From positions 1-64,000 of the forward strand of contig JAFZZK010000029.1 of NCBI GenBank assembly GCA_017615795.1: DNA of 64,000 bases, read 5' to 3'. Both the position numbers and the translations under genes were made by a program. The notes beneath the pieces are model-generated. The model was not told where the DNA came from, ran no database searches, and saw only the letters and a program-made list of their open reading frames with translations. Positions 1-64,000 of this stretch are shown here, one piece after another; positions within the stretch are counted from its first letter, which is position 1; each line of letters starts with the position of its first letter. The stretch comes from Bacteroidales bacterium. GTDB lineage: Bacteria > Bacteroidota > Bacteroidia > Bacteroidales > WCHB1-69.

Positions 1-1
1 A

Positions 2-190
2 TATAACGAGAAGCGGCTTAAAATAGCAGAAACCACACTGAAATACATCGTCACCCATCGCAACGATGGTGTTGCAATTAATCAATATTTGATGACAGCT
101 TCCCTGTCGAACATATTAAGGTGCGGTCAATACCCATTGGGGAATGAGAGTTTCACGGAACTTCATTATTTGAATTTAGGAACGAGATAG
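2..190 (+). CDS. 3' end of an unrecognised gene (partial)
   Basis: An open frame enters from the left edge and ends at a TAG at 188-190, giving the last 62 residues of a protein. The peptide is mixed and soluble-looking, with no membrane segment, and I do not recognise its family. It ends 17 bases before the pyrophosphatase-like gene on the same strand and shares the AT-rich composition of the next three genes, so it could be the upstream member of the same transcription unit. The missing N-terminal part would be needed for any assignment. That it is coding is supported only by frame length, composition and position. Confidence 0.45.
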   Translation, partial: YNEKRLKIAETTLKYIVTHRNDGVAINQYLMTASLSNILRCGQYPLGNESFTELHYLNLGTR

Positions 191-207
191 TGCAAAATAG
201 TTGACCT

Positions 208-564
208 ATGGATAATAACATCATAGGAAATATTGTGACCGTAACTGTTGACAGACCTCTGGGAAGTTACCATCCTGTGCATAAGAGACTGTGCTATCCT
301 GTTAACTATGGGTATGTGAAAGGGATTCTGGCCCCTGATGGCGAAGAGCAGGATGCATACATCTTAGGTGTGGACGTGCCCGTAGAGGTCTATACGGGAA
401 AGATTGTGGCAGTCATCCACAGAAAGGATGACATAGAAGATAAGTGGGTGGTTTGTCCTATGGATAGGACTTTCACGCGAGAAAAAATCATGGAGCAGGT
501 AAAGTTCCAAGAACAATATTTCGAAACAGAAATAATATTCGATGATTTGGAGCGTTGCCACTAA
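208..564 (+). CDS. Short family I inorganic pyrophosphatase-like protein
   Basis: This 118-residue protein resembles the core of family I inorganic pyrophosphatases, which hydrolyse PPi to phosphate. Visible signatures are the RPLGSYHP segment near the start, YPVNYGY (matching the family YPANYGY element), the acidic DGEEQDAY segment at the place of the metal-binding DGDPLD motif, and a later Asp/Lys-rich DDIEDKW stretch. Classical bacterial enzymes are about 170-180 residues. The C-terminal part that carries the family Tyr-Lys pair is absent here, so activity is uncertain. It lies 27 bases before a KptA gene and upstream of trpS. TrpRS releases PPi, so removal of that product is a possible link, but this is inference. 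Confidence 0.7.
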   Translation: MDNNIIGNIVTVTVDRPLGSYHPVHKRLCYPVNYGYVKGILAPDGEEQDAYILGVDVPVEVYTGKIVAVIHRKDDIEDKWVVCPMDRTFTREKIMEQVKFQEQYFETEIIFDDLERCH

Positions 565-591
565 CTAATGTTGTCTTAAAATCATTTGCTT

Positions 592-1116
592 ATGTCAGAC
601 ACCCTACATAAAGAAAAACGCTTGGCCTACCTGCTACGCCACGACATTCACTACGCTTTCGACAAACGCGGTTGGCGGGAAGTCAGTGATCTCATTACAA
701 ATCATGGGTTCACTCTTGAAGACGTGATCAATATCGTTGCAAATAGTGAAAAACAGCGATTCGAGTTTTCAGATGACGGTCAATATATCCGTGCTCGACA
801 AGGGCATAGTATTGCCGTGGATGTGGAATTGGAGGAAGCTACACCGCCGGAATATCTGTATCACGGCACCATTGCTGCAAATGTGCCCTCTATTATGGGA
901 AAAGGACTCGTTCCGATGAGTCGTCAATATGTTCACCTGTCGATTGATCAATCCACGGCGTTGAAAGTAGGAAGCCGCAGGAAAGGGGTGGTGATCATTT
1001 TGAAGGTTGCCACAAAAAAAATGTGGGAAGATGGGCACCGATTTTGGCTTTCGCGGAATGGTGTGTGGCTGACGATGGCTGTACCGCCTAAATATCTGGA
1101 AATCATTGAAAAATAA
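592..1116 (+). CDS. kptA: RNA 2'-phosphotransferase (Tpt1/KptA family)
   Basis: KptA/Tpt1 enzymes transfer an internal RNA 2'-phosphate to NAD+, giving ADP-ribose 1'',2''-cyclic phosphate. In eukaryotes this finishes tRNA splicing; the bacterial role is unknown. The 174-residue protein has the family marks in order: LLRH near the start (catalytic Arg-His), a winged-helix-like region, RARQGHS, LYHGT, then a GLVPMSRQYVHLS segment and an Arg-rich SRRKG before the C-terminal strand. An in-frame TTG lies at 586, but the ATG at 592 gives the normal N-terminus and was chosen. It sits 27 bases after the pyrophosphatase-like gene and 21 bases before trpS on the same strand, suggesting one transcript. 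Confidence 0.88.
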   Translation: MSDTLHKEKRLAYLLRHDIHYAFDKRGWREVSDLITNHGFTLEDVINIVANSEKQRFEFSDDGQYIRARQGHSIAVDVELEEATPPEYLYHGTIAANVPSIMGKGLVPMSRQYVHLSIDQSTALKVGSRRKGVVIILKVATKKMWEDGHRFWLSRNGVWLTMAVPPKYLEIIEK

Positions 1117-1137
1117 TCCGTTTAGTTAATAAATAAT

Positions 1138-2154
1138 ATGAGTGGTAATAAAAAAAGACTTCTTTCAGGCCTCCAACCCAGTGGGGAACTGACAATCGGC
1201 AATTATTGTGGCGGTATCAATCAGTTTCTTCAGTATCAAGAACAATACGATTCATTTCTGTTTGTCCCTGATATGCATGCAATAACGGTGCCTCAGAATG
1301 ACCCGATAAAGGTAAAAGAACGGATACGGAGATTCGCCAATCTATATTTGGCTTGTGGATTGAATCCGGATCGTTGCACTTTTTTTATTCAATCTGAAGT
1401 GCCCGCCCATAATCAGCTTGCATGGATTTTGGAATGTCATACTTATATGGGTGAATTGAGCAGGATGACTCAATTTAAAGATAAGAGTTCAAAATATAAC
1501 AATATCGGTTGTGGCCTCTTTACTTATCCTGTTCTTATGGCTGCAGATATCATTCTCTATGATGCCAATGTCGTACCTGTCGGGGCCGATCAGAAACAGC
1601 ACGTGGAATTAGCTCGCGATATTGTTAAAAGAATGAATGGTAAATACGGGTCTTCTTGTCCAGGTGGACAACTTTTCGTTGAACCGACCCCATTAATTGC
1701 AAAAGTCGGTGCAAGAATCAAGGATTTACAAGATCCACTGAAAAAAATGAGCAAATCTGCAGAAAATCCAATGGGATCTATATATTTGTTGGATGATGAT
1801 GCTACGATTAAGAAAAAAATCAACCGAGCTGTGACGGACAATGACGGTAAAATATGGTTTGACGAAGAAGCAAAGCCGGGCATCTCAAATCTTATTACGC
1901 TGTATGCGGCGTTATCTAAAACGCCAATAGAGGATGTGATCAACAGATTTAACGGTATGGAACGCTATGGTGATCTTAAAAAAGAAGTGATTGATGTCGT
2001 TCAATCAGTATTACAACCTGTGAGAGACGAATATTATCGTCTTGAGAAATCCGATTATGTTGATAAAGTGCTTGATAGAGGAAGAGATCGGGCAAAGGAA
2101 ATTGCTTCAAAAAAATATGAACTTATCAGTTCAATTGTCGGGTTCGGACGGTAG
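1138..2154 (+). CDS. trpS: Tryptophanyl-tRNA synthetase
   Basis: Class I aminoacyl-tRNA synthetase that charges tRNA-Trp in the cytoplasm. The 338-residue length is typical of bacterial TrpRS. The N-terminal LQPSGELTIGNY carries the HIGH-equivalent TIGN. A SEVPAH element, GELSRMTQFKDKS and VPVGADQKQH match the TrpRS active-site region, and KMSKS is at about residues 203-207. The overall pattern resembles Firmicutes-type TrpRS. The coding sequence is visibly AT-richer than most of the window, as are the two genes before it. A second, housekeeping TrpRS elsewhere in the genome would make this an accessory copy; that cannot be judged from this window. Confidence 0.93.
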   Translation: MSGNKKRLLSGLQPSGELTIGNYCGGINQFLQYQEQYDSFLFVPDMHAITVPQNDPIKVKERIRRFANLYLACGLNPDRCTFFIQSEVPAHNQLAWILECHTYMGELSRMTQFKDKSSKYNNIGCGLFTYPVLMAADIILYDANVVPVGADQKQHVELARDIVKRMNGKYGSSCPGGQLFVEPTPLIAKVGARIKDLQDPLKKMSKSAENPMGSIYLLDDDATIKKKINRAVTDNDGKIWFDEEAKPGISNLITLYAALSKTPIEDVINRFNGMERYGDLKKEVIDVVQSVLQPVRDEYYRLEKSDYVDKVLDRGRDRAKEIASKKYELISSIVGFGR

Positions 2155-2509
2155 ACACTGACATTGAAAATTCCGCTTAATAATGAGAAATTCTGAATTG
2201 TAGTTTCGCGGCGGCATTTGGTTGTTTGCACGATGGTAGCGAAGGGGCGCGCCCCTTCGCTACGAACGGATGTGTTTTGTGCCGCCGCGCCCCCCCAAAA
2301 AAAAAAGATGCAAAAGGCCTTGATTTGTGCATCAGTTATAAAATTCCCTGATTTGATTGCATTATGGAAGGAAGAATATTCAAATGCAAGCTCTTTCCTT
2401 TTTGATTACGCCGAAAAAATACTGGTTTTTAGATATATATAAAGAATATTGCCAATTTTATCGGGGAATAATCCTATAGATTTGCCATTTTTATTATGGA
2501 ATTGTCATA
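2155..2509. other. Gene-free stretch with palindromes
   Basis: This stretch of about 355 bases lies between trpS and the stop of the minus-strand helicase. The only open frame (from 2218) runs through palindromes and homopolymers and was rejected. The left part holds the nested inverted repeats described separately, followed by a C-run and an A-run near 2290-2307. The right part (2310-2509) is AT-rich, and I see no RNA gene, terminator or promoter that I would defend in it. Confidence 0.6.
2207..2289. repeat. Nested palindrome element
   Basis: A perfect 28-base palindrome with no unpaired loop occupies 2236-2263 and is centred on a GGCGCGCC core. It is enclosed by a second perfect 10-base inverted repeat, with arms 2207-2216 and 2280-2289. 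A C-run and an A-run follow immediately. The right flank (ACGGATGTG near 2266-2274) recurs at 52134-52142 inside another palindromic intergenic region, so the element may belong to a dispersed family. Confidence 0.75.
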
Positions 2510-3934
2510 TCACCCCTCAAACATCTTTTCCTCAAAGTTGATGAGATACACATTCTCGGTGCTGCGCGTGACGGCGGTGTACAGCCAGCGCAGGTACTCC
2601 TTGTCCAGATTCTCTTCCGTGAGGTAACCCTGGTCCACCAGCACGTGCTTCCATTGGCCGCCCTGCGTCTTGTGGCAGGTGAGCGAGTAGGCGAACTTGA
2701 CCTGCACGGCGTTGAGGTATGGGTCGTTTTTGATTTTCAGGAACCGCAACCGCTTGTTGGCGATGTCGGCGTAGTCCTCGGCGATGGCCGCATAGAGCTT
2801 CCGGTTGTCTTCGAAAGGGAGCGAGGGTGCCTCCACTTCAAGGCTCTCCAGAATGATCTTGATGTCGATGTCCGGGTAGTTGGGATAGTCGCAGAGGCGC
2901 ACGGTGACGTCGGCGAAGTGGAAGCCGTAGAGCTCCTGCTGCTTGTGGATGGCCATCACCTCCATGATGTCGCCGTTGGCGATGAAGCCGACTTCGGAGT
3001 CTTCATCGAGCCAGTAGTAGTTGTTCTTGACGGCCATGAGATAGTCGCCGGTGGCGATGCGGTTTTCGCGGTACAGGATGCGGTTCCTTATCTCGCAGTT
3101 GAAGAGATAGGCGCGCTTGTTGGAGCGGGTGATGGCGACGATGTCGTCGCACGCGTTGTGGCTGTATAGGTCGTAGAGCAGGTCCTCGAGTTCGCCGCCC
3201 CGAATGCGGGTGAAGTCGTCAAAGGCCTGTCCGCTGAAGAAGGGGAAGGCGATGTCCTCGCGGCTGATCTTGTCGCGGAGCTTGGTGGCGTTGTAGAGGA
3301 TGCCGGAGTCGTTGGCTTGCCGCACCACGTCGGTGAGCCTTCCGCCGCGCACTTCTACGTCGAAGGCGGCCTTCAGGTAGTCGGCGGAGAGGGCCGGGCT
3401 CTCGGCGGCGTGTACCGGCGGCAGCTGCGCGTCGTCGCCGATCAGGAGCAACCGGTTGTGGGGACTGGAATAGACGAAGTCGATGAGGTCTTCCAGCAGA
3501 CTGCCCATTCCCGGCAGCTCGCTGGCGTTCGACTCGGCGGAGATCATCGAGGCCTCGTCCACGATGAAAAGAGTGTGCATGAGTTTGTTCTCCTTGCGCA
3601 GGAACATGCGCAGTCCGTCGCGCGTGGCCACGCGATAAATCCACTTATGGATGGTGAAGGCCTTGCGTCCGGCGTATTGGGAGATGACCTTGGCGGCGCG
3701 CCCGGTGGGGGCTAAAAGCACCGTGCGCACGCGGATGTCGTCGAGAGCCTTCACCAAGGCACTCACCAAGCTTGTTTTGCCAGTGCCCGCATAGCCTTTC
3801 AGGATGAACAGACGACGGTCCCCTTTTTCATAGATGAAGTCCGACAGGGCAGCGATGGCTTCGTCTTGGCTGCCAGTGGGCACATGCCTGAAATGGCGTC
3901 GGAACAATTCTCGAAACTTGGAATGGCTGAGCAT
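2510..3934 (-). CDS. RecD/PIF1-like ATP-dependent DNA helicase
   Basis: This 474-residue superfamily 1 helicase belongs to the RecD-like group common in Bacteroidota. Motifs in order: GYAGTGKTSL (Walker A, near residue 47), LFIVDEASMI (Walker B/motif II), LLLIGDDAQLPPV (motif III), an AITRSNKRA element, and near the C-terminus SLTCHKTQGGQW and YTAVTRS (motifs V-VI of the UvrD_C_2 domain). It probably unwinds DNA 5' to 3' during repair; partner subunits are not seen. It is the last gene of a minus-strand run, 42 bases after the membrane protein. The ATG at 3934 fits the usual N-terminus of this family. Confidence 0.82.
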   Translation of the reverse strand: MLSHSKFRELFRRHFRHVPTGSQDEAIAALSDFIYEKGDRRLFILKGYAGTGKTSLVSALVKALDDIRVRTVLLAPTGRAAKVISQYAGRKAFTIHKWIYRVATRDGLRMFLRKENKLMHTLFIVDEASMISAESNASELPGMGSLLEDLIDFVYSSPHNRLLLIGDDAQLPPVHAAESPALSADYLKAAFDVEVRGGRLTDVVRQANDSGILYNATKLRDKISREDIAFPFFSGQAFDDFTRIRGGELEDLLYDLYSHNACDDIVAITRSNKRAYLFNCEIRNRILYRENRIATGDYLMAVKNNYYWLDEDSEVGFIANGDIMEVMAIHKQQELYGFHFADVTVRLCDYPNYPDIDIKIILESLEVEAPSLPFEDNRKLYAAIAEDYADIANKRLRFLKIKNDPYLNAVQVKFAYSLTCHKTQGGQWKHVLVDQGYLTEENLDKEYLRWLYTAVTRSTENVYLINFEEKMFEG

Positions 3935-3976
3935 GCGGGTGTGGTGTTTGAAAATTTGTCAAAAAGAGTGGCGTTG

Positions 3977-6028
3977 TCAGTATTGGTCGTGGTAGAACAC
4001 CAACCACTCGGCGTTGCCCTTGAAAAATTCTTGGGGGTTCTTGCCCTGTCGCAGTGCGGTGCTGTCCAAGTAGGCTTTCAGCTCCTGGTTTTTCCAGAGT
4101 TCGTGCTCAAAGTATCGGATGCCGTCCTTGCGGTAGTGCGGGGGCAGATAGTTGAACTGTAAGGGTTCGATGCCGGGAAATAGAATGTTGCTGATGGATA
4201 GCGTGGCGGGCAGCATTCTGTTCCCTGTCAGCATGAAGGATTTCAGGGCGGGCCTGTTCAAAAACCGGATGTTGTCGTAGTGGGCGTTGGAGTGTGCGTG
4301 GAGGGTGTCTCCGTCTATTAGCACCGCACAGGAGTCCTGCTTCGACATGATGGAGACCGCGAAACTGTTGTAGGCGGAATAGTACCCCACGGCAATGGTG
4401 TCGCAGGCTGTTTGGGTAAAGTCCTCGGTAAGGTCAGTGCCTCTGCATCGGAACCAGATAAAGTACAAGTCGTCGCTCTTGGCGCCCTGTTGGCAGGTGA
4501 AGATGCCCACATAGTCGTTGGATTCGTGATACCTCTCGTAGAAGACGTCGTAGTTGGTCTCGTAAATGCCGTCCAAACAGAGGTAGGAGTCGATGCCGGT
4601 GTCGCGGTTGGAACAGATCATTTGGCCGGTGAGGGTGGGTGACACCTGAAAACGCCCGGTCCAGACGGGCATGTCCCCGTTTATGTCGATTTTTTGTTTT
4701 TTGAGGAACTTCTCCACTTGGGTGTAACGAAGGTTTGCACGTCTGACATCATGCATTACCTGATCGTTGGTGTATTGGATCAAGACGGTGACCACCAAAA
4801 GACCGCCCGCAAACAATAACGAGAAAGCCTTTTGCACGACCGGCCATTTTAAAAGATAGTGCCTGCATAGCAGGAAAAGCACGGTTATGGTGAATGCCAT
4901 GCCGAAATTGGCGAAATAGGTCGTCACATAGCTGTCCGGGATATGCAGGGTGTATTTTTGCGAACAACACAGCAATAAGTGGGGCAGGATTGCCATCATC
5001 GCTGAAAGAAGCAAGGCGAACCAAAGTCTCTTGCCTGTTGTCTTGAGGTCAAGCGAGGAGAGAATTCCGCCCAAAATCGCCATGGATAAAAGGCCTTTAG
5101 TCCAAGCCTCTGCTCCGGCATGTGTGAATATGTAGAGAAAATCGTACTTGAAGTGGGGGTCGCCGGTAAGATCGGCAAGGGGAATCCTGTATTGGTGAAA
5201 CGACATTCCGGGAATGGAGTACAGGATGATGTTGGCCCAGGAACGCAATGTCTTGAGTGGATTGAAAGCCCATGTCATGCCAGTGTATGTGGTGGGTGCA
5301 CTCCTGGATACTACAGCATACGTTACGACGAACAATAGTCCGCAGGCTACAAAGGGCATGATTTCTTTGATGAATTTCCGGCGACTCGTCTTGTCTCGAT
5401 AGACGAGGTTGCCATATTGGTCGCGAAGAATAAGATATATGACGACATAGTAAACTAAATATGTTTCGTAGAAGGTGGTGGTTATGAGCATGAACAGAGC
5501 GGATAAGAGTAACACCCAGTATTTTTGTGTCTCCTTGTATCGAAGCAGAAACAACAACGATGTCAGCAAAAACAAGAAGGAGAAGGCGAACCAGAACGGA
5601 TGGCCAATGGTGCCGGAGAAGCCCGTGTGGATGGTGAAGCAGCAAAGCATCGTCAGGGCGGCCAGCTGGGTGGCCGATTCATTGTACGTGTATTTTCGGA
5701 CTAAGACGATGGCGAGCAGGAAGTCGAGGACGATGGGGAGTATGGTGAAAAACAGGAACAATTCATTGGAACGCATGGCAAACGGGAAGTACATGCACCA
5801 ACCTGTAAGCAGGTGGGTGAGTCGGCCGGTAAAGGAAAAATAGTCGTGTCCCAACCTCGGAAGAATGCCAATCCCTGGAAACATCTTGACAGTATGGAGA
5901 AAGGAGATGGCGTCGCTGTTGGTTAGCCCGGTATGCAGCAACGGCAGGAAAGTCGGCACGGCCAGGATTGCCAGCAGCCACCAGATGAGTGAGCTGTGCT
6001 TGTGTCGGTTAATGGTTGCCTTTTTCAT
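3977..6028 (-). CDS. Large polytopic membrane protein, possibly GT-C-like
   Basis: This 683-residue protein has one hydrophobic segment at about residues 12-32, then roughly ten more up to about residue 430, and a soluble C-terminal domain of about 240 residues. After the first membrane segment comes TNSDAISF, an acidic site placed where GT-C glycosyltransferases carry their catalytic Asp. Other loops contain FYETY and GHPFW. The architecture (loop acid, many helices, C-terminal soluble domain) fits a lipid-linked sugar glycosyltransferase of the GT-C fold, but I do not recognise a specific family. It lies 10 bases downstream of birA and upstream of the helicase; the neighbours give no functional clue. 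Confidence 0.6.
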   Translation of the reverse strand: MKKATINRHKHSSLIWWLLAILAVPTFLPLLHTGLTNSDAISFLHTVKMFPGIGILPRLGHDYFSFTGRLTHLLTGWCMYFPFAMRSNELFLFFTILPIVLDFLLAIVLVRKYTYNESATQLAALTMLCCFTIHTGFSGTIGHPFWFAFSFLFLLTSLLFLLRYKETQKYWVLLLSALFMLITTTFYETYLVYYVVIYLILRDQYGNLVYRDKTSRRKFIKEIMPFVACGLLFVVTYAVVSRSAPTTYTGMTWAFNPLKTLRSWANIILYSIPGMSFHQYRIPLADLTGDPHFKYDFLYIFTHAGAEAWTKGLLSMAILGGILSSLDLKTTGKRLWFALLLSAMMAILPHLLLCCSQKYTLHIPDSYVTTYFANFGMAFTITVLFLLCRHYLLKWPVVQKAFSLLFAGGLLVVTVLIQYTNDQVMHDVRRANLRYTQVEKFLKKQKIDINGDMPVWTGRFQVSPTLTGQMICSNRDTGIDSYLCLDGIYETNYDVFYERYHESNDYVGIFTCQQGAKSDDLYFIWFRCRGTDLTEDFTQTACDTIAVGYYSAYNSFAVSIMSKQDSCAVLIDGDTLHAHSNAHYDNIRFLNRPALKSFMLTGNRMLPATLSISNILFPGIEPLQFNYLPPHYRKDGIRYFEHELWKNQELKAYLDSTALRQGKNPQEFFKGNAEWLVFYHDQY

Positions 6029-6038
6029 GATCTTTTTT

Positions 6039-6794
6039 TTAATTTAGAAATACAACTTCTTTGGTGCCACAGCAATGGTGGATGCCCCCGTCATCTTCTA
6101 ATTGCAGTCTCCCGAATTCATCCACCCCCGTGATGGTGGCGGTGACTTCTTGCCCGCCGATGAGGTAACGATGTGGCTCGTTCAGATGGTATAAATGTTC
6201 CAAATATTTTTTGTCTAAAGCGTTAACATTCTCTGTGTCACAGGATAGCAGGATGTATTCCTTGTGTAAGAACGCCTGGTATTGTCGCAGAAAGTCTTCC
6301 ACGACATAGTGATTGCCCGTTTCCAAGAAAAGCGAGGTGGGGTGGGGGATTTCCTCAGGGAACCACTCTTGGTTGAGGTTGATGCCAATGCCTGCGATGG
6401 TGTGATGGATGCGGTCGCCCGACAGGGTGTGCTCGATGAGGATGCCGGCCACCTTCTTGCCGCCAATGTAGATATCGTTGGGCCATTTGATGGCGACATG
6501 GTCGGTGTATTGGCTGATGAATAGGCTGGTGGCCACGGAGAAATATTGGTTGAAAAGAAACTGTCTGGATGCCGGAATGCTTGGCTCAAAATAGAAACTC
6601 ACCAATAGGTTTTTCCCTTCCTCGCTGAACCAGCGGTTGGTGCCCATGCCGCGCCCCGCTGTCTGAAAGTCGGTCCAAAGCGCAAAAAACGGATGGATTT
6701 TCTCCTCTCCGTCACTTGCAGATTGAATGCGGGAAGCGAGTAACTTATTGGTGGAGTGTGTTTTATGAATATGTTCCGTGAGCGTGTCTTTCAT
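6039..6794 (-). CDS. birA: Biotin--[acetyl-CoA-carboxylase] ligase
   Basis: Attaches biotin to the biotin carboxyl carrier protein through biotinyl-5'-AMP. The 251-residue protein has the catalytic core only, without the N-terminal DNA-binding domain of E. coli BirA. Visible motifs are GRGMGTNRW (adenylate-binding GRGRxxxxW), KWPNDIYI, KKVAGILIE and GIGINLN, followed by a short C-terminal SH3-like region. An upstream in-frame ATG exists at 6821, but a TATTTTTG promoter box on the minus strand (6799-6806) lies between the two starts. That makes 6794 the likely start and the message nearly leaderless. The gene is divergent from the DUF4197 lipoprotein gene. Confidence 0.9.
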   Translation of the reverse strand: MKDTLTEHIHKTHSTNKLLASRIQSASDGEEKIHPFFALWTDFQTAGRGMGTNRWFSEEGKNLLVSFYFEPSIPASRQFLFNQYFSVATSLFISQYTDHVAIKWPNDIYIGGKKVAGILIEHTLSGDRIHHTIAGIGINLNQEWFPEEIPHPTSLFLETGNHYVVEDFLRQYQAFLHKEYILLSCDTENVNALDKKYLEHLYHLNEPHRYLIGGQEVTATITGVDEFGRLQLEDDGGIHHCCGTKEVVFLN

Positions 6795-6798
6795 TCGG

Positions 6799-6806
6799 CA
6801 AAAATA
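6799..6806 (-). promoter_or_regulatory. Minus-strand -7 box for birA
   Basis: On the minus strand the bases read TATTTTTG, matching the Bacteroidota TAnnTTTG -7 box. The box ends only four bases before the birA ATG at 6794, so transcription would begin at or almost at the start codon. Confidence 0.55.
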
Positions 6807-6808
6807 AG

Positions 6809-6816
6809 TATCTTTG
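6809..6816 (+). promoter_or_regulatory. -7 box for the DUF4197 lipoprotein gene
   Basis: TATCTTTG matches the TAnnTTTG consensus, about 20 bases before the ATG at 6837. It lies back to back with the birA box, two bases away on the opposite strand. Confidence 0.6.
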
Positions 6817-6836
6817 CGCACTTATTTTGAAAAAAG

Positions 6837-7541
6837 ATGAAAAAAATTAATTTATTGCTTTTGATAGTGACAGCCCTGTTTTTTGCCCAGTCTTGTGTGG
6901 ACGAATCGGGTGAATATGTGCGTCAATTGTTCACGGACGGACAAAAAGAGGCGGCGTTTACTGCGTGTCTCACCACTTCCTCCGACTCTGCCATGGCGCA
7001 TCTGTGTGTGCCCAATGGCTATAGCCAATATCAGGAAGGTGCTTATATGATTGATTTTAACCCATTGCAAACATCTGTATTTCAAACCCTTATAGATAAT
7101 AATTACGGCTATCTGGTAGACTCCATGATTCTGTTGTCCAACAGAGTGGCTGAAAATTGCTCCCCGACAATCATGCGTCCGATCTTCAAGGAGGCCATCT
7201 CCAACCTGAAGTTCTACGACCATGACAATTTAATCAATGGAGGCACGGATGTCATCACGAACTATTTTATCCGTTTTAAGGATGCCGACATGAAATCGGC
7301 TATGCAGAGTCCTGTGTCCATCCGCATGAATCTCTTTGGGGTCAACGATTGTTGGAACCAAATTGTGGCACAGTATTATCAGTTTGAGGGACAGCCTGTT
7401 AGTTTTGATGTGCAGAACTATCTTATTGAAAAGATGTTGGATGGCTTATATGAAGAGATGCGTGTGGAGGAGCTGAACATCAGATCCGATTATTCCCACT
7501 GTGAATCGGCGGACTCCCTGTTGTTTGGGGCAGGATTTTAA
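6837..7541 (+). CDS. DUF4197 lipoprotein
   Basis: This 234-residue protein has a lipoprotein signal peptide: charged MKK, a hydrophobic core and a lipobox ending AQSC at Cys20, so it is probably anchored in the envelope. The mature part matches DUF4197, with NRVAENCSP, a LINGGTDVITNYF segment (family ILNGGD...YF), a Trp-containing CWNQIV segment and the closing LDGLYEEM. The function of DUF4197 proteins is not known. It has its own promoter box and 35 bases separate it from the phosphofructokinase gene. A duplicate function with the downstream gene is not implied. Confidence 0.82.
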   Translation: MKKINLLLLIVTALFFAQSCVDESGEYVRQLFTDGQKEAAFTACLTTSSDSAMAHLCVPNGYSQYQEGAYMIDFNPLQTSVFQTLIDNNYGYLVDSMILLSNRVAENCSPTIMRPIFKEAISNLKFYDHDNLINGGTDVITNYFIRFKDADMKSAMQSPVSIRMNLFGVNDCWNQIVAQYYQFEGQPVSFDVQNYLIEKMLDGLYEEMRVEELNIRSDYSHCESADSLLFGAGF

Positions 7542-7576
7542 TCAAAAGAAAGAAATTAACCAAAAAAATAGATAAA

Positions 7577-8809
7577 ATGAGACCTGAAAAACTCTTTAAC
7601 GGCAAAACATTGGCAATTCTTTCCGGCGGTGGCGACACCCCGGCCATCAACTCCAGCATCGAATGCGTGCGCAACCGTGCCTCCATGCTCGGCTTCAAGG
7701 TGTACGGCGTGCTGCGTGGCTGGAAAGGCCTTTTGGGCGATGGCGATATCGTCGACTTGACCAATATCCCCTACAACGGAATGTACGGTGGCACGGCTCT
7801 ACTCTCCTCCCGTACCAACCCGTTTCCCAGCAAGAAGAATCCCGAGGACCGTTCCCAACAGATCCTCCGCAACATCGAACGCTATAAAATCGATGTCTTG
7901 GTGACCATCGGCGGCGATGACACCAACGGCGCAGCCAAGAAGATGTACGCCACTTATGGCATTCCCGTCATTGGCTTCCCGAAGACCATCGACAACGACC
8001 TCCGCACCCGCACCATGCACCACTATAACGGCCAGCAGCACGAGACGGTGCTCTGTCCCGGTTTCCCCTCCGGTGCTATGGCCATCAAGAAGCTGACGAG
8101 CAAGCTCCACACCACCAACGAGTCGCATCAGCGCATCATGGTGCTCGAAGTGATGGGCCGCGATGCCGGTTGGTTGACCGGCACGGCCATGTTCGGCGGT
8201 GCCCAGATGGCCCTTGTGCCTGAAGTGGAGATGACCAAGGAACGCAAGGAGTTCTTCTTCGAGTCTGTGAAGGAGATGTATATGCGCTCCCCAAAACACA
8301 GCCTGATCATCGCTGTTTCTGAAGGTGTCCGCTGGTGGGACGACGAGAAGCAGGAACTGGGTATGGTGTATGCCTCCTCCGATCTCGACGAGTATGGTCA
8401 CCCGCGCTTTGGCGGCGTGAGCGGCGTCATCGCTTCTGAAATCAACCGCCGTCTCGGCATCGAGGCCCGCGGCCAGATTTCCGGCTACATCCCGCGTTCC
8501 GGCAAGTGCTACGAGTATGACCGCCGCCTCACCTCCACGCTCGCCGACAAAGTCGTGGACTTGTTGCTGCGTGAGGACTATGGCAAAATGCCTGTGATGC
8601 GCGACATAGTTCCCTATTCCGAACTTGAGGAGTTCCACGCCGACGCCATCGAGATGGGCAACATCGGCAACTTCCCGCTGCCGGCCGCCTACTACGACGC
8701 AAACAAGTTCCAGTTCACCGACCAGTACGTCGATTTCCTTACCAACATCATCGGCGCACCGTACCGTATGGAGTTCGACCAACATTTCCCCATCGTTATC
8801 CCCGAATAA
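7577..8809 (+). CDS. pfp: Pyrophosphate-dependent 6-phosphofructokinase
   Basis: Converts fructose 6-phosphate to fructose 1,6-bisphosphate with PPi as phosphoryl donor, a reversible glycolytic step. The 410-residue protein starts with LAILSGGGDTPAIN. GGDDT occupies residues 112-116; Asp where ATP-dependent enzymes have Gly is the accepted mark of PPi use. PKTIDND holds the catalytic Asp pair, followed by MGRDAGW for sugar phosphate binding. The codon usage is strongly GC-biased, like other highly expressed genes here. It stands between DUF4197 and murA, separated from murA by a perfect inverted repeat. Together with malic enzyme and fumarase in the window it suggests fermentative C4 metabolism. 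Confidence 0.92.
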   Translation: MRPEKLFNGKTLAILSGGGDTPAINSSIECVRNRASMLGFKVYGVLRGWKGLLGDGDIVDLTNIPYNGMYGGTALLSSRTNPFPSKKNPEDRSQQILRNIERYKIDVLVTIGGDDTNGAAKKMYATYGIPVIGFPKTIDNDLRTRTMHHYNGQQHETVLCPGFPSGAMAIKKLTSKLHTTNESHQRIMVLEVMGRDAGWLTGTAMFGGAQMALVPEVEMTKERKEFFFESVKEMYMRSPKHSLIIAVSEGVRWWDDEKQELGMVYASSDLDEYGHPRFGGVSGVIASEINRRLGIEARGQISGYIPRSGKCYEYDRRLTSTLADKVVDLLLREDYGKMPVMRDIVPYSELEEFHADAIEMGNIGNFPLPAAYYDANKFQFTDQYVDFLTNIIGAPYRMEFDQHFPIVIPE

Positions 8810-8822
8810 AAATAAATATATG

Positions 8823-8848
8823 TAGGGACGCGCCACGGCGCGTCCCTA
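8823..8848. repeat. Perfect inverted repeat between pfp and murA
   Basis: Two 12-base arms (8823-8834 and 8837-8848) are exact reverse complements with a two-base AC loop, in a 57-base intergenic gap. No T-run follows on either strand, so it is not a standard intrinsic terminator. The GGGACGCGCC arm looks like a REP-type dispersed repeat. Confidence 0.75.
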
Positions 8849-8866
8849 TAACAAATATCCTGTACA

Positions 8867-10177
8867 ATGTCCGAATTTATCATAGAAGGTGGTCACCGGT
8901 TGAGTGGCGAAATCATCCCGCAGGGTGCCAAGAACGAAGCCCTGCAGGTGCTCTCTGCTGTGTTGCTCACCGACCAGCCTGTGACCATCTCCAACCTGCC
9001 GGACATTCGCGATACGCAACGATACCGTGATATTTTGTCTCTTTTGGGGGTGAAAATCACCAAACTCAACAAAGACACGTTCATTTTCCAGGCCGACAAT
9101 GTGGACTTGGACATGTTGACCACCAAGGAGTTTGTCGCGCTGTCGGCTTCGATACGGGCGTCCATCATGGTGCTCGGCCCACTGCTGGGGCGCTTTCATA
9201 AGGCATACGCCGCACGTCCCGGCGGCGACCAGATCGGGCGCCGCCCGCTGACCACCCACTTCGAGGGTTTTGAGAAGTTGGGAGCCACGGTCGGAATTTC
9301 CGAGGATAGCAATTTTTTCGAGGTTAAGGCCGACCGGCTGCAGGGCAGCTACATGCTCCTCAACGAGGCCTCTGTGACGGGCACCGCCAATATTGTCATG
9401 GCTGCCGTGCTCGCTGAGGGAAAGACCACTGTCTTCAACGCCGCCTGCGAGCCCTACCTCTACCAGCTTTGTACCATGCTCAACAACATGGGCGCCAAGA
9501 TTGACGGCATCGGCTCCAATCTCTTGCATATTGAAGGCGTGGAAAAACTTCATGGCTGCGAACACCGCATCCTGCCGGATATGATTGAAATCGGCAGCTT
9601 TATTGGCATGGCTGCCCTCACACAATCCGCCTTGACCATCAAGAATTGCGCTTGTGAGCATCTTGGCATCATCCCGTACACCTTTCATAAGCTCGGCATA
9701 GACTTTGATATTGTAGATGATGACATTGTGATTCACGAGCAGGAGTGTTACGAAGTGGAGACGAATATGGACGGCTCCATCCTTACGATTGCGGATGCGC
9801 CGTGGCCAGGATTCACTCCGGACCTGATCAGCATAGCCCTTGTCACAGCTATTCAGGCCAAGGGCAGCGTGCTCATCCATCAGAAGATGTTCGAAAGCCG
9901 TCTCTTTTTTGTCGACAAGTTGCAATCCATGGGAGCGCAGATCACTCTTTGCGACCCGCACCGTGCCATTGTCATCGGATTGCAGCGTCAGAAACAGTTG
10001 CGCGCCACAGTGATGGCCTCTCCCGATATCCGTGCGGGTGTTTCCCTTCTGATTGCGGCACTTTCCGCGAAGGGGACCAGCATCATACAGAACGTCGAGC
10101 AAATCGACCGCGGCTACCAACACATCGTGGAACGCCTCAACGCGCTCGGCGCAAAGATAGAGAGAATGGGCATCTGA
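8867..10177 (+). CDS. murA: UDP-N-acetylglucosamine 1-carboxyvinyltransferase
   Basis: First committed step of peptidoglycan synthesis: transfers enolpyruvate from PEP to UDP-GlcNAc. The 436-residue protein begins at an ATG giving MSEFIIEGG, with QGAKNEAL holding the PEP-contacting Lys22, and the usual two-domain inverted alpha/beta barrel length. In the active-site loop the sequence is RPGGDQIGRRP. Asp121 occupies the position of Cys115 in E. coli MurA, the residue alkylated by fosfomycin. Enzymes with Asp here remain active and are fosfomycin-insensitive in other bacteria. Some bases at the C-terminus lead into a heptamer repeat before the glycosyltransferase gene. Confidence 0.93.
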   Translation: MSEFIIEGGHRLSGEIIPQGAKNEALQVLSAVLLTDQPVTISNLPDIRDTQRYRDILSLLGVKITKLNKDTFIFQADNVDLDMLTTKEFVALSASIRASIMVLGPLLGRFHKAYAARPGGDQIGRRPLTTHFEGFEKLGATVGISEDSNFFEVKADRLQGSYMLLNEASVTGTANIVMAAVLAEGKTTVFNAACEPYLYQLCTMLNNMGAKIDGIGSNLLHIEGVEKLHGCEHRILPDMIEIGSFIGMAALTQSALTIKNCACEHLGIIPYTFHKLGIDFDIVDDDIVIHEQECYEVETNMDGSILTIADAPWPGFTPDLISIALVTAIQAKGSVLIHQKMFESRLFFVDKLQSMGAQITLCDPHRAIVIGLQRQKQLRATVMASPDIRAGVSLLIAALSAKGTSIIQNVEQIDRGYQHIVERLNALGAKIERMGI

Positions 10178-10236
10178 CCGTTGTTGAAGACTAAAGGCTT
10201 TAGACCTGCGTGATGAGCTATGAACCATGAAACCTG

Positions 10237-10269
10237 AAATCGCAAATCGTAAATCGTAAACCGCAAATC
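10237..10269. repeat. Heptanucleotide tandem repeat
   Basis: About 4.7 units of a 7-base motif (AAATCGT with C/T variants: AAATCGC, AAATCGT, AAATCGT, AAACCGC, AAATC) occupy the gap between murA and the glycosyltransferase gene, ending eight bases before the latter's ATG. This could vary in copy number by slippage. Confidence 0.8.
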
Positions 10270-10276
10270 TCCCCCC

Positions 10277-11062
10277 ATGCATATCACCGGAACCATCACG
10301 ACCTTGAACGAGGCCAAGAACATCGAGGCCTGCATCCGCTCGTTGCAGCGCGTGTGCGACGAGGTTGTGGTCGTGGATTCCTACAGCAAAGACAATACGG
10401 TGGAACTGGCAAAGGCCGCGGGTGCCAAGGTCTATTTGCATGAGTACATTGGCGATGGGCTTCAGAAGAACCTCTGTTTGCCGTATGCCTCGAATGTCTG
10501 GGTGCTCAGTGTCGATGCGGACGAGAGACTTACCGACGAGCTGGTGGACGTTATCCAGCATATAGACTTGGAACATACGCCCTACGACGGCTTTGCCCTG
10601 CGGCGCCGCAATTACATCGGTCAGCGCTGGGTAAAGGCCTGCCGCTGGTATCCCGACTATCTGGTTCGATTTTTCCGCAAGGACAAGCTGCGCTTCGCCG
10701 AGTTGAAACAACATGCCTTCGTGCCCGAAACCAATGTGCAACGCCTTAAGGCCGACTTGGTTCATTATCGCTATAAGAACTATGACCAGCTCTTTGCCAA
10801 GCCTGAACGAAACTACAGTACGCGCGGTGCCAAGATCCTCTTCTTGAAAGGGAAAAAGGCCAATGCTCTCTCCCCATTCTTGCACGGTTTCTCCGCCTTT
10901 ATAGTGAACTACTTGTTTAGAGGAGGAATCATCGGCGGTTTGGACGGCTATGTGCTTTCCAAGGCTGTCGCCCACAATAGCTTCCTGAAATATGCCAAGT
11001 TGCTCGAGTATCAGCGAGACCCCTCCGTGCGCGACGCCGAAGACTGGGACTCCGTCTGGTGA
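10277..11062 (+). CDS. Family 2 glycosyltransferase, WaaE/KdtX-like
   Basis: This 261-residue GT-A protein probably adds a sugar to lipopolysaccharide core or another envelope glycan at the inner face of the membrane. It opens with ITGTITTLNEAKNIEACI (nucleotide-binding strand), then EVVVVDSYSKDNT and SVDADERL, where the Asp pair is the metal site. The WYPDYLVRFFRK segment and a FRGG near the C-terminal hydrophobic patch match the WaaE-like subgroup that adds glucose to heptose. The acceptor in this organism is unknown. The start ATG at 10277 gives the canonical N-terminus. It lies after murA on the same strand, and a separate promoter is not obvious. Confidence 0.82.
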   Translation: MHITGTITTLNEAKNIEACIRSLQRVCDEVVVVDSYSKDNTVELAKAAGAKVYLHEYIGDGLQKNLCLPYASNVWVLSVDADERLTDELVDVIQHIDLEHTPYDGFALRRRNYIGQRWVKACRWYPDYLVRFFRKDKLRFAELKQHAFVPETNVQRLKADLVHYRYKNYDQLFAKPERNYSTRGAKILFLKGKKANALSPFLHGFSAFIVNYLFRGGIIGGLDGYVLSKAVAHNSFLKYAKLLEYQRDPSVRDAEDWDSVW

Positions 11063-11120
11063 ACCGACTTCTCCAAGTATTGACGATATATTATTTTTAC
11101 AAACTTAAATTATCACTGTT

Positions 11121-12125
11121 ATGAAAAAGTTATTATTATCTTTGACAATAATCTTCTCCATGTCGCTGCTTACGGCGCAAGTGCCTTTGTACAACGGCAG
11201 CTTTGAGAATTGGTCAGGTTCCGCCTCCACCCAACAGCCTAATGGCTGGACGACCGCTCTGGTGGGCAATGTGGTGACCGAGGTGTTCGGCGTGCAAGTG
11301 CCCATTCCCGTGAACACCTACTTTGGCAGCATGGATGCGGATGCCCACAGTGGCTCATACGCTCTGAAATTACAGCCTGCCACTGTTGGCATACCAGGCA
11401 CGCAGTACAGTATGAATTTCCCTGGCATTGCGCAGTTGGGTATTGCCGAAGGTTTCAACATCCCCTTGCAGGCTATCCTCGATTTGGCATCGATACTCAC
11501 CGACACTACAGGATCCGCCAATCCGGGTGATATCGATCCGACTGTGTTAGCTTCCCTGGCCCAGGTGTTCGCTCCCGGCGACTCCTGCTCCAAGACTCCC
11601 CAATCCATTAACTTCTGGATGAAATTCGCTCCACAGGGGGAAGACGTGGTGCAAGTTATTGGCTATTCCAAAATCAACGGACAACCCGTGAGCTATGCGG
11701 AGGCTTCCATCGACCAGCCTGCCAACGATTACACCTATGTCTCTATCCCCTTCGATGCACCGGGACAGCCTTGCGATAGCCTGCTCTTCATCATTATGGC
11801 CGGCAATTTCGGCTCGGCAGATCTGAACACCGTGATGATCGTGGACGATGTGACCTTTACACCGGGAGTGGTGGGCGTTGCCGAGCGTGACGTGCCTCAA
11901 TTCCACACCTATCCAAACCCTGCCACCGACTACGTGCGCGTGGCTCCGTCGATCACGGAACCCTACCGCTGCCAAGTGCTCGACATGGAAGGCCGGCTGC
12001 TGCGCGTGGTTGAGTCCAACGGAGAACAAAGCACCGTTGATGTCAGCGACTTGGCTCGCGGTGTCTATACTCTCAGAATGGAACAGCAGGGCAAGGTGAG
12101 CAACCATAAAGTTGTGGTTCGCTAA
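11121..12125 (+). CDS. Secreted protein with T9SS C-terminal sorting domain
   Basis: This 334-residue protein has a signal peptide (MKK, hydrophobic run, cleavage near LLTAQ) and begins its mature part with LYNGSFENW, the type of opening seen in Bacteroidota PCMD-like carbohydrate-associated domains. The last 75 residues form a type A T9SS sorting domain: FHTYPNPATDYVRV, a DMEGRLL strand, DVSDLARGVYTLRM and the closing KVVVR. It is therefore expected to cross the outer membrane by type IX secretion and be anchored or released at the surface. The central part lacks catalytic motifs I recognise. It ends 12 bases before the dihydrouridine synthase gene. Confidence 0.83.
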   Translation: MKKLLLSLTIIFSMSLLTAQVPLYNGSFENWSGSASTQQPNGWTTALVGNVVTEVFGVQVPIPVNTYFGSMDADAHSGSYALKLQPATVGIPGTQYSMNFPGIAQLGIAEGFNIPLQAILDLASILTDTTGSANPGDIDPTVLASLAQVFAPGDSCSKTPQSINFWMKFAPQGEDVVQVIGYSKINGQPVSYAEASIDQPANDYTYVSIPFDAPGQPCDSLLFIIMAGNFGSADLNTVMIVDDVTFTPGVVGVAERDVPQFHTYPNPATDYVRVAPSITEPYRCQVLDMEGRLLRVVESNGEQSTVDVSDLARGVYTLRMEQQGKVSNHKVVVR

Positions 12126-12137
12126 CATCCACTGGAA

Positions 12138-13079
12138 ATGAACCTGTGGCTCGCTCCGTTAGACGGAATCACGAACTACCTTTTCAGGAACAGTCTATGC
12201 CGCCATTTTGGAGGCATAGACTGTTTTGTTACCCCCTTCATGCCTGTGCAGGAGCGCGCAAAACTTAATGTGTCCAACTGGCGCGATATTTGGCCGAAGA
12301 ACAACACACTCAAGCCTGCAACCCCCCAGCTGATGGGCAACGTGCCCGCGCATTTTGTGGACACCATGCACTTGCTGCACGAAACTTACGGTTACACTTC
12401 GTTCAACTGGAACGTGGGCTGCCCTGTGGCGCAGGTCGTGCGCCGTCACCGTGGCTGTGGCCTGATGCCCGACACTGACCGCGTGGAGGAGGTCGTGGCT
12501 GCGGTCACTTCCCAAACGCCCTTCCGTTTCTCCATTAAGATGCGGCTCGGTCTCCACTCGCCCGACGAGGGCCTCCGCATCCTTGAGAGGCTGGAGTCTT
12601 ATCCCCTTGACTATATCGTCATCCACCCGCGCTTGGGCGTGCAGATGTACGAAGGCGTGCCCGACTGGGACATGCTCGATGAGTTCTGCAGGCATACGCA
12701 TCATCGACTTGTCTATAGCGGCGACCTCAATTTGGTGCCTGACTTTGTTCGATTGCGGCAACGCTATCCCATGATCCAGGATTGGATGTTGGGGCGCGGC
12801 ATCCTGCGGAACCCATTCCTTGCGGAGGAAATACGCGGCATGGATGTCGGTGATCGTCGGTCGCGTTTTCTCAAGTATTACCAGCATTTCGCCGCCGAGT
12901 TGCTGCCCCTGCGCCACGAACGCGGCACGCTCCATAACTTCAAGGAATTGTGGCACTATTGGCGCTGTCTGACGGGCATCTCCGATGAACAATTAAGACA
13001 GTTGCTCCGTGTTGACGACTGGGAACATTTTTATGAAAGATCCTTGCAAATGATACAGGATGGTTGCCCTAACCCTTAA
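12138..13079 (+). CDS. tRNA-dihydrouridine synthase family protein
   Basis: FMN enzyme that reduces uridines to dihydrouridine in tRNA. The 313-residue protein starts LWLAPLDGITNYLFR, the usual Dus opening (LAPMxGxTD). NWNVGCPVAQV contains the catalytic Cys95, followed by a basic RRHRGCGLM instead of the usual KxGxGAxL. FSIKMRLGL and IVIHPRLGVQMYEG are the FMN and substrate strands, and MLGRGILRNPFL closes the barrel. The divergent motifs place it outside plain DusB, close to the short Bacteroidota Dus group. It follows the T9SS protein by 12 bases and precedes a promoter for the next gene. Confidence 0.87.
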   Translation: MNLWLAPLDGITNYLFRNSLCRHFGGIDCFVTPFMPVQERAKLNVSNWRDIWPKNNTLKPATPQLMGNVPAHFVDTMHLLHETYGYTSFNWNVGCPVAQVVRRHRGCGLMPDTDRVEEVVAAVTSQTPFRFSIKMRLGLHSPDEGLRILERLESYPLDYIVIHPRLGVQMYEGVPDWDMLDEFCRHTHHRLVYSGDLNLVPDFVRLRQRYPMIQDWMLGRGILRNPFLAEEIRGMDVGDRRSRFLKYYQHFAAELLPLRHERGTLHNFKELWHYWRCLTGISDEQLRQLLRVDDWEHFYERSLQMIQDGCPNP

Positions 13080-13103
13080 TCCTCGCCCTATTTCCTTTTT
13101 TTG

Positions 13104-13111
13104 TATTTTTG
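13104..13111 (+). promoter_or_regulatory. -7 box for the kinase-tsaE operon
   Basis: TATTTTTG in a T-rich stretch with TTTG just upstream, 23 bases before the ATG at 13135, fits the Bacteroidota TAnnTTTG promoter box. Confidence 0.6.
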
Positions 13112-13134
13112 CAGCCAAACTATAACCTATCCAG

Positions 13135-13986
13135 ATGGCATACCATCTCCTTATAGATGCCGGTGCAACCAAGACTGCATTCGCCCTGCTTGCGAATGGA
13201 GATGTCATCGTGCGACATGACGGACGCGGCATTAATCCTAACTATTGCGCCGAGACCGATATCCTGCAGGTGTTCGCCGATTTTGTGCCGAAGTGTCCGT
13301 TGGAAGATACCGTTGCGGAAATAAGATATTACGGGGCGGGATGTGCCTCCCCGCATAATGCCGCCTTTATGAAGGAGTTGATTTCCGGGTTTTTTCCGTA
13401 CGCCCGCATTTGGGTTTATTCCGACCTGATGGCTGTCTGTCATGCCTTGAGCCGCGGTGCACGCGCCGTGGTCGCCATTTTGGGCACCGGAGCTGCCGCG
13501 TGTCTCTTCGACGGCACCGACATTGTGCGCATTGCTCCATCTGTGGGTTACATGCTGGGCGATGAGGGCAGCGGCACCCACTTGGGTAAACAGCTGCTGA
13601 CCGCCTATCTGCGGGATGTCCTGCCGGGAGGATTGGCCTGTGAGTTGGAACAAAAATACCAGTTCACGAAAGAGTCGGTCATCCGTCGCCTCTATCGTGA
13701 ACCGGAGCCCAACCGCTTCATGGCTTCGGTGGCCCCTTTTGTCCATGACCATCTTGACTGCCCCGTTGTCCATGATTTGGCCCTCGCTGCCTTTGGCGCC
13801 TTCTTTTCCGTGAACAAAGCGTGTTTTAAGGAAGAGGGACAACTGCCGTGGCGCCTTTCAGGTTCTGTGGCCTACCATTTCCGCGACCTCGTGCGCGAGG
13901 CCGCCGCACAACATCATTGTCCGGTGGACGAAATCGTCGCCGCCCCGATGGACAAACTTGTCGATTCTTATAAAACAATATCATAA
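13135..13986 (+). CDS. BadF/BadG/BcrA/BcrD-type sugar kinase (N-acetylglucosamine kinase-like)
   Basis: This 283-residue ASKHA-fold protein likely phosphorylates an amino sugar such as GlcNAc in the cytoplasm. The phosphate-1 loop LLIDAGATKTAFAL is at residues 4-17, AILGTGAAACLF is the phosphate-2 loop, and GYMLGDEGSGTHLGK is the signature of the GlcNAc-kinase branch of the BadF family. The usual length is about 280-330 residues. It overlaps the tsaE start by one base (TAATG), so the two are translationally coupled. A role in recycling cell-wall amino sugars is plausible but is inference. Confidence 0.8.
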   Translation: MAYHLLIDAGATKTAFALLANGDVIVRHDGRGINPNYCAETDILQVFADFVPKCPLEDTVAEIRYYGAGCASPHNAAFMKELISGFFPYARIWVYSDLMAVCHALSRGARAVVAILGTGAAACLFDGTDIVRIAPSVGYMLGDEGSGTHLGKQLLTAYLRDVLPGGLACELEQKYQFTKESVIRRLYREPEPNRFMASVAPFVHDHLDCPVVHDLALAAFGAFFSVNKACFKEEGQLPWRLSGSVAYHFRDLVREAAAQHHCPVDEIVAAPMDKLVDSYKTIS

Positions 13987-14396
13987 TGCAAGAAATCTTA
14001 GCATCGGAAAACCAGTTGGAACAAGTGGCCGAGGCGATTTTGAAGGCCTATCCTGAAGAACGTGTCTTCGGCTTCTATGGCGAGATGGGCGCGGGCAAGA
14101 CTACGCTCATCAAGGCGATCTGTCAGACGCTTGGTGTTCGCGATGTTACCTCGTCGCCGACTTTCGCCATTATCAATGAGTATTGGACGGAGGGTGGTGA
14201 ACCACTTTATCATTTTGATTTCTACCGTATTGATGAACCCGCTGATGCCTCGCGCGTGGGCTTTGAAGACTACCTTTACAGCGGCCATTATTGCTTCATC
14301 GAGTGGACCGAAAAGGTGGAGGAAATCCTTCAGGGTGACTTTATACCCGTCGTCATTGAACGGGTGGACGACGAAACACGGAAATTCAAGTTCTGA
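13986..14396 (+). CDS. tsaE: tRNA threonylcarbamoyladenosine synthesis ATPase TsaE
   Basis: TsaE works with TsaB and TsaD to form t6A37 in tRNAs that read ANN codons. The 136-residue length is normal. GEMGAGKTTLIKAI (Walker A, residues 32-39), TSSPTFAIINEY and YHFDFYRI are diagnostic, and the family Trp is in IEWTEKVEE near the end. It overlaps the preceding kinase by one base and is followed after 57 bases by the alanine-dehydrogenase-like gene. A tsaE/alanine-dehydrogenase neighbourhood is one I recall in other Bacteroidota. Confidence 0.93.
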   Translation: MQEILASENQLEQVAEAILKAYPEERVFGFYGEMGAGKTTLIKAICQTLGVRDVTSSPTFAIINEYWTEGGEPLYHFDFYRIDEPADASRVGFEDYLYSGHYCFIEWTEKVEEILQGDFIPVVIERVDDETRKFKF

Positions 14397-14453
14397 TTTT
14401 GGCGATGGATGCACAATGACGGACTCTAACTAAAAACTCCTATTATTGCCACG

Positions 14454-15167
14454 ATGCACAACCTTGACTTATTATATGGCGATGTCGGCTTAGCCACGCA
14501 GGAACAGCAGGTGCTGGTGGAAGCTCCTGTGCGCGAATTGTCTGTTGGCTTTGTCAAGGACGAAGAACCTATTGGCGACTTTGTGATCATGACACCTGCC
14601 GCCGTGCAGTCGCTGGTGGATGACGATATACACGTCTATATGCAGCATGGTTTCTCGGCAGGGTCGGCATACAGCGATGCCGATTACGCCGATGTGGGGG
14701 TCGAGTTTGTGGACGACTTCTATCTTCTGGCATCCACGGCGCGCGTCTTGGTGAAATTCCAGCCGTTCACCCAGGAACAAGTCACATTGCTGCGGGAAGA
14801 GCAGGTGATCTTTTCTACACAGGATGCTGTATATGTCAACCGGGATTATTTGGAAGCACTGAATGCCAAGCATATTGCGGCCTTGGCGATGAACTTTATC
14901 GAAGACAAGAAGGGTGCCCGCATGACGGACCGCATACTCACCGAAACCTTGTCCATGACCGCCATGAACATCGCATTCTCCAATTTCTTGTTGCCGCTTG
15001 TGACGGAATTGTCCACCAACACCCGCTTGCGTTTTGCCCTCCAAAAGCGTCCCGTCCTCATGGAAAGCGTATATTGCTATGCGGGATATGTTTGCCATAA
15101 GGAAATGGCTGACTTGCTGGAACTTCCTTATCGTGATATTGTTTCCCTGTGTTGGGATTTAAATTGA
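14454..15167 (+). CDS. Alanine dehydrogenase-like protein lacking the NAD-binding domain
   Basis: This 237-residue protein aligns by eye with the two discontinuous parts of the catalytic domain of alanine dehydrogenase/transhydrogenase. Residues 1-145 resemble the N-terminal segment: VRELSVGFVKDEEPIGDFVI, a GFSAGSAYSDADY element and a VLVKFQPF strand. Residues about 165-237 resemble the C-terminal return: MNIAFSNFLLPLV, VYCYAGYVCHKEMADLLELPYRDI. The Rossmann domain that normally sits between them (about 160-170 residues with GxGxxG) is missing without a frameshift. Family enzymes are about 370-420 residues. It can hardly be an NAD dehydrogenase. Position after tsaE is that of the full-length gene in relatives, as I recall it. 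Confidence 0.62.
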   Translation: MHNLDLLYGDVGLATQEQQVLVEAPVRELSVGFVKDEEPIGDFVIMTPAAVQSLVDDDIHVYMQHGFSAGSAYSDADYADVGVEFVDDFYLLASTARVLVKFQPFTQEQVTLLREEQVIFSTQDAVYVNRDYLEALNAKHIAALAMNFIEDKKGARMTDRILTETLSMTAMNIAFSNFLLPLVTELSTNTRLRFALQKRPVLMESVYCYAGYVCHKEMADLLELPYRDIVSLCWDLN

Positions 15168-15182
15168 TGGTGTTTGAATAAA

Positions 15183-18100
15183 ATGTTGAATATGAGATAT
15201 ATGAAAAACGTTGTCTTACGGGTGTCCCTTTTCCTCTTCCTGCTGTCTGCAGGATGGCCTGTTTTGATGTGGGCGAACCCGGTGGATCCTGCGGATGCCA
15301 GAAGGGTGGCAGTGAACTTCTATGCCCGAAAGGCGGATATCCCCTTGCGCTCCGATGCAAACATGGAGGCACAGCTGGTCTACACAGCCACTTTTTCGTC
15401 GGGCAGATCCGGGAATGACGAGAACGCTTTTTATGTGTTTAACATAGCGGATGGCTTTGTGATGGTGGCAGCCGACGACCGCGTGCGGCCGGTTTTGGCC
15501 TATTCGTTAGACGATTCTTTCTATGCGGAAGGGATGCCTGCCAATATCCGATTCTTTATGGGTGAATATGTGCGGGAGATAGCGCAGATATTGTCTGACC
15601 CCCTGTTGGACAATTCTTTGGAGACCGAGTGGCGGGCGGCTCTTTCTTTAAATGCCGGTTTGAATCGCAACGTTACGGTGATTTCACCCCTGCTGACCAC
15701 GAGGTGGAACCAGAACAGCTATTACAACAATATGTGTCCTGCCGATACTGCCGGCCCCAATGACCACACTTATGTCGGGTGCGTGGCGACTGCCATGGGA
15801 CAAATTATGCGCTATTGGCAATATCCCACCACGGGCACGGGCAGCCACAGCTATGTGGCCAACAATTTGCCTGTCGGTTATGGCGACTATGGAACGTTGA
15901 GTGCCGATTTTGCCAACACGACCTATCAATACAATATGATGCCCAACCAGTTGACGGCGAACACCAGTGCGGCGCAGGTGAACGCTGTGGCTGAGTTGCT
16001 CTTCCATTGCGGTGTCAGTGTGGAGATGATGTACGGCCCGTTGGGCAGCGGCGCCTACTCCACCGATGTGCCGAGTGCACTGCAGACCTATTTCGGATAC
16101 CCCTATTGTATGCGGGTGACTCGATCTGGTTATACCGCCGATGCTTGGATCCTCCTTATTAAAACGGAATTGGATCGTTTGCGTCCTGTCTATTACAACG
16201 GACAAGGTGATGCAGGGGGACACGCCTTTGTGTGCGATGGCTACGACGCCGACAACTACTTCCATTTCAACTGGGGTTGGAGTGGCAATAACAACGGCTA
16301 TTTTCTCCTCTCCAACCTCAATCCATCGACTTATGAGTTTAACTCCCAGCAGGCCGCCATTATCGGGGTGCGTGTGCCGCAGTCGGTGCAGGCCTGCCAA
16401 GGAATGGATTCCATCGCCGACATTGACGGCAATGTGTACCATACGGTTCAGGTGGGTCAGCAGTGCTGGCTGCGTGAAAATATGCGGAGCACTCGCTATG
16501 CAGATGGCACACCGGTGGCGGCCTCCGTCTCGGATACGAGCTCTACGCTTCCTTTTCGCTATGCGCCCGGCAACGACACCGTCTTGGTGCGTGAGTACGG
16601 CTATTTGTACAATTGGCGTGCCGCGATGGGCAACAGTTCGAGCAGCACGTCGTTGCCCAGCGGTGTGCAGGGCATCTGTCCGGCAGGATGGCACTTGCCG
16701 AGCTACAGCGAGTTGCGCGACCTTCGGAACTTTATGGAATCGCAGGCGGCCTATCACTGTAACACCAGTGACACCTCCACGGCGGCGGCCATGGCCTCCC
16801 AGTGGGGATGGCACACATCCTCCGTTTCTTGCGCCCCGGGCAACAACCCGACCGCCAATAATGAAACAGGACTCACCCTTTGCCCCGCCGGACGCTTCTC
16901 AGCCGGGAACTATAGCGGGTTGGACTACTATTGCTATCTGTGGTCCACGACCGAATATACGGCTGGCAAACCCAGAATCGTAAGACTTGCCTATAATGAT
17001 GCAGAATTCAGCACCGCCTGGTATGCCAACAACAAACGCTTGGGATACTCTGTCCGCTGTGTTCGAGACATGTCTCTCTCCATCAATACATTGTCAGTGT
17101 CCAATGTTGGTGATACCACGGCGATGTGCGGCGGTATTGCAATGGTGTACGGCAGTGACTCTATCGTTGACAAGGGGGTGTGCTGGAGCAGTCAGAGCAG
17201 TTTCCCCACGTTGTCTGACTATTTTGTCTCCGACACTTCTGGAGCGGGCACATTCTCTGTGACGATAATGGGACTCCACCCTGGCACAACCTACTATGTC
17301 AGGGCATACGCCATTGACAACCACGGACTTACCGCCTATGGAACTGTGATGTTGTTTACCACTACGGGCCAGGCTCCCTTCCAGTGCGGGGCCTCTACTG
17401 TCAGCGACTATGACGGGAATGTGTATCAAACTATTGCGATGGGCAGCCAGTGCTGGACACGGCAGAATATCCGTACGACCCATTATGCGGACGGGAGCTC
17501 TATACCATTGAGCGCAACCGACAATAATGTCTCCCCATGTCGCTATCTTCCTGATAACGACACAAACCTTGTAGAGGATTATGGCTATTTGTACAACTGG
17601 CATGCGGTGATGCATGGTGATTCCAGCAGCGTATCCAATCCGAGTGGTGTAAAAGGGCTTTGTCCGGATGGGTGGCACATACCCTCTTTCGTTGAATGGG
17701 AACAGCTGTACATGACTTTGGTCAATACCGCCTCGTATCATTGCGATGGCGGTGACACTTCCCAGGCCCGTGCGGTGGCCAGCACGACGGGGTGGAATAG
17801 TTCTTCAGTCCCTTGCTCTCCTGGCTATGCGCCTTCCGAGAATAATAGCTCTGGTTTTAGCATCTATCCCGCAGGCTTCTACGCCAGTAATGCAGCCTAT
17901 AACAGGGGATATGAGTCCAGCTTTTGGTCTGCTACGGAATTTCAGGCAGAAAAACCATATATTGCTGTTGTCCAATACAATGCGGTTGAATTCTCTCCGT
18001 ACTATTGTAGCAATTTTGTGAGTCCAGGCCGCTCTGTGCGCTGTGTGCGTGACACCGCGGTGCGCTCCTTGCCGGAGGTGAGTACCAATCCTGTTTCAGT

Positions 18101-18908
18101 TGTGACCATGTATTCGGCCCTTTGCGGCGGTAATGTAATCTCCGATGGCGGCGACCCGGTGACGGAACGCGGAATTTGCTGGGGTACCGCTCCAATGCCG
18201 TCCGTGGCGGGCTCTCATATTGCGGTTGGCGCCGACACAGGTGCCTTCACCATTACCCTTGCCGGTCTTCAGCCTGCCACTGCCTACTATGTGCGTGCCT
18301 ATGCAGTCAACAGTATCGGTACGGCTTATGGCAATGATATCGCTTTTACCACACCGCTTTGTACGGCTATCGACACCACATTGGTGGTGGATGCTTGCGA
18401 CTCATTTGTCTGGCAGGGTGAAACCTACACAAACACTGGTGATTACAGGGTGGTGCTATCCGCCGCCGATGGCTGCGACAGCATTGTCACCTTGCAGTTG
18501 ACCATTCATCATCCTTCCGACACCACCATCTATATGTCCACATCGGCTCCTTACCAGTGGAACGGTACATGGTATGATACTTCAGGTGTTTACACTATAA
18601 CTCTTCAGGATATGTATGGGTGCGATTCTGTTGTGACGTTGAATTTGAGTGTGGGCATCCGGGATTTGGATGGTGAAGGCGGCATCATCACCGCTTATCC
18701 CAATCCAACCACGGGTCAAGTGCTGTTAAAGACCAACACTGCCGACGGACAGGTCGCTGTCTATGATATGTATGGCAAACAGGTGGCCTTTGTGTCCGTG
18801 GTGGCAGGTTGTGCTATAATCGACCTGAGTGGTTGTGCCAATGGTGTTTATGTGGCCCGTTTGACCAGCTCTGCCGGGTCGGCAGTCACTAAGTTGGTGA
18901 AGGAATAG
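15183..18908 (+). CDS. Secreted C10-family cysteine protease with two FISUMP modules and T9SS tail
   Basis: This 1241-residue surface or secreted protein has a signal peptide, a streptopain-type propeptide and a C10 peptidase domain with catalytic Cys200 (YVGCVATAMGQIM) and His347 (GGHAFVCDGY), followed by HFNWGWSG. Two FISUMP domains follow (about residues 408-629 and 737-956), each with DGNVY, CW..NMR or CWTRQNIR, YGYLYNW, GWHxPS and SVRCVRD. Fibronectin-III-like segments (YYVRAYA) follow each copy. Two CDS-type repeats with W-x-G/T-Y cores and a T9SS sorting domain (TAYPNPTTGQV to KLVKE) end the chain. A TTG at 15174 is also open. ATGs at 15183, 15192 and 15201 all precede the signal peptide. 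Confidence 0.83.
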   Translation: MLNMRYMKNVVLRVSLFLFLLSAGWPVLMWANPVDPADARRVAVNFYARKADIPLRSDANMEAQLVYTATFSSGRSGNDENAFYVFNIADGFVMVAADDRVRPVLAYSLDDSFYAEGMPANIRFFMGEYVREIAQILSDPLLDNSLETEWRAALSLNAGLNRNVTVISPLLTTRWNQNSYYNNMCPADTAGPNDHTYVGCVATAMGQIMRYWQYPTTGTGSHSYVANNLPVGYGDYGTLSADFANTTYQYNMMPNQLTANTSAAQVNAVAELLFHCGVSVEMMYGPLGSGAYSTDVPSALQTYFGYPYCMRVTRSGYTADAWILLIKTELDRLRPVYYNGQGDAGGHAFVCDGYDADNYFHFNWGWSGNNNGYFLLSNLNPSTYEFNSQQAAIIGVRVPQSVQACQGMDSIADIDGNVYHTVQVGQQCWLRENMRSTRYADGTPVAASVSDTSSTLPFRYAPGNDTVLVREYGYLYNWRAAMGNSSSSTSLPSGVQGICPAGWHLPSYSELRDLRNFMESQAAYHCNTSDTSTAAAMASQWGWHTSSVSCAPGNNPTANNETGLTLCPAGRFSAGNYSGLDYYCYLWSTTEYTAGKPRIVRLAYNDAEFSTAWYANNKRLGYSVRCVRDMSLSINTLSVSNVGDTTAMCGGIAMVYGSDSIVDKGVCWSSQSSFPTLSDYFVSDTSGAGTFSVTIMGLHPGTTYYVRAYAIDNHGLTAYGTVMLFTTTGQAPFQCGASTVSDYDGNVYQTIAMGSQCWTRQNIRTTHYADGSSIPLSATDNNVSPCRYLPDNDTNLVEDYGYLYNWHAVMHGDSSSVSNPSGVKGLCPDGWHIPSFVEWEQLYMTLVNTASYHCDGGDTSQARAVASTTGWNSSSVPCSPGYAPSENNSSGFSIYPAGFYASNAAYNRGYESSFWSATEFQAEKPYIAVVQYNAVEFSPYYCSNFVSPGRSVRCVRDTAVRSLPEVSTNPVSVVTMYSALCGGNVISDGGDPVTERGICWGTAPMPSVAGSHIAVGADTGAFTITLAGLQPATAYYVRAYAVNSIGTAYGNDIAFTTPLCTAIDTTLVVDACDSFVWQGETYTNTGDYRVVLSAADGCDSIVTLQLTIHHPSDTTIYMSTSAPYQWNGTWYDTSGVYTITLQDMYGCDSVVTLNLSVGIRDLDGEGGIITAYPNPTTGQVLLKTNTADGQVAVYDMYGKQVAFVSVVAGCAIIDLSGCANGVYVARLTSSAGSAVTKLVKE

Positions 18909-18925
18909 AAACGGTCTTTGCTCGA

Positions 18926-20473
18926 TTATTTCTGCAGGGGCAGGTAAATGATGAATGTGCTGCCCTTGCCCTCTTCACTCTGCACTTCTATCTTGCCTTT
19001 GTGAAGCGAAACGATTTTCTTCACATAGCCTAATCCGAGGCCATAGCCCTTGACATTGTGTACATTGCCCTTGGGAATGCGGTAGAAGTTCTCGAAAATG
19101 TTGGCGATGGCCTTCTTGGGAATGCCGATGCCCTTGTCGGTGACGGAAAGCATGAATTGCTTGCCGTTGGACTGCGTGTTGATGAGGATCTCGGGCGCGC
19201 CCTGGGAATACTTGATGCCGTTTTCCACCAAGTTGATGATGACGTTCTCCAGATGCGACTTGTCGCCGAAAAGTTCGTGTGTGTCAGCATTGAGTGCCAA
19301 GTTGAGGGTGCCCATGGAAGAGGAAATCTGCAGGGCGATGCTGTCGGCGACCTTATGGATGAGTTCGTGCATGTCGATCAGTTCCATGTTCATCTTCACC
19401 TGTCCCTTCTTGAGCTGTGCGGTTTGAAGGATGGTGGTGACCATGTTCTTGAGACGGTTGTTCTCGTCACGGATGATGCTGATGTAGGCCTCGCGCATGT
19501 CGGCATTGCTGTGCAGCGTGGAGTCGGAGAGGGCTTCGCATGCGAGTGAGATGGTGGAAATGGGTGTCTTGAACTCATGGGTCATGTTGTTGACGAACTC
19601 GTTGGTCACCTCTGACAGTTTCTTTTGGCGGTAAAGCGAATAAAGGGCCACGATGGAGATGGTGAAGGAGACCACGAGTAGGCCGAGAATGAGGATGACG
19701 ATGGTGCTCATTCTCTGTAAGAAGATGCCGCGTTCGGCAGGGAAGTAGAGGATGATGTAGTGCGGGGAGCTGACTTTTTCGTTGTATTTCAGGCGGAAGA
19801 CATACTCGCTTTTCAGAATCTGTTCCGGCGTGACACTTTGGGGCTCGATGATGAAGTCGGTGGTGAAGGCGTTGTAGAGGGCAAAGTCGAACCTGGCATT
19901 GATATTCTCCTCTTGGAGGGCTGTTTCGATGATGTTGTGAAGGGTTCTCTTGCTTAGCTTTCGGATGGTGACACTGTCGAGTTGCACGAGGTTGGCGTCA
20001 GTGAAGCTGAGGTTGCGCGCGGGATTGTCCTTGGCGTTTTTCGGTGACCAGGGGTCGTTGTCAAGGGGGAAGAGGGCGCGGAATGCCTGGCTGAAATATT
20101 CCGTGTCGTTCTCCACCATGCGGCTGTTGTTCTCCTTGACGAAAACCACAGACTTGATGACGCCCACAGGTTGGCCGGTGACCGAGTCGAGCACAAACTT
20201 GCGCGTGTGAAACTCCGAGACCACGTCCGTCAGGTCCACCGAGCCAGAAGCGATGGAGTCTTCCATCGTGATCTTGTCAATGTCTAAGGTGTCGTTGAGG
20301 ATGGTGGCGTCAATGCGATCCACGATGTCCTCGCCCGCTGTCAGCACCTCGTTGACGAAAATGCTCCGCTGCACCTTCTCGGCCTCCGTGTAGAGCCTGA
20401 AAATGGAGATTGTCAGCAAGATGGAGGTGATGCCAACAAGAAAGAACAGGGTTACGATAATTCTTTTTTTCAT
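18926..20473 (-). CDS. Membrane sensor histidine kinase (RprX-like), orphan
   Basis: This 515-residue protein has a transmembrane helix at residues 5-25, a periplasmic region of about 230 residues, and a second helix near 260-280. A HisKA domain follows with NNMTHEFKTP, where His299 is the phosphorylation site. The HATPase domain has LVENGIKYS (N box), DKGIGIP (G1), FENFYRI and GYGLGLGYVKKI (G2). It resembles Bacteroides RprX-type kinases. Its ATG overlaps the TGA of the LuxC-like gene by three bases (ATGA). No response regulator lies next to it. The partner is unknown. Confidence 0.88.
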   Translation of the reverse strand: MKKRIIVTLFFLVGITSILLTISIFRLYTEAEKVQRSIFVNEVLTAGEDIVDRIDATILNDTLDIDKITMEDSIASGSVDLTDVVSEFHTRKFVLDSVTGQPVGVIKSVVFVKENNSRMVENDTEYFSQAFRALFPLDNDPWSPKNAKDNPARNLSFTDANLVQLDSVTIRKLSKRTLHNIIETALQEENINARFDFALYNAFTTDFIIEPQSVTPEQILKSEYVFRLKYNEKVSSPHYIILYFPAERGIFLQRMSTIVILILGLLVVSFTISIVALYSLYRQKKLSEVTNEFVNNMTHEFKTPISTISLACEALSDSTLHSNADMREAYISIIRDENNRLKNMVTTILQTAQLKKGQVKMNMELIDMHELIHKVADSIALQISSSMGTLNLALNADTHELFGDKSHLENVIINLVENGIKYSQGAPEILINTQSNGKQFMLSVTDKGIGIPKKAIANIFENFYRIPKGNVHNVKGYGLGLGYVKKIVSLHKGKIEVQSEEGKGSTFIIYLPLQK

Positions 20474-21447
20474 AACTGGCCTAAAAATTGCATGATGTCG
20501 ATGTTGTTGTCATAGTCGAATAGCGCGGGAGTGTTTGCCTGCCCAAATGGAATCCCGGTCAGGTGCGACGAGATGTACTCCTTCCCATGGAATCCAACAG
20601 CGGGTTCTTCGCCTTTCCGATAATGTTCGTAATATACTACGGCGGTGGGAGGATTGCATTCTGCACTTTCCACAACCAGAAAGGTTCCGGAATCCATGTA
20701 AAACTGCTTGTTCATCAGTCGGATGGATTTCTGGTAATCCAAGTGGTTGAGGAATTGGTTGTGCCCTGCAATGCTTTGGCTCTCCTCGTGAAGGATGTGT
20801 ATGAGGGGCGAGAAATCGTAGTCTTCGGTCACGTGCAGCTTCCGGACGGTGCGTGGCGCACGCCCGAAGTAGAGGTAAATGTCGCGTGCCAACGCCCGAA
20901 GTTCCTTTTCTGTCTCCTCTCCTGTCAGTACGGCTGCATGGCAGAGCGGTTTGCGTAACACATGGGGGAAACGCGCCAGATGTGTGGCAAGCGTCCCCTC
21001 GTCCTTATCGGGCAAGTCCGCGATGACGGCATCGAACCCGGAGAGCTTGTTGCAGAACACGACGCGCCTTGACAACGAGGGTGTCAACGCCATCAATGCC
21101 GTCACCAGCGTGGGTAGCAATATAATGTGTGAATCCGTTCGCACTAAGGCATTATGACCGCCCAGCAATACATAGAGGATGTCCCGGAATCCCGATAGGG
21201 GAGTGCGGAAATTGGGTAGAATCGCAACCGTTTGTGTTTCCGTTTTAGTGAAGGGTCTCACATGATCCGCTTCCTGTAGGAAATCTGTTATGCGTTCTAA
21301 TGAGAGCATGCAGAACTCCGGCGTGAACCAGTTGTGCATCTGATATTGCCGTTCCATCGCAGGCTCGAGCGTCTGCGCTGTCCAGTTTGGATCGAGGAGG
21401 GCGTCGGCCCATCTCCGAAGGGAATCGTGTAGAGCAGGTTCGGCCAT
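20470..21447 (-). CDS. LuxC-like acyl-CoA reductase
   Basis: The 325-residue protein resembles the Bacteroidota LuxC/acyl-CoA reductase family, which reduces fatty acyl thioesters to aldehydes using NAD(P)H. Visible family elements are NFRTPLSGFRDILYVLLGGHNALVRTDS (cofactor region), a DAVIADLPDKDEG segment, LRKPLCHAAVLTGEET and RDIYLYFGRAPRTVRKL. The longer open frame reaches into the malic enzyme gene, so the ATG at 21447, overlapping the malic enzyme stop by one base (TAATG), was taken. The downstream histidine kinase overlaps it as well, making a tight three-gene unit. The substrate is unknown. Confidence 0.75.
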   Translation of the reverse strand: MAEPALHDSLRRWADALLDPNWTAQTLEPAMERQYQMHNWFTPEFCMLSLERITDFLQEADHVRPFTKTETQTVAILPNFRTPLSGFRDILYVLLGGHNALVRTDSHIILLPTLVTALMALTPSLSRRVVFCNKLSGFDAVIADLPDKDEGTLATHLARFPHVLRKPLCHAAVLTGEETEKELRALARDIYLYFGRAPRTVRKLHVTEDYDFSPLIHILHEESQSIAGHNQFLNHLDYQKSIRLMNKQFYMDSGTFLVVESAECNPPTAVVYYEHYRKGEEPAVGFHGKEYISSHLTGIPFGQANTPALFDYDNNIDIMQFLGQL

Positions 21448-22892
21448 TACAGTTCTGCGCACACTTGCTGGATGATTTCGTTGACTTTCTCTTCGGGGAA
21501 CGGCTGGATATAGCCTTTGTCTTGAAAGAGTTCCACCAGCTCGTGAGTCTCCTGGATGTCCTTGCAGGCAATGTCGTACACCTCCTGCCAGGTGCGTGTC
21601 TTGCGGGCCACGCCGTCCTCGATGGCTTGCATGGCGACATCGGCGGCCACGTTGGGGAAGAGGTCGCTGTCCATCATGGTGGGCATGATGCGGTTTTGCG
21701 AGATGCCCTGCTTTTCGGCGAAGTCGGCGATGCTGTGGGCTGCGCGGATTGCCATGGCGTCGGTAATCTTGCTGGCCGATACTAACAGCGTGCCCTTGAG
21801 GATGGCGGGGAAACACACTGAGTTGTTGACCTGGTTGGGGAAATCTCCGCGGCCGGTGGCCACAATGAAGGCACCGGCCTCCTTGGCTTTGTAGGGGTAG
21901 ATTTCCGGTACAGGGTTCGCGCAGGCGAAGACGATGGATTTGTCGGCCATAAGACGGATCCATTCGGGTTTGATGGTGTCGGGGCCCGGTTTGGAAAGGG
22001 CAATCAGCACGTCGGCATCCTTAAAAGCCTCCTCGGGGGTCTCTATGCAGCCGGGGTTGGTGGTCTGGCAGAGTTCCCATTTGCGGTAGAAGCGGTGGTC
22101 GTCGCGGATGTCAGTGCGGTTCTTGTGCAGGGTGCCTTTCGTGTCGAAGATGATGAGGTTCTCGGCTTTCACGCCGTCGGTGATCATCAGCCGGGCAATG
22201 GTGGTGTTGGCAGCACCGGCGCCGTATAATACGGCTTTGATGTTTTCCATCGGCTTGCCCACAATCTTCAAGGCGTTGATGAGTCCGGCCAAGGTGACAC
22301 ATGCCGTGCCTTGGGCGTCGTCGTGCCAGACGGGGATGACGCATTCCTCGCGCAAAGTGTCCAGAATGCGGTAGCAGTTGGGCTGGGAGATGTCTTCCAG
22401 ATTGATGGCCCCAAAGCTGTGCTGCACCATCTTGACGAACTCGATGACCTTGTCGGCCTGGTGCTCGCCCTTTTCGTCGCGGCTGTCGATGCAGAGAGGG
22501 ATGGAGTCCACGCCACCGAGGTATTTCATCAGCATGGCTTTGCCTTCCATCACGCCGAGTCCGCCCGGCGGGGTGCAGTCGCCGTCGCCTAGCACGCGCG
22601 TGCTGTCGCTGACCACAGCCACGAGGTTGGCGCGGTTGCTCAGGTGGAAGGAGGCGTCGTTGTCGTCGCGGATGGTGGTGGAAACAGCTGATACGCCCGG
22701 CGTGTACCAGACGTTGAACCAGTTGAATCCGTAGATCGGTGCCTTGGGCAGCGTCTGCATCTTGCCGCCATAAAATTGATGCGCGGCAATGGACATCCTT
22801 TTATAGAAAAGCGTCTTGGCCTTGGCCTTCTGCTCTTCGGTGAAATCTTTCGGAAAGAGGGATTCGATGTTGTCAAGTGTGGGGTTATTCAT
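21447..22892 (-). CDS. NAD(P)-dependent malic enzyme
   Basis: Oxidatively decarboxylates malate to pyruvate and CO2. The 481-residue protein is of the short bacterial type without the C-terminal phosphotransacetylase domain. YTPGVSAVS carries the catalytic Tyr region and DSTRVLGDGD the malate/metal site. A Lys-containing EGKAMLMKYLGG and the WHDDAQGTACVTLAGL metal-binding segment follow, then the nucleotide-binding LYGAGAANT, and FACANPVPEI and VATGRGDFPNQVNN. It likely links C4 acids to pyruvate, complementing fumarase three genes upstream. It is the first gene of the LuxC/histidine-kinase unit. Confidence 0.92.
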   Translation of the reverse strand: MNNPTLDNIESLFPKDFTEEQKAKAKTLFYKRMSIAAHQFYGGKMQTLPKAPIYGFNWFNVWYTPGVSAVSTTIRDDNDASFHLSNRANLVAVVSDSTRVLGDGDCTPPGGLGVMEGKAMLMKYLGGVDSIPLCIDSRDEKGEHQADKVIEFVKMVQHSFGAINLEDISQPNCYRILDTLREECVIPVWHDDAQGTACVTLAGLINALKIVGKPMENIKAVLYGAGAANTTIARLMITDGVKAENLIIFDTKGTLHKNRTDIRDDHRFYRKWELCQTTNPGCIETPEEAFKDADVLIALSKPGPDTIKPEWIRLMADKSIVFACANPVPEIYPYKAKEAGAFIVATGRGDFPNQVNNSVCFPAILKGTLLVSASKITDAMAIRAAHSIADFAEKQGISQNRIMPTMMDSDLFPNVAADVAMQAIEDGVARKTRTWQEVYDIACKDIQETHELVELFQDKGYIQPFPEEKVNEIIQQVCAEL

Positions 22893-22955
22893 CTTGTATA
22901 TGTGTGTTTTTAATAAAATGTATCAATGTTTTGTCATAAACGATGCCGGGAACGA

Positions 22956-23645
22956 TCATTTCCCAACGACATGTTTCACTCTTTTGATGGCCCGTCGCCA
23001 TATCATCAGGAAGAAGATGAAGAAGCCAAGGCCGAGGAATCCGGCTGTGGCAGGGTCGGCTTCCGCAATGACGTTTTGGGTCATCAGGATGCCGTCATAG
23101 ATGCCGTGCAGGATGACGGGCACGATGTAGGCCAACAGCAGGTATGTGCTCTTTTTCCATGGCTTGAACTTGGCCATGGAGAAGAAATAGCCCATGAAGA
23201 TGGCGAAGAAGAAGTGTGCAGGCACGGCGAACAGGGCACGGCCCACGGCCACGCTGACGCCACCTTGCAGCACATACATCACGTTTTCCAAACCGGCGAA
23301 CCCTAATCCCACAAATGCCGCGTATTCCACACCGTCGTAGTACTCGTCGAAATACTGGCTGTTCCAAATGAATAGATAGAGGAAAAACAGTTTGCACAGC
23401 TCTTCTGGCAAGGCGGCCATGCAAAAGGCTTGGTAAAGGGCGCTGTGCAGTTCATTGGAGAATGCCGGGCTGTAGAACAATCCAACGATAGTCAGTAACA
23501 GAATGTCTAACCCGGCAGCCAGAACGCCGCCCAGCAATGCCTTCATGAGCATGCTGAAAGGCTCTTTCTGATATTTGTCTTTTGCGTAGATATAAATCAG
23601 TAGCAAAAGAACCGGGGCAAGGGAAGCGATGAGTATGATGGACAT
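22956..23645 (-). CDS. PrsW-family membrane protein (putative intramembrane protease)
   Basis: The 229-residue protein has about eight hydrophobic segments. The PrsW signatures are present: LPEELCKLF (conserved Glu-Glu-x-x-Lys) near residue 80, GFAGLENVMY (family F-E-N-x-x-Y), AHFFFAIFMG and LHGIYDG with the conserved His residues. PrsW of Bacillus cleaves the anti-sigma factor RsiW; here no anti-sigma gene is adjacent and the substrate is unknown. It lies 63 bases upstream of the malic enzyme start on the same strand and is separated from fumarase by 65 bases. Confidence 0.85.
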   Translation of the reverse strand: MSIILIASLAPVLLLLIYIYAKDKYQKEPFSMLMKALLGGVLAAGLDILLLTIVGLFYSPAFSNELHSALYQAFCMAALPEELCKLFFLYLFIWNSQYFDEYYDGVEYAAFVGLGFAGLENVMYVLQGGVSVAVGRALFAVPAHFFFAIFMGYFFSMAKFKPWKKSTYLLLAYIVPVILHGIYDGILMTQNVIAEADPATAGFLGLGFFIFFLMIWRRAIKRVKHVVGK

Positions 23646-23710
23646 TGAAATGGGAATTTAGGGGTGGTAATTATGGGTTCAAGGCGTGTGAGGCTTATCT
23701 GTCGTTGACC

Positions 23711-25078
<1,368 letters not shown>

Positions 25079-25118
25079 TGTATTATATGTGATTACAAAA
25101 GTTGTTGGATAAATTTGC

Positions 25119-27032
25119 TTAATCGTAGAACCTCCATGTGATGCCGATGGAAATGTTGCGGACTTGCATCGGATAGTAGGGCGTGGTGAAATAGTGGTAG
25201 CCGAGAATGCCGTCCAAAAGGTTCCCGCCGCGCACATAGAAGGAGAGTCGTTTCACTTGTAGCGAAAGATCCATATCCCAATAGAGGAAATTGCCCACCT
25301 TCACGCTCTCCTGATGGTAGAATTGGTGGAGAAGAGGGTTGTAGGCATCTGCAAAATACAGGGTGTTGTACATCAGATCCGTGCCGATTTGGATGCGCAG
25401 GCGGTTTTTGAAAATGCGGAACTTGTAAGCGGCGCGCATCTTGCCGGTAAACAGGGGCACGGCCACAATGGAGTTGGTGGAGTGCTGCAACGACAAGTTG
25501 AGATCCATGAAGAAGTCCTTTATGCGGATAGGAGCCAGCAAGTTGAGCTGTACCAGATGAATGCCTTTGTCAACGGCCTGGGGCGTGCAGCTCTCGTCCA
25601 AATAGAGATGATGGTCTAATAAGAAATAATTGAAACTCAACTTGTAATTGAGAATGGTCCAATAGGCGCCCAACTTCATGGTGTTTTCTTTGTGCCACTC
25701 CGAGTACCACATGTTGTGGTTGCCGATGTAGTACGAGTAGAAGTAGTCGGGCGAGACGCGATAAAAATCTGCTGTAAGACCAATGTAGTGCTGCATTTTT
25801 CGGCTGATGGCAAATGTGGCTCCAACGTGGGCGATGGCGTCGCCGCGGTTGTAGTTGTTGAAGGAATAGGCAATGTCGCCGAAAATGTCCCAAACGGAGA
25901 AAAGACGGATGCGAGTGCGGGCGAAGAGCGTGTAGTTGTTTCCCACATAAAAGGGCATGTGGGAATGCACGTATTCGTGGCGTATCCCGCCTGCGATGCG
26001 GAAGAAATAGTTCTGGTCACTCACCCGGCTCAACGGCGAGAAGTTGGACCACTGCAGCGAGTTGACAATGCTGTAGTAGTTCAGCGTGTCGCGCGTGGTG
26101 TCCGTGTTCAGATAATATTGGTTTTGGTAGAAATCGTTGTTGAGGTCGTGGTCGAAGAAAATGCTCTTCAGCTTTTTGAACTGGAAAGTGTGGGTTATGG
26201 TGCCGAGATTGCGCCCACCCTTGCTTTTGATGTTGACATATTGCAGCAGTTGGGCGTCATGGGTGTTAATGGTGCTCAGGGCATTGCTGAAATAGACGGC
26301 GAATGACACAGGGTCGGTGGAGACATTCTGGTCTTCGATGATAGTGGGACGGGTGAGGAAAGTGAGGTAATCGGACAGCCCTCCATTCTCCTGGTATTTG
26401 CCGTGGTTGAAGATGTAGGAAACGATGAAACCGTAGATGTCTTTGGGGATGGAATAGTGTGCTACAGCATTGATGTCGAACAGGTTGCATGCCTGGTTCA
26501 GGAATTTTCCCGCGTTGTTGTAGCCCTCTAACGACGCATTGAACTCGAAGCGTTTGATCTTTTGGGCATGCGTGACGTGGATACGCTGGCCCTTTGCGAT
26601 TTCGAATGCTGCTGAAATATCTGTGAAAGAGCCTTTCACGTCGTAATATCGCAAGTCGTTTTGGGTCTTGAAATAGGCTGGGTAGGGGAGGGAGATCATC
26701 GAGAATCCGACATCATGCGTATAGTCGAACACTATGGATTTGTGCGCTTGTGAATAGATGCCCAGCGTTTGGTACATGTCGGAGGTCAGGTTCAGCGGGT
26801 CAAACTCGGAGGAGTAGAAGGAGGAGGTGTCGATGGGCTTGAAGACCAGCGGCATGAAAAACGCGCCGGAGAGGTCGGCCACGCCCACGGGCATGTAGTC
26901 GGGCGAGATGGCCATGGCAGAGTCGATTTTGTGTTCCTCAGGCCTGTCGCCACTTTGTGCGTTACCCGTTTTCAATCCAATGATAAGGGTGATGCACAGA
27001 AGCAGTAAAAACATGTGTTTTCGACAGGTCAT
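25119..27032 (-). CDS. Putative outer-membrane porin (Porin_10-like)
   Basis: The 637-residue protein has a signal peptide (KHMFLLLLCITLIIGL, cleavage near GNAQ) and a long alternating beta pattern with many aromatic-rich strands, ending in a Phe-Tyr-Asp tail that is close to an outer-membrane-barrel end signal. It fits the putative porin family of Bacteroidota (usually 600-700 residues). The start at 27032 was preferred to the longer frame from 27122, because a TATTTTTG promoter box (27055-27062, minus) sits between them. It is divergent from clpB, 141 bases between starts, and precedes fumC. Confidence 0.72.
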   Translation of the reverse strand: MTCRKHMFLLLLCITLIIGLKTGNAQSGDRPEEHKIDSAMAISPDYMPVGVADLSGAFFMPLVFKPIDTSSFYSSEFDPLNLTSDMYQTLGIYSQAHKSIVFDYTHDVGFSMISLPYPAYFKTQNDLRYYDVKGSFTDISAAFEIAKGQRIHVTHAQKIKRFEFNASLEGYNNAGKFLNQACNLFDINAVAHYSIPKDIYGFIVSYIFNHGKYQENGGLSDYLTFLTRPTIIEDQNVSTDPVSFAVYFSNALSTINTHDAQLLQYVNIKSKGGRNLGTITHTFQFKKLKSIFFDHDLNNDFYQNQYYLNTDTTRDTLNYYSIVNSLQWSNFSPLSRVSDQNYFFRIAGGIRHEYVHSHMPFYVGNNYTLFARTRIRLFSVWDIFGDIAYSFNNYNRGDAIAHVGATFAISRKMQHYIGLTADFYRVSPDYFYSYYIGNHNMWYSEWHKENTMKLGAYWTILNYKLSFNYFLLDHHLYLDESCTPQAVDKGIHLVQLNLLAPIRIKDFFMDLNLSLQHSTNSIVAVPLFTGKMRAAYKFRIFKNRLRIQIGTDLMYNTLYFADAYNPLLHQFYHQESVKVGNFLYWDMDLSLQVKRLSFYVRGGNLLDGILGYHYFTTPYYPMQVRNISIGITWRFYD

Positions 27033-27054
27033 GAAGGCTATCTCTTTAAAACGG

Positions 27055-27062
27055 CAAAAATA
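27055..27062 (-). promoter_or_regulatory. -7 box for the porin gene
   Basis: On the minus strand the bases read TATTTTTG, 22 bases before the ATG at 27032, preceded by a T-rich stretch. It matches TAnnTTTG and decides the porin start. Confidence 0.6.
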
Positions 27063-27172
27063 CAAAAAAAGTGGCTTGGGTTGGCAAACCTGCCATTCTG
27101 TCAGTATTGTTGTCTTTGGCAATATTCTTGCTCAAAAGCGATGTTATTTGAAAAAGAAAGGAGAAAAACATA

Positions 27173-29770
27173 ATGAACCCTAACAATTTGACAATCAAAA
27201 CACAAGAGGTTATTTCCAACGCCCAGATGATTGCCATGCGCAATCAGAACCAGCAACTGGAACCCCTCCATATCCTCAAGTCTATGCTTGAGGTGGACGA
27301 CAATGTGATCCCTTTTTTGCTGAAAAAGCAAGATTGTAACCCCAAGACTGTCGCCGCTGTGGTGGACCGCGAAATCGCGCGGCTGCCCAAAGTGACGGGT
27401 GGGGACCCCTACTTGGCCGGCAACACGCAAACAGCTTTGCAGAAGGCCATTATTTTCTGTCAGGACTCCGGTGACGAGTTCGTCTCTTTGGAGCATTTGC
27501 TCTATGGTGTTTTTTGCGCCAATGGCTCCGCATCCCAAATTCTCAAGGATGCAGGCATGACCGAAAAGGGCTTGAAGAATGCCATCCAGGAGTTGCACAA
27601 AGGCAGTAAAGTCACCTCTGCCTCCAATGAGGAGACCTACAACGCCCTCAACAAGTACGCCAAGAACCTCAATGAGATGGCACGTCAGGGCAAACTCGAC
27701 CCCGTGATCGGGCGTGACGAGGAGATTCGCCGTGTGCTGCAAATTCTGTCGCGCCGTACCAAGAACAACCCCATCCTGATTGGCGAGGCCGGTGTCGGCA
27801 AGACAGCCATTGCCGAAGGCTTGGCCCAAAGATTGGTCAGTGGCGACATTCCCGAGAACCTCAAGAGCAAGAAGCTTTACTCTCTTGACATGGGCGCACT
27901 TATCGCTGGTGCCAAATACAAAGGCGAGTTCGAGGAGCGTCTCAAGAGTGTCATCAACGAGGTGATTCACTCCAATGGTGAAATTATCCTGTTCATCGAC
28001 GAGATTCACACGCTTGTGGGGGCGGGCGCGTCCGGCGAGGGCGCGATGGATGCCGCAAACATCCTCAAGCCTGCTTTGGCGCGTGGCGAACTCCGGTCCA
28101 TTGGCGCCACCACCCTTGACGAATATCAAAAGTATTTCGAGAAAGACAAGGCCCTCGAACGTCGTTTCCAACCCGTCAAGATCGAGGAGCCCGACAAATA
28201 TGCCGCCATTTCCATCCTTCGTGGCTTGAAGGAGCGTTACGAAAGCCACCATCAGGTCAAGATTCTCGACGAGGCCATTATCGCCGCCGTCGAGTTGTCG
28301 CAGCGTTACATCGGCGACCGCTTCTTGCCCGACAAGGCCATAGACCTCATCGACGAGGCTGCCGCCAAACTCAAGCTCGAAATCAACTCCGTGCCGGAGG
28401 AACTGGATGAGGTGGAACACAAAATCAGCCAACTGGAGATCGAACGCGAGGCCCTCAAACGCGAGAACGACACGGCCAAGGTGGAAGACCTTAGCCAGAA
28501 GATCGCCGAGTTGCAGGAAAAACGCAATGTTATTTCCACCAAATGGCGCAGCGAGAAGGAAATCATGGACAAGATCCAGCATTGCAAGGATGAAATCGAG
28601 GCTTACAAATTGGAAGCCACCAATGAGGAACGCCAGGGCAATTACGGTCGTGTGGCGGAATTGCGCTACGGCCTCATCAAGAATGATGAGGATGAAATGG
28701 CCAAACTCCAGAAAGAACTGGAGGCGTTGCAGGGCGACGCGGCTATGATCGACGAAAAGGTCGGCGCCGACGATGTCGCCGAGGTCGTGGCGCGTTGGAC
28801 TGGCATTCCCGTGACCAAGATGATGCAGAGTGAGAAATCCAAGTTGCTGCACCTGGAAGAGGAACTCCACAAGCGTGTGGTGGGCCAGGACGAGGCCATA
28901 GGAGCCGTGTCCGACGCCATCCGCCGCAGTCGTGCCGGACTTCAGGATGCCAAGCGTCCCATTGGCTCGTTCATCTTTATGGGCACCACAGGTGTCGGCA
29001 AGACAGAACTTGCCAAGGCACTCGCCGAGTATTTGTTCAATACTGAAGATGCCATGATACGCTTCGATATGAGCGAGTTTCAGGAATCGTACTCCGTTTC
29101 CCGGCTCATTGGATCGCCTCCCGGCTATGTGGGCTATGACGAGGGCGGACAACTCACCGAAAAGGTGCGCCGCAAACCCTATTCCGTCATTCTCTTTGAC
29201 GAAATTGAAAAAGCGCATCCCGACGTGTTCAATGTCTTGCTCCAAGTGCTCGACGACGGTCGGTTGACCGACAACAAGGGCAGAGTGGCCGACTTCAAAA
29301 ACACCATCATCATCATGACCTCAAACCTCGGCTCCAACATTATCCAGGATAACTATTCCGACCGTGCCAACTACTCCGACCTTGAGGTGTTTGAACGTAC
29401 CAAAACTGAAGTCACCGACTTGTTGAAGAAGACCTTGAAGCCTGAGTTCCTCAACCGTATCGATGAGATTGTGATGTTCCAGCCTCTCTCCAAACGTGAG
29501 ATCAAGGAGATCATCAAGTTGCAACTCGGACAGCTCGAAACCCTGCTGGGCCAACGCAACATCAAGCTTGAGTTCAGTCGCTACGCCATGGACCTGCTGT
29601 TGGATCTGGGCTATGACCCGCTTTACGGAGCCCGACCGCTCAAGCGCGTGATACAGAAGATGATACTCAATGAACTCTCCAAGATCATCCTCGCCGAGGA
29701 TATCGACCACGACTGCACCATCATGGTGGATTCCGTGGAGGACGGGAAGTTTGTGTTCTACAAGAAATAA
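27173..29770 (+). CDS. clpB: ClpB disaggregase
   Basis: AAA+ chaperone that pulls polypeptides out of aggregates together with DnaK. The 865-residue length is full. A Clp N domain covers about residues 1-145. The first AAA module has GEAGVGKT at 204-211. The coiled-coil middle domain (about 410-525, rich in Glu/Lys heptads) distinguishes ClpB from ClpA/C. The second AAA module has GTTGVGKT at 604-611 and [12 protein letters not shown] as pore loop. No ClpP-binding tripeptide loop was noted. It is divergent from the porin gene. A TGTCTTTG box near 27110 could be its promoter. A hairpin terminator follows at 29799. Confidence 0.97.
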
Positions 29771-29798
29771 TGGAAATATTTTATGTTAATTGATAATG

Positions 29799-29829
29799 GC
29801 GGCGGGACTTGACTCCTGCCGCTTTTTTG
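29799..29829 (+). terminator. Intrinsic terminator after clpB
   Basis: A nine-base stem (29799-29807 with 29814-29822, one G-U pair) is followed by six T residues, 28 bases after the clpB stop. Confidence 0.75.
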
Positions 29830-29873
29830 TTATCTTTGCGGTCTGAAAATATTACTCATCTCCACTTTTTTTT

Positions 29874-29881
29874 TATTTTTG
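29874..29881 (+). promoter_or_regulatory. -7 box for pcm
   Basis: TATTTTTG after a T-run, 17 bases before the ATG at 29899. A second candidate, TATCTTTG, lies at 29831-29838 just behind the clpB terminator. Confidence 0.6.
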
Positions 29882-29898
29882 CACCCTAATACTGAAAT

Positions 29899-30546
29899 AT
29901 GACTGATGATTATCTGTTGCTTGGCGCAAAGAAAAGACTGATAGAGGAACTCCGCAGGAAGGGCATTGACGATGAGAATGTCTTGGAGGCATTCGACAAG
30001 GTGGAACGCCATCGTTTTTTGGAGTCTTTTCTGTGGAACAGGGCGTATGACGATGTGGCTCTTAAGCTTCTGACTGGACAAACCATATCGCATCCATCCA
30101 CCGTGGCTTTCCAGTCGCAGCTGCTGAAGATCACGAAGGGCTTGTCGGTGCTTGAGATCGGTACGGGATCCGGTTTTCAGGCGGCCATCCTCAGCGCGAT
30201 GGGAGCGCATGTCTATACCGTGGAACGTCAGGAATTACTGTATAAACGCACTTCCAAATTGCTGGCAGAACTCGACAGCCGCATCGTCACGTGCTTTGGC
30301 GACGGCTACAAGGGCCTTCCCCGCTTTGCCCCCTATGACCGAATTATTGTCACATGTGGTGCGCCGAATGTGCCGGAAGCTCTTGTGCTGCAACTGAAGG
30401 TGGGCGGTATCATGGTTATCCCCGTCGGCGATGAGTCGCAAACCATGAAAAGATTTACTAAAATAGACGAAAATAACCTCCAGGAGGAGGTCTTTGGCGA
30501 CTTCCTTTTCGTTCCAATGCTGAAAAACGAAGCCAAAAGGAACTGA
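29899..30546 (+). CDS. pcm: Protein-L-isoaspartate O-methyltransferase
   Basis: Repairs isoaspartyl damage in proteins using S-adenosylmethionine. The 215-residue protein has the family order: KRLIEELRRKGI near the start, LLTGQTISHPSTVA (substrate loop), VLEIGTGSGFQAAIL (SAM-binding glycine loop, about residues 87-101), YTVERQ with the acidic ribose ligand, and PYDRIIVTCGAPNVPEAL (post II motif). It has its own promoter and is followed after 15 bases by the nucleotidyltransferase gene. Confidence 0.92.
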   Translation: MTDDYLLLGAKKRLIEELRRKGIDDENVLEAFDKVERHRFLESFLWNRAYDDVALKLLTGQTISHPSTVAFQSQLLKITKGLSVLEIGTGSGFQAAILSAMGAHVYTVERQELLYKRTSKLLAELDSRIVTCFGDGYKGLPRFAPYDRIIVTCGAPNVPEALVLQLKVGGIMVIPVGDESQTMKRFTKIDENNLQEEVFGDFLFVPMLKNEAKRN

Positions 30547-30561
30547 TTATACAATTGAATT

Positions 30562-31284
30562 GTGGATGTGAATAACATTACTGCTGTCATATTTGCCGCC
30601 GGATTAGGGACGCGGCTGTATCCTTTGACGGCCGACCGCCCCAAGGCGATGGTCTGTTACGAGGGGAAACCCTTGTTGCAGCATGCGCTGGAGAAAATGT
30701 CGGCTGCCGGAATCCGCAATGTTGTCGTGAATGTGCACCATTTTCCCGATAAGATTGTCGACTTTGTCCGCACGTACCCTTTTGCAGGATGCGTCCGTGT
30801 TTCCGACGAGAGGGCCTATCTGCGCGACACGGCCGGAGGGCTCAAGTTCGCGGAGCCGTTGTTGGGCGATAGTGACATACTATTATTATATAATGTGGAC
30901 ATCCTGTCGTCCATCGACTTGCGCGCCATGGTGGCATATCATCTGGCCTCCGGTGCAGATGCCACCCTTGCCGTGCGCGACCGGCAAACCGCCCGCTATT
31001 TCGTGTTTGAACGGGACAATATGCAACTCTGCGGCTGGAAAAACGTCAAGACGGGCGAGGAAATCATGCCGGTCTCCCCACAACATCCCGTGATGATGGC
31101 TTTTAGCGGTATCCATGTGGTCAACCGCAGTTTTCTGGATAACATCCCCTCTGTCGAGAAAGCCTCCCTGACCCCTGTTTATCTCCGACTTATAAACAAG
31201 TGTCGGATATGTGGTTATCAACATCAGTCCGATATGTGGATGGATGTTGGCAAATATGATGAATTTCGTAACATATTGACATAG
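30562..31284 (+). CDS. Sugar-phosphate nucleotidyltransferase
   Basis: The 240-residue protein starts with GTG (an alternative GTG is two codons on) and has the NTP-transferase loop AVIFAAGLGTRLYPLT followed by RPKAMVCYEGKPLL. These activate a sugar 1-phosphate with an NTP. LLYNVDILS has the metal-binding Asp, and DMWMDVGKYDEF closes the domain. The short length and the RPKAMV context are similar to MurNAc-1-phosphate uridylyltransferase (MurU) and to mannose-1-phosphate guanylyltransferases. The precise sugar and nucleotide cannot be told. Downstream lies the DnaA-box-containing gap before dnaA. Confidence 0.75.
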   Translation: MDVNNITAVIFAAGLGTRLYPLTADRPKAMVCYEGKPLLQHALEKMSAAGIRNVVVNVHHFPDKIVDFVRTYPFAGCVRVSDERAYLRDTAGGLKFAEPLLGDSDILLLYNVDILSSIDLRAMVAYHLASGADATLAVRDRQTARYFVFERDNMQLCGWKNVKTGEEIMPVSPQHPVMMAFSGIHVVNRSFLDNIPSVEKASLTPVYLRLINKCRICGYQHQSDMWMDVGKYDEFRNILT

Positions 31285-31359
31285 ATAGTTATAATATGGT
31301 TTTCAACAGATTTTGAGCTAAAGTCTATACACTAATTTTTTTAAAAATCAAGTTGAAAA
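31215..31359. promoter_or_regulatory. DnaA-box-like cluster upstream of dnaA
   Basis: TTATCAACA at 31215-31223 (one base off TTATCCACA, inside the end of the nucleotidyltransferase gene), TTTTCAACA at 31300-31308, and TTTTCAACT on the minus strand at 31351-31359 lie in or beside an AT-rich gap. They could be DnaA sites for dnaA autoregulation or part of an origin. The number and match quality are too low to call oriC. Confidence 0.35.
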
Positions 31360-31386
31360 CATTTTTTTTGTAAACTTTTTTTTGTT

Positions 31387-31394
31387 TATTTTTG
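31387..31394 (+). promoter_or_regulatory. -7 box for dnaA
   Basis: TATTTTTG follows two T-runs each ending in TTTG (31367-31370, 31381-31384), 75 bases before the dnaA ATG at 31470. Confidence 0.55.
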
Positions 31395-31469
31395 CCATCT
31401 GGAAAAACGAATGGCTGCAAGGCCATAATTCGTTGAGAATGAGAAAAAATAAAAATTGTTACGAGTAAG

Positions 31470-32921
31470 ATGAGCGAAATTACGAAAGACTACACCAAAG
31501 TTTGGAACAAGTGCTTGGGGATGATACATGACATTGTGGAGGAGGATGCGTACGAGACCTGGTTCCTCCCCATTGTGCCGGTTTCCTTGGAAGAGGATAC
31601 GCTTGTGCTCCAGTTGCCGAGCCATCTTTTCTATGAGTTTTTGGAAGAACACTACGTCAATGTGCTGAAGAGTGTCATCAAGAAGGAGATCGGCCCCATG
31701 GCGAAGCTGAAATACAAGGTGATTATGGAACAACAGCCTGATCCTGCCCAGTCGCAGACCATCACGCTGCCGTCGCACAACCGCCCTGCCGTGAGCAACC
31801 CGCCATCCTTGGCCCCCATTGACGTGTACCAGACACCCAACCGCGACATTCCCGACCCGTTTGTGCTGCCCGGCATCCAAAAGCATAAGATCCCCTCCAA
31901 CCTGGTGGAAACGCTGACTTTCGACAACTACATCGAAGGCGATTGCAACCGCTTGGCGCGTTCCGCGGGCTGGGCCATCGCCAAGGCACCCGGACAGACG
32001 TCGTTCAACCCGCTTTTCATCTATTCCGACGTGGGGCTTGGAAAGACGCACCTGGCAAACGCCATCGGTATCCAGACCAAGATCAACCATCCGGACAAGA
32101 CGGTCGTCTATGTGAGCTGCGATACTTTCTACCAGCAATACGTGGAGGCGCTTCGCAACAAGAACATCAACGATTTTATATGGTTCTACCAGCAGTCTGT
32201 GGATATGCTGATTATCGACGATATTCAGTTTATCGCGGGCGGCAAGGGAAAGACCCAGGAGGCGTTTTTCCATATTTTCAACTCGTTGCACCAGCACAAC
32301 AAGCAGATTATCATCACATCCGACAAGTCGCCGGTTGAGATCACGGGCTTCGAGCCGCGCCTGCTCAACCGTTTCAAATGGGGGCTTACGGCTGATTTGC
32401 AGGTGCCCGACCTGGAGACGCGCATCGCCATCATCAACAAGAAGCTGGAAAACAACGGCATCACCTTCCCCAAGGAGGTGGTGGAATACTTGGCCCTGCG
32501 CATCACATCCAACACCCGCGAGCTGGAAGGCGCCATGATCGCCATCCTCGCGCAGGCCTCCCTCAACCATCGTGCTATCACGGTGGACTTGGCCAAGGAG
32601 ATGGTCGACAAATATGTCAAGACCAATGCCAAGGAGATCTCCATCGAGTACATACAGAAGATCGTGTGCGACTATTTCAAGATCTCCGCAGAGGCCATCA
32701 ATGCGCGGACTCGTCGCCGCGACATCGTGCAGGCACGTCAACTCAGCATGTATTTTGCCAAGAAATACACCAAGTTGCCCCTTACCATCATTGGCGCCTA
32801 TTGCGGCAACAAGGACCATGCAACCGTGCTGCACGCCTGCCGGACCATCAGCAACTTGTATGAAACCGACAAAAAAATGAAACTTTATGTGGATGATATC
32901 GACAAGAAGATGAAAATTTAG
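31470..32921 (+). CDS. dnaA: Chromosomal replication initiator DnaA
   Basis: Binds DnaA boxes and melts the origin to start replication. The 483-residue protein has domain I at about residues 1-85 (YTKVWNKCLGMI), a variable proline-rich linker, and the AAA+ domain with VGLGKTH at 188-194 (Walker A) and MLIIDDIQFIAGG (Walker B). Domain IV has the DNA-binding RRRDIVQARQLSMYFAKK and the signature GNKDHATVLHACRTI. It has its own promoter, and imperfect DnaA boxes lie upstream. The recJ gene follows with a separate promoter. Confidence 0.97.
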   Translation: MSEITKDYTKVWNKCLGMIHDIVEEDAYETWFLPIVPVSLEEDTLVLQLPSHLFYEFLEEHYVNVLKSVIKKEIGPMAKLKYKVIMEQQPDPAQSQTITLPSHNRPAVSNPPSLAPIDVYQTPNRDIPDPFVLPGIQKHKIPSNLVETLTFDNYIEGDCNRLARSAGWAIAKAPGQTSFNPLFIYSDVGLGKTHLANAIGIQTKINHPDKTVVYVSCDTFYQQYVEALRNKNINDFIWFYQQSVDMLIIDDIQFIAGGKGKTQEAFFHIFNSLHQHNKQIIITSDKSPVEITGFEPRLLNRFKWGLTADLQVPDLETRIAIINKKLENNGITFPKEVVEYLALRITSNTRELEGAMIAILAQASLNHRAITVDLAKEMVDKYVKTNAKEISIEYIQKIVCDYFKISAEAINARTRRRDIVQARQLSMYFAKKYTKLPLTIIGAYCGNKDHATVLHACRTISNLYETDKKMKLYVDDIDKKMKI

Positions 32922-32961
32922 AAAAACGCTCCCTGCTCTTGACTTTGTGAAAAATAAAGTT

Positions 32962-32969
32962 TATTTTTG
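32962..32969 (+). promoter_or_regulatory. -7 box for recJ
   Basis: TATTTTTG, with a TTG about 20 bases upstream, lies 23 bases before the ATG at 32993. Confidence 0.6.
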
Positions 32970-32992
32970 CAGGTTGATAAAAATGTGAAATT

Positions 32993-34765
32993 ATGAATAA
33001 AAAGTGGATATGCCAGCAACTTCCGGATGACGCGGCCACGGCACGGCTCGCGAGCCAACTCTCCATAGAAAAACCGCTTGCAGCCCTTTTGATTCAAAGA
33101 GGCATCTCCACTCCTGAGGCGGCGGCCGAGTTCTTCAACCCCGATATCACCAAACTTCACAACCCCTTTTTGATGAAAGACATGGACAAGGCCGTCAAAC
33201 GCCTTTCCAATGCCATCATCAACAATGAGAAAATCCTCGTCTACGGCGACTATGACGTCGACGGCACTTCCGCCGTCGCACTCCTGTACTCTTTCCTCTG
33301 CGAAATTATCGGTTCCGAATCCAAAGATCTCGTGGAATACTATATTCCTGACCGCTACACCGAAGGCTACGGCATCTCCGACCAGGGCGTGGAATATTGT
33401 CATGAGAACAATATCAGCCTGCTGATTTCCCTGGACTGCGGCATCAAGGCCAACGATAAAGTGGAAATGGCCAACAAGCTGGGTGTCGATGTCATCATCT
33501 GCGACCATCACCTCGAGGGCGACGAACTGCCCCAGGCTGTCGCAATCCTCGACCCTAAACGCAAGGACTGCGCCTACCCGTACAAGGAGCTCTCCGGCTG
33601 CGGCGTCGGCTTTAAACTTATACAGGGATACTGCCAGCAATATAAGCTGCCTGACCAGCTCTGGCTCTCCCGCATGGACCTCGTCGCCATCAGCATCGCG
33701 TCGGACATCGTGGCTATCACCGGTGAGAACCGCATCCTCGCGCACTTTGGCCTCGAAATCATCAACAAGTTCCCCAGAATGGGCATCAAATCCATTCTCG
33801 ACCAGTCCGGCATCAAGATCCATTATCCTTTCAAGGAGGAGACCATCTTCTCCCGCGTGATCTCCATCTCCGACCTCGTCTTTTATGTCGGTCCCCGCAT
33901 CAATGCGGCCGGGCGCATGAAAAGCGGACGCGAGTCGGTGCGACTGTTCATCGTCGAGGATGAGGACAAGTCCGCCGATATCGGCAAACGGATCAATACC
34001 CAGAACGAACAGCGCAAGGAACAAGACCGGAATGCCACAGAGGAGGCCATCCACATGATCAAAGGCTCCCACGAATATATCGGACGCAAGAGCATCGTCA
34101 TCTATAACCCCAATTGGTTCAAGGGTATCATCGGTATCGTGGCTTCCCGCCTTGTGGAGGTGTTCTACAAGCCCACCATCGTCCTGACCAAGTCCTCCGA
34201 CGGACTCATCACCGGCTCTGCCCGTTCCGTCAAGGAATTCAATATCTACGACGGTATCGACTCCTGCTCCGACCTGCTCGAACATTTCGGAGGCCATAAG
34301 TTCGCGGCCGGACTCTCCATGAAAGAAGAGAATCTTGAGGAATTTATCGAAAAGTTCGAAGCCTACGTGAACGAGAACCTCGACGAGACCTCCACGATTC
34401 CGGAAATTTCCGTTGATATGCCTCTTGACCTCTCGGAGGTTACCCACAGTTTCATGAACCACCTCAAACAATTCGCCCCCTTCGGCCCGGGCAATATGGA
34501 ACCCGTTTTCCAGTCCAATGGCCTCGTGGATGAAGGCATGGGACGCATCGTCGGCGACAAGCACCTCAAATGCCGCGTCCTTTATCCCGACCGTGTTGTG
34601 CAGCCTATTGATGTCATTGCATTCAACATGAAGGACAAGTTGCCTCTCATCAGGGATAACAAGTCCTTTGACATGCTCTATCACGTTGAGGAGAATGTTT
34701 GGAACAACGTGGTGAATATCCAGCTTAATGCCAAGGATATTCGTCCAAGCAACGGCAATCAGTAA
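32993..34765 (+). CDS. recJ: Single-stranded-DNA exonuclease RecJ
   Basis: Degrades single-stranded DNA 5' to 3' in recombination and mismatch repair. The 590-residue protein has the DHH-family motifs: YGDYDVDGTSA (motif I) at about residues 84-94, SLDCGIK (motif II) and VDVIICDHH (motif III). The RINAAGRMKSG motif follows, and the DHHA1 domain has GGHKFAAGLSM near residue 440. A C-terminal OB-fold ends the protein. Codon use is strongly GC-rich. It ends 11 bases before the GT4 glycosyltransferase gene. Confidence 0.95.
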   Translation: MNKKWICQQLPDDAATARLASQLSIEKPLAALLIQRGISTPEAAAEFFNPDITKLHNPFLMKDMDKAVKRLSNAIINNEKILVYGDYDVDGTSAVALLYSFLCEIIGSESKDLVEYYIPDRYTEGYGISDQGVEYCHENNISLLISLDCGIKANDKVEMANKLGVDVIICDHHLEGDELPQAVAILDPKRKDCAYPYKELSGCGVGFKLIQGYCQQYKLPDQLWLSRMDLVAISIASDIVAITGENRILAHFGLEIINKFPRMGIKSILDQSGIKIHYPFKEETIFSRVISISDLVFYVGPRINAAGRMKSGRESVRLFIVEDEDKSADIGKRINTQNEQRKEQDRNATEEAIHMIKGSHEYIGRKSIVIYNPNWFKGIIGIVASRLVEVFYKPTIVLTKSSDGLITGSARSVKEFNIYDGIDSCSDLLEHFGGHKFAAGLSMKEENLEEFIEKFEAYVNENLDETSTIPEISVDMPLDLSEVTHSFMNHLKQFAPFGPGNMEPVFQSNGLVDEGMGRIVGDKHLKCRVLYPDRVVQPIDVIAFNMKDKLPLIRDNKSFDMLYHVEENVWNNVVNIQLNAKDIRPSNGNQ

Positions 34766-34776
34766 ATCCCCTTGCG

Positions 34777-35901
34777 ATGAAAATCGCTGTCAATACGCGA
34801 CTTCTTCTGAAAGACAGGCTCGAAGGAATCGGATGGTTCACGCATGAGAGCCTTCGCCGAATCGTTGCACAGCATCCTGAACATCATTTCTATTTCCTGT
34901 TCGACCGTCCATACGACGAGCAATTTGTCTATGCCTCCAATGTGACGCCGGTGGTGGCTCACCCGCAGGCGCGCCATCCCTATTTGTGGTATCTCTTTTT
35001 CGAGTGTGGCATACCCTCCAAGCTCCGTTCTATCCGGCCGGATTTGTTCCTCTCAACCGATGGCTGGATTCCGTTGCACGTGCATGACACCAAGTGCGTC
35101 AACGTGATACACGACCTTAACTTTGCCCATCATCGCGATTTTATCAAGCCTGTCGTCTTGCGCTACTACGACCGCTTCTTCCCGCGGTTCGCCCAGTCGG
35201 CAGACCGAATCGCCACCGTCTCGGAATACACACGCCAAGACATTCACCAGACGTACAATGTCCCTCTGGAAAAAATAGAGGTCGTTTACAATGGCTGTAA
35301 CGAGTTGTTCAGGCCTTTTACGCCTGAGGAACAGCAGCAGGTGCGGGAACGGTACGCCCGCGGCTGTCCGTATTTCTTGTTTGTGGGGCTGATTCATAAA
35401 CGGAAAAATCTTGCCAACATCTTTAGGGCTTTCGACGATTTCAAGTCTCGTGAGCAGTCCAACGCGAAACTGTTGGTGGTGGGTGATAAGAAATGGTGGC
35501 AGGGAGAGATTGAGGACACCTACGAGGCGATGGGTTTCAAGAATGATGTTGTGATGTTGGGCCGACAGCCGATGGAAACATTGTGCCTGCTGTACTCTTC
35601 TGCGCGTGCGTTGGTGTATGCGTCTCTGTTTGAGGGTTTTGGAATACCCATTGTGGAGGCTTTCCATGCCGAGACGGCCGTGATCACCTCCGATGTCACC
35701 TCCATGCCGGAGGTGGCGGGCGATGCCGCAATGCTCGTCGACCCTCACAGTGTGTCGCAAATTTCCGATGCAATGCTTGCGCTTTGGAAAGATGACCTGC
35801 TGCGCGATGGACTCATCGCCAAGGGACGCACTCGCCGTGAACTTTTCAGTTGGCAGCAAACCGCAGACCGGCTTTGGCATTGTGTGGAAAATGTCTTGTA
35901 A
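34777..35901 (+). CDS. Family 4 glycosyltransferase
   Basis: This 374-residue GT-B protein transfers a sugar from a nucleotide donor, probably for surface polysaccharide. MKIAVNTRLLLKDRLEGIGWFT is the N-terminal donor-free fold with the Gly loop. VNVIHDLNF and ATVSEYTRQDI are typical of the group. VYNGCNELF and LFVGLIHKRKNL mark the start of the second domain, and SLFEGFGIPIVEAF contains the E-x7-E retaining motif. The acceptor is unknown. It follows recJ by 11 bases. The M28 peptidase starts 23 bases after it. Confidence 0.87.
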   Translation: MKIAVNTRLLLKDRLEGIGWFTHESLRRIVAQHPEHHFYFLFDRPYDEQFVYASNVTPVVAHPQARHPYLWYLFFECGIPSKLRSIRPDLFLSTDGWIPLHVHDTKCVNVIHDLNFAHHRDFIKPVVLRYYDRFFPRFAQSADRIATVSEYTRQDIHQTYNVPLEKIEVVYNGCNELFRPFTPEEQQQVRERYARGCPYFLFVGLIHKRKNLANIFRAFDDFKSREQSNAKLLVVGDKKWWQGEIEDTYEAMGFKNDVVMLGRQPMETLCLLYSSARALVYASLFEGFGIPIVEAFHAETAVITSDVTSMPEVAGDAAMLVDPHSVSQISDAMLALWKDDLLRDGLIAKGRTRRELFSWQQTADRLWHCVENVL

Positions 35902-35924
35902 CGTATATCATAACACCTCCTTTC

Positions 35925-37226
35925 ATGAAAAAGAGTCTTCTTACTTTGGTGATGGCTTTGTCCCTGCTGGCGGCATTCTGCCAGGACAGCAATCAAGTGC
36001 GCCAATACATTTGCGCCCTCGCGTCGCCTGCTTTCCATGGGCGCGGTTATGCCTACAACGGTGACAGTATTGCGGCGGAATACCTGCGTGCGCAACTCCG
36101 TCAGATTGGCGTGGAACCCTTTGTGCAGGAGTATTACCACCGATACGGGTTCAATGTCTATGCTATGGAAGGAACCGTGAAGGCCGCACTCGACGGCAAG
36201 TCGCTGCGCCCGTGGGAGGATTTTGCCATGGCACCCTTTTCTCATCCTGCGGACGGGACGTTCCAGTTGTTGCCCATCAACCCGTCGGATATCTTGGATC
36301 CCGACAAGTTGCTGGATTTTTGTCAGAAGAACAGCGCGGTCCTGTCGAAAAGTCTGGTTTTCGTCGACATGTCGCTCTGCACGGATGCGGAAGATGCGAA
36401 GAAGCTCAACTCGATATTCCGTCAGCTGGCTTGGTATAACGGCCAGCTGCCGTTCAGGGGCTTCTTGGTGGCTGTGAAGGACATTCCAGTGTGGTCGTTT
36501 GCGTCGGCGCAAAGCTCGTGTGACTACGTGATGGCGTACATCCACCCCCGCAAGATGAAGAAACACTCGAAGTTGACCTTGTCCTATAGCAATGTGCTGG
36601 CTTATCATCCTACCCAGAATGTGTGTGGCATGTTGCGCGGCACAGGCGAGCCCGACAGTTTGGTGCTGATTTGCGGGCATTACGACCATCTTGGCCAGAT
36701 GGGGGAGAGCGTCATTTTTCCCGGCGCGCATGACAATGCCTCTGGTGCCTCGTCTGTACTCGACATGGCTCATTATTACAAAAAAAATCCTCCTTATTAT
36801 ACCACCTTGTTTCTGTTTTTCAGCGGGGAGGAGGCAGGCTTGATGGGATCCACGGCTTTCGTGAAGGACTCGTTGTTCGACTTTTCCAAAGTGAAGATGG
36901 TTCTCAATATAGATTTGATGTGCGGCGGTGATGACGGCATCATGATGGTGAATTCGCAGAGTGACAACACCAAGGATTTTTATCAGGCGATGGTTGACTA
37001 TAACGACGAGGCACACCTCGTCAAGGAGGTGCGTTCGCGTGCCAATGCCGCCAACAGCGACCATTATCCTTTCACGGCCAAGGGCATGCCTGCTGTGTTC
37101 ATTTACACCCTGGGCGGGCGTGTCGGCGGGTATCATAACCCCGATGACATGTGCGACAAGTGCGGGTTGGAATCGTACGAGGGCATCGTCACACTGCTGC
37201 TCAAGTCACTGGAAAAGGTGAGGTGA
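35925..37226 (+). CDS. Exported M28-family metallopeptidase
   Basis: This 433-residue zinc aminopeptidase relative has a signal peptide (MKKSLLTLVMALSLLAAFCQ). An open frame from 35850 would add 25 residues overlapping the glycosyltransferase gene and is rejected. The M28 metal-binding residues are visible: GHYDHLG (His/Asp), PGAHDNASG (bridging Asp), FFSGEEAGLMGS (catalytic Glu and metal Glu), NIDLMCGG (Asp) and GYHNPDD (His). A region of about 170 residues between the signal and the catalytic domain resembles a protease-associated segment. It is probably periplasmic and trims peptides. Confidence 0.87.
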   Translation: MKKSLLTLVMALSLLAAFCQDSNQVRQYICALASPAFHGRGYAYNGDSIAAEYLRAQLRQIGVEPFVQEYYHRYGFNVYAMEGTVKAALDGKSLRPWEDFAMAPFSHPADGTFQLLPINPSDILDPDKLLDFCQKNSAVLSKSLVFVDMSLCTDAEDAKKLNSIFRQLAWYNGQLPFRGFLVAVKDIPVWSFASAQSSCDYVMAYIHPRKMKKHSKLTLSYSNVLAYHPTQNVCGMLRGTGEPDSLVLICGHYDHLGQMGESVIFPGAHDNASGASSVLDMAHYYKKNPPYYTTLFLFFSGEEAGLMGSTAFVKDSLFDFSKVKMVLNIDLMCGGDDGIMMVNSQSDNTKDFYQAMVDYNDEAHLVKEVRSRANAANSDHYPFTAKGMPAVFIYTLGGRVGGYHNPDDMCDKCGLESYEGIVTLLLKSLEKVR

Positions 37227-37241
37227 CGCAAGAATAGGGGA

Positions 37242-37273
37242 TAAAAAAACGGAAGCATTACAAATGCTTCCGT
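37242..37273 (-). terminator. Terminator of the initiator tRNA gene
   Basis: Perfect ten-base stem (37249-37258 with 37264-37273) with a five-base loop. On the minus strand it is followed by a run of T residues, six bases after the encoded CCA end of the tRNA. Confidence 0.85.
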
Positions 37274-37278
37274 TGGCT

Positions 37279-37353
<75 letters not shown>

Positions 37354-37366
37354 ATGTTTACGGCTG

Positions 37367-37374
37367 CAAAAATA
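37367..37374 (-). promoter_or_regulatory. -7 box for the initiator tRNA
   Basis: On the minus strand the bases read TATTTTTG, 13 bases before the tRNA 5' end. Confidence 0.6.
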
Positions 37375-37434
37375 CAATTTTTTTCGATATGTCTTTTGAA
37401 TGAAAAAAATATTTTTTTCGTATTGATTTTTTTG

Positions 37435-37442
37435 TATTTTTG
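37435..37442 (+). promoter_or_regulatory. -7 box for rpsA
   Basis: TATTTTTG follows a T-run, leaving a leader of about 70 bases before the first ATG at 37517. Confidence 0.6.
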
Positions 37443-37516
37443 CACACTTCTTTCGTAAGAGGCTCTGCGACTGAGTATCAATAAATTAACCTCATAGTTT
37501 AATCTTTAAAAACCTA

Positions 37517-39550
37517 ATGTCCGAGGTAAAACAGGACAAAATTTTTATGTCAGAAGAAATCATCAACAACCCCGAAGAGCAAGCCGCACAGGTTGAGAAT
37601 CAGGTTGAGAACGTGGTCGATGCCGCAAATGAGGCCGTTGAAACTGCCGCAGAAGCTGCTGAAACTGTTGCTGAGGTTGCCGAAGTTGCAACAGAAGCTG
37701 TTGAAAACGTCGCCGAGGCTCCCGCAGAAGAGCCCAAGGCCCCGAGACCCCGCAAGATGAGAGAATTTGAAAACGCCTACGGCTCTCTTGAGAATTTCGA
37801 TTGGAATAAGATCGACACGGAGGAATCCAGATATTCTGCCGATGAGAAAGCTCGCCTGGAGGATCTTTACACCAAGTCCTTCAAGTCCATCGACGAGAAC
37901 GCCGTTATCATGGGTAAAGTCGTTTCCATCAACTCCCGCGAAGTGGTCGTCAACATTGGCTTCAAGTCCGACGGCGTCATCAATGCTTCCGAACTTCGCT
38001 ACAACCCCGACCTTAAGATCGGCGACGAAATCGAAGTCTATGTGGAAAGCCAGGAAGATGCCAACGGCCAACTTCAACTTTCCCACAAACGCGCCCTCAT
38101 CCTCAAGTCTTGGCAGCGCGTCAACGAAGCCTACGACAACCAGGAGATCATCACCGGTTACGTCAAGGGCAAGACCAAAGGCGGTCTCATCGTCGACATC
38201 TTCGGCATCGAGGCTTTCTTGCCGGGTTCCCAGATCGACGTCAAACCCATTCGCGACTACGACGTGTATGTTGACAAGACCATGGAATTCAAGGTTGTCA
38301 AGATCAACCACGAGTACAAGAATGTCGTGGTCTCCCACAAGGCTCTCATCGAAGCTGAGCTCGAAGCCCAAAAGGACGAGATTATCAGCAAGCTCGAAAA
38401 GGGTCAGATCATCGAAGGTACCGTCAAGAACATCGTTTCTTACGGCGCATTTGTCGACTTGGGCGGTGTGGACGGACTTATCCACATCACCGACCTGTCT
38501 TGGGGTCGTATCACCAACCCCGAAGAGGTCGTCCAACTCGACCAGAAAATCAACGTCGTCATCTTGGGATTCGACGAGGGCAAAAAGCGCATCGCGTTGG
38601 GTCTCAAACAACTCACCCCGCATCCTTGGGACAAGCTCGACCCGAATTTGCAGGTTGGCGACAAGGTGAAGGGCAAAGTTGTTGTGGTCAACGACTACGG
38701 CGCTTTCGTGGAAATCATCCCGGGCGTGGAAGGTCTTATCCACGTTTCAGAAATGTCTTGGTCCCAGCACTTACGCACTGCCAAGTATTTCTACAAGGAA
38801 GGCGACGAAGTCGAAGCCGTCATCCTTACCCTCAACCGCGAAGAGCGTAAGATGTCCCTCGGCGTCAAGCAACTCAAACCGGATCCTTGGATTGACATTC
38901 TCACCAAGTATCCTGTTGGCTCCAAGCACACGGCTATCGTTCGTAATTTCACCAACTTCGGTATTTTCGTTGAACTCGAAGAGGGCGTGGATGGCTTGAT
39001 TCACATCTCTGACCTCTCTTGGTCCAAGAAAATCAAACATCCGTCTGAATTCACCAAGACTGATGCTGAAATCGAAGTGGTGGTCCTGGAAGTCGACATC
39101 GAGAACCGTCGTCTCAGTTTGGGTCACAAGCAACTCGAGGAGAATCCCTGGGATGTATACGAAACCGTCTTCACCGTCGGTTCTGTTCACCAAGGTACTA
39201 TCACCTCTATCAACGACAAGGGCGCGGTTGTTGCCCTGCCGTACAACATCGAGGGCTTTGCTTTCAACCGCAACTTGCTGAAGGAAGACAAATCCACCGC
39301 TAAGGTTGGTGAAACATTGGATTTCATGGTAGTCGATTTTTCCAAGGAAGCCAAGAAGATCCACCTTTCCCACACCAAGACCTGGCAGATGACCAAGGAA
39401 GACGAAGAGCGCATGAAAGAAGAGAGCGCCCGCAAGCAAGCCAAGGAAATCGCCAAGGTTAACGAAAGCAATGTGGAAAAAGCCACCCTGGGTGACCTTG
39501 ACGTTCTTCAATCCCTCAAGGAAAACCTCGAAAAGGAAGAGCTTAATTAA
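37517..39550 (+). CDS. rpsA: Ribosomal protein S1
   Basis: RNA-binding protein of the small ribosomal subunit that helps mRNA reach the ribosome. The 677-residue protein has six S1 motifs at roughly residues 130-640. The third to fifth carry the best-preserved cores (e.g. GAFVDLGGVDGLIHITDLSW). Before them is an extension of about 75 residues made almost only of Glu, Ala, Val and Thr, ending in a basic PRPRK. Bacteroides S1 proteins known to me lack so long a tail. The ATG at 37547 would shorten the protein by 10 residues and is an alternative start. Confidence 0.95.
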   Translation: MSEVKQDKIFMSEEIINNPEEQAAQVENQVENVVDAANEAVETAAEAAETVAEVAEVATEAVENVAEAPAEEPKAPRPRKMREFENAYGSLENFDWNKIDTEESRYSADEKARLEDLYTKSFKSIDENAVIMGKVVSINSREVVVNIGFKSDGVINASELRYNPDLKIGDEIEVYVESQEDANGQLQLSHKRALILKSWQRVNEAYDNQEIITGYVKGKTKGGLIVDIFGIEAFLPGSQIDVKPIRDYDVYVDKTMEFKVVKINHEYKNVVVSHKALIEAELEAQKDEIISKLEKGQIIEGTVKNIVSYGAFVDLGGVDGLIHITDLSWGRITNPEEVVQLDQKINVVILGFDEGKKRIALGLKQLTPHPWDKLDPNLQVGDKVKGKVVVVNDYGAFVEIIPGVEGLIHVSEMSWSQHLRTAKYFYKEGDEVEAVILTLNREERKMSLGVKQLKPDPWIDILTKYPVGSKHTAIVRNFTNFGIFVELEEGVDGLIHISDLSWSKKIKHPSEFTKTDAEIEVVVLEVDIENRRLSLGHKQLEENPWDVYETVFTVGSVHQGTITSINDKGAVVALPYNIEGFAFNRNLLKEDKSTAKVGETLDFMVVDFSKEAKKIHLSHTKTWQMTKEDEERMKEESARKQAKEIAKVNESNVEKATLGDLDVLQSLKENLEKEELN

Positions 39551-39571
39551 TCCAAATGCTAAATAAGTATG

Positions 39572-39602
39572 AAAGGTCGACCGAATGGTCGGCCTTTTTT
39601 TT
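39572..39602 (+). terminator. Terminator after rpsA
   Basis: Stem 39575-39582 with 39587-39594 (one G-U pair), loop GAAT, followed by a run of T residues. Confidence 0.85.
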
Positions 39603-39623
39603 TATTTTCGCGCCGCAAAAAAA

Positions 39624-40412
39624 ATGGAGATGAAAAAACTCTTTTTGATATATATATCGTTGATAATAAGTTGTATGGCCTTTATGGTCCCTGCATCGGC
39701 CCAGCGTTTTATAGGCTATGTCGCGGCAGGAGCCAACTTCGCTCAAGTGGAAGGCGACGACCAACATGGCTTCACCAAAGTGGGTGTCAACGCAGGATTG
39801 GGGCTGAAACTTCCCTTGAACCGCAAGCAGAATATGTCCTTGCTGCTGGAACTGCTTTATTCCCAAAAAGGTTCCTACCATAAGGCGGTACCCAACAATT
39901 TCTTCGATACCATTGTCGGTGCGCAAATAGACCCCACGGTGCCATTCAAGAGAATTTTCTACCGCATCACGTTGGACTATGTCGAGGTGCCGCTGATGTT
40001 CCGCTATGAAGATTTCCGGTCGGGCTTGTCCATCAGTGCAGGCATTGCCTGGAGCCGCCTCGTCCGTGCCCGCGAGATATACAAGGGATATACCTATACG
40101 ACGAACCTCAGGTCGGGCACCTACAAAAAAAACGACTGGTCAGGGTTGATAGATGTCGATATTCGTCTCTATAAGAACCTTTCACTTGGAATCCGTTGGG
40201 AGATGTCGTTAGTGCCCATTCGGGAAATGCAAGTCGGGTTCTATCATAATGGCTCGTATACGGAATGGGAATGGCGAAGGATGCGCAATCATGTTCTGTC
40301 GGCGCGCCTTTGCTATTATATCAATGAAAAATACGTGAAAAACACCAAGACCAACAACAAAGGGGAACGTATTGGCACCCCGTGGATAAGAGAAATTCCA
40401 GACTATGACTAA
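39624..40412 (+). CDS. Outer-membrane beta-barrel protein (PorT-like fold)
   Basis: The 262-residue protein has a signal peptide (MKKLFLIYISLIISCMAF, cleavage near ASAQ) and strands typical of the Bacteroidota small-barrel family: GYVAAGANFAQVEGD, GLGLKLPL, LLELLYSQKGS, LDYVEVPLMFRY and GIAWSRLV. The longer frame starts inside the rpsA terminator and was rejected; ATGs at 39624 and 39630 are both possible. The function is unknown. It overlaps the next lipoprotein gene by eight bases, suggesting the two products act together. Confidence 0.75.
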   Translation: MEMKKLFLIYISLIISCMAFMVPASAQRFIGYVAAGANFAQVEGDDQHGFTKVGVNAGLGLKLPLNRKQNMSLLLELLYSQKGSYHKAVPNNFFDTIVGAQIDPTVPFKRIFYRITLDYVEVPLMFRYEDFRSGLSISAGIAWSRLVRAREIYKGYTYTTNLRSGTYKKNDWSGLIDVDIRLYKNLSLGIRWEMSLVPIREMQVGFYHNGSYTEWEWRRMRNHVLSARLCYYINEKYVKNTKTNNKGERIGTPWIREIPDYD

Positions 40413-41523
40413 ACATACCTATATGGGTCGCATAATGGCGGCCTTGATGCCGTTGGCACTGCTCTTCAGCGCTTGCAACGATACTCCAGACCTTACAGCC
40501 GACTACAAGGATATCTCCATTGCGTATGGCATCCTCAATATCAATGATCCCATACACTATTTCAAGGTCTACAAAGGCTTCTTGACAGATGAGAATACCA
40601 TAGTGCAGGCATCCCAGTGGGAAAATATCTATTACCCTATCGATTCGATAGAGGTTAGGTTTGAAGAATATAATGCACAGGGCATTCGTCAACGCAGTGC
40701 GGTGCTCGATACGACTACCGCGATAAACAAGGAGTCCGGCTATTTCGCCAACCCGCGCCAGCTCCTTTATTACTCGACATGGACACTTAATCCTCAGTGC
40801 AAGTATCGCTTGGTGATTAAAAACAAGCGGAGCGGCAAGGAAGTCTATGCGGAGACGAATGTGGTGGATAATTGCAAGTTTACGCGTCCGTTGAGCCAAA
40901 ATCCCTTCAGCTCGGATTCCCCCACCGATGTCGCCCCTACGTTCCTGGTGGAGGGTGGCGGCGGTTTGTCCACGCGCGACCGCAATGTCGCCATTAGCGA
41001 CTTCTATATCACATTCCATTATATAGAAGTGAACAACAATACACAGCAAGTTGAGCATAAAACCATCAAAAAGAAGATGAATTCAGGTTTTATGATGCCC
41101 CAGTCCAACGGAAATATAACGTTTGACAAGTTCAAGCCTTCCGATTTGTTGAGCATGATTGCTCAGGGCATGTCTCCCGATAACAGCTTAACACGCTACG
41201 TGGATACGGTGGACGGCCGCCCCTATTTCTGCTTGGAGGTGGATGCATGGCTGGCAAATTCCGAGTTCAACAATTACTACAATATCTCCAACCCCCATGG
41301 CGACATCGTGCAGCAGCGGATGGAGTATACGAACTTTGTTTCCGAAGGAGGCGATGCGTATGGTTTGCTCGCGTCTCGCAATAAATGCAGGATAATCCTG
41401 AAATTTGACAATACAACGGGTCACAACGAGGATTCGCTCGTGAGGGGACACTTCACCAAGAACTTGAATTTCGATTATTATCGAAACTCGCCGGAATTTT
41501 TTGAAGTAGTGAATTATAAATAA
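40405..41523 (+). CDS. Lipoprotein of an uncharacterised Bacteroidota family
   Basis: The 372-residue protein has a lipobox (LALLFSAC), so it is lipid-anchored, most likely at the outer membrane. The mature region starts with an acidic DYKDISIAYGIL segment and later YRLVIKNKRSG, a pattern I associate with uncharacterised Bacteroidota lipoproteins of beta-sandwich type. No enzyme motif was found. The start overlaps the end of the barrel gene by eight bases (translational coupling). A bidirectional terminator follows immediately. Confidence 0.68.
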   Translation: MTKHTYMGRIMAALMPLALLFSACNDTPDLTADYKDISIAYGILNINDPIHYFKVYKGFLTDENTIVQASQWENIYYPIDSIEVRFEEYNAQGIRQRSAVLDTTTAINKESGYFANPRQLLYYSTWTLNPQCKYRLVIKNKRSGKEVYAETNVVDNCKFTRPLSQNPFSSDSPTDVAPTFLVEGGGGLSTRDRNVAISDFYITFHYIEVNNNTQQVEHKTIKKKMNSGFMMPQSNGNITFDKFKPSDLLSMIAQGMSPDNSLTRYVDTVDGRPYFCLEVDAWLANSEFNNYYNISNPHGDIVQQRMEYTNFVSEGGDAYGLLASRNKCRIILKFDNTTGHNEDSLVRGHFTKNLNFDYYRNSPEFFEVVNYK

Positions 41524-41551
41524 AAAAAAGCACCAGTTGGTGCTTTTTTTT
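41522..41551. terminator. Bidirectional terminator
   Basis: Six G-C-rich base pairs (41530-41535 with 41538-41543) are flanked by an A-run on the left and a T-run on the right, so it can stop transcription of the lipoprotein gene and of the convergent GH20 gene. Confidence 0.88.
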
Positions 41552-43146
41552 TATCTCTTGCGGAAAGCAGTGTGCATTTCCACTTTGTTTTGGAACTTCT
41601 TCCAATCTTTATGCGAAGGGTCTGTCCAGACGCATTCAGCCAATGCGCAGATGCGCGGGTAGATCATGTAGTCGGCTTGTTCGGGCGTGTTGATGAACTC
41701 CGTCCATAGGTTGCACTGGCCGCCGAGGATGTGTTGCTTTGCCTTGTCGCTCAGCCCGGCTGGCATGGGGTCGAAGGAATAGGCCTTCTCCAGGGTGATG
41801 AGCCCGGTCATGGCAAGCGGTTCCTTTTCAGGGTCGTCTTGGTAGAAATTGAAGTAGCAGTGCGAGGTGGGACAGCGGATGATGTCGTTGCCATGGTTGG
41901 CCGCGATGACAGCGGCCTTGGGGTCTTGCCAACTCATGATGGTCGACATGTTGACCATGTCCTCAGATACGATGTCATCCCAGATGATGGCTTTCTTGTC
42001 GAGTTTTTTCAAGTATTTTTCGATTTCGTTCATCAACCATTGCTGCAGGGCCATTTCGTCCTTGAGTTGCTTGTCGGCGATGCGTTGCTGGCATTTGGGG
42101 CAGACTTGCCAGTTGTCGTTGAAGGCTTCGTCGCCACCAATGTGGATGTAAGGGTAGGGGAAGAGTTCTGCGACTTCCTGTAGGACATCCTTGTAGAACT
42201 CGAGCACGCCGTCGTTGCCGGCGCACATGATGGCCTTGGGCGGCCAATAGGGGCCGACGGCCACGGTGTAGGGATAATTGTCGCAGGCGAACTGCGGGTA
42301 GGCGGCGAGGATGGCGCTGCAATGGCCTGGGATTTCGATTTCGGGGATGACATCGATGTTGCGGGCGGCAGCGTATGCGATGATTTCACGGACTTGGTCT
42401 TTGGTGTAGAATCCGCCATACGTCATGGGCTCGTCTGGAAGGACAGGGTGCAGGGTGTCCCATTTGCTGCGCTCTGGACGCCAGGCCCCCTTTTGGGTCA
42501 GAGCCGGGTATTTGTCGATCTGGATGCGCCAGCCATGGTCGTCTGTCAAGTGCCAATGGAACTTGTTGAGCTTGTAGACGGCCATGCGGTCGAGGTATTT
42601 CTTGATATAGTCTGTGTCAAAAAAGTGGCGCGACACGTCAAGATGTGCTCCGCGGTAAGCGAAGCGCGGACGGTCCTTGATCTTGGCGCACGGGATGGTG
42701 GGCTTGCCGCCGTCCGCGAGAAGAGATCCATAGCTCATCTGCTTGAGCGTCTGGAAGGCATAGAACAGACCTGCGGCACTGTTGGCGCGAGCAACGATGC
42801 GCCTGCCCGTAATGGTCAGTTCGTAGCCCTCATCTCCCAAAGACTTGTCGTTTTTCTGGTTGACCTCGAAGAGGATGCTGTTCTTGCCGGCACTCTCCGC
42901 GTCTCCCAAGTTCGGGCGGAGCTTGAAAAACTTCGTGTACTGCTCTCTGATCGTGTTCTGGATGTCACGTTTATCTTCAGGAAAGTTGCTGAAGCAGAGA
43001 AATGTTTCTTCATCTAATGAAAAATGTCCCTTCTTGGGCGAGCATTCCAAAGGCTCCGGAATGACTGCAATCGGCTCCATTTTTTGGCAACTGTCTGCAA
43101 AAATAAGCGTTAAGAATAAGATAATGAGTAGGTTAATATGTTTCAT
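41551..43146 (-). CDS. GH20 beta-N-acetylhexosaminidase lipoprotein
   Basis: Removes terminal GlcNAc/GalNAc from glycans. The 531-residue protein has a lipobox (LIFADSC), so it is anchored in the envelope, and an N-terminal GH20b domain (about residues 25-150). The catalytic barrel follows, with HFHWHLTDDHGW-like HWHLTDDHGWRI, EIEIPGHCSA, and IHIGGDEAF with Asp339-Glu340, the substrate-assisted catalytic pair. The closing segment contains WTEFINTPEQADYMIYPR. It is convergent with the lipoprotein gene and divergent from the VWA-barrel gene. A TATCTTCG box at 43167-43174 (minus) may drive it. Confidence 0.94.
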   Translation of the reverse strand: MKHINLLIILFLTLIFADSCQKMEPIAVIPEPLECSPKKGHFSLDEETFLCFSNFPEDKRDIQNTIREQYTKFFKLRPNLGDAESAGKNSILFEVNQKNDKSLGDEGYELTITGRRIVARANSAAGLFYAFQTLKQMSYGSLLADGGKPTIPCAKIKDRPRFAYRGAHLDVSRHFFDTDYIKKYLDRMAVYKLNKFHWHLTDDHGWRIQIDKYPALTQKGAWRPERSKWDTLHPVLPDEPMTYGGFYTKDQVREIIAYAAARNIDVIPEIEIPGHCSAILAAYPQFACDNYPYTVAVGPYWPPKAIMCAGNDGVLEFYKDVLQEVAELFPYPYIHIGGDEAFNDNWQVCPKCQQRIADKQLKDEMALQQWLMNEIEKYLKKLDKKAIIWDDIVSEDMVNMSTIMSWQDPKAAVIAANHGNDIIRCPTSHCYFNFYQDDPEKEPLAMTGLITLEKAYSFDPMPAGLSDKAKQHILGGQCNLWTEFINTPEQADYMIYPRICALAECVWTDPSHKDWKKFQNKVEMHTAFRKR

Positions 43147-43243
43147 AGCAAAGGTGTTTTGAACGGCGAAGATACGAAAAGATATTCAGATACAACGGTT
43201 AGCAATTTTTTTTAAAAAGCGGAAATTCAGCTTTTTTATTGGA

Positions 43244-43251
43244 TATCTTTG
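43244..43251 (+). promoter_or_regulatory. -7 box for the VWA-barrel gene
   Basis: TATCTTTG after a T-run, 67 bases before the ATG at 43319, matches TAnnTTTG. Confidence 0.55.
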
Positions 43252-43318
43252 CTTCGCTTTTTGGTGTATTATGCAATAAAAGCAGGTTATTAGAGTTTAG
43301 AAATAAATTTTTGTGATT

Positions 43319-45112
43319 ATGAAAAGAATATTGTTATTGTTAGCAAGTGTTTTGTTTGTCGTGGCCTCGTTTGCGCAGGCTGACAAGGCTAAGTACTACA
43401 TTGAGGGCGATTATTCCATCAGCCGTAGTGCCGGCGGGAAATTCGTCTATAATCTTTCCAATATCTCCTCCAAAGGCATCTATTTTTCGGTCCCTGACAC
43501 GCTGCGCGGTGTGGTTGAGCCGGATGAGTCCATCTCGTTCACTTTCGAGAAGGCCACCACAGATTGCCCGGACGGGTTCAAGGATGGCTTGAAGTTCTGG
43601 AAATGGCAGAATAACGGCAAGAACTACTCCTGGCAGCGCGACAGCGAGGTTAAGGACGCCCAGCAGAACTTCGAGACGGACAAAATCATGGTCGCCATGC
43701 TGATATTGGACTGCAGCAACTCATTGGGTGATGCCAACTTCGCCAAGCTCAAGAGCAGCGCCATCAAGTTCCTTGATATCTTGTACAACGCCTCGCCCGA
43801 CGGCAGCGTCCGCATCGGTATCATTGGTTTCAACACCATGAGCAACACAGACGAGATGGTGCGCGACATCGAGCCGCTCACTTCATCCTCCAAGGACCGT
43901 ATGATCAAGTTTATCCAGGGCCTTACCCTCTATAACAACACCTCCCTCTATTATGCCATGCGCAAAGGCTCCGACATGATTTCCGACTATGTATCCTCCC
44001 TTTCTGCAGTGGATCGCGACAAGTTTGACCATGCCTGCATGGTCTCCTTCACAGACGGCTACGACAACCACTCCAAGGACGAACGCCTTGGCGTTCCTCA
44101 ACGTGGCCTTGACAACCCCTATTTCCAATACATTCGCGACAATGTCGTGAATCGTTCTGTCGGCGGCAAGTTCCTCAAAAGCCATGTGATTGCCGTGAAG
44201 GGCAACGACGTGTCTGAAGACAACAAGCTCTATAAGGAGGTGTTCCAAGGCATCTCCTCAGAAGACCCCGTCTTGTTGGATGATTTCTCCCAAGTGGAGG
44301 CCCAATTCGAGAAGATGGCCAACGATCTTATCAAGCGTTGGCAGAACCTGACCTGTTACGTGCCCAGTGCCCACCAAGGTCGTGTGCGCTGGACTATCGG
44401 TGACTATACCGATAACAGCACCGTTACCCAGACTGTGGTGGAAAAGACAAAGGAAATCAAGGAAAAGACGGTCTCTTACACGAAAAAAGCCTTCTTGGGC
44501 GTGAATGCCGGCCTCGACTTCGAAATTGCCTCCATGAGAAGGTCCTTCACATATGTTGGACTTTGCGCAGGCTTCGACTTTGCCGTTCCTTTGAAAACCA
44601 ACGATAATGTGGCTGTGGGCGGCATGCTCTCCCTGAAATGGCCGTTTATCGTGCGTGGACCGTTCCACCTCGGTGCTGGACCGTTGTTCCTCGTGGGTGA
44701 CTATGAGAACAAAGCCTCTTTTATGCTCGGCACAGGTGTTGATCTGCGCTTTGGCAACAGGGTGGAGAGACCCAAGAAATTTGATTGGACTGCCCAAAAC
44801 AAAATGGGAGCCGGTGGCACGCTACGACTGGGCTTCACCACCATCAAACATAAACTCTATTTCTTCACTGACCTGACATTAGGTGGATTCGGTACGAAAT
44901 ATACCGATATCAGAGATATCCCCACCACACCTGTTTATGATGAAAACGGTGCTGAGGTCCCGATGGATGTTTTAAGACCGCGTTGGGGACATAACGAACA
45001 TTTCTATTCAGAACCAGGTGCATCTCCGTCAAATGAGATTCAACAATTCAAATACGAGGATGCTCACCACCTTTATTTCAATTTCTCCTTGAATATAGGT
45101 TATCGTTTCTAA
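43319..45112 (+). CDS. VWA-domain protein with C-terminal outer-membrane barrel
   Basis: This 597-residue protein has a signal peptide (KRILLLLASVLFVVASFAQA). Residues about 20-120 are an unassigned beta-rich domain. A von Willebrand A domain follows at about 120-345 with an intact MIDAS: LDCSNSLG (D-x-S-x-S), a Thr in LYNNTSLYYAM, and SFTDGYDN. From about residue 390 the chain turns into amphipathic strands (FLGVNAGLDFEI, LGAGPLFLVGDY) and ends GYRF, typical of an outer-membrane barrel. The combination of a metal-dependent adhesion-type domain and a barrel in one chain is unusual. An upstream GTG at 43313 is also open. It converges with hemW, overlapping by four bases. Confidence 0.72.
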   Translation: MKRILLLLASVLFVVASFAQADKAKYYIEGDYSISRSAGGKFVYNLSNISSKGIYFSVPDTLRGVVEPDESISFTFEKATTDCPDGFKDGLKFWKWQNNGKNYSWQRDSEVKDAQQNFETDKIMVAMLILDCSNSLGDANFAKLKSSAIKFLDILYNASPDGSVRIGIIGFNTMSNTDEMVRDIEPLTSSSKDRMIKFIQGLTLYNNTSLYYAMRKGSDMISDYVSSLSAVDRDKFDHACMVSFTDGYDNHSKDERLGVPQRGLDNPYFQYIRDNVVNRSVGGKFLKSHVIAVKGNDVSEDNKLYKEVFQGISSEDPVLLDDFSQVEAQFEKMANDLIKRWQNLTCYVPSAHQGRVRWTIGDYTDNSTVTQTVVEKTKEIKEKTVSYTKKAFLGVNAGLDFEIASMRRSFTYVGLCAGFDFAVPLKTNDNVAVGGMLSLKWPFIVRGPFHLGAGPLFLVGDYENKASFMLGTGVDLRFGNRVERPKKFDWTAQNKMGAGGTLRLGFTTIKHKLYFFTDLTLGGFGTKYTDIRDIPTTPVYDENGAEVPMDVLRPRWGHNEHFYSEPGASPSNEIQQFKYEDAHHLYFNFSLNIGYRF

Positions 45113-46257
45113 TCCACGATAAAGAGATTTTCGGCAATGCCGTCGGCGAACCAGAGACCTTTTGCGGTGAGTCTCAGTCTGCCGGCGGCATTTTCGTACC
45201 ATATAGTCGGCACGTTCGACTCAAAATGGCGAATGATGTCCTGGACTCGTTTTTCGCCATAGTGCGAGGCGATTTCATCCAGCAGGAGTCCTTTGTGGGT
45301 GCGCAGCGACAGCAGGATTGTTTCGTTGTAGATGTCGGTGGGGGAGAGCTCTTCACGCTCCTCGCACATCCTGCCGCACTGGATATTTTCTGCGTAATGT
45401 TTCAGGTTTGCCGGGTTCCATTGCCGGGAGTGCCCGTCGAAGGAGTGTGCGGCGGGGCCCAATCCCAAGTATGGCGTGTGGCTCCAGTAGGCGGAGTTGT
45501 GGCGCGACTCGAAGTCGGGCTGGCAGAGGTTGGAGATTTCGTACTGCTCAAACCCTGGGCGTTCGGGTGTTCCGCTTGCGGTTATTTTCTCAATCAGCAA
45601 GTCATATTGCCGTGCCGCCTGTTCATCGTCCACGGGCGCGTGCTTGCCTCCTTGGATTTGCTTGTAGAGCCGGCTGTTCTCTTCCGCCGTGAGGGCATAG
45701 CACGAAAGGTGCCGGATGGGGAGGCTGAAAGCGGTGTCAAGGTCTTGCTCCCATTCGGTGTCGGTGCGTTCCGCGACCCCATAGATGAGGTCTATGGAGA
45801 TGTTGTCGAAACCGGCCTGCCGTGCATTGCCTACGGCATCGAGGGCTTGCTGTGCTGTGTGCCGACGTCCCATGAACCGCAATACGTGCTCCTGGAACGA
45901 CTGTACCCCGATGCTGAGGCGGTTGATGCCAAGCTCCCGCAGTGTGCTGCAATAATCTTGCGTGAGTTGCTCGGGGTTGGCTTCCAAAGTTATTTCCGTC
46001 AGATTGCTTGTGTCGTAATAATGTTCCACTTGTCGCAATATTTGCGACAACTCGTCGGCAGTGAGCAGGCTCGGGGTGCCGCCGCCAAAATAGAGAGTTT
46101 GTAGGGGGGCATGCGGCAGATAGTCGCGCCGAATTCTGATTTCATCCAACAGGGTCTTGACATATAATTCCTTGTCGCGGGTGCTCGCCACAGAGTAGAA
46201 ACCGCAGTAGATGCACTTGCTCAGGCAAAATGGAACGTGTATATATATGCCGGCCAT
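45109..46257 (-). CDS. hemW: HemW-type radical SAM protein (coproporphyrinogen III oxidase-like)
   Basis: HemW proteins are heme chaperones that were formerly named oxygen-independent coproporphyrinogen oxidases. The 382-residue length suits HemW rather than HemN (about 455). The radical-SAM cysteines are C11, C15 and C18 in PFCLSKCIYCGF. YFGGGTPSLL, EITLEANPE, RLSIGVQSFQ and DLIYG follow in family order. The C-terminal HemN_C domain ends in LTAKGLWFADGIAENLF. It is the last gene before the convergent VWA-barrel gene, with a terminator of the upstream unit just before it. Confidence 0.92.
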   Translation of the reverse strand: MAGIYIHVPFCLSKCIYCGFYSVASTRDKELYVKTLLDEIRIRRDYLPHAPLQTLYFGGGTPSLLTADELSQILRQVEHYYDTSNLTEITLEANPEQLTQDYCSTLRELGINRLSIGVQSFQEHVLRFMGRRHTAQQALDAVGNARQAGFDNISIDLIYGVAERTDTEWEQDLDTAFSLPIRHLSCYALTAEENSRLYKQIQGGKHAPVDDEQAARQYDLLIEKITASGTPERPGFEQYEISNLCQPDFESRHNSAYWSHTPYLGLGPAAHSFDGHSRQWNPANLKHYAENIQCGRMCEEREELSPTDIYNETILLSLRTHKGLLLDEIASHYGEKRVQDIIRHFESNVPTIWYENAAGRLRLTAKGLWFADGIAENLFIVD

Positions 46258-46270
46258 ATTGGATCAGGGT

Positions 46271-46302
46271 AAAAAAAAGCACCTATGTGGATAGGTGCTT
46301 TG
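46271..46302 (-). terminator. Terminator of the alpha-oxoamine synthase gene
   Basis: An 11-base perfect stem (46276-46286 with 46291-46301) and loop GTGG. On the minus strand it is followed by eight T residues. It lies just past the stop at 46320. Confidence 0.88.
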
Positions 46303-46319
46303 CTATCGGGAGGGTTGGA

Positions 46320-47585
46320 TTACATCTTGATTAAGGCCATGTCGGGAATGGGCAGGTCATACTCGCCCTTGGCCAAACGGCTCTTGATGTCGCGGAAGGC
46401 TTCCAAGGTGCGGTTGACGTCTTCTATGCTGTGCGCGGCAGTGGGGATGATGCGGAAAATGAGCATGCCGGCCGGAATGACGGGGTAGGTGACGATAGAA
46501 CAGAAAATGTTGTAGTTCTCGCGCAGGTCAACGGCGATGTTGGCGGCCTCGTTAATCTTGCAGGGCAGGAACACGGGGGTAACACAGGCCTCGGCGGGTC
46601 CGATGTCATAGCCTAACTCGCGGAAGCCTTTTTGCAGGCTGCGGGTGATCTCCCAGAGGTGGGCTCTGAGTCTGTCGCCCTCTTCGCTGCGGATGATTTC
46701 GAGACGTTTCAGGCAGCCGACCACGATGGGCATGGGCAGAGACTTGGCATACATTTGGGAGCGCATGTTGTAGCGCAGGAAATTGACGATGGCTTTTTCG
46801 GAAGCGACGAAGCCGCCGATGGTGGCCATGGACTTGGCGTAGGCGCCGATGTAGATGTCAATGTCGTCCATTACGCCGAAATGCTCGGAGGTGCCTCTGC
46901 CGTGCGGGCCCATGCAGCCGAAGCCGTGGGCATCGTCAATGAGTATGCGGAATTGGTATTTCTTCTTGAGGGCTGCAATTTGGTCAAGTATACCGAGCGC
47001 GCCGGTCATGCCGAACACACCTTCGGTGATGAGCAGGACACCGCCGCCTTGCTTGTCTGCAAGTTCGCAGGCGCTGGCAAGGATTTTGTCGCAATCTTCG
47101 ATGTCGTTGTGGCGGAATTTGAAACTTTTACCTATATGAAGACGGATGCCGTCGCGCAGGCATGCGTGGGCCTCGGCATCGTAAACGATGACATCGCGGC
47201 GGGTTACCAGGGAGTCGATGGTGGACATGATGCCTTGATAGCCGAAATTGAATTCGAAGGCCGCCTCCTTATGCTCGAATTCGGCCAGTTCTCTTTCTAA
47301 TTGCTCGTGCAGCGCGGTTTGTCCGGTCATCATGCGGCTGCCCATGGGGTACGCCATGCCCCAGCGCGCGGCGCCTTCCGCATCAGCCTTGCGCACCTCG
47401 GGATGGTTGGCCAATCCCAGGTAGTTGTTGATGCTCCAGCACAACACGTCTTTGCCGTTGAAACGCATGTGGGGGCCGAGCTCGCCCTCTAATTTTGGAA
47501 ATGCGAAATATCCGTCGATTTTTTCACGATATTGTCCAATGGGACCGCCGGATGATTCTTTGACTCTTTCAAAAATGTCCTTCAT
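46320..47585 (-). CDS. Alpha-oxoamine synthase (serine/cysteate acyltransferase-like)
   Basis: PLP enzyme of 421 residues in the group of KBL, 8-amino-7-oxononanoate synthase and serine palmitoyltransferase, which condense an amino acid with an acyl thioester and release CO2. NNYLGLANHPEV, GSRMMTGQT, ITEGVFGMTG, LIDDAHGFGCMG and AYAKSMATIGG (PLP Lys251) are present. It matches the subgroup I recall from Flavobacteria that begins MKDIFE and has a long FPKLEG N-terminal region. That subgroup is compatible with cysteate or serine as the amino-acid substrate. The neighbours are hemW and thioredoxins, but possible pathway partners occur further on (59975, 61784). Confidence 0.75.
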   Translation of the reverse strand: MKDIFERVKESSGGPIGQYREKIDGYFAFPKLEGELGPHMRFNGKDVLCWSINNYLGLANHPEVRKADAEGAARWGMAYPMGSRMMTGQTALHEQLERELAEFEHKEAAFEFNFGYQGIMSTIDSLVTRRDVIVYDAEAHACLRDGIRLHIGKSFKFRHNDIEDCDKILASACELADKQGGGVLLITEGVFGMTGALGILDQIAALKKKYQFRILIDDAHGFGCMGPHGRGTSEHFGVMDDIDIYIGAYAKSMATIGGFVASEKAIVNFLRYNMRSQMYAKSLPMPIVVGCLKRLEIIRSEEGDRLRAHLWEITRSLQKGFRELGYDIGPAEACVTPVFLPCKINEAANIAVDLRENYNIFCSIVTYPVIPAGMLIFRIIPTAAHSIEDVNRTLEAFRDIKSRLAKGEYDLPIPDMALIKM

Positions 47586-47616
47586 AGTAGTATTGTTGGG
47601 TTAAGTATTTTCGGAT

Positions 47617-49104
47617 TTATTGCTTGTTCTTTTTCAACTCTATTTTTTCATACTCTTCAAGGAATTGAGGCAGATTGAACATGTCAATTCGCTTGTTGAG
47701 GATGATGCGGTGGTCGGAATTGTCGATGATGAACATGGCCGGATTGCCCGTTTCGTATATGCCAAAGTAGTCAAGGTAATCTATGTTGCCCTTGTTGCCG
47801 CCGACTTGTGTCCATGGGTATTTGTTGTCCTTCACATACTTCTTCCACGCCTCGATGGTGTCGTCGTTGCCAATGGCGTAGACATCGAAATTACGTGTGC
47901 CTGCAGCCTCCAAGGAGTCGTATACTTGGCACAGTTTTTTGGATTCTTTCTTACAGGTAGGGCAGTTGGGATCGTAGAACCAGAGGATGGTATAGGGTTT
48001 TGTGGTGTGATATGACGATTTCCAAAGGCGGGCATCCTCGTACAAGTTGGTGTCAGGGATGATGAGCTCAGGGGCGATTTTCCCGATCAGGATGGGCTCG
48101 ATGCGCTTGACGCGCTTTTGATATTTGCCCAGAAGGTCTTCGTCAAGCCAGTAACACTTGCCGGCCAATTGGTTGGTCTTCGCAATATGATAGAACACGG
48201 CATCATGTCCGATGATCTTGCTGGTCTCGAATTCGTATGTGAGCCAACTGACACAATAGTGGTACATGAACGTGTCCTTTTCTGTCTTTGCCAAGAACAT
48301 GTCAATATATTGGTTGATGGTGTCGGATTTCTGGTAATAGAGTATTTTGGTGAAATACTCTTTCAATTTGGGCTCGAAAGAGGGAATATAAATGAAACGG
48401 TGGTCGCCGAGGTCGACATTGTCCCAATAATGTTTGCGATAATAGTACACCTGGGCTTCTTTGTCGACAGAGCCATCCTCTTTCGTGATCGTGGGCACTT
48501 CGATTTCTTGGTAGGATTTCTGCATCTTGGAGAACAGATAATCGGGATGGGCAGCGATGAGGTCATTGATGAAATCTTGCATCTCCGTGTTGAGATTCTT
48601 GAGTTTTTCCTTGTAGACATCTGCACTGTCCTTGTTGCCTGCGCCCTCAAATTCTTTCACTTTCTTGCCCCATTCCGTCGCTCTCTTCTGAGCGTCTGCA
48701 GTTTTGCGCTGGAACTTCAGCATCTCCACATTCTCGGGCGAATTTTGGACGTTGAAATTTTCAACGTTGCCTGTCGTGTCAAGGTTGTAGGTAAAGAATT
48801 GGTTGTTGTCGATAATGAAGTTCAGGTAGAGTTTCTTGTCACCGGACACGAGCGAATACATGCCGTCGTCATACTTCTTGGTCCCCTTGAATACGAATTT
48901 TCCAGGTGCAACGGGTGTCGCGGAGTCTTTAAGAATCAGCTTCTCATTGTAATGAATCACCAAGTACATCAATTTGTCCTTGGAGTTCTTGATGTTGAAA
49001 GTGATTTCGTGGCCTTGCTTGGGCGTGCTTTTGCCTTTTTGTGCGGAAAGGCCGCCTATGATGAAAACACAGATAAGAAAGAGTAATAAATAATGTTTTT
49101 TCAT
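47617..49104 (-). CDS. Thioredoxin-fold protein with N-terminal DUF4369/DUF5106-like region
   Basis: The 495-residue exported protein has a signal peptide (LLLFLICVFIIGGLSAQ). The first 110 residues have the beta-rich DUF4369 look (FKGTKKYDDGMYSL). A helical DUF5106-like region with charged residues follows at about 130-330. The last 150 residues form a TlpA/AhpC-type domain with the redox site WFYDPNCPTCKKES and a GNPAMFIID cis-Pro loop. It probably works in the periplasm as a thiol oxidoreductase. It lies nine bases downstream of a homologous gene. Confidence 0.78.
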   Translation of the reverse strand: MKKHYLLLFLICVFIIGGLSAQKGKSTPKQGHEITFNIKNSKDKLMYLVIHYNEKLILKDSATPVAPGKFVFKGTKKYDDGMYSLVSGDKKLYLNFIIDNNQFFTYNLDTTGNVENFNVQNSPENVEMLKFQRKTADAQKRATEWGKKVKEFEGAGNKDSADVYKEKLKNLNTEMQDFINDLIAAHPDYLFSKMQKSYQEIEVPTITKEDGSVDKEAQVYYYRKHYWDNVDLGDHRFIYIPSFEPKLKEYFTKILYYQKSDTINQYIDMFLAKTEKDTFMYHYCVSWLTYEFETSKIIGHDAVFYHIAKTNQLAGKCYWLDEDLLGKYQKRVKRIEPILIGKIAPELIIPDTNLYEDARLWKSSYHTTKPYTILWFYDPNCPTCKKESKKLCQVYDSLEAAGTRNFDVYAIGNDDTIEAWKKYVKDNKYPWTQVGGNKGNIDYLDYFGIYETGNPAMFIIDNSDHRIILNKRIDMFNLPQFLEEYEKIELKKNKQ

Positions 49105-49113
49105 AACTGGTTT

Positions 49114-50433
49114 TTATTCTTTTGTGGTTCTGTTTTTGAAAAATAAGCGTAATTCGTCTAACGTGATTTGACGTGCAATTATTGTGTGATCCTGTGTGTT
49201 GTCTATCAAGAACATCACAGGGGTGGTCATGATGTCGAAATACTCGATAAAGTCGATGTTCTGCTCTCCACGCGAGGTGCTCAGGTTGGTCCAGTCCCAA
49301 AGCTGATGCTTGTAGGAGAAGGCCTTCCAGCGCTCGTAGTCGTCGTTAACCTCAACGGCAAATACCTCAAAGTCGTAGTCGTTGCCATGCTCTTGGTAGA
49401 GTTGATGCAACGGCGGTGTCATCTCTTGGCAGTGGTCGCAGTCGGGGTCCCAGAACCAAAGGACGGTGTAATGGGCCTTGATGTCCAGGGTGGAATGTGC
49501 TTTGCCTTCGATGTCATGCGAGATGAGTTCGGGAATCCGGGCTCCAGGGATAATCTTGCGCAGATTGTTGATTTTTCGTTCTATACGGCGCTCGGAGCCC
49601 TCTTCAATCCAACTATGATCGTAATGGTCGTAGAGATGCACCAGCACGGGGTCGTAGTCGGGATTGTGGACATCCAACAGGGAAAAGAGGCTACGGATGT
49701 AGTAGTCGCGCACGATGGGGTTGGTGCAGCGTGACAGCAGCTGGTCAACCTTGGCGATGCAGTCGGCGGCATTTTGGTCTTCCGGCTCCAAGATGTATTC
49801 CAGCATGGCACGGATGTAGTGGCCGGGCACATGCAGGAGACGAGGATCTGAAAAGTCGATGAGGTCGAGCAGGTGTTGGTAGGCTGTGTTGTTGTTGAGA
49901 GCTTCTCCGTAGAGAGAGAAGTTGTCTATGCGGATATATTGGGTGACGAAAGCGTCAGGAGCGGTTTCGGCGAGGTTGTCCAGCATGGTGCGCACAAGTT
50001 CGCGCTTTTGGGACATCTGGGTGTGATAGCGGAGAAGTATGTTGTTCTCTTCGTTGTCCGACGATGCGTTGTCCGTAAGGTTGATGCTGAAATGATTCCC
50101 TTGGTTGATGATGACGGGGAAACTTCGGAGACTCAAAGCATCGAGATCCGAGGCGTTGGGGATGGGAGAAACCGTGTAGACTCCACAGGGGATCTCTTTC
50201 TTCTTGTTTTTGAAAGAGTTTGTGTTCTTAATCACGATTGAGCTGTCCAAGCAGTAGATATCAATGCCGTTGTGTCCATACAGATATAGTTTGGAGGGGA
50301 TCTCCTTTTCTCCTTTGATGGTGATGTCATATCCTTTCCGGACGGGTGTGCCGTTGTCGGTGGATACTTGTCCTTGGGTGGCGCAACCCCAGACGCAGCA
50401 GCAGAGTGAAAGAAGCAACAATCGTGGTTTCAT
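49114..50433 (-). CDS. Thioredoxin-fold lipoprotein, DUF5106-like paralogue
   Basis: The 439-residue protein starts MKPRLLLLSLCCCVWGC; the Cys after VWG could be a lipobox, otherwise the signal is ordinary. A shorter N-terminal domain, then a helical region with LYDHYDH, precedes the thioredoxin fold with WFWDPDCDHCQEM (CDHC instead of CPTC) and TTPVMFLID. It is clearly related to the next gene downstream, so the pair is a tandem duplication that has diverged, especially at the redox motif. The TTG at 50439 gives two more residues and was passed over for ATG at 50433. It follows glmM by 21 bases. Confidence 0.76.
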   Translation of the reverse strand: MKPRLLLLSLCCCVWGCATQGQVSTDNGTPVRKGYDITIKGEKEIPSKLYLYGHNGIDIYCLDSSIVIKNTNSFKNKKKEIPCGVYTVSPIPNASDLDALSLRSFPVIINQGNHFSINLTDNASSDNEENNILLRYHTQMSQKRELVRTMLDNLAETAPDAFVTQYIRIDNFSLYGEALNNNTAYQHLLDLIDFSDPRLLHVPGHYIRAMLEYILEPEDQNAADCIAKVDQLLSRCTNPIVRDYYIRSLFSLLDVHNPDYDPVLVHLYDHYDHSWIEEGSERRIERKINNLRKIIPGARIPELISHDIEGKAHSTLDIKAHYTVLWFWDPDCDHCQEMTPPLHQLYQEHGNDYDFEVFAVEVNDDYERWKAFSYKHQLWDWTNLSTSRGEQNIDFIEYFDIMTTPVMFLIDNTQDHTIIARQITLDELRLFFKNRTTKE

Positions 50434-50454
50434 GAGCAAACGCGGTATGCTTTG

Positions 50455-51843
50455 TTATTGGATGATTTCGCGGACGTCTTGGAGGATTTTGCGGGCGATG
50501 TTGTCGGCGGTGGACTCGGAGAGGGCTTCTGCATAGACGCGCAGGATGGGCTCGGTGTTGGAGCCGCGCACGTGTACCCAACTGTCCTCGAAGTCGATTT
50601 TGACGCCGTCGGTGCGATTGACCTCGTGGTTGGCATACTTTTCGGCGATGCTGTCGAGTATCTTGGCGGTGTCCATCTCGCCGCGCAGCTCGATTTTGTT
50701 CTTGGAGATCTTGTAGTCGGGATACAGGGAGCGGAGTTCAACGCAGGATTTGCCGGAGGTGGCCATGTAGGAGAGAATAAGGGCGATGCCCACGAGGGCG
50801 TCGCGGCCATAGTGCAGCTCGGGGTATATGACACCGCCGTTGCCTTCGCCGCCGATGACGGCGTTGGTGGCCTTCATCTTTTCCACCACGTTCACCTCGC
50901 CCACGGCAGAGGCATTGTATTCCACGCCGTACTGGCGGCTCACGTCGCGCAGTGCGCGGGTGGAGGAGAGGTTCGAGACGGTGTTGCCCGGCGTGTGCTG
51001 CAACACGTAGTCGGCCACGGAGACCAGCGTGTATTCTTCACCAAACATCTCCCCGTTGGGCTTGATGAAGGCGAGGCGGTCCACGTCGGGATCGACCACG
51101 AAGCCGATATCGTAGCGCTCCTTGTTCATCGCCTCAGAGATGCCATACAGGTTCTCTGGTATAGGTTCGGGATTGTGTGCAAATAGTCCGTTCGGCTCGT
51201 CGTTGAGCAGGGTGACTCGCTTGACGCCAAGTTGCTTCAACAGCGGCGGCAGGGCGATGGCACCCGTGGAGTTGATGGTGTCGATGATGACAGAGAAGTC
51301 GGCCTTGGCAATGGCATCGCGATTCACCAAGGGCAGACGCAGGATGGCATCAATATGGTCTTGGATCGAGTTTTCGTAGAGAGTGTATGTGCCGAGATTT
51401 TTGGCATCGGCATACTGGAATTCGTGCGCGGTGGCGATTTCTTGCAGCTTGCGCCCGTCCTCACTCGAGAGGAACTCGCCCTTGTCGTTGAGCAGTTTCA
51501 AGGCGTTCCATTGTCCGGGGTTGTGGGAAGCGGTGACGATGACGCCGCCATCGGCATGGTGGTGCAGCACCGCCATCTCTGTGGTGGGCGTGGTGGACAG
51601 CCCCGTGTCGATAACGTCGGCACCCATGCCTTGCAAGGTGCCGCAGACCAAACGGCTCACCATTTCGCCGGAGACGCGTGCGTCGCGACCCACCACGATG
51701 GTGATTTTTTTATCGCCGCAACTTCCCTGTATAAAGGCTGCGAAGGCTGAGGTGAGTTCAATGATGTCTATGGGGGTGAGGTTCTCGCCGGCGTTTCCGC
51801 CGATAGTGCCCCTGATGCCGGAAATGGACTTTATTAGTGTCAT
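50455..51843 (-). CDS. glmM: Phosphoglucosamine mutase
   Basis: Converts glucosamine 6-phosphate to glucosamine 1-phosphate for UDP-GlcNAc, feeding MurA. The 462-residue protein starts MTLIKSISGIRGTIGG (sugar-phosphate binding loop). TASHNPGQWN carries the phosphoserine Ser106, VVDPDVDRLAF the metal triplet, and GGEGNGGV and RGSNTEPILRVY the phosphate loop. The longer frame upstream runs through a repeat and is not used. The GlmM versus phosphomannomutase assignment rests on length and the ISGIRG start. A TACTTTTG box at 51877-51884 (minus) is the likely promoter. Confidence 0.87.
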   Translation of the reverse strand: MTLIKSISGIRGTIGGNAGENLTPIDIIELTSAFAAFIQGSCGDKKITIVVGRDARVSGEMVSRLVCGTLQGMGADVIDTGLSTTPTTEMAVLHHHADGGVIVTASHNPGQWNALKLLNDKGEFLSSEDGRKLQEIATAHEFQYADAKNLGTYTLYENSIQDHIDAILRLPLVNRDAIAKADFSVIIDTINSTGAIALPPLLKQLGVKRVTLLNDEPNGLFAHNPEPIPENLYGISEAMNKERYDIGFVVDPDVDRLAFIKPNGEMFGEEYTLVSVADYVLQHTPGNTVSNLSSTRALRDVSRQYGVEYNASAVGEVNVVEKMKATNAVIGGEGNGGVIYPELHYGRDALVGIALILSYMATSGKSCVELRSLYPDYKISKNKIELRGEMDTAKILDSIAEKYANHEVNRTDGVKIDFEDSWVHVRGSNTEPILRVYAEALSESTADNIARKILQDVREIIQ

Positions 51844-51876
51844 GAATCTCTTTGCTGTAGATTGGTTGTGAGGCCG

Positions 51877-51884
51877 CAAAAGTA
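51877..51884 (-). promoter_or_regulatory. -7 box for glmM
   Basis: On the minus strand the bases read TACTTTTG, preceded by a T-run and TTTG, 33 bases before the glmM ATG. Confidence 0.6.
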
Positions 51885-52341
51885 CAAAAAAAGCGGCGGA
51901 AATACAAACATTTTCTACTGCTATTTTTGGGACGTGAAAAGATGCCTTGAATTCACTTTTTCTGCAAAAACAGAACAAAATGTAAACTGTTTTCTTTCTG
52001 GATGAAAAGAGGGAATTGTTTGTCCGATGGCACAAAGTCTGCATTGTCGAGTCTCCAAACAATGCTTTTTCTCCAACTTCCTTTCGCGGCGCGGTGGAGC
52101 GTTGAGACGAGAAAGATCGTTGTTCGCCGCGAAACGGATGTGCCGTCAGGCGAGTGTGCGTGAGGGATTGCAGTGGAAATGGCTGGCTTGCCAGCCATTG
52201 CAACGGAAAGCCCGACGGCGCGGCGGCGGGAGCCACGCCGCGCCGGCACGCCCAAATAAAAAAAGTAAGAAACCCTGACGTCTTTGTGTCATTGGGTATA
52301 TTATTCCCCGAAAAGTTACAACCTCCGATAATTGAGGCACA
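51885..52341. other. Gene-free stretch with repeats
   Basis: No gene is accepted here. The left third (51885-52080) is AT-rich without visible structure. The middle (52082-52250) is a palindrome-rich element described separately. The right part (52251-52341) has an A-run and nothing I would call. Open frames of about 100 residues crossing the palindromes were rejected. Confidence 0.6.
52082..52250. repeat. Composite palindromic intergenic element
   Basis: Three perfect inverted repeats follow each other: arms 52082-52091 and 52125-52134; arms 52178-52187 and 52190-52199 (two-base loop); arms 52217-52225 and 52236-52244. The middle hairpin is flanked by a near-direct repeat, TTGCAGTGGAAA (52168-52179) and TTGCAACGGAAA (52198-52209). 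ACGGATGTG at 52134-52142 also occurs near 2266. The end, with GCACGCCCAAAT then an A-run, resembles a repetitive intergenic motif I recall from Bacteroidota. Confidence 0.72.
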
Positions 52342-53754
52342 TTACCGATATTGTAATTTGTTCAGGAAAAAAACGGGATTCCGATTCCGGCTGCTTGTAT
52401 TACGGAAACGGTAGCCTGACAGCAGATAATAGTCGCTGTACCAGTGATATAATGCTGTTGTGTATACCATGGGCGCGTTGCGGTTCTCTTGGGGGAAGAG
52501 TGTGGAGGACCGGATGGGGTCGATGACGTTCAACTGCTTGTCGGTGAGCATGGTTGTCAAGGTCTGGCCGATGATATGGTAGAACAGGATTTGCTCTGGG
52601 GAGAAAGTGACCCGGAGGTGCGTGGTGAGGTTCGTGAGCAACATGTTGTCGAAGGGGAAATCGTAGTTTCCTATCTGATGGCCTTTGAAGTCGAAAATCC
52701 GAACATCGGCATCGATGAAGCGGTATCCCATGAAGATGGGCTCCGTGGTGGGCACTCCATAAGAGTAGGTGGTCGAATAGCGGTATTCGGGGTAGAAAGA
52801 CTCCGTGACAAAAGCCACCAGTGAACTGTCGCGGAACAGGCGCCCGGGCAGGTAGAGGACTTCTGTCTTCCCGGCGGCTGGCGGATCGTATGTGCTTAGT
52901 TCAATGTTCGAAAATTCGCCGTTGTCGTAGATGAGCGTGTAGATTCCGGTGGCGGTGTTGTCGTAGGAGCTTTTTCGCAGTTGGTAGGTGCCGGCAATCA
53001 TTAGCCGTCCGGAATCCAACAGGGCTATGCGGGCGTTCTGAAAGCGATAGGATCCGGTGTCAGGCAGGTCAATCATGCGTGTGACATCGCCTTCCAGGGT
53101 GCTTTCGCAAAGCCAGATGACGTTGTTCCGACTGTTTGAGCCGATGTTGGCGCATACTACCACACGTTTTCCTTCAGGGTCGATCGCATAATCGTCAATC
53201 GTGTAATCTGGTGCATCTTTGAGATAGAGCCCATGTACGTATGGCCGGTTGGAGGGTAACACAAACAAATTGCTGCTCGATTTTCCGGTAGGGCAGGTAA
53301 AAAAAATTGTATGTGCATAATTCCTGATGTGGGCAATATCCTCTGTGGGCAGATTGTGGATGTGCAGGGTGTCCATCCCGTCGAAGCCGGGTCGCAGGTG
53401 CAGCAATATGCCTCTCGGACCCTTTTTCTTCTTGATCTTTTCTTGATAGAGCACATACAGGTCGCCGTCGTGGTAGGTGGATGCAATGTATATATATTGT
53501 AAAGGCAAGCGTAGCAACGTTTCCTTTTGTTTTTGCAAATTGACGTCGTAGTGGACGATGTGTGCGACGGGTGTGTCGGTGTCGTAGGTTGGATAAAGGA
53601 TATAAAGACCTGACGTGTCGCATAGGACGTACTGCAGTTCGGAGGAAAACTGGCTGGCGGGAAATTCCAGACGTATGGGATTGTCGCCCTGGGCATGCAA
53701 ATGTCCAAGGACAAGGCAAAAAAGTATGCCGATAAGGGCAATCCGTGTTTTCAT
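52342..53754 (-). CDS. Secreted protein of unknown function
   Basis: The 470-residue protein has a signal peptide (IALIGILFCLVLGHLHAQ) and no further membrane segment. The mature chain is beta-rich, with repeating aromatic/Asp strands such as GLYILYPTYDTD, DGDLYVLYQEK, RVVVCANIG and GRLMIAGTYQL about 45-60 residues apart. This suggests a beta-propeller, but no family motif was recognised. The longer frame reaching 53844 overlaps fabG and is rejected in favour of the ATG at 53754, which lies 11 bases after the fabG stop. It is probably the last gene of the glyA-side cluster. Confidence 0.62.
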   Translation of the reverse strand: MKTRIALIGILFCLVLGHLHAQGDNPIRLEFPASQFSSELQYVLCDTSGLYILYPTYDTDTPVAHIVHYDVNLQKQKETLLRLPLQYIYIASTYHDGDLYVLYQEKIKKKKGPRGILLHLRPGFDGMDTLHIHNLPTEDIAHIRNYAHTIFFTCPTGKSSSNLFVLPSNRPYVHGLYLKDAPDYTIDDYAIDPEGKRVVVCANIGSNSRNNVIWLCESTLEGDVTRMIDLPDTGSYRFQNARIALLDSGRLMIAGTYQLRKSSYDNTATGIYTLIYDNGEFSNIELSTYDPPAAGKTEVLYLPGRLFRDSSLVAFVTESFYPEYRYSTTYSYGVPTTEPIFMGYRFIDADVRIFDFKGHQIGNYDFPFDNMLLTNLTTHLRVTFSPEQILFYHIIGQTLTTMLTDKQLNVIDPIRSSTLFPQENRNAPMVYTTALYHWYSDYYLLSGYRFRNTSSRNRNPVFFLNKLQYR

Positions 53755-53765
53755 GGGAAAAGGGA

Positions 53766-54515
53766 TTAGGACATGCCGCCGTCGCAAACGAGGGTCTGCC
53801 CCGTGACGTATGTGGCGAGGTCGGAGGCCAAGAAGAGGGCGCATCGGGCCACGTCTTTTGGGGTGCCTTGGCGGCGGAGGGCGATGCGTTGGAGGATGCT
53901 CTCTTTTTGTTCGGGTGACAAGGAGAGGGTCATCTCGGTGTCGATGAAGCCCGGGGCGATGGCGTTGACGCGGATGTTGCGGCTTCCCAATTCGCGGGCC
54001 AGCGACTTGGTGAAGGCGATAATGCCGGCTTTGGAAGCGGCATAGTTGGCCTGTCCTGCATTGCCGGAGATGCCGACCACGCTGGCCATGTTGATGATGA
54101 CACCTTGGCGCTGGCGCATCATGATAGGCGTGCAGGCGTGGGCATAGTTGAACACCGACTTGAGGTTGGTGTTGATGACATCATCCCACTGCTGCTCGCT
54201 CATGCGCATCAGCAGGGTGTCGTGGGTGATGCCGGCGTTGTTGACGAGAATGTCGATGTGGCCAAACCGTTCGTGGATGGCGGCCACCTGTTGCTGGACT
54301 TCGTCAAAACAAGAGACATCGCCCACGAATGCTTCCGCATCGCAGCCGATGTCTCTGAGTTCTTTAAGGGTTTGTTCGGCCTGTTCGCTGGCATGGCGGT
54401 ATACCAAGGCGATGGAGGCCCCGTTTTGGGCCATGGCCAACGCAATGGCCTTGCCGATGCCTCGGGAACCACCGGTGACGATGGCGACTTTGCCAGTGAG
54501 GTCGATGGTTGTCAT
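53766..54515 (-). CDS. fabG: 3-oxoacyl-[acyl-carrier-protein] reductase
   Basis: SDR that reduces 3-oxoacyl-ACP in fatty acid elongation. The 249-residue protein has TGGSRGIGKAIAL (NADPH loop), LVNNAGITHDTLLMRM (typical of FabG), NMASVVGISGNAGQANYAASKAG with catalytic Ser, Tyr and Lys, and APGFIDTEMT. The ATG directly follows the stop of the CoA-transferase alpha subunit, with no gap, so the two are cotranscribed and probably coupled. The DTLLMRM element supports FabG over other SDRs, although a 3-hydroxyacyl-CoA dehydrogenase role with the transferase is possible. Confidence 0.85.
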   Translation of the reverse strand: MTTIDLTGKVAIVTGGSRGIGKAIALAMAQNGASIALVYRHASEQAEQTLKELRDIGCDAEAFVGDVSCFDEVQQQVAAIHERFGHIDILVNNAGITHDTLLMRMSEQQWDDVINTNLKSVFNYAHACTPIMMRQRQGVIINMASVVGISGNAGQANYAASKAGIIAFTKSLARELGSRNIRVNAIAPGFIDTEMTLSLSPEQKESILQRIALRRQGTPKDVARCALFLASDLATYVTGQTLVCDGGMS

Positions 54516-55160
54516 TTACTTGACGATGTAGTTGACATAGATACCCGGGGTGTGGACGCTCTCCATGGGGATTTGGCCCACTTCGACCAGCTCCTTCGTC
54601 TCCACGATGACGATGTCAGCGGCGGCGGCCATCATCGGGTTGAAGTTCTGGGTCGTGCCCTTGTAGATGCAGTTGCCCATGGTGTCGCAGATGCTGGCGC
54701 CAATGAGGGCGACGTCGGCGTGGAGGGGTTTTTCTAGCAGATACTCTTCGCCGTCCACCATGACTTTTTGCTTGCCTTCCTCAACGATGGTGCCGAGGCC
54801 GGTCTTGGTGAGTACGCCGCCGAGGCCTGCGCCACCGCAACGGATACGCTCGGCCAGTGTGCCCTGCGGGCAGAACTCGATGTCAAGGGTCTTCTCGTTG
54901 AACTGTTGGATGGTGTCGGCATTGGTGCCGATGTGGGAAGCGTAGAGCTTCTTGACCTGCTTGTTGGCAATCAGCATGCCGATGGCCTTGTTGGGATAGG
55001 CGGTGTCGTTTCCGATGAGGGTGAGGTCTTTAACACCTCTCTTGGCAATAGCCTCGATGACTTTCACGGCAGAGCCGCAGCCGAGAAATCCGCCGTACAT
55101 GATGGTCATGCCGTCTTTTACGTAGGAGGCGGCTTCTTCTATGGTGATTAATTTACTCAT
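54516..55160 (-). CDS. 3-oxoacid/acetoacetate CoA-transferase alpha subunit (lone)
   Basis: The 214-residue protein matches subunit A of SCOT/AtoD-type CoA transferases: YGGFLGCGSAVKVIEAI (the CoA-binding GxGxxG-like loop), LTLIGNDTAYPN, FCPQGTLAERIRCGGAGLGGVLTKTGLGT and a DVALIGASICD segment. The catalytic Glu lies in subunit B, which is normally the next gene. Here the next gene is fabG and no B subunit is in the window. It could pair with a distant B subunit or act otherwise. It is followed without a gap by fabG. Confidence 0.85.
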   Translation of the reverse strand: MSKLITIEEAASYVKDGMTIMYGGFLGCGSAVKVIEAIAKRGVKDLTLIGNDTAYPNKAIGMLIANKQVKKLYASHIGTNADTIQQFNEKTLDIEFCPQGTLAERIRCGGAGLGGVLTKTGLGTIVEEGKQKVMVDGEEYLLEKPLHADVALIGASICDTMGNCIYKGTTQNFNPMMAAAADIVIVETKELVEVGQIPMESVHTPGIYVNYIVK

Positions 55161-55188
55161 TGTGTTAATTTTATAGGGTTGGACAAAG

Positions 55189-55213
55189 GCCCTGCGCTTC
55201 AGGGGCGCAGGGC
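55189..55213 (-). terminator. GC-rich hairpin after glyA
   Basis: A perfect nine-base stem lies at 55189-55197 and 55205-55213 just past the glyA stop. The T-run is strong on the plus strand but weak on the minus strand, so its efficiency as a glyA terminator is unclear. Confidence 0.5.
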
Positions 55214-55220
55214 TTGTTTT

Positions 55221-56501
55221 TTACCAGGCGAAGAGAGGTCTGTCGTGCATCATGTCGTTGACCTGCTTGCGGGTCTTGGCGATGAGCTCTTCGTTTTCGA
55301 CATCGCAGAGGATGTTGTCGATCATTTCGACGATGCCGTCCATATCGTTCTCCTTGAGGCCGCGGGTGGTGATGGCGGGGGTGCCGACACGCAGGCCGGA
55401 GGTCTGGAAGGCGGAGCGGGTGTCAAACGGGACCATGTTCTTGTTGATGGTGATGTCGGCCTTGACGAGCGTGTTCTCGGCGACCTTGCCGGTCATGTCG
55501 GGGAACTTGGTGCGGAGGTCGATGAGCATGAGGTGGTTGTCGGTGCCGCCGGAGATGATCTTGTAGCCTCTCTTGTTGAAGGCCTCGGCCATGGCTGCGG
55601 CGTTGAGCTTCACCTGTTTCACGTATTGTGCGTAGTCGTCGGTCAGAGCCTCGCCGAAAGCGACGGCCTTGGCGGCGATGACGTGTTCCAGCGGACCGCC
55701 CTGCACGCCCGGGAAGACGGCGGAGTCGAGCAGCTGGGACATCATCTTGACGACGCCCTTCGGGGTGGTCTTGCCCCAGGGGTTCTCAAAGTCCTTGCCC
55801 ATCATGATGAGGCCGCCGCGCGGTCCGCGCAGGGTCTTGTGGGTCGTGGTGGTCACGATGTGGCAGTGTGCCACGGCGTTGTTGAGCAATCCTTTGGCGA
55901 TGAGGCCGGCGGGGTGGGAGATGTCGGCCATCAGGATGGCGCCGATCTTGTCGGCAATCTCGCGCATGCGTTTCCAGTCCCAGTCGCGGCTGTAGGCGGA
56001 GGCGCCGCCGATGATCAGCTTCGGGCGCTCCTGGAGGGCTACTTGCTCCATCTTGTCATAGTTGATGCAGCCGGTCTCTTCCTCCACTTGGTAGGCCACT
56101 TGGTGGTAAAGGATGCCGGAGGAGTTGACGGGGGAACCATGGGAGAGGTGTCCGCCGTGGTTGAGGTCGAGGCCCATGAAGGTGTCGCCCGGTTGCAGGC
56201 AGGCCAGCAGCACAGCCATGTTGGCTTGTGCGCCGGAGTGCGGTTGCACGTTGGCCCATTCGGCGCCGAAGAGCTCCTTGACACGGTCAATGGCGATTTG
56301 CTCGCTCTGGTCCACGATCTGGCAGCCGCCATAGTAACGCTTCGTGGGAAGACCTTCCGCGTATTTGTTGGTCATGACGGAACCCATGGCCTCCATCACT
56401 TGGGGGCTTACAAAGTTCTCGGAAGCGATCAGCTCAATGCCGTTGGTCTGGCGTTGACGCTCTTGCTCGATAAGGTTGAAGATTTGCTCGTCTCTTTTCA
56501 T
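55221..56501 (-). CDS. glyA: Serine hydroxymethyltransferase
   Basis: PLP enzyme that interconverts serine and glycine and supplies one-carbon units. The 426-residue protein has [13 protein letters not shown] near the start, [27 protein letters not shown], a [11 protein letters not shown] element, and [15 protein letters not shown] with PLP Lys222. Length and motifs are those of the canonical enzyme. It has its own promoter (TATATTTG, 56559-56566 minus) and a hairpin after it. It is followed by the CoA-transferase gene. Confidence 0.96.
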
Positions 56502-56558
56502 GTCTTATTTTTATAAGTTATTGATTAATATATATATTGACTTTTTATAACAAGGTTG

Positions 56559-56566
56559 CAAATATA
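56559..56566 (-). promoter_or_regulatory. -7 box for glyA
   Basis: On the minus strand the bases read TATATTTG, about 57 bases before the glyA ATG, preceded by a T-run. Confidence 0.6.
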
Positions 56567-56661
56567 TAAAAAAAAAGTGTACGATGGGAGAAGAGTGTGA
56601 AAATAGGGTGGCGCTCCATGGTCATGTCGTCCATGCTAGAATGGCATTGGCCGTTTTTTTG

Positions 56662-56669
56662 TATTTTTG
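56662..56669 (+). promoter_or_regulatory. -7 box for the hemerythrin-regulator operon
   Basis: TATTTTTG preceded by TTTTTTTG, 47 bases before the ATG at 56717. Confidence 0.6.
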
Positions 56670-56716
56670 CCCCGTCTTATCCGATCCTAAACAAAACCAA
56701 ATCCAAGTAACACTCT

Positions 56717-57430
56717 ATGAAGAACATCGACTCTAAGATTCCTGTAGTGTTCGCCCGCAAAAAAATGGCCGACCTGCTAACGGAACGCAGCAACCTCATC
56801 TCTTTGCTCCCTCGGTTGGGTGTTTCCCTCGGCTTCGGAGAAAAGACCGTTGCACAGGTTTGCGCCGATGACAAGATATCCCTGCCGCTGTTCCTGCTTA
56901 TCAGCAATGTCTACACGATGGACGACTACCTGCCTTCCATTGAAGAGCTGCGCCAGTGTCCCATAGAGGAAATTGTCGTTTATTTGACTAATTCGCACAA
57001 GGAGTACCTTGAATATAAGTTTCCCCATATCGAAGAACATTTAAAAGAAGTCGTTGCGGATTGGAGCGAGAAGTACAAACGACTGATAACTAATTTCTTC
57101 TTTGACTACAAGAACGAAGTGGTGGATCATTTCAAGTATGAAGAGGATGTTGTTTTCCCCTTTATAAAAAAACTATTTGAAAAAAAATCACCCAAGAAAA
57201 ACCGTCCGCGTCGCAGTGCCTTCGACAAGCAGCACACCAATATTGAGGATAAATTGCGCGACTTCACCAATCTGCTCATCAAGTATATACCCGCCGATGT
57301 GTCGCAGCGCGAGCGCATAGACATGCTGGAGGACATCTGCTCTTTGTCGGATGACATCGAGAAGCACGCCCTTATCGAGGAGAAGATATTGTTTCCGTAT
57401 ATCAATCTTTTAGAAGATGAAAGCAAATAA
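56717..57430 (+). CDS. Hemerythrin-domain protein
   Basis: The 237-residue protein has an N-terminal region of about 75 residues (DLLTERSNLISLLPRLGVSLGFGEKTVAQVC, like the ScdA N-terminal helical domain) and a hemerythrin-like four-helix bundle. The di-iron ligand pattern is visible: NSHKEYLEYKFPHIEEHL, DHFKYEEDVVFPF, DKQHTNIEDKL and EKHALIEEKILFPYI (His and Glu spaced as H...H-x3-E). It may bind oxygen or NO, or repair iron centres as RIC/YtfE proteins do. It overlaps the LuxR-type regulator gene by 14 bases and thus may deliver the signal for it. Confidence 0.82.
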   Translation: MKNIDSKIPVVFARKKMADLLTERSNLISLLPRLGVSLGFGEKTVAQVCADDKISLPLFLLISNVYTMDDYLPSIEELRQCPIEEIVVYLTNSHKEYLEYKFPHIEEHLKEVVADWSEKYKRLITNFFFDYKNEVVDHFKYEEDVVFPFIKKLFEKKSPKKNRPRRSAFDKQHTNIEDKLRDFTNLLIKYIPADVSQRERIDMLEDICSLSDDIEKHALIEEKILFPYINLLEDESK

Positions 57431-58010
57431 GATAGCCATTGCCGATCCGTCTCCCATCGTTATCGCAGGGCTGTCTGCCTTGTTGCGGGAGCTGTCCGAC
57501 TGTGAGGTGGTTTTGCAGTCGGACGACATGCACACGGTGGAGACACGCCTGCGCATCCTCCGCCCCGATGTGCTCATCATCAACCCTTTGATGATCGATT
57601 TTTCCAAGCGTCGCATGGTGCGGTCGCAATTCGAGGATCTGCCCGACATGCACTTGGTGGCACTGATCTCCTCATACGTTGAATCGCAGATTCTCAAGCA
57701 GTTCCATGGCGTTATAGAGCTCAATGACGACATGCAGCGCATCAAGTCCACATTGCAGCAGGTAAGTGTTAAGCAGACTGGTGATGCAGAGATGGATTCT
57801 TCTATGTTGTCCGACCGTGAAAAAGATGTGCTGATCTGCCTTGCCAAGGGCCAAAAGAACAACGAGATTGCGGAAAATCTCCACATATCCACCCATACGG
57901 TTATCACGCATCGCAAGAATATTGTCCGGAAGACGGGCATCAAGTCCGTGTCAGCCCTTACCGTGTATGCGATTCTTAACAACCTTCTGGAACAGAAGGA
58001 TATTATTTAG
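57417..58010 (+). CDS. LuxR/NarL-type regulator with degenerate receiver
   Basis: The 197-residue protein has an N-terminal receiver-like domain (1-115) and a LuxR helix-turn-helix at about 135-195: LSDREKDVLICLAKGQKNNEIAENLHIS and TVITHRKNIVRKTGIKSV. In the receiver, the phospho-acceptor Asp is Asn in the sequence PDVLIINP. One member of the N-terminal acidic pair is Pro (IADPSP), and the conserved Lys near the end is absent. So it is probably not phosphorylated and may be controlled by protein contact with its hemerythrin partner. It overlaps that gene by 14 bases. Confidence 0.82.
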   Translation: MKANKIAIADPSPIVIAGLSALLRELSDCEVVLQSDDMHTVETRLRILRPDVLIINPLMIDFSKRRMVRSQFEDLPDMHLVALISSYVESQILKQFHGVIELNDDMQRIKSTLQQVSVKQTGDAEMDSSMLSDREKDVLICLAKGQKNNEIAENLHISTHTVITHRKNIVRKTGIKSVSALTVYAILNNLLEQKDII

Positions 58011-58025
58011 AAATAACTTTTTAAG

Positions 58026-58058
58026 GCAAAAAAAAGGTGTCCAAACGGACACCCCTTT
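58026..58058 (-). terminator. Terminator of the DUF2147 gene
   Basis: A seven-base stem (58036-58042 with 58047-58053) is followed on the minus strand by eight T residues. The plus-strand T-run is shorter, but it may also serve the regulator gene. Confidence 0.82.
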
Positions 58059-58064
58059 TGTGTG

Positions 58065-58484
58065 TTACTTCTGTGGCCGAAGTTTGGACTCGCGGGTCCA
58101 GTCAACGGTCATTCCGAACAGCGACACGCCCAAATAACCGCGCATTTTGAGGGTCTTGCCGTAGTTTACCAACCGGATGTAGGTCTTGTAGGTGCCCTTT
58201 TTGCCGGGATATTTCAGCTTGCCGTTCTGGTATTCGTTGTCTTTGGCGTTGTAGGTCAGGCCGGTCATGAAGACGAGCCCGAGTTGGTTTTTCTTTTTGG
58301 GGTTCTCCACCCAAACCACCTTGGCCTCGTAAGTGCCGTCGGCGGCCTTGTAGATTTCGCATTGGGAACCCTCTTTGGAGAAGGGGTCCACGGAGTGGAA
58401 AATGCCGCAAATATCATCCGCATTTTGAGCGGACAAAGAGAAGCCCAGCAGGGCGATGAACAGGGTGATCAAAGTCTTTTTCAT
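58065..58484 (-). CDS. DUF2147 secreted protein
   Basis: The 139-residue protein has a signal peptide (KKTLITLFIALLGFSLSAQ) and one DUF2147 domain: CGIFHSVDPF, EIYKAADGTYEAKVVW, NGKLKYPGKKGTYKTYI and a closing RGYLG...DWTRESK. Such proteins are small beta-barrel-like exported proteins of unknown function, sometimes near fatty acid genes. It precedes the terminator shared with the regulator gene and lies 32 bases downstream of the PepC-like gene. Confidence 0.87.
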   Translation of the reverse strand: MKKTLITLFIALLGFSLSAQNADDICGIFHSVDPFSKEGSQCEIYKAADGTYEAKVVWVENPKKKNQLGLVFMTGLTYNAKDNEYQNGKLKYPGKKGTYKTYIRLVNYGKTLKMRGYLGVSLFGMTVDWTRESKLRPQK

Positions 58485-58516
58485 AGTGGTATTTTTCTAT
58501 GTCAACAGATTATGGT

Positions 58517-59923
58517 TTATTCCTCGGGGGCGAACAATGGGTCCCAAGGCGGGAGATAGATGGGCGTTTGGTCGAAAAGTTTAAGGGTGGCGGCGGGGAT
58601 GTATTTGGACTCCACCACCAAACGGAACATGTATTCGTTGAACCACTCGTTGGTCATGATGAGGAAGCCGTTGTGGCCGTATTTGCTGCCCCAGCTGTTC
58701 TCGACCATCCACTTGAGCGGTCTGCCATCCTTGTCGAGATCGACGGCGCAGAGCGTCATAGCGTGTGTGGAGCCGCTGGCGTACGTGGCGATGCGCTGGC
58801 GCTTGTCCATGTTGAACGAGGTGCCGAAAAGGGAACCGTAGTCGTAGTTGTTGATGTCCATGTAGCCGGTCTCGCGGTCGAGGAACTTGCCCACGTCGCA
58901 GGAGAAATACATGTTGGTGCTGTCCTTGATGGAGGCGATGGCCATGTCGGCGATGTCGCTCATCGGCAGGTTGAGGTAGCGCCAGTTCTGGCCGTCATAG
59001 ACGTGCCGGTCGTACTGGATCTCATATACGCGGTAGTACTCGCGGGTGGGGTCGTTCATCACCATGTAGTACTTGCTGAAATCCTCGTTGGCGAACTTGG
59101 CGGCGAACGACTTCGGGGTATACTTGTCGGTGCTGACGATTTCGCCCTTGGCGTTGCGCTGTGTCCAGGTAAATTCGGTGGGAGGCTCGCCCAAGGAGAA
59201 CACTAACATCTTGTAGATGACCTTCAGCATCTCCATCTTCTTGTCCTGCAGCATTTTTTCGGTGGTGCTTTTGTTGTTGGCCATTTCCCGCAAAATCAGT
59301 CCGTCTTCGCGTAGACGAAGCTTGATGAGCGACGACATCTGCGAGGTGTGGTTGCTGCTGTAGGTCTCTGGCATAGCCTCTTTGGGCATAATGCCGTACT
59401 TGGTGACCAAGTTGGCCACACCTGTAAACTGGCCGCCGTCGCCAATCGGGTTTTGGAAGAGCCATTTCACGGTCTCGTCTTCCATCGATTTGGCGCGGTT
59501 GTCGAGGATGGACTGCAGGAAGAGGTTCGCCTTCTCCAGTTGGTCCCAGAAAAAGGTATAGCACTGCGAGAACTGGAAGTCGGAGGGCAGGTCATATTGG
59601 GCGATGGCCTTGGCGCGGAGCACGTTCATGCCCGTGAACATCCAGCATCGGCCGGACGAGGCCTGGTCTGTAATGGCCTTGGAGGGCACTTGGTTGGAGA
59701 AATGGGCGTCGAATGCGGTGTTGTTGTCGTAGTTTTTGGCCAACTTGTTGATGTCGTTGGCCACCACTGCGTTGCGGAGAGCCTTTTCAACACCAGTGCC
59801 CTTGTAGGAGTTCTGCAAGGTGGCGATTTGGTCGGAGGACAATCCGCCATTTTGGCTGATGTTCTGTCCGAAGACAAAGGACAGGCAGCCGACGGCTAAG
59901 GTTAGGAGGAATAATTTTTTCAT
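58517..59923 (-). CDS. Exported PepC/bleomycin hydrolase-like peptidase
   Basis: The 468-residue papain-family peptidase has a signal peptide (FLLTLAVGCLSFVFGQ), so it is exported, unlike cytoplasmic PepC. The catalytic residues are seen: QASSGRCWMF with Cys93, YASGSTHAMTL with the His, and VENSWGSKYGH with the Asn. Length and the long insert between Cys and His fit the bleomycin hydrolase group, whose members form hexameric rings. It lies before DUF2147 on the same strand. The SDR gene is 51 bases upstream. Confidence 0.9.
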   Translation of the reverse strand: MKKLFLLTLAVGCLSFVFGQNISQNGGLSSDQIATLQNSYKGTGVEKALRNAVVANDINKLAKNYDNNTAFDAHFSNQVPSKAITDQASSGRCWMFTGMNVLRAKAIAQYDLPSDFQFSQCYTFFWDQLEKANLFLQSILDNRAKSMEDETVKWLFQNPIGDGGQFTGVANLVTKYGIMPKEAMPETYSSNHTSQMSSLIKLRLREDGLILREMANNKSTTEKMLQDKKMEMLKVIYKMLVFSLGEPPTEFTWTQRNAKGEIVSTDKYTPKSFAAKFANEDFSKYYMVMNDPTREYYRVYEIQYDRHVYDGQNWRYLNLPMSDIADMAIASIKDSTNMYFSCDVGKFLDRETGYMDINNYDYGSLFGTSFNMDKRQRIATYASGSTHAMTLCAVDLDKDGRPLKWMVENSWGSKYGHNGFLIMTNEWFNEYMFRLVVESKYIPAATLKLFDQTPIYLPPWDPLFAPEE

Positions 59924-59974
59924 TGGATATTAAGTGTTTAAATTATGCTTGTTATGGTTTGAGGATGTGTTGCC

Positions 59975-60775
59975 TTACATGGGTTTGATTTTGCGGGCGA
60001 GTTTGGCGCAGAGGTTGGGGAAGAAGCGTTTGATGTGGGCCATGATCAGTTCGGAGCTGCCCACCAGTTGTTCGCGTTTCTCCTTGGCGATGGCCTTGAA
60101 GATGATGTGCGATGCCTTCTCGGGCGTGATGCCGCCGGCCTGTCCCGCGTCCATCTTGCCGTGCTTGCGTCCGTCCTTCTCCAGCGAGTTGACGGAGATG
60201 TTGGTCTGCACGCGCCCGGGGGTGAGGATGGTCACCCGGATGTTGTCCTTGTGGTTCTCTGCCGCCACGGTCTCGAAGAAGCCGTAGAGGGCGTGCTTCG
60301 CCGACGAGTAGGCGCAGCGCAACGGGAACCCGAAGAGTCCGGCGATGCTGGTGGTGACGGCCAGCTGTCCGCCGCCCTGCGCGATCATCTTGGGCAGGAT
60401 AGCCTTGGTGAGGATGACAGGCGCATAGAAGTCGATGTCCATCACCTTGCGGATGACCGCCATGTCAGTTTCCACGGTGGTGCCGCGCTGGCTGATGCCG
60501 GCATTGTTGTAAAAGAGATCGATGCGTCCGTAGGTGTTCCAGGCATCCTCTGCGAGTTGCGGCAGCGCATCGGTTCGCGAGAGGTCGAAGGGGAGGTTGG
60601 TTACCGCCTCGGCGCCACGCCGCAGACACTCCTCGCGGACCTGCTCCAAGAGATCAGGCTCCAGCGCTGTGAGAACCAGCCGCGCACCTGCTTCCGCGAA
60701 ACGGAAGGCGGTCTCCTTGCCGATGCCGGAGGAGGTGCCCGTGATCCATATCACTTTTTTCGTATAGTCATTCAT
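59975..60775 (-). CDS. Short-chain dehydrogenase (candidate 3-keto-lipid reductase)
   Basis: This 266-residue classical SDR has WITGTSSGIGKET (NAD(P) loop), FYNNAGISQRGTT, a TTSIAGLFGFPLRCAYSSAKHA segment with catalytic Ser, Tyr and Lys, and TPGRVQTNISV. The C-terminus is basic and amphipathic (HIKRFFPNLCAKLARKIKP), which could touch membranes. That fits reductases of long-chain 3-keto lipids such as 3-ketosphinganine or 3-ketocapnine, but it is inference. The TTG start at 60823 is rejected because a TACCTTTG promoter box covers that position. The true ATG is at 60775. Confidence 0.8.
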   Translation of the reverse strand: MNDYTKKVIWITGTSSGIGKETAFRFAEAGARLVLTALEPDLLEQVREECLRRGAEAVTNLPFDLSRTDALPQLAEDAWNTYGRIDLFYNNAGISQRGTTVETDMAVIRKVMDIDFYAPVILTKAILPKMIAQGGGQLAVTTSIAGLFGFPLRCAYSSAKHALYGFFETVAAENHKDNIRVTILTPGRVQTNISVNSLEKDGRKHGKMDAGQAGGITPEKASHIIFKAIAKEKREQLVGSSELIMAHIKRFFPNLCAKLARKIKPM

Positions 60776-60820
60776 AATCAATTCTTCTCCCTTGTTTGGG
60801 ACAATTTGTGTTATCGGCGG

Positions 60821-60828
60821 CAAAGGTA
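60821..60828 (-). promoter_or_regulatory. -7 box for the SDR gene
   Basis: On the minus strand the bases read TACCTTTG, 45 bases before the ATG at 60775. The box overlaps the alternative start and so decides against it. Confidence 0.6.
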
Positions 60829-60852
60829 CATAAATTATGAATACATGGACAA

Positions 60853-61053
60853 ATGTTTTCGGAGCGGCAGCAGGCCAACGACCTCTTCCAGGGGATGCTC
60901 ATCCGTCTGTGGAAAGGCTTTGGCAGCTTCGAGGGCCGCAGCTCGGAGAAGACATTCTTTATCTGGCTTCTTTTGCGTCTCTTTGATCTACTCTTTTGGT
61001 ATATCCTTCTCTTAGCCATAGGCATTCCTGTCCGTCGTATCGCTAAGAGGTAA
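60853..61053 (+). pseudogene. Remnant of an ECF sigma-factor gene
   Basis: A 66-codon frame encodes about 30 residues (RQQANDLFQGMLIRLWKGF, GSFEGRSSEKTFFIW) resembling region 2 of ECF sigma factors, where relatives have DDLYQEIFLRLW and SFRGESSFSTWLY. Then the frame turns into an unrelated hydrophobic stretch. The N-terminal 20-30 residues, regions 3 and 4 and the -35-binding helix are missing, and a stop lies just upstream of the frame. It is therefore read as a decayed gene. A short membrane peptide that happens to resemble region 2 is the alternative. Confidence 0.45.
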
Positions 61054-61107
61054 TGGTTTCATGATAATTCACCCTGCCATGTGGTGGGGCGAACTTGAAG
61101 AAACGCC

Positions 61108-61656
61108 TTATTGGAAGGTGTAGCGCACCCCGAGGTTTACCAATCCCCAGTCGAAGGTGTGGTTGACGGTGATCTCATGGTTGAATTGGAAACGGTAGCC
61201 CGGACGGAAGTCTATCTGTAGGGCGAGGGGGATGCCGAATTTGTATTCCAAGCCGATGATGCCGTGGGCTCCGCTTTTGCCCATGATGTTCTTGATCTGC
61301 ATCTCTGGTGAGGATGGGATGTAATATGACACTGACGGATGCCAGCTGAACCCGAGGCTGACGCCCCCTCCCACAAAGCCGTACAGGCCTTTTACAAAGT
61401 GCCCCTCATACACGAGGCTTGCGGCGAGTTCGGTTGTCCACAGCGTGGAGCCGTAGCCTGCGATGATGCTGTAGTTGTACTTGGTGCCCAAGTCGAGCTG
61501 GATGGCGAAGTGGTCGGTGGGAAAGGTCTTGTAGGAGAGTGCCTGCATGGATCCGACCGTCGCGCCGATGCCGTGCCTGTAGGGGGACTGAGCGTTGGCT
61601 TTAAACACTATGGCAGCCATAATGGCAAGAAGTGCAATAAAACTGTGTTTCGTCAT
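61108..61656 (-). CDS. Small outer-membrane beta-barrel protein
   Basis: The 182-residue protein has a signal peptide (FIALLAIMAAIVFKANAQ) and alternating strands: HGIGATVGSMQALS, FAIQLDLGTKYN, GLYGFVGGGVSLGFS, GIIGLEYKFGIPLALQIDF and GLVNLGVRYTFQ. The C-terminal aromatic plus Gln fits the small outer-membrane barrel family. The function is unknown. It is separated from the cysteate-synthase-like gene by a terminator, and on the other side it faces the sigma-factor remnant. Confidence 0.77.
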   Translation of the reverse strand: MTKHSFIALLAIMAAIVFKANAQSPYRHGIGATVGSMQALSYKTFPTDHFAIQLDLGTKYNYSIIAGYGSTLWTTELAASLVYEGHFVKGLYGFVGGGVSLGFSWHPSVSYYIPSSPEMQIKNIMGKSGAHGIIGLEYKFGIPLALQIDFRPGYRFQFNHEITVNHTFDWGLVNLGVRYTFQ

Positions 61657-61710
61657 GTTGTTTTTTATGTTTTCTTGAAATTGTATAACCTAAATGTGTC
61701 CCATGAAAAA

Positions 61711-61738
61711 CAAGCGGCTTGCCGAATAGCAGCCCGCT
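61711..61738 (-). terminator. Terminator of the PLP enzyme gene
   Basis: Outer stem of six bases (AAGCGG with CCGCTT on the minus strand) with a partly paired interior, followed by GTTTTT. It lies past the stop at 61784. Confidence 0.6.
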
Positions 61739-61783
61739 TTGTTGGAAATGGAATGACAGTTGCCGTGGCTTGTGGACGTGCAA

Positions 61784-63013
61784 CTAAATTTCGTCTATCA
61801 TTTTCTTGAAAAACGTGGCCCTTGCGGCGCCTTCGCCCGTGTTGAGAAGGACGGTCTCGCCGTTGTGGATCTGCCCCTCTTCCAGTGCTTTGTAGAATCC
61901 GGCGAAGCAGACGATGGAGGCGGGTCCGAGATAGATGCCGCGCTCGTTCTTGACGATCTTGCCGTATTGGGCCAGTTCGCTCTCTTTCACCTGCAGAAAG
62001 GTGCCGCCGCTCTTGCGCACGATGGGCGCCACGATGGGATACATGCCCGGGTTGCCGGCGGAGAGGATGGACACCATGGTCTGGGGGTTCGGAATGACGG
62101 GGTAGTCCTTCTCATAACCCTCCGGGAATCCGGCGGCCACAGCTTTGTTCCAGCCCTGCACCATCGGGTCGCAAGTGTCCTGCTGGATCAGCAACATGCG
62201 GGGCAGCTTTGTGTCGGGGAAGGTGGTCTGCATATCGCGCACGCCCTTGTCGAGGGCGATGGGGCCTGTGCCGCCCGCGACGGCCTGCACATATACGTCG
62301 GGCATCTTGCCCAATTGGCGCAGGTACTCGAATACCATTGTCTTCTTGGCCTCCACGCGGATGGGGTCGATGTTGCCGGCGGAGATGAGCACGTGGTTCT
62401 TCTGGTGGAAGTCGGAGGCCTCCTTCTTGGCGTCACCATAGTTGCCCTCGCATACGACCACGTTCTGGCCGTAGGAGCGGATGGCCTTGACGGTGTCCTC
62501 ACACGCGTCGTGAGGCATGAAGACCGTGAACTTGATGCCAGCTTCGGCAAGATAGCGGGCGTAGGCCGTGGCCGTGTTGCCCGTGGAGGCAACACAGAAC
62601 TCCTTCACGCCGTTCTCCTTGAAGAGGGAGGCAGCCAACGATGCGGCAATGTCCTTGAATGTGTTGCTGCCGCCGTTCAGGTCGTTGCGGTAGACCATCA
62701 CCCGACAGTCGATGCCATATTTTTCTTTTGCCAACTTCTCTAGGAAATCCCACTCCTCGATTGGAATGGCACCCTCTCCGAAGGAGACGATGTTCTTCTC
62801 GTCCATCACAGGCAGGAAGTCAAAATAATGGTAGAAATTGGCCGGTTTGTGCTCGGGCTTGGTCAGCTCGGTGATTTTGTGATAGTCGGCGGAATAGACC
62901 ACTTCGGCGCGTTTGCAGCCGCAGGGACACTCCTGGTTCATCTCAAACCAAGTGGCAAAGTCATCAATGACCTTGCCGCATTTCGTGCATACGAGTTTAT
63001 ATTTATTATTCAT
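61784..63013 (-). CDS. PLP enzyme: cysteate synthase-like/threonine synthase family
   Basis: The 409-residue beta-family PLP protein has an N-terminal zinc-ribbon-like pair (C9, C12 and C29/C31/C33). FGEGAIP, NDLNGGSNTFKDIAA with PLP Lys120, and CVASTGNTATAYAR (phosphate loop) follow. MPDVYVQAVAGGTGPIALDKG then resembles the QAVGSGTG segment of archaeal cysteate synthase more than the GSGG loop of threonine synthases. Cysteate synthase makes L-cysteate from O-phosphoserine and sulfite. Threonine synthase remains the alternative. A promoter (TATCTTTG, 63063-63070 minus) and a downstream terminator make it a single-gene unit. The ATG at 63013 was chosen over an upstream frame start that crosses the promoter. 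Confidence 0.72.
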   Translation of the reverse strand: MNNKYKLVCTKCGKVIDDFATWFEMNQECPCGCKRAEVVYSADYHKITELTKPEHKPANFYHYFDFLPVMDEKNIVSFGEGAIPIEEWDFLEKLAKEKYGIDCRVMVYRNDLNGGSNTFKDIAASLAASLFKENGVKEFCVASTGNTATAYARYLAEAGIKFTVFMPHDACEDTVKAIRSYGQNVVVCEGNYGDAKKEASDFHQKNHVLISAGNIDPIRVEAKKTMVFEYLRQLGKMPDVYVQAVAGGTGPIALDKGVRDMQTTFPDTKLPRMLLIQQDTCDPMVQGWNKAVAAGFPEGYEKDYPVIPNPQTMVSILSAGNPGMYPIVAPIVRKSGGTFLQVKESELAQYGKIVKNERGIYLGPASIVCFAGFYKALEEGQIHNGETVLLNTGEGAARATFFKKMIDEI

Positions 63014-63062
63014 TTTAAGAATGGTTTTGTCATTAGAAAAATCGGGTGGCCGATATAGCCCG

Positions 63063-63070
63063 CAAAGATA
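63063..63070 (-). promoter_or_regulatory. -7 box for the PLP enzyme gene
   Basis: On the minus strand the bases read TATCTTTG, 49 bases before the ATG at 63013, just past the mfd stop. Confidence 0.6.
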
Positions 63071-63088
63071 CATTTTTTGCGGGAAACA

Positions 63089-64000
63089 TTATGGGTTGTT
63101 TGTACAGAAGGCCTCCATTTTTTGCATCCAGTGCAGAGCGGCCTTGATGGTAGGGATGTGGTGGATGATGAGGAGAAGTTTATGGTTGACCTCTTTGAGC
63201 TGGATGGCGGGGTGGTTGGCTTGCAGGAAGGCCAATACGCGTCCGAACTCGTCGGATTGGAAATAGCGGGAGGCAGCGCTGCCCGAGAAATAGCCGGTGA
63301 GGGTCTGTTTTTTGAGCAGGATTTTTTCAAAATGGAGTCTCGCCGCCGTCAGACGTAGCGGAATGGTCTGCATCAGCTCCACGGTCTGGGCGGGCATGGG
63401 GCCGAAGATGTCGGTGACTTTCTTGCGGAACTTGTCGAGCTGGATGAGGTCGCGGATGGCTTGTAATTCCTTATAGAGACTCATGCGTTCGCTGACGTTG
63501 CTGACGTAGTCGGTGGGGAAGAGGGCCTCGATGTCGGTCTCCAAGATGCACTCGCGGGTAAGGATGGCCGAGTTGTCAGCCATCTCGACCTCGTCGTAGT
63601 CGGCATACTGCATCTCCTGGATGGCTTCGGAGAGGATTTTCTGGTACATCTCGTAGCCGATCTCGTTGATGAAGCCGCTCTGGTCGGCGCCGAGGATGTT
63701 GCCGGCACCGCGGATGTCGAGGTCGCGGAGGGCGATCTGGAGGCCGCTGCCGATGTCGGAGAAGTCCTCGATGGCTTGCAGACGGCGCCGCGCCTGGTCG
63801 TTGAGCACTTCGAAGGGCTTGGTGAAGAGATAGCAGAAGGCCTTTTGGTTGTTGCGTCCCACGCGCCCGCGTAGCTGGTGCAGTACGTTGAGTGCGAAAT
63901 TCTGGGCGTCGTTGATGACCATCGTGTTGGCGTTCACGATGTCGAGACCGGATTCGACGATGGTGGTGGAGACCAGCACGTCGGTCTGGTGGTCGATGAA
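63089..64000 (-). CDS. mfd: Transcription-repair coupling factor (C-terminal part)
   Basis: Mfd removes stalled RNA polymerase and recruits UvrA. The frame runs off the right edge, so only the last 303 residues are here. They cover the end of the RecG-like helicase domain (VLVSTTIVESGLDI, LHQLRGRVGRNNQKAFCYL), the TRCF-specific GLQIALRDLDIRGAGNILGADQSGFI, and the C-terminal D7 domain, which ends at a TAA/TGA near 63089. The gene is on the minus strand and precedes the PLP-enzyme promoter. Confidence 0.93.
   Translation of the reverse strand, partial: FIDHQTDVLVSTTIVESGLDIVNANTMVINDAQNFALNVLHQLRGRVGRNNQKAFCYLFTKPFEVLNDQARRRLQAIEDFSDIGSGLQIALRDLDIRGAGNILGADQSGFINEIGYEMYQKILSEAIQEMQYADYDEVEMADNSAILTRECILETDIEALFPTDYVSNVSERMSLYKELQAIRDLIQLDKFRKKVTDIFGPMPAQTVELMQTIPLRLTAARLHFEKILLKKQTLTGYFSGSAASRYFQSDEFGRVLAFLQANHPAIQLKEVNHKLLLIIHHIPTIKAALHWMQKMEAFCTNNP

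Follow-up and report, generated by a model that had tools for sequence, protein, structure and literature searches.

The 64,000-nucleotide stretch of Bacteroidales DNA analysed here (the window), which probably comes from a rumen bacterium, carries three separate genes for which a sequence-only reading had proposed one common task, raising the question of whether they supply the three steps that lead to capnine, the long-chain base of sulfonolipids. All three open reading frames are present where that reading had placed them, each on the minus strand (Table 1), and they lie apart from one another rather than in one operon, as it had said. Based on sequence and gene order, we consider it very probable that the three scattered genes make capnine. 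Chance was excluded because E-values reach down to 1e-174 and the synteny of the three genes is conserved in other genomes. New are a divergent family of candidate cysteate synthases and a proposed supply of sulfite by an sHdr-like complex.

Table 1. Genes of the predicted capnine pathway in the window
Predicted product	Position	Strand	Evidence
Alpha-oxoamine synthase, SulA/CapB-type cysteate acyl-ACP transferase	46320..47585	-	421 aa; SulA similarity, Lys251, Lys281
SDR, candidate 3-ketocapnine reductase	59975..60775	-	266 aa; adh_short 160 bits; synteny
PLP fold type II enzyme, candidate divergent cysteate synthase	61784..63013	-	409 aa; PF00291; Lys120

In the proposed sequence of reactions, the PLP enzyme would swap the phosphate of O-phospho-L-serine for sulfite to give L-cysteate, with the sulfite probably supplied by CysD-CysN-CysH in the window's genome. 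SulA, judged by its close homology to an assayed enzyme, would then join cysteate and acyl-ACP to 3-ketocapnine with loss of CO2, and the SDR, judged by its synteny, would reduce 3-ketocapnine to capnine. A search by eye through the conserved neighbourhood revealed no clear candidate for an N-acyltransferase.

By sequence, the oxoamine synthase belongs with the SulA/CapB-type cysteate acyltransferases. It matches Alistipes finegoldii SulA (7u7h) with 583 bits and 62.7% identity over 415 aa, and cysteate-C-fatty acyltransferase (28eh) with 547 bits, compared with 214 bits for serine palmitoyltransferase, 185-199 for KBL-type enzymes and 162 or less for BioF; it thus groups with SulA and not with KBL or BioF. 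Lys251, which had been named as the PLP lysine, was confirmed, and K281, H140 and N53 are present as well. According to the accessible part of PMC9304779, Lys281 distinguishes SulA from Spt, which has alanine at this site. This lysine is found in 61 of 61 homologues from related loci, which also retain Lys251, and in 50 of 50 other loci where the site aligned (a set that partly overlaps with the 61), while the second oxoamine synthase of the window's own genome has Asn there. We counted one residue against our reading: position 255 is a Gly in SulA whose backbone contacts Lys281 (PMC9304779, same part), and the window protein carries Thr. That the enzyme is instead a serine palmitoyltransferase or KBL, with which it has the superfamily in common, is extremely improbable given the distance between the scores and the presence of Lys281.

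The arrangement of the genes in relatives supports the view that the three proteins act in one pathway. Among 80 related loci, SulA is adjacent to the PLP enzyme in 59 and the complete run SulA-PLP enzyme-SDR occurs in 46, with both intergenic gaps below 30 bp in 25 of these 46. Most likely, the capnine genes formed one run that was dispersed in the window's genome; their failure to make up a single unit in the window was counted against our reading. Across 295 Bacteroidales genomes, the association of the window PLP family with SulA is modest (48 of 55 genomes with the family versus 168 of 240 without it; p = 0.01). Because 7 of the 55 lack SulA (E<=1e-100), among them G018, cysteate may serve another purpose in those genomes, or their assemblies may be gapped.

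The same neighbourhoods tie the SDR genetically to sulA: in 50 of the 80 loci the gene immediately downstream of the PLP enzyme is its orthologue, and synteny is what assigns the reductase step to this protein as a candidate 3-ketocapnine reductase. The basic amphipathic C-terminus ascribed to it was borne out, since the last 28 residues have a net charge of +5, and their helical moment is 0.63 (shuffle mean 0.36; 1.3% of 2000 shuffles were equally high). It may not be the sole or main reductase, because the accessible part of PMC11211663 describes for A. finegoldii three 3-ketocapnine reductases, all active and encoded at scattered positions. In line with these scattered enzymes, and with nine PF00106 matches in the window's own genome (two being pieces of one frame), another SDR might reduce 3-ketocapnine while SulA and the PLP enzyme act as stated and this SDR serves another 3-keto substrate. 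We judge this unlikely in view of its position directly behind the PLP enzyme in so many loci and of its retention, at 59% and 58% identity, in two operons that contain a different cysteate synthase (G312 and G313, described below).

The PLP enzyme required closer scrutiny. Lys120, the proposed PLP lysine, lies in an NTFKD motif and is invariant in a 30-sequence alignment, in which the family also shows a nearly invariant QAVxGGTxPIA loop, an N-terminal CxxC and a conserved QQDxCDPMV segment. As had been suggested, the loop is nearer to that of cysteate synthase (QAVGSGTGAIA in 9k3c) than to that of ThrC (PVGNAGNITA). The candidate assignment as a cysteate synthase is supported indirectly by gene context, but the protein misses the cut-off of the archaeal-type cysteate synthase model TIGR03844 (131.9 versus 324.9 bits; members above the cut-off reach 418-510). 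It is likewise below the cut-offs for ThrC (PRK08197, 183 of 303 bits; TIGR00260, 96 of 167; four further ThrC models listed). It does score ThrC models and structures above TIGR03844 or 9k3c, which we counted against our reading. The Capnocytophaga cysteate synthase CapA is cystathionine-beta-synthase-like, and no CBS model is among the best 25 of the 33 profile matches of the window protein. In a phylogenetic tree, the window family formed its own clade, outside the TIGR03844 clade and apart from two ThrC groups. With a CysK-like protein as root, a single and very long outgroup branch, it was joined to TIGR03844 (100/97). It is a separate family and probably the sister of TIGR03844. A first reading from the scores, independent recruitment from ThrC, was dropped in favour of this CysK-rooted topology, with its one very long outgroup branch.

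Could the PLP enzyme simply be the threonine synthase of the cell, its sulA neighbourhood in relatives being incidental? Its higher PRK08197 score would fit, and in the 87%-complete assembly of the window's genome no further PF00291 protein and no other ThrC-like enzyme was found. We nevertheless consider this highly improbable. The protein does not group with threonine synthases in the tree, and in 13 genomes the family is accompanied by a second PLP protein, 25-27% identical; the two of these placed in the tree both fall with ThrC. Moreover, thrB exceeded its cut-off in none of 25 genomes of the window's genus (best match 49.6 bits versus 168), although the control exceeded the cut-off in 11 of 14, which ones not being given, so a low-scoring ThrB may have been missed. 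Operons that unite the family with sulA, cysH and cysDN, and the substitution by TIGR03844 within the genus, argue in the same direction. We regard the enzyme as a candidate member of a divergent cysteate synthase family.

The fold and the donor would equally suit an O-phosphoserine sulfhydrylase, or some other enzyme of phosphoserine beta-replacement, with cysteine and not cysteate as product. Such an enzyme could be wanted, because, of 25 genomes of the genus, just 1 showed a CysK-like PF00291 protein (by length and sequence). On the substrate side, a serC-like protein in 22 of these 25 favours our reading of the enzyme as a cysteate synthase, whereas the search of the window's own, 87% complete genome gave no SerC, which we counted against it. 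Formation of cysteine is improbable, if slightly less so than a role as threonine synthase, since the family shares operons with sulA, whose substrate is cysteate, since it is linked to cysH, whose product is sulfite and not sulfide, and since it alternates with TIGR03844.

This alternation is complete in the genomes surveyed. Among the 295 Bacteroidales genomes, the window PLP family is present in 55, TIGR03844 in 85 and both in none (expected 15.8); with one genome per family, the counts are 23, 30 and 0 of 108. Neither type was found in 86 of the 216 genomes with SulA. Within the window's genus, TIGR03844 takes the place of the window PLP family in G312 and G313, in one run VOC-SulA-SDR-HdrC1-B1-A-C2-B2-TIGR03844 (421 and 418 bits). 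The two loci are near-identical to each other.

Cysteate synthase uses sulfite as co-substrate, and sulfite, not sulfide, is the product of cysH/cysD/cysN. In five genomes (G077, G062, G130, G210 and G050), SulA and the PLP enzyme are separated by a CysH-like gene. Distant members of the window PLP family have cysH/cysD/cysN neighbours: cysH-cysD-cysN-transporter-cysQ runs into the PLP enzyme in G147 and G055, and G018 has cysH-cysD-cysN-PLP enzyme in a row. The window's own genome carries cysD-cysN-cysH in a row on another contig, and three genomes of its genus have no CysH match and an sHdrA-like protein instead. Overall, CysH or an sHdrA-like protein is encoded in 201 of 216 genomes with SulA versus 15 of 79 without it. 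The sHdrA-like proteins of relatives match 6tjr, which we take to be Hyphomicrobium sHdrA, with 181 and 204 bits. Eight loci (L186, L187, L219, L220, L221, L222, L231 and L232) show the order C1-B1-A-C2-B2; the order differs in L215 and L216, L223 lacks C1/B1, and the window-genus loci L214, L217 and L218 show B1-A alone within the 15 kb examined. We tentatively propose, at somewhat less than even likelihood, that Bacteroidales possess a further cysteate synthase family exchangeable with the archaeal-type one, together with the pathway's own sulfite supply: CysH (APS/PAPS reductase) or, where gut and rumen lineages lack CysH, an sHdr-like complex whose oxidation of sulfane sulfur to sulfite would serve biosynthesis and not energy.

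Sulfonolipid producers are usually predicted from sulA and known cysteate synthases. The window family is easily missed in this way, because it falls under the TIGR03844 cut-off and its best-scoring models are those of threonine synthase. The sulfite source for cysteate in gut anaerobes is not stated in the accessible parts of the sulfonolipid papers, and it becomes directly testable through the split of CysH and sHdrA-like proteins between genomes with and without sulA. If the proposal is true, the sHdr-like complex gains a biosynthetic role. Sulfonolipids of human-associated Bacteroidota have reported effects on inflammation and signalling (PMC11211663, accessible part), and among literature titles and abstract openings none dealt with a capnine or sulfonolipid pathway in rumen bacteria.

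Compared with CapA-CapB-CapC of Capnocytophaga and Ornithobacterium and with SulA/CFAT and KCR of Alistipes and Chryseobacterium, the three steps are alike, the window SulA is 63% identical to that of A. finegoldii with the diagnostic Lys281, and the reductase is an SDR, whereas the cysteate synthase is of another family and the host is an uncultured Bacteroidales. In relatives of the window the genes are often clustered, whereas the kcr genes of A. finegoldii are not clustered with cfat and Cys (PMC11211663, accessible part). With threonine synthases (PRK08197/TIGR00260), the window family shares fold, overall length and a profile score above that for cysteate synthase, but it forms a clade of its own, stays under the ThrC cut-offs, is linked to sulA and cysH and belongs to a genus with no thrB over the cut-off. 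With TIGR03844 (9k3c) it has in common PLP fold type II, the QAVxxGTGxIA loop, a sister position under the CysK-like outgroup and, judging by G312 and G313, the operon partners SulA, SDR and Hdr-like proteins; it differs in being about 24% identical, in reaching 132 of the 325 bits that the cut-off demands, in its CxxC and QQDxCDPMV elements and in co-occurring in 0 of 295 genomes. The type I sHdr system of sulfur oxidisers, which forms sulfite, has the core set shdrC1B1AHC2B2 and requires LbpA. Neither sHdrH nor lbpA was recognised by eye beside the relatives' Hdr-like clusters, and their B2 N-terminus looks membrane-anchored, also by eye. Several relatives' loci, though not the window, share its C1-B1-A-C2-B2 order, their A subunit of ~340 aa matches 6tjr over nearly its full length, and, unlike in that system, their clusters adjoin sulfonolipid genes.

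The three open reading frames that a sequence-only reading had assigned to capnine synthesis were found at the coordinates it gave, all on the minus strand. The oxoamine synthase scored 583 bits against Alistipes finegoldii SulA (7u7h; 62.7% identity over 415 aa) and 547 bits against a second cysteate acyltransferase (28eh), while serine palmitoyltransferases (Spt) scored 214 bits. KBL-type enzymes reached 185-199 bits against the 583 of SulA, which does not agree with the alternative that this enzyme is a KBL. The predicted PLP lysine, K251, is present and is accompanied by K281; Lys281 tells SulA from Spt according to an excerpt of PMC9304779. Both lysines are kept in 61/61 SulA homologues from related loci and, where the site aligned, in 50/50 from other loci, the two sets partly overlapping. 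A second oxoamine synthase of the same genome has Asn at the Lys281 site. At position 255 the window protein has Thr, and SulA has Gly (PMC9304779).

The PLP enzyme was the only PF00291 protein found in its own genome, which is 87% complete. It falls below the cut-offs of the cysteate synthase model TIGR03844 (132 vs 325 bits) and of the threonine synthase (ThrC) models PRK08197 (183 vs 303) and TIGR00260 (96 vs 167). Its nearest PDB match is ThrC (114 bits), with a weak likeness to cysteate synthase 9k3c (59 bits), the aligned part of which scores 470 bits on TIGR03844. A tree with 58 rows placed the PLP enzyme apart from the ThrC proteins (100/96) and from TIGR03844 plus 9k3c (100/100), in a group of its own (99/98), hereafter the window family. 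Once a CysK-like outgroup was added, TIGR03844 became the sister of the window family (100/97), the outgroup branch being very long. The C-terminus of the SDR, described as basic and amphipathic, indeed carries a net charge of +5 and a helical moment of 0.63, vs 0.36 for shuffles.

Coordinates of features in the window and in loci from relatives (L handles)
Feature	Location	Strand	Remark
Oxoamine synthase, SulA-type	46320-47585	minus	best PDB match A. finegoldii SulA 7u7h
SDR	59975-60775	minus	basic amphipathic C-terminus
PLP enzyme	61784-63013	minus	PF00291
VOC-domain protein	L181:8189-9265		
VOC-domain protein	L182:11207-12259		
VOC-domain protein	L227:9141-10196		
VOC-domain protein	L229:3237-4328		
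VOC-domain protein	L231:1396-2478		
VOC-domain protein	L031:8288-9355		
Short ~147 aa ORF	L221:6302-6742		
Short ~147 aa ORF	L223:6542-6997		
Short ~147 aa ORF	L231:12827-13261		
Short ~147 aa ORF	L232:6573-7007		

A scan of named genomes gave 114 loci, the best 80 of which were kept; by their titles, many come from herbivores (rumen, omasum, cecum or faeces). In 46 of these best 80, the PLP enzyme is flanked on the same strand by SulA, at most 500 bp upstream, and by the SDR, at most 600 bp downstream; 59 loci have SulA as an immediate neighbour and 50 the SDR. In 14 the sequence fetched showed no SulA, and 4 of these reach a contig edge on that side. In the window the genes do not form one operon, as had been stated: the PLP enzyme and the SDR, with one gene between them, lie 12-15 kb from SulA. 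The run has most likely been dispersed here, because SulA still has upstream of it the phosphoglucomutase-like gene and the two thioredoxin-like lipoproteins that precede it in close relatives (L009, L011, L012, L015, L016, L018 and L020) while its partners are distant. The SulA match, K281 and the conserved SulA-PLP enzyme-SDR run in relatives uphold the capnine reading, and a capnine pathway is thus a supported prediction for the three genes.

Other genes were noted as well. What by eye is an AMP-binding, acyl-CoA ligase-like protein directly follows the SDR in close relatives (L010:4236-5897; cluster c21 in L012, L015 and L016) and might supply the pathway with acyl groups. In G316, a genome of the window's genus, two PLP enzyme copies (L234, L235) each have an adjoining SDR and a SulA 4-5 kb off. 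In the window, a CoA-transferase alpha-subunit-like ORF (54516-55160, identified by eye) abuts a FabG-like SDR (53766-54515); no beta subunit was seen beside it among the window ORFs listed.

We compared the two synthase types over a set of 295 Bacteroidales genomes, made up of the window's own and of others that are at least 90% complete. These overlap with the named-genome loci (contigs of equal length, e.g. L005 and G309:C4), and their counts are therefore not independent of the 80-locus counts. TIGR03844 was over cut-off in 85/295 genomes and the window family (E<=2e-76, at least 41% identity; next match 29%, 2e-39) in 55/295; the two never occurred together, vs 15.8 genomes expected (Fisher 1e-9, uncorrected for kinship). 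When each family was represented by a single genome (handles G001-G108, taken from the listed rows to be families f1-f108), the counts were 30/108, 23/108 and 0/108 (p = 0.0004). SulA-type enzymes (E<=1e-100), present in 216/295, accompany 82/85 TIGR03844 genomes (p = 3e-10) and 48/55 window-family genomes (p = 0.01). SulA was absent from seven of the latter (G018, G032, G154, G167, G224, G258, G282), where metagenome assemblies may miss genes, and 86 of the 295 have SulA and neither synthase. A PF00291 search of 25 genomes of the window's genus gave the window type by score band in 19 (9 besides the window's own confirmed by sequence), two fragments in one, nothing in three and another type in G312 and G313. 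The latter two carry a single run, VOC protein-SulA-SDR-HdrC1-HdrB1-HdrA-HdrC2-HdrB2-TIGR03844 (SulA 85-86% and SDR 58-59% identity; TIGR03844 421 and 418 bits); their loci are near-identical and so count as one event.

A double glyoxalase/VOC-domain protein of ~355 aa stands beside sulfonolipid genes in several orders in 26 of the best 80 of 114 loci and adjoins SulA in loci of both synthase types. It has no match in the window and is a candidate accessory gene of sulfonolipid loci.

CapA acts on phosphoserine according to an excerpt of PMC10191378. In the window's genus, phosphoserine is likely available and phosphohomoserine seemingly not, because a SerC-like protein occurs in 22/25 genomes (one a fragment; ~427 bits vs the model's 443.6) and thrB is over cut-off in 0/25 (best 49.6 bits; the control passed in 11/14). 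The SerC-like protein was not found in the window's own genome, at 87% completeness.

Sulfite is the co-substrate of cysteate synthase. Five genomes with distantly related window-family enzymes (G077, G062, G130, G210, G050) have a CysH-like gene flanked by SulA on one side and the PLP enzyme on the other; that of G077 exceeds the CysH cut-off (223 vs 154), and the other four calls rest on BLAST and genome search. G147 and G055 carry the run cysH-cysD-cysN-DASS transporter-cysQ-PLP enzyme, and G018 cysH-cysD-cysN-PLP enzyme. CysH lies within 10 kb of the synthase gene in 7/27 window-family genomes (those with a CysH place listed) and in 0/60 TIGR03844 genomes (contigs compared by hand; G105 at 12 kb). 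In the window's own genome cysD, cysN and cysH follow one another on a different contig. There (C8, minus strand, L213:9604-16136) a PstSCAB-like ABC transporter, recognised by eye, precedes the three genes and would import either sulfate or phosphate.

Hdr-like genes were present in the fetched neighbourhood of 19 of the best 80 of 114 loci. The order C1-B1-A-C2-B2 is seen in L186, L187, L219, L220, L221, L222, L231 and L232, and another order in L215 and L216. For the A subunit, matches of 181 and 204 bits to 6tjr (349 aa), which we take to be Hyphomicrobium sHdrA, extend over almost the full length. In family f8, C1-B1-A-C2-B2 leads into the TIGR03844 gene in G008 and G198, and A-C2-B2 precedes it in G262; G192, G109 and G001, of the window's genus, have only HdrB1-HdrA at the fetched place. 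Excerpts of three papers describe type I sHdr as defined by shdrC1B1AHC2B2 (PMC11582611), as releasing sulfite (PMC12423496) and as needing LbpA (PMC10332631). No sHdrH or LbpA could be recognised next to the Bacteroidales clusters, which we therefore call sHdr-like; their B2 has a membrane-like segment that recalls quinone-linked complexes too. A short ORF, by eye possibly a MarR-type regulator, flanks Hdr-cysteate synthase clusters in two families.

sHdrA-like proteins occur in 103/295 genomes (5.4e-71 or better, leaving out 11 with weaker matches only) and CysH matches in 181/295 (177 over cut-off). One or both are present in 201/216 genomes with SulA vs 15/79 without (Fisher 2e-35), or 77/84 vs 7/24 with one genome per family (p = 2.5e-9); the exceptions number 15 on each side, and metagenome assemblies may miss genes. 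Among SulA genomes, 65 have both, 102 CysH only, 34 sHdrA only and 15 neither, a negative association (p = 0.0003; per family p = 0.01). Ranked by the PLP enzyme, the 11 genomes closest to the window divide into its own, with CysH only, and 10 with sHdrA-like proteins only, one of these lacking a SulA match.

In the open-licence PMC literature we found no paper that connects sulfonolipids with the window's PLP family or with an Hdr-like complex, and cysteate did not turn up in term searches of PMC13232883 and PMC12345210. The new parts are the putative divergent cysteate synthase and the proposed sulfite supply, through CysH or, as an alternative, the sHdr-like complex. The CapABC and SulA pathway itself is known, and Alistipes and Odoribacter have an archaeal cysteate synthase homologue in place of CapA (review PMC10191378, in part); KCR genes are scattered (excerpt of PMC11211663), and Labilibaculum combines capnine lipids with capABC homologues (excerpt of PMC12927429).
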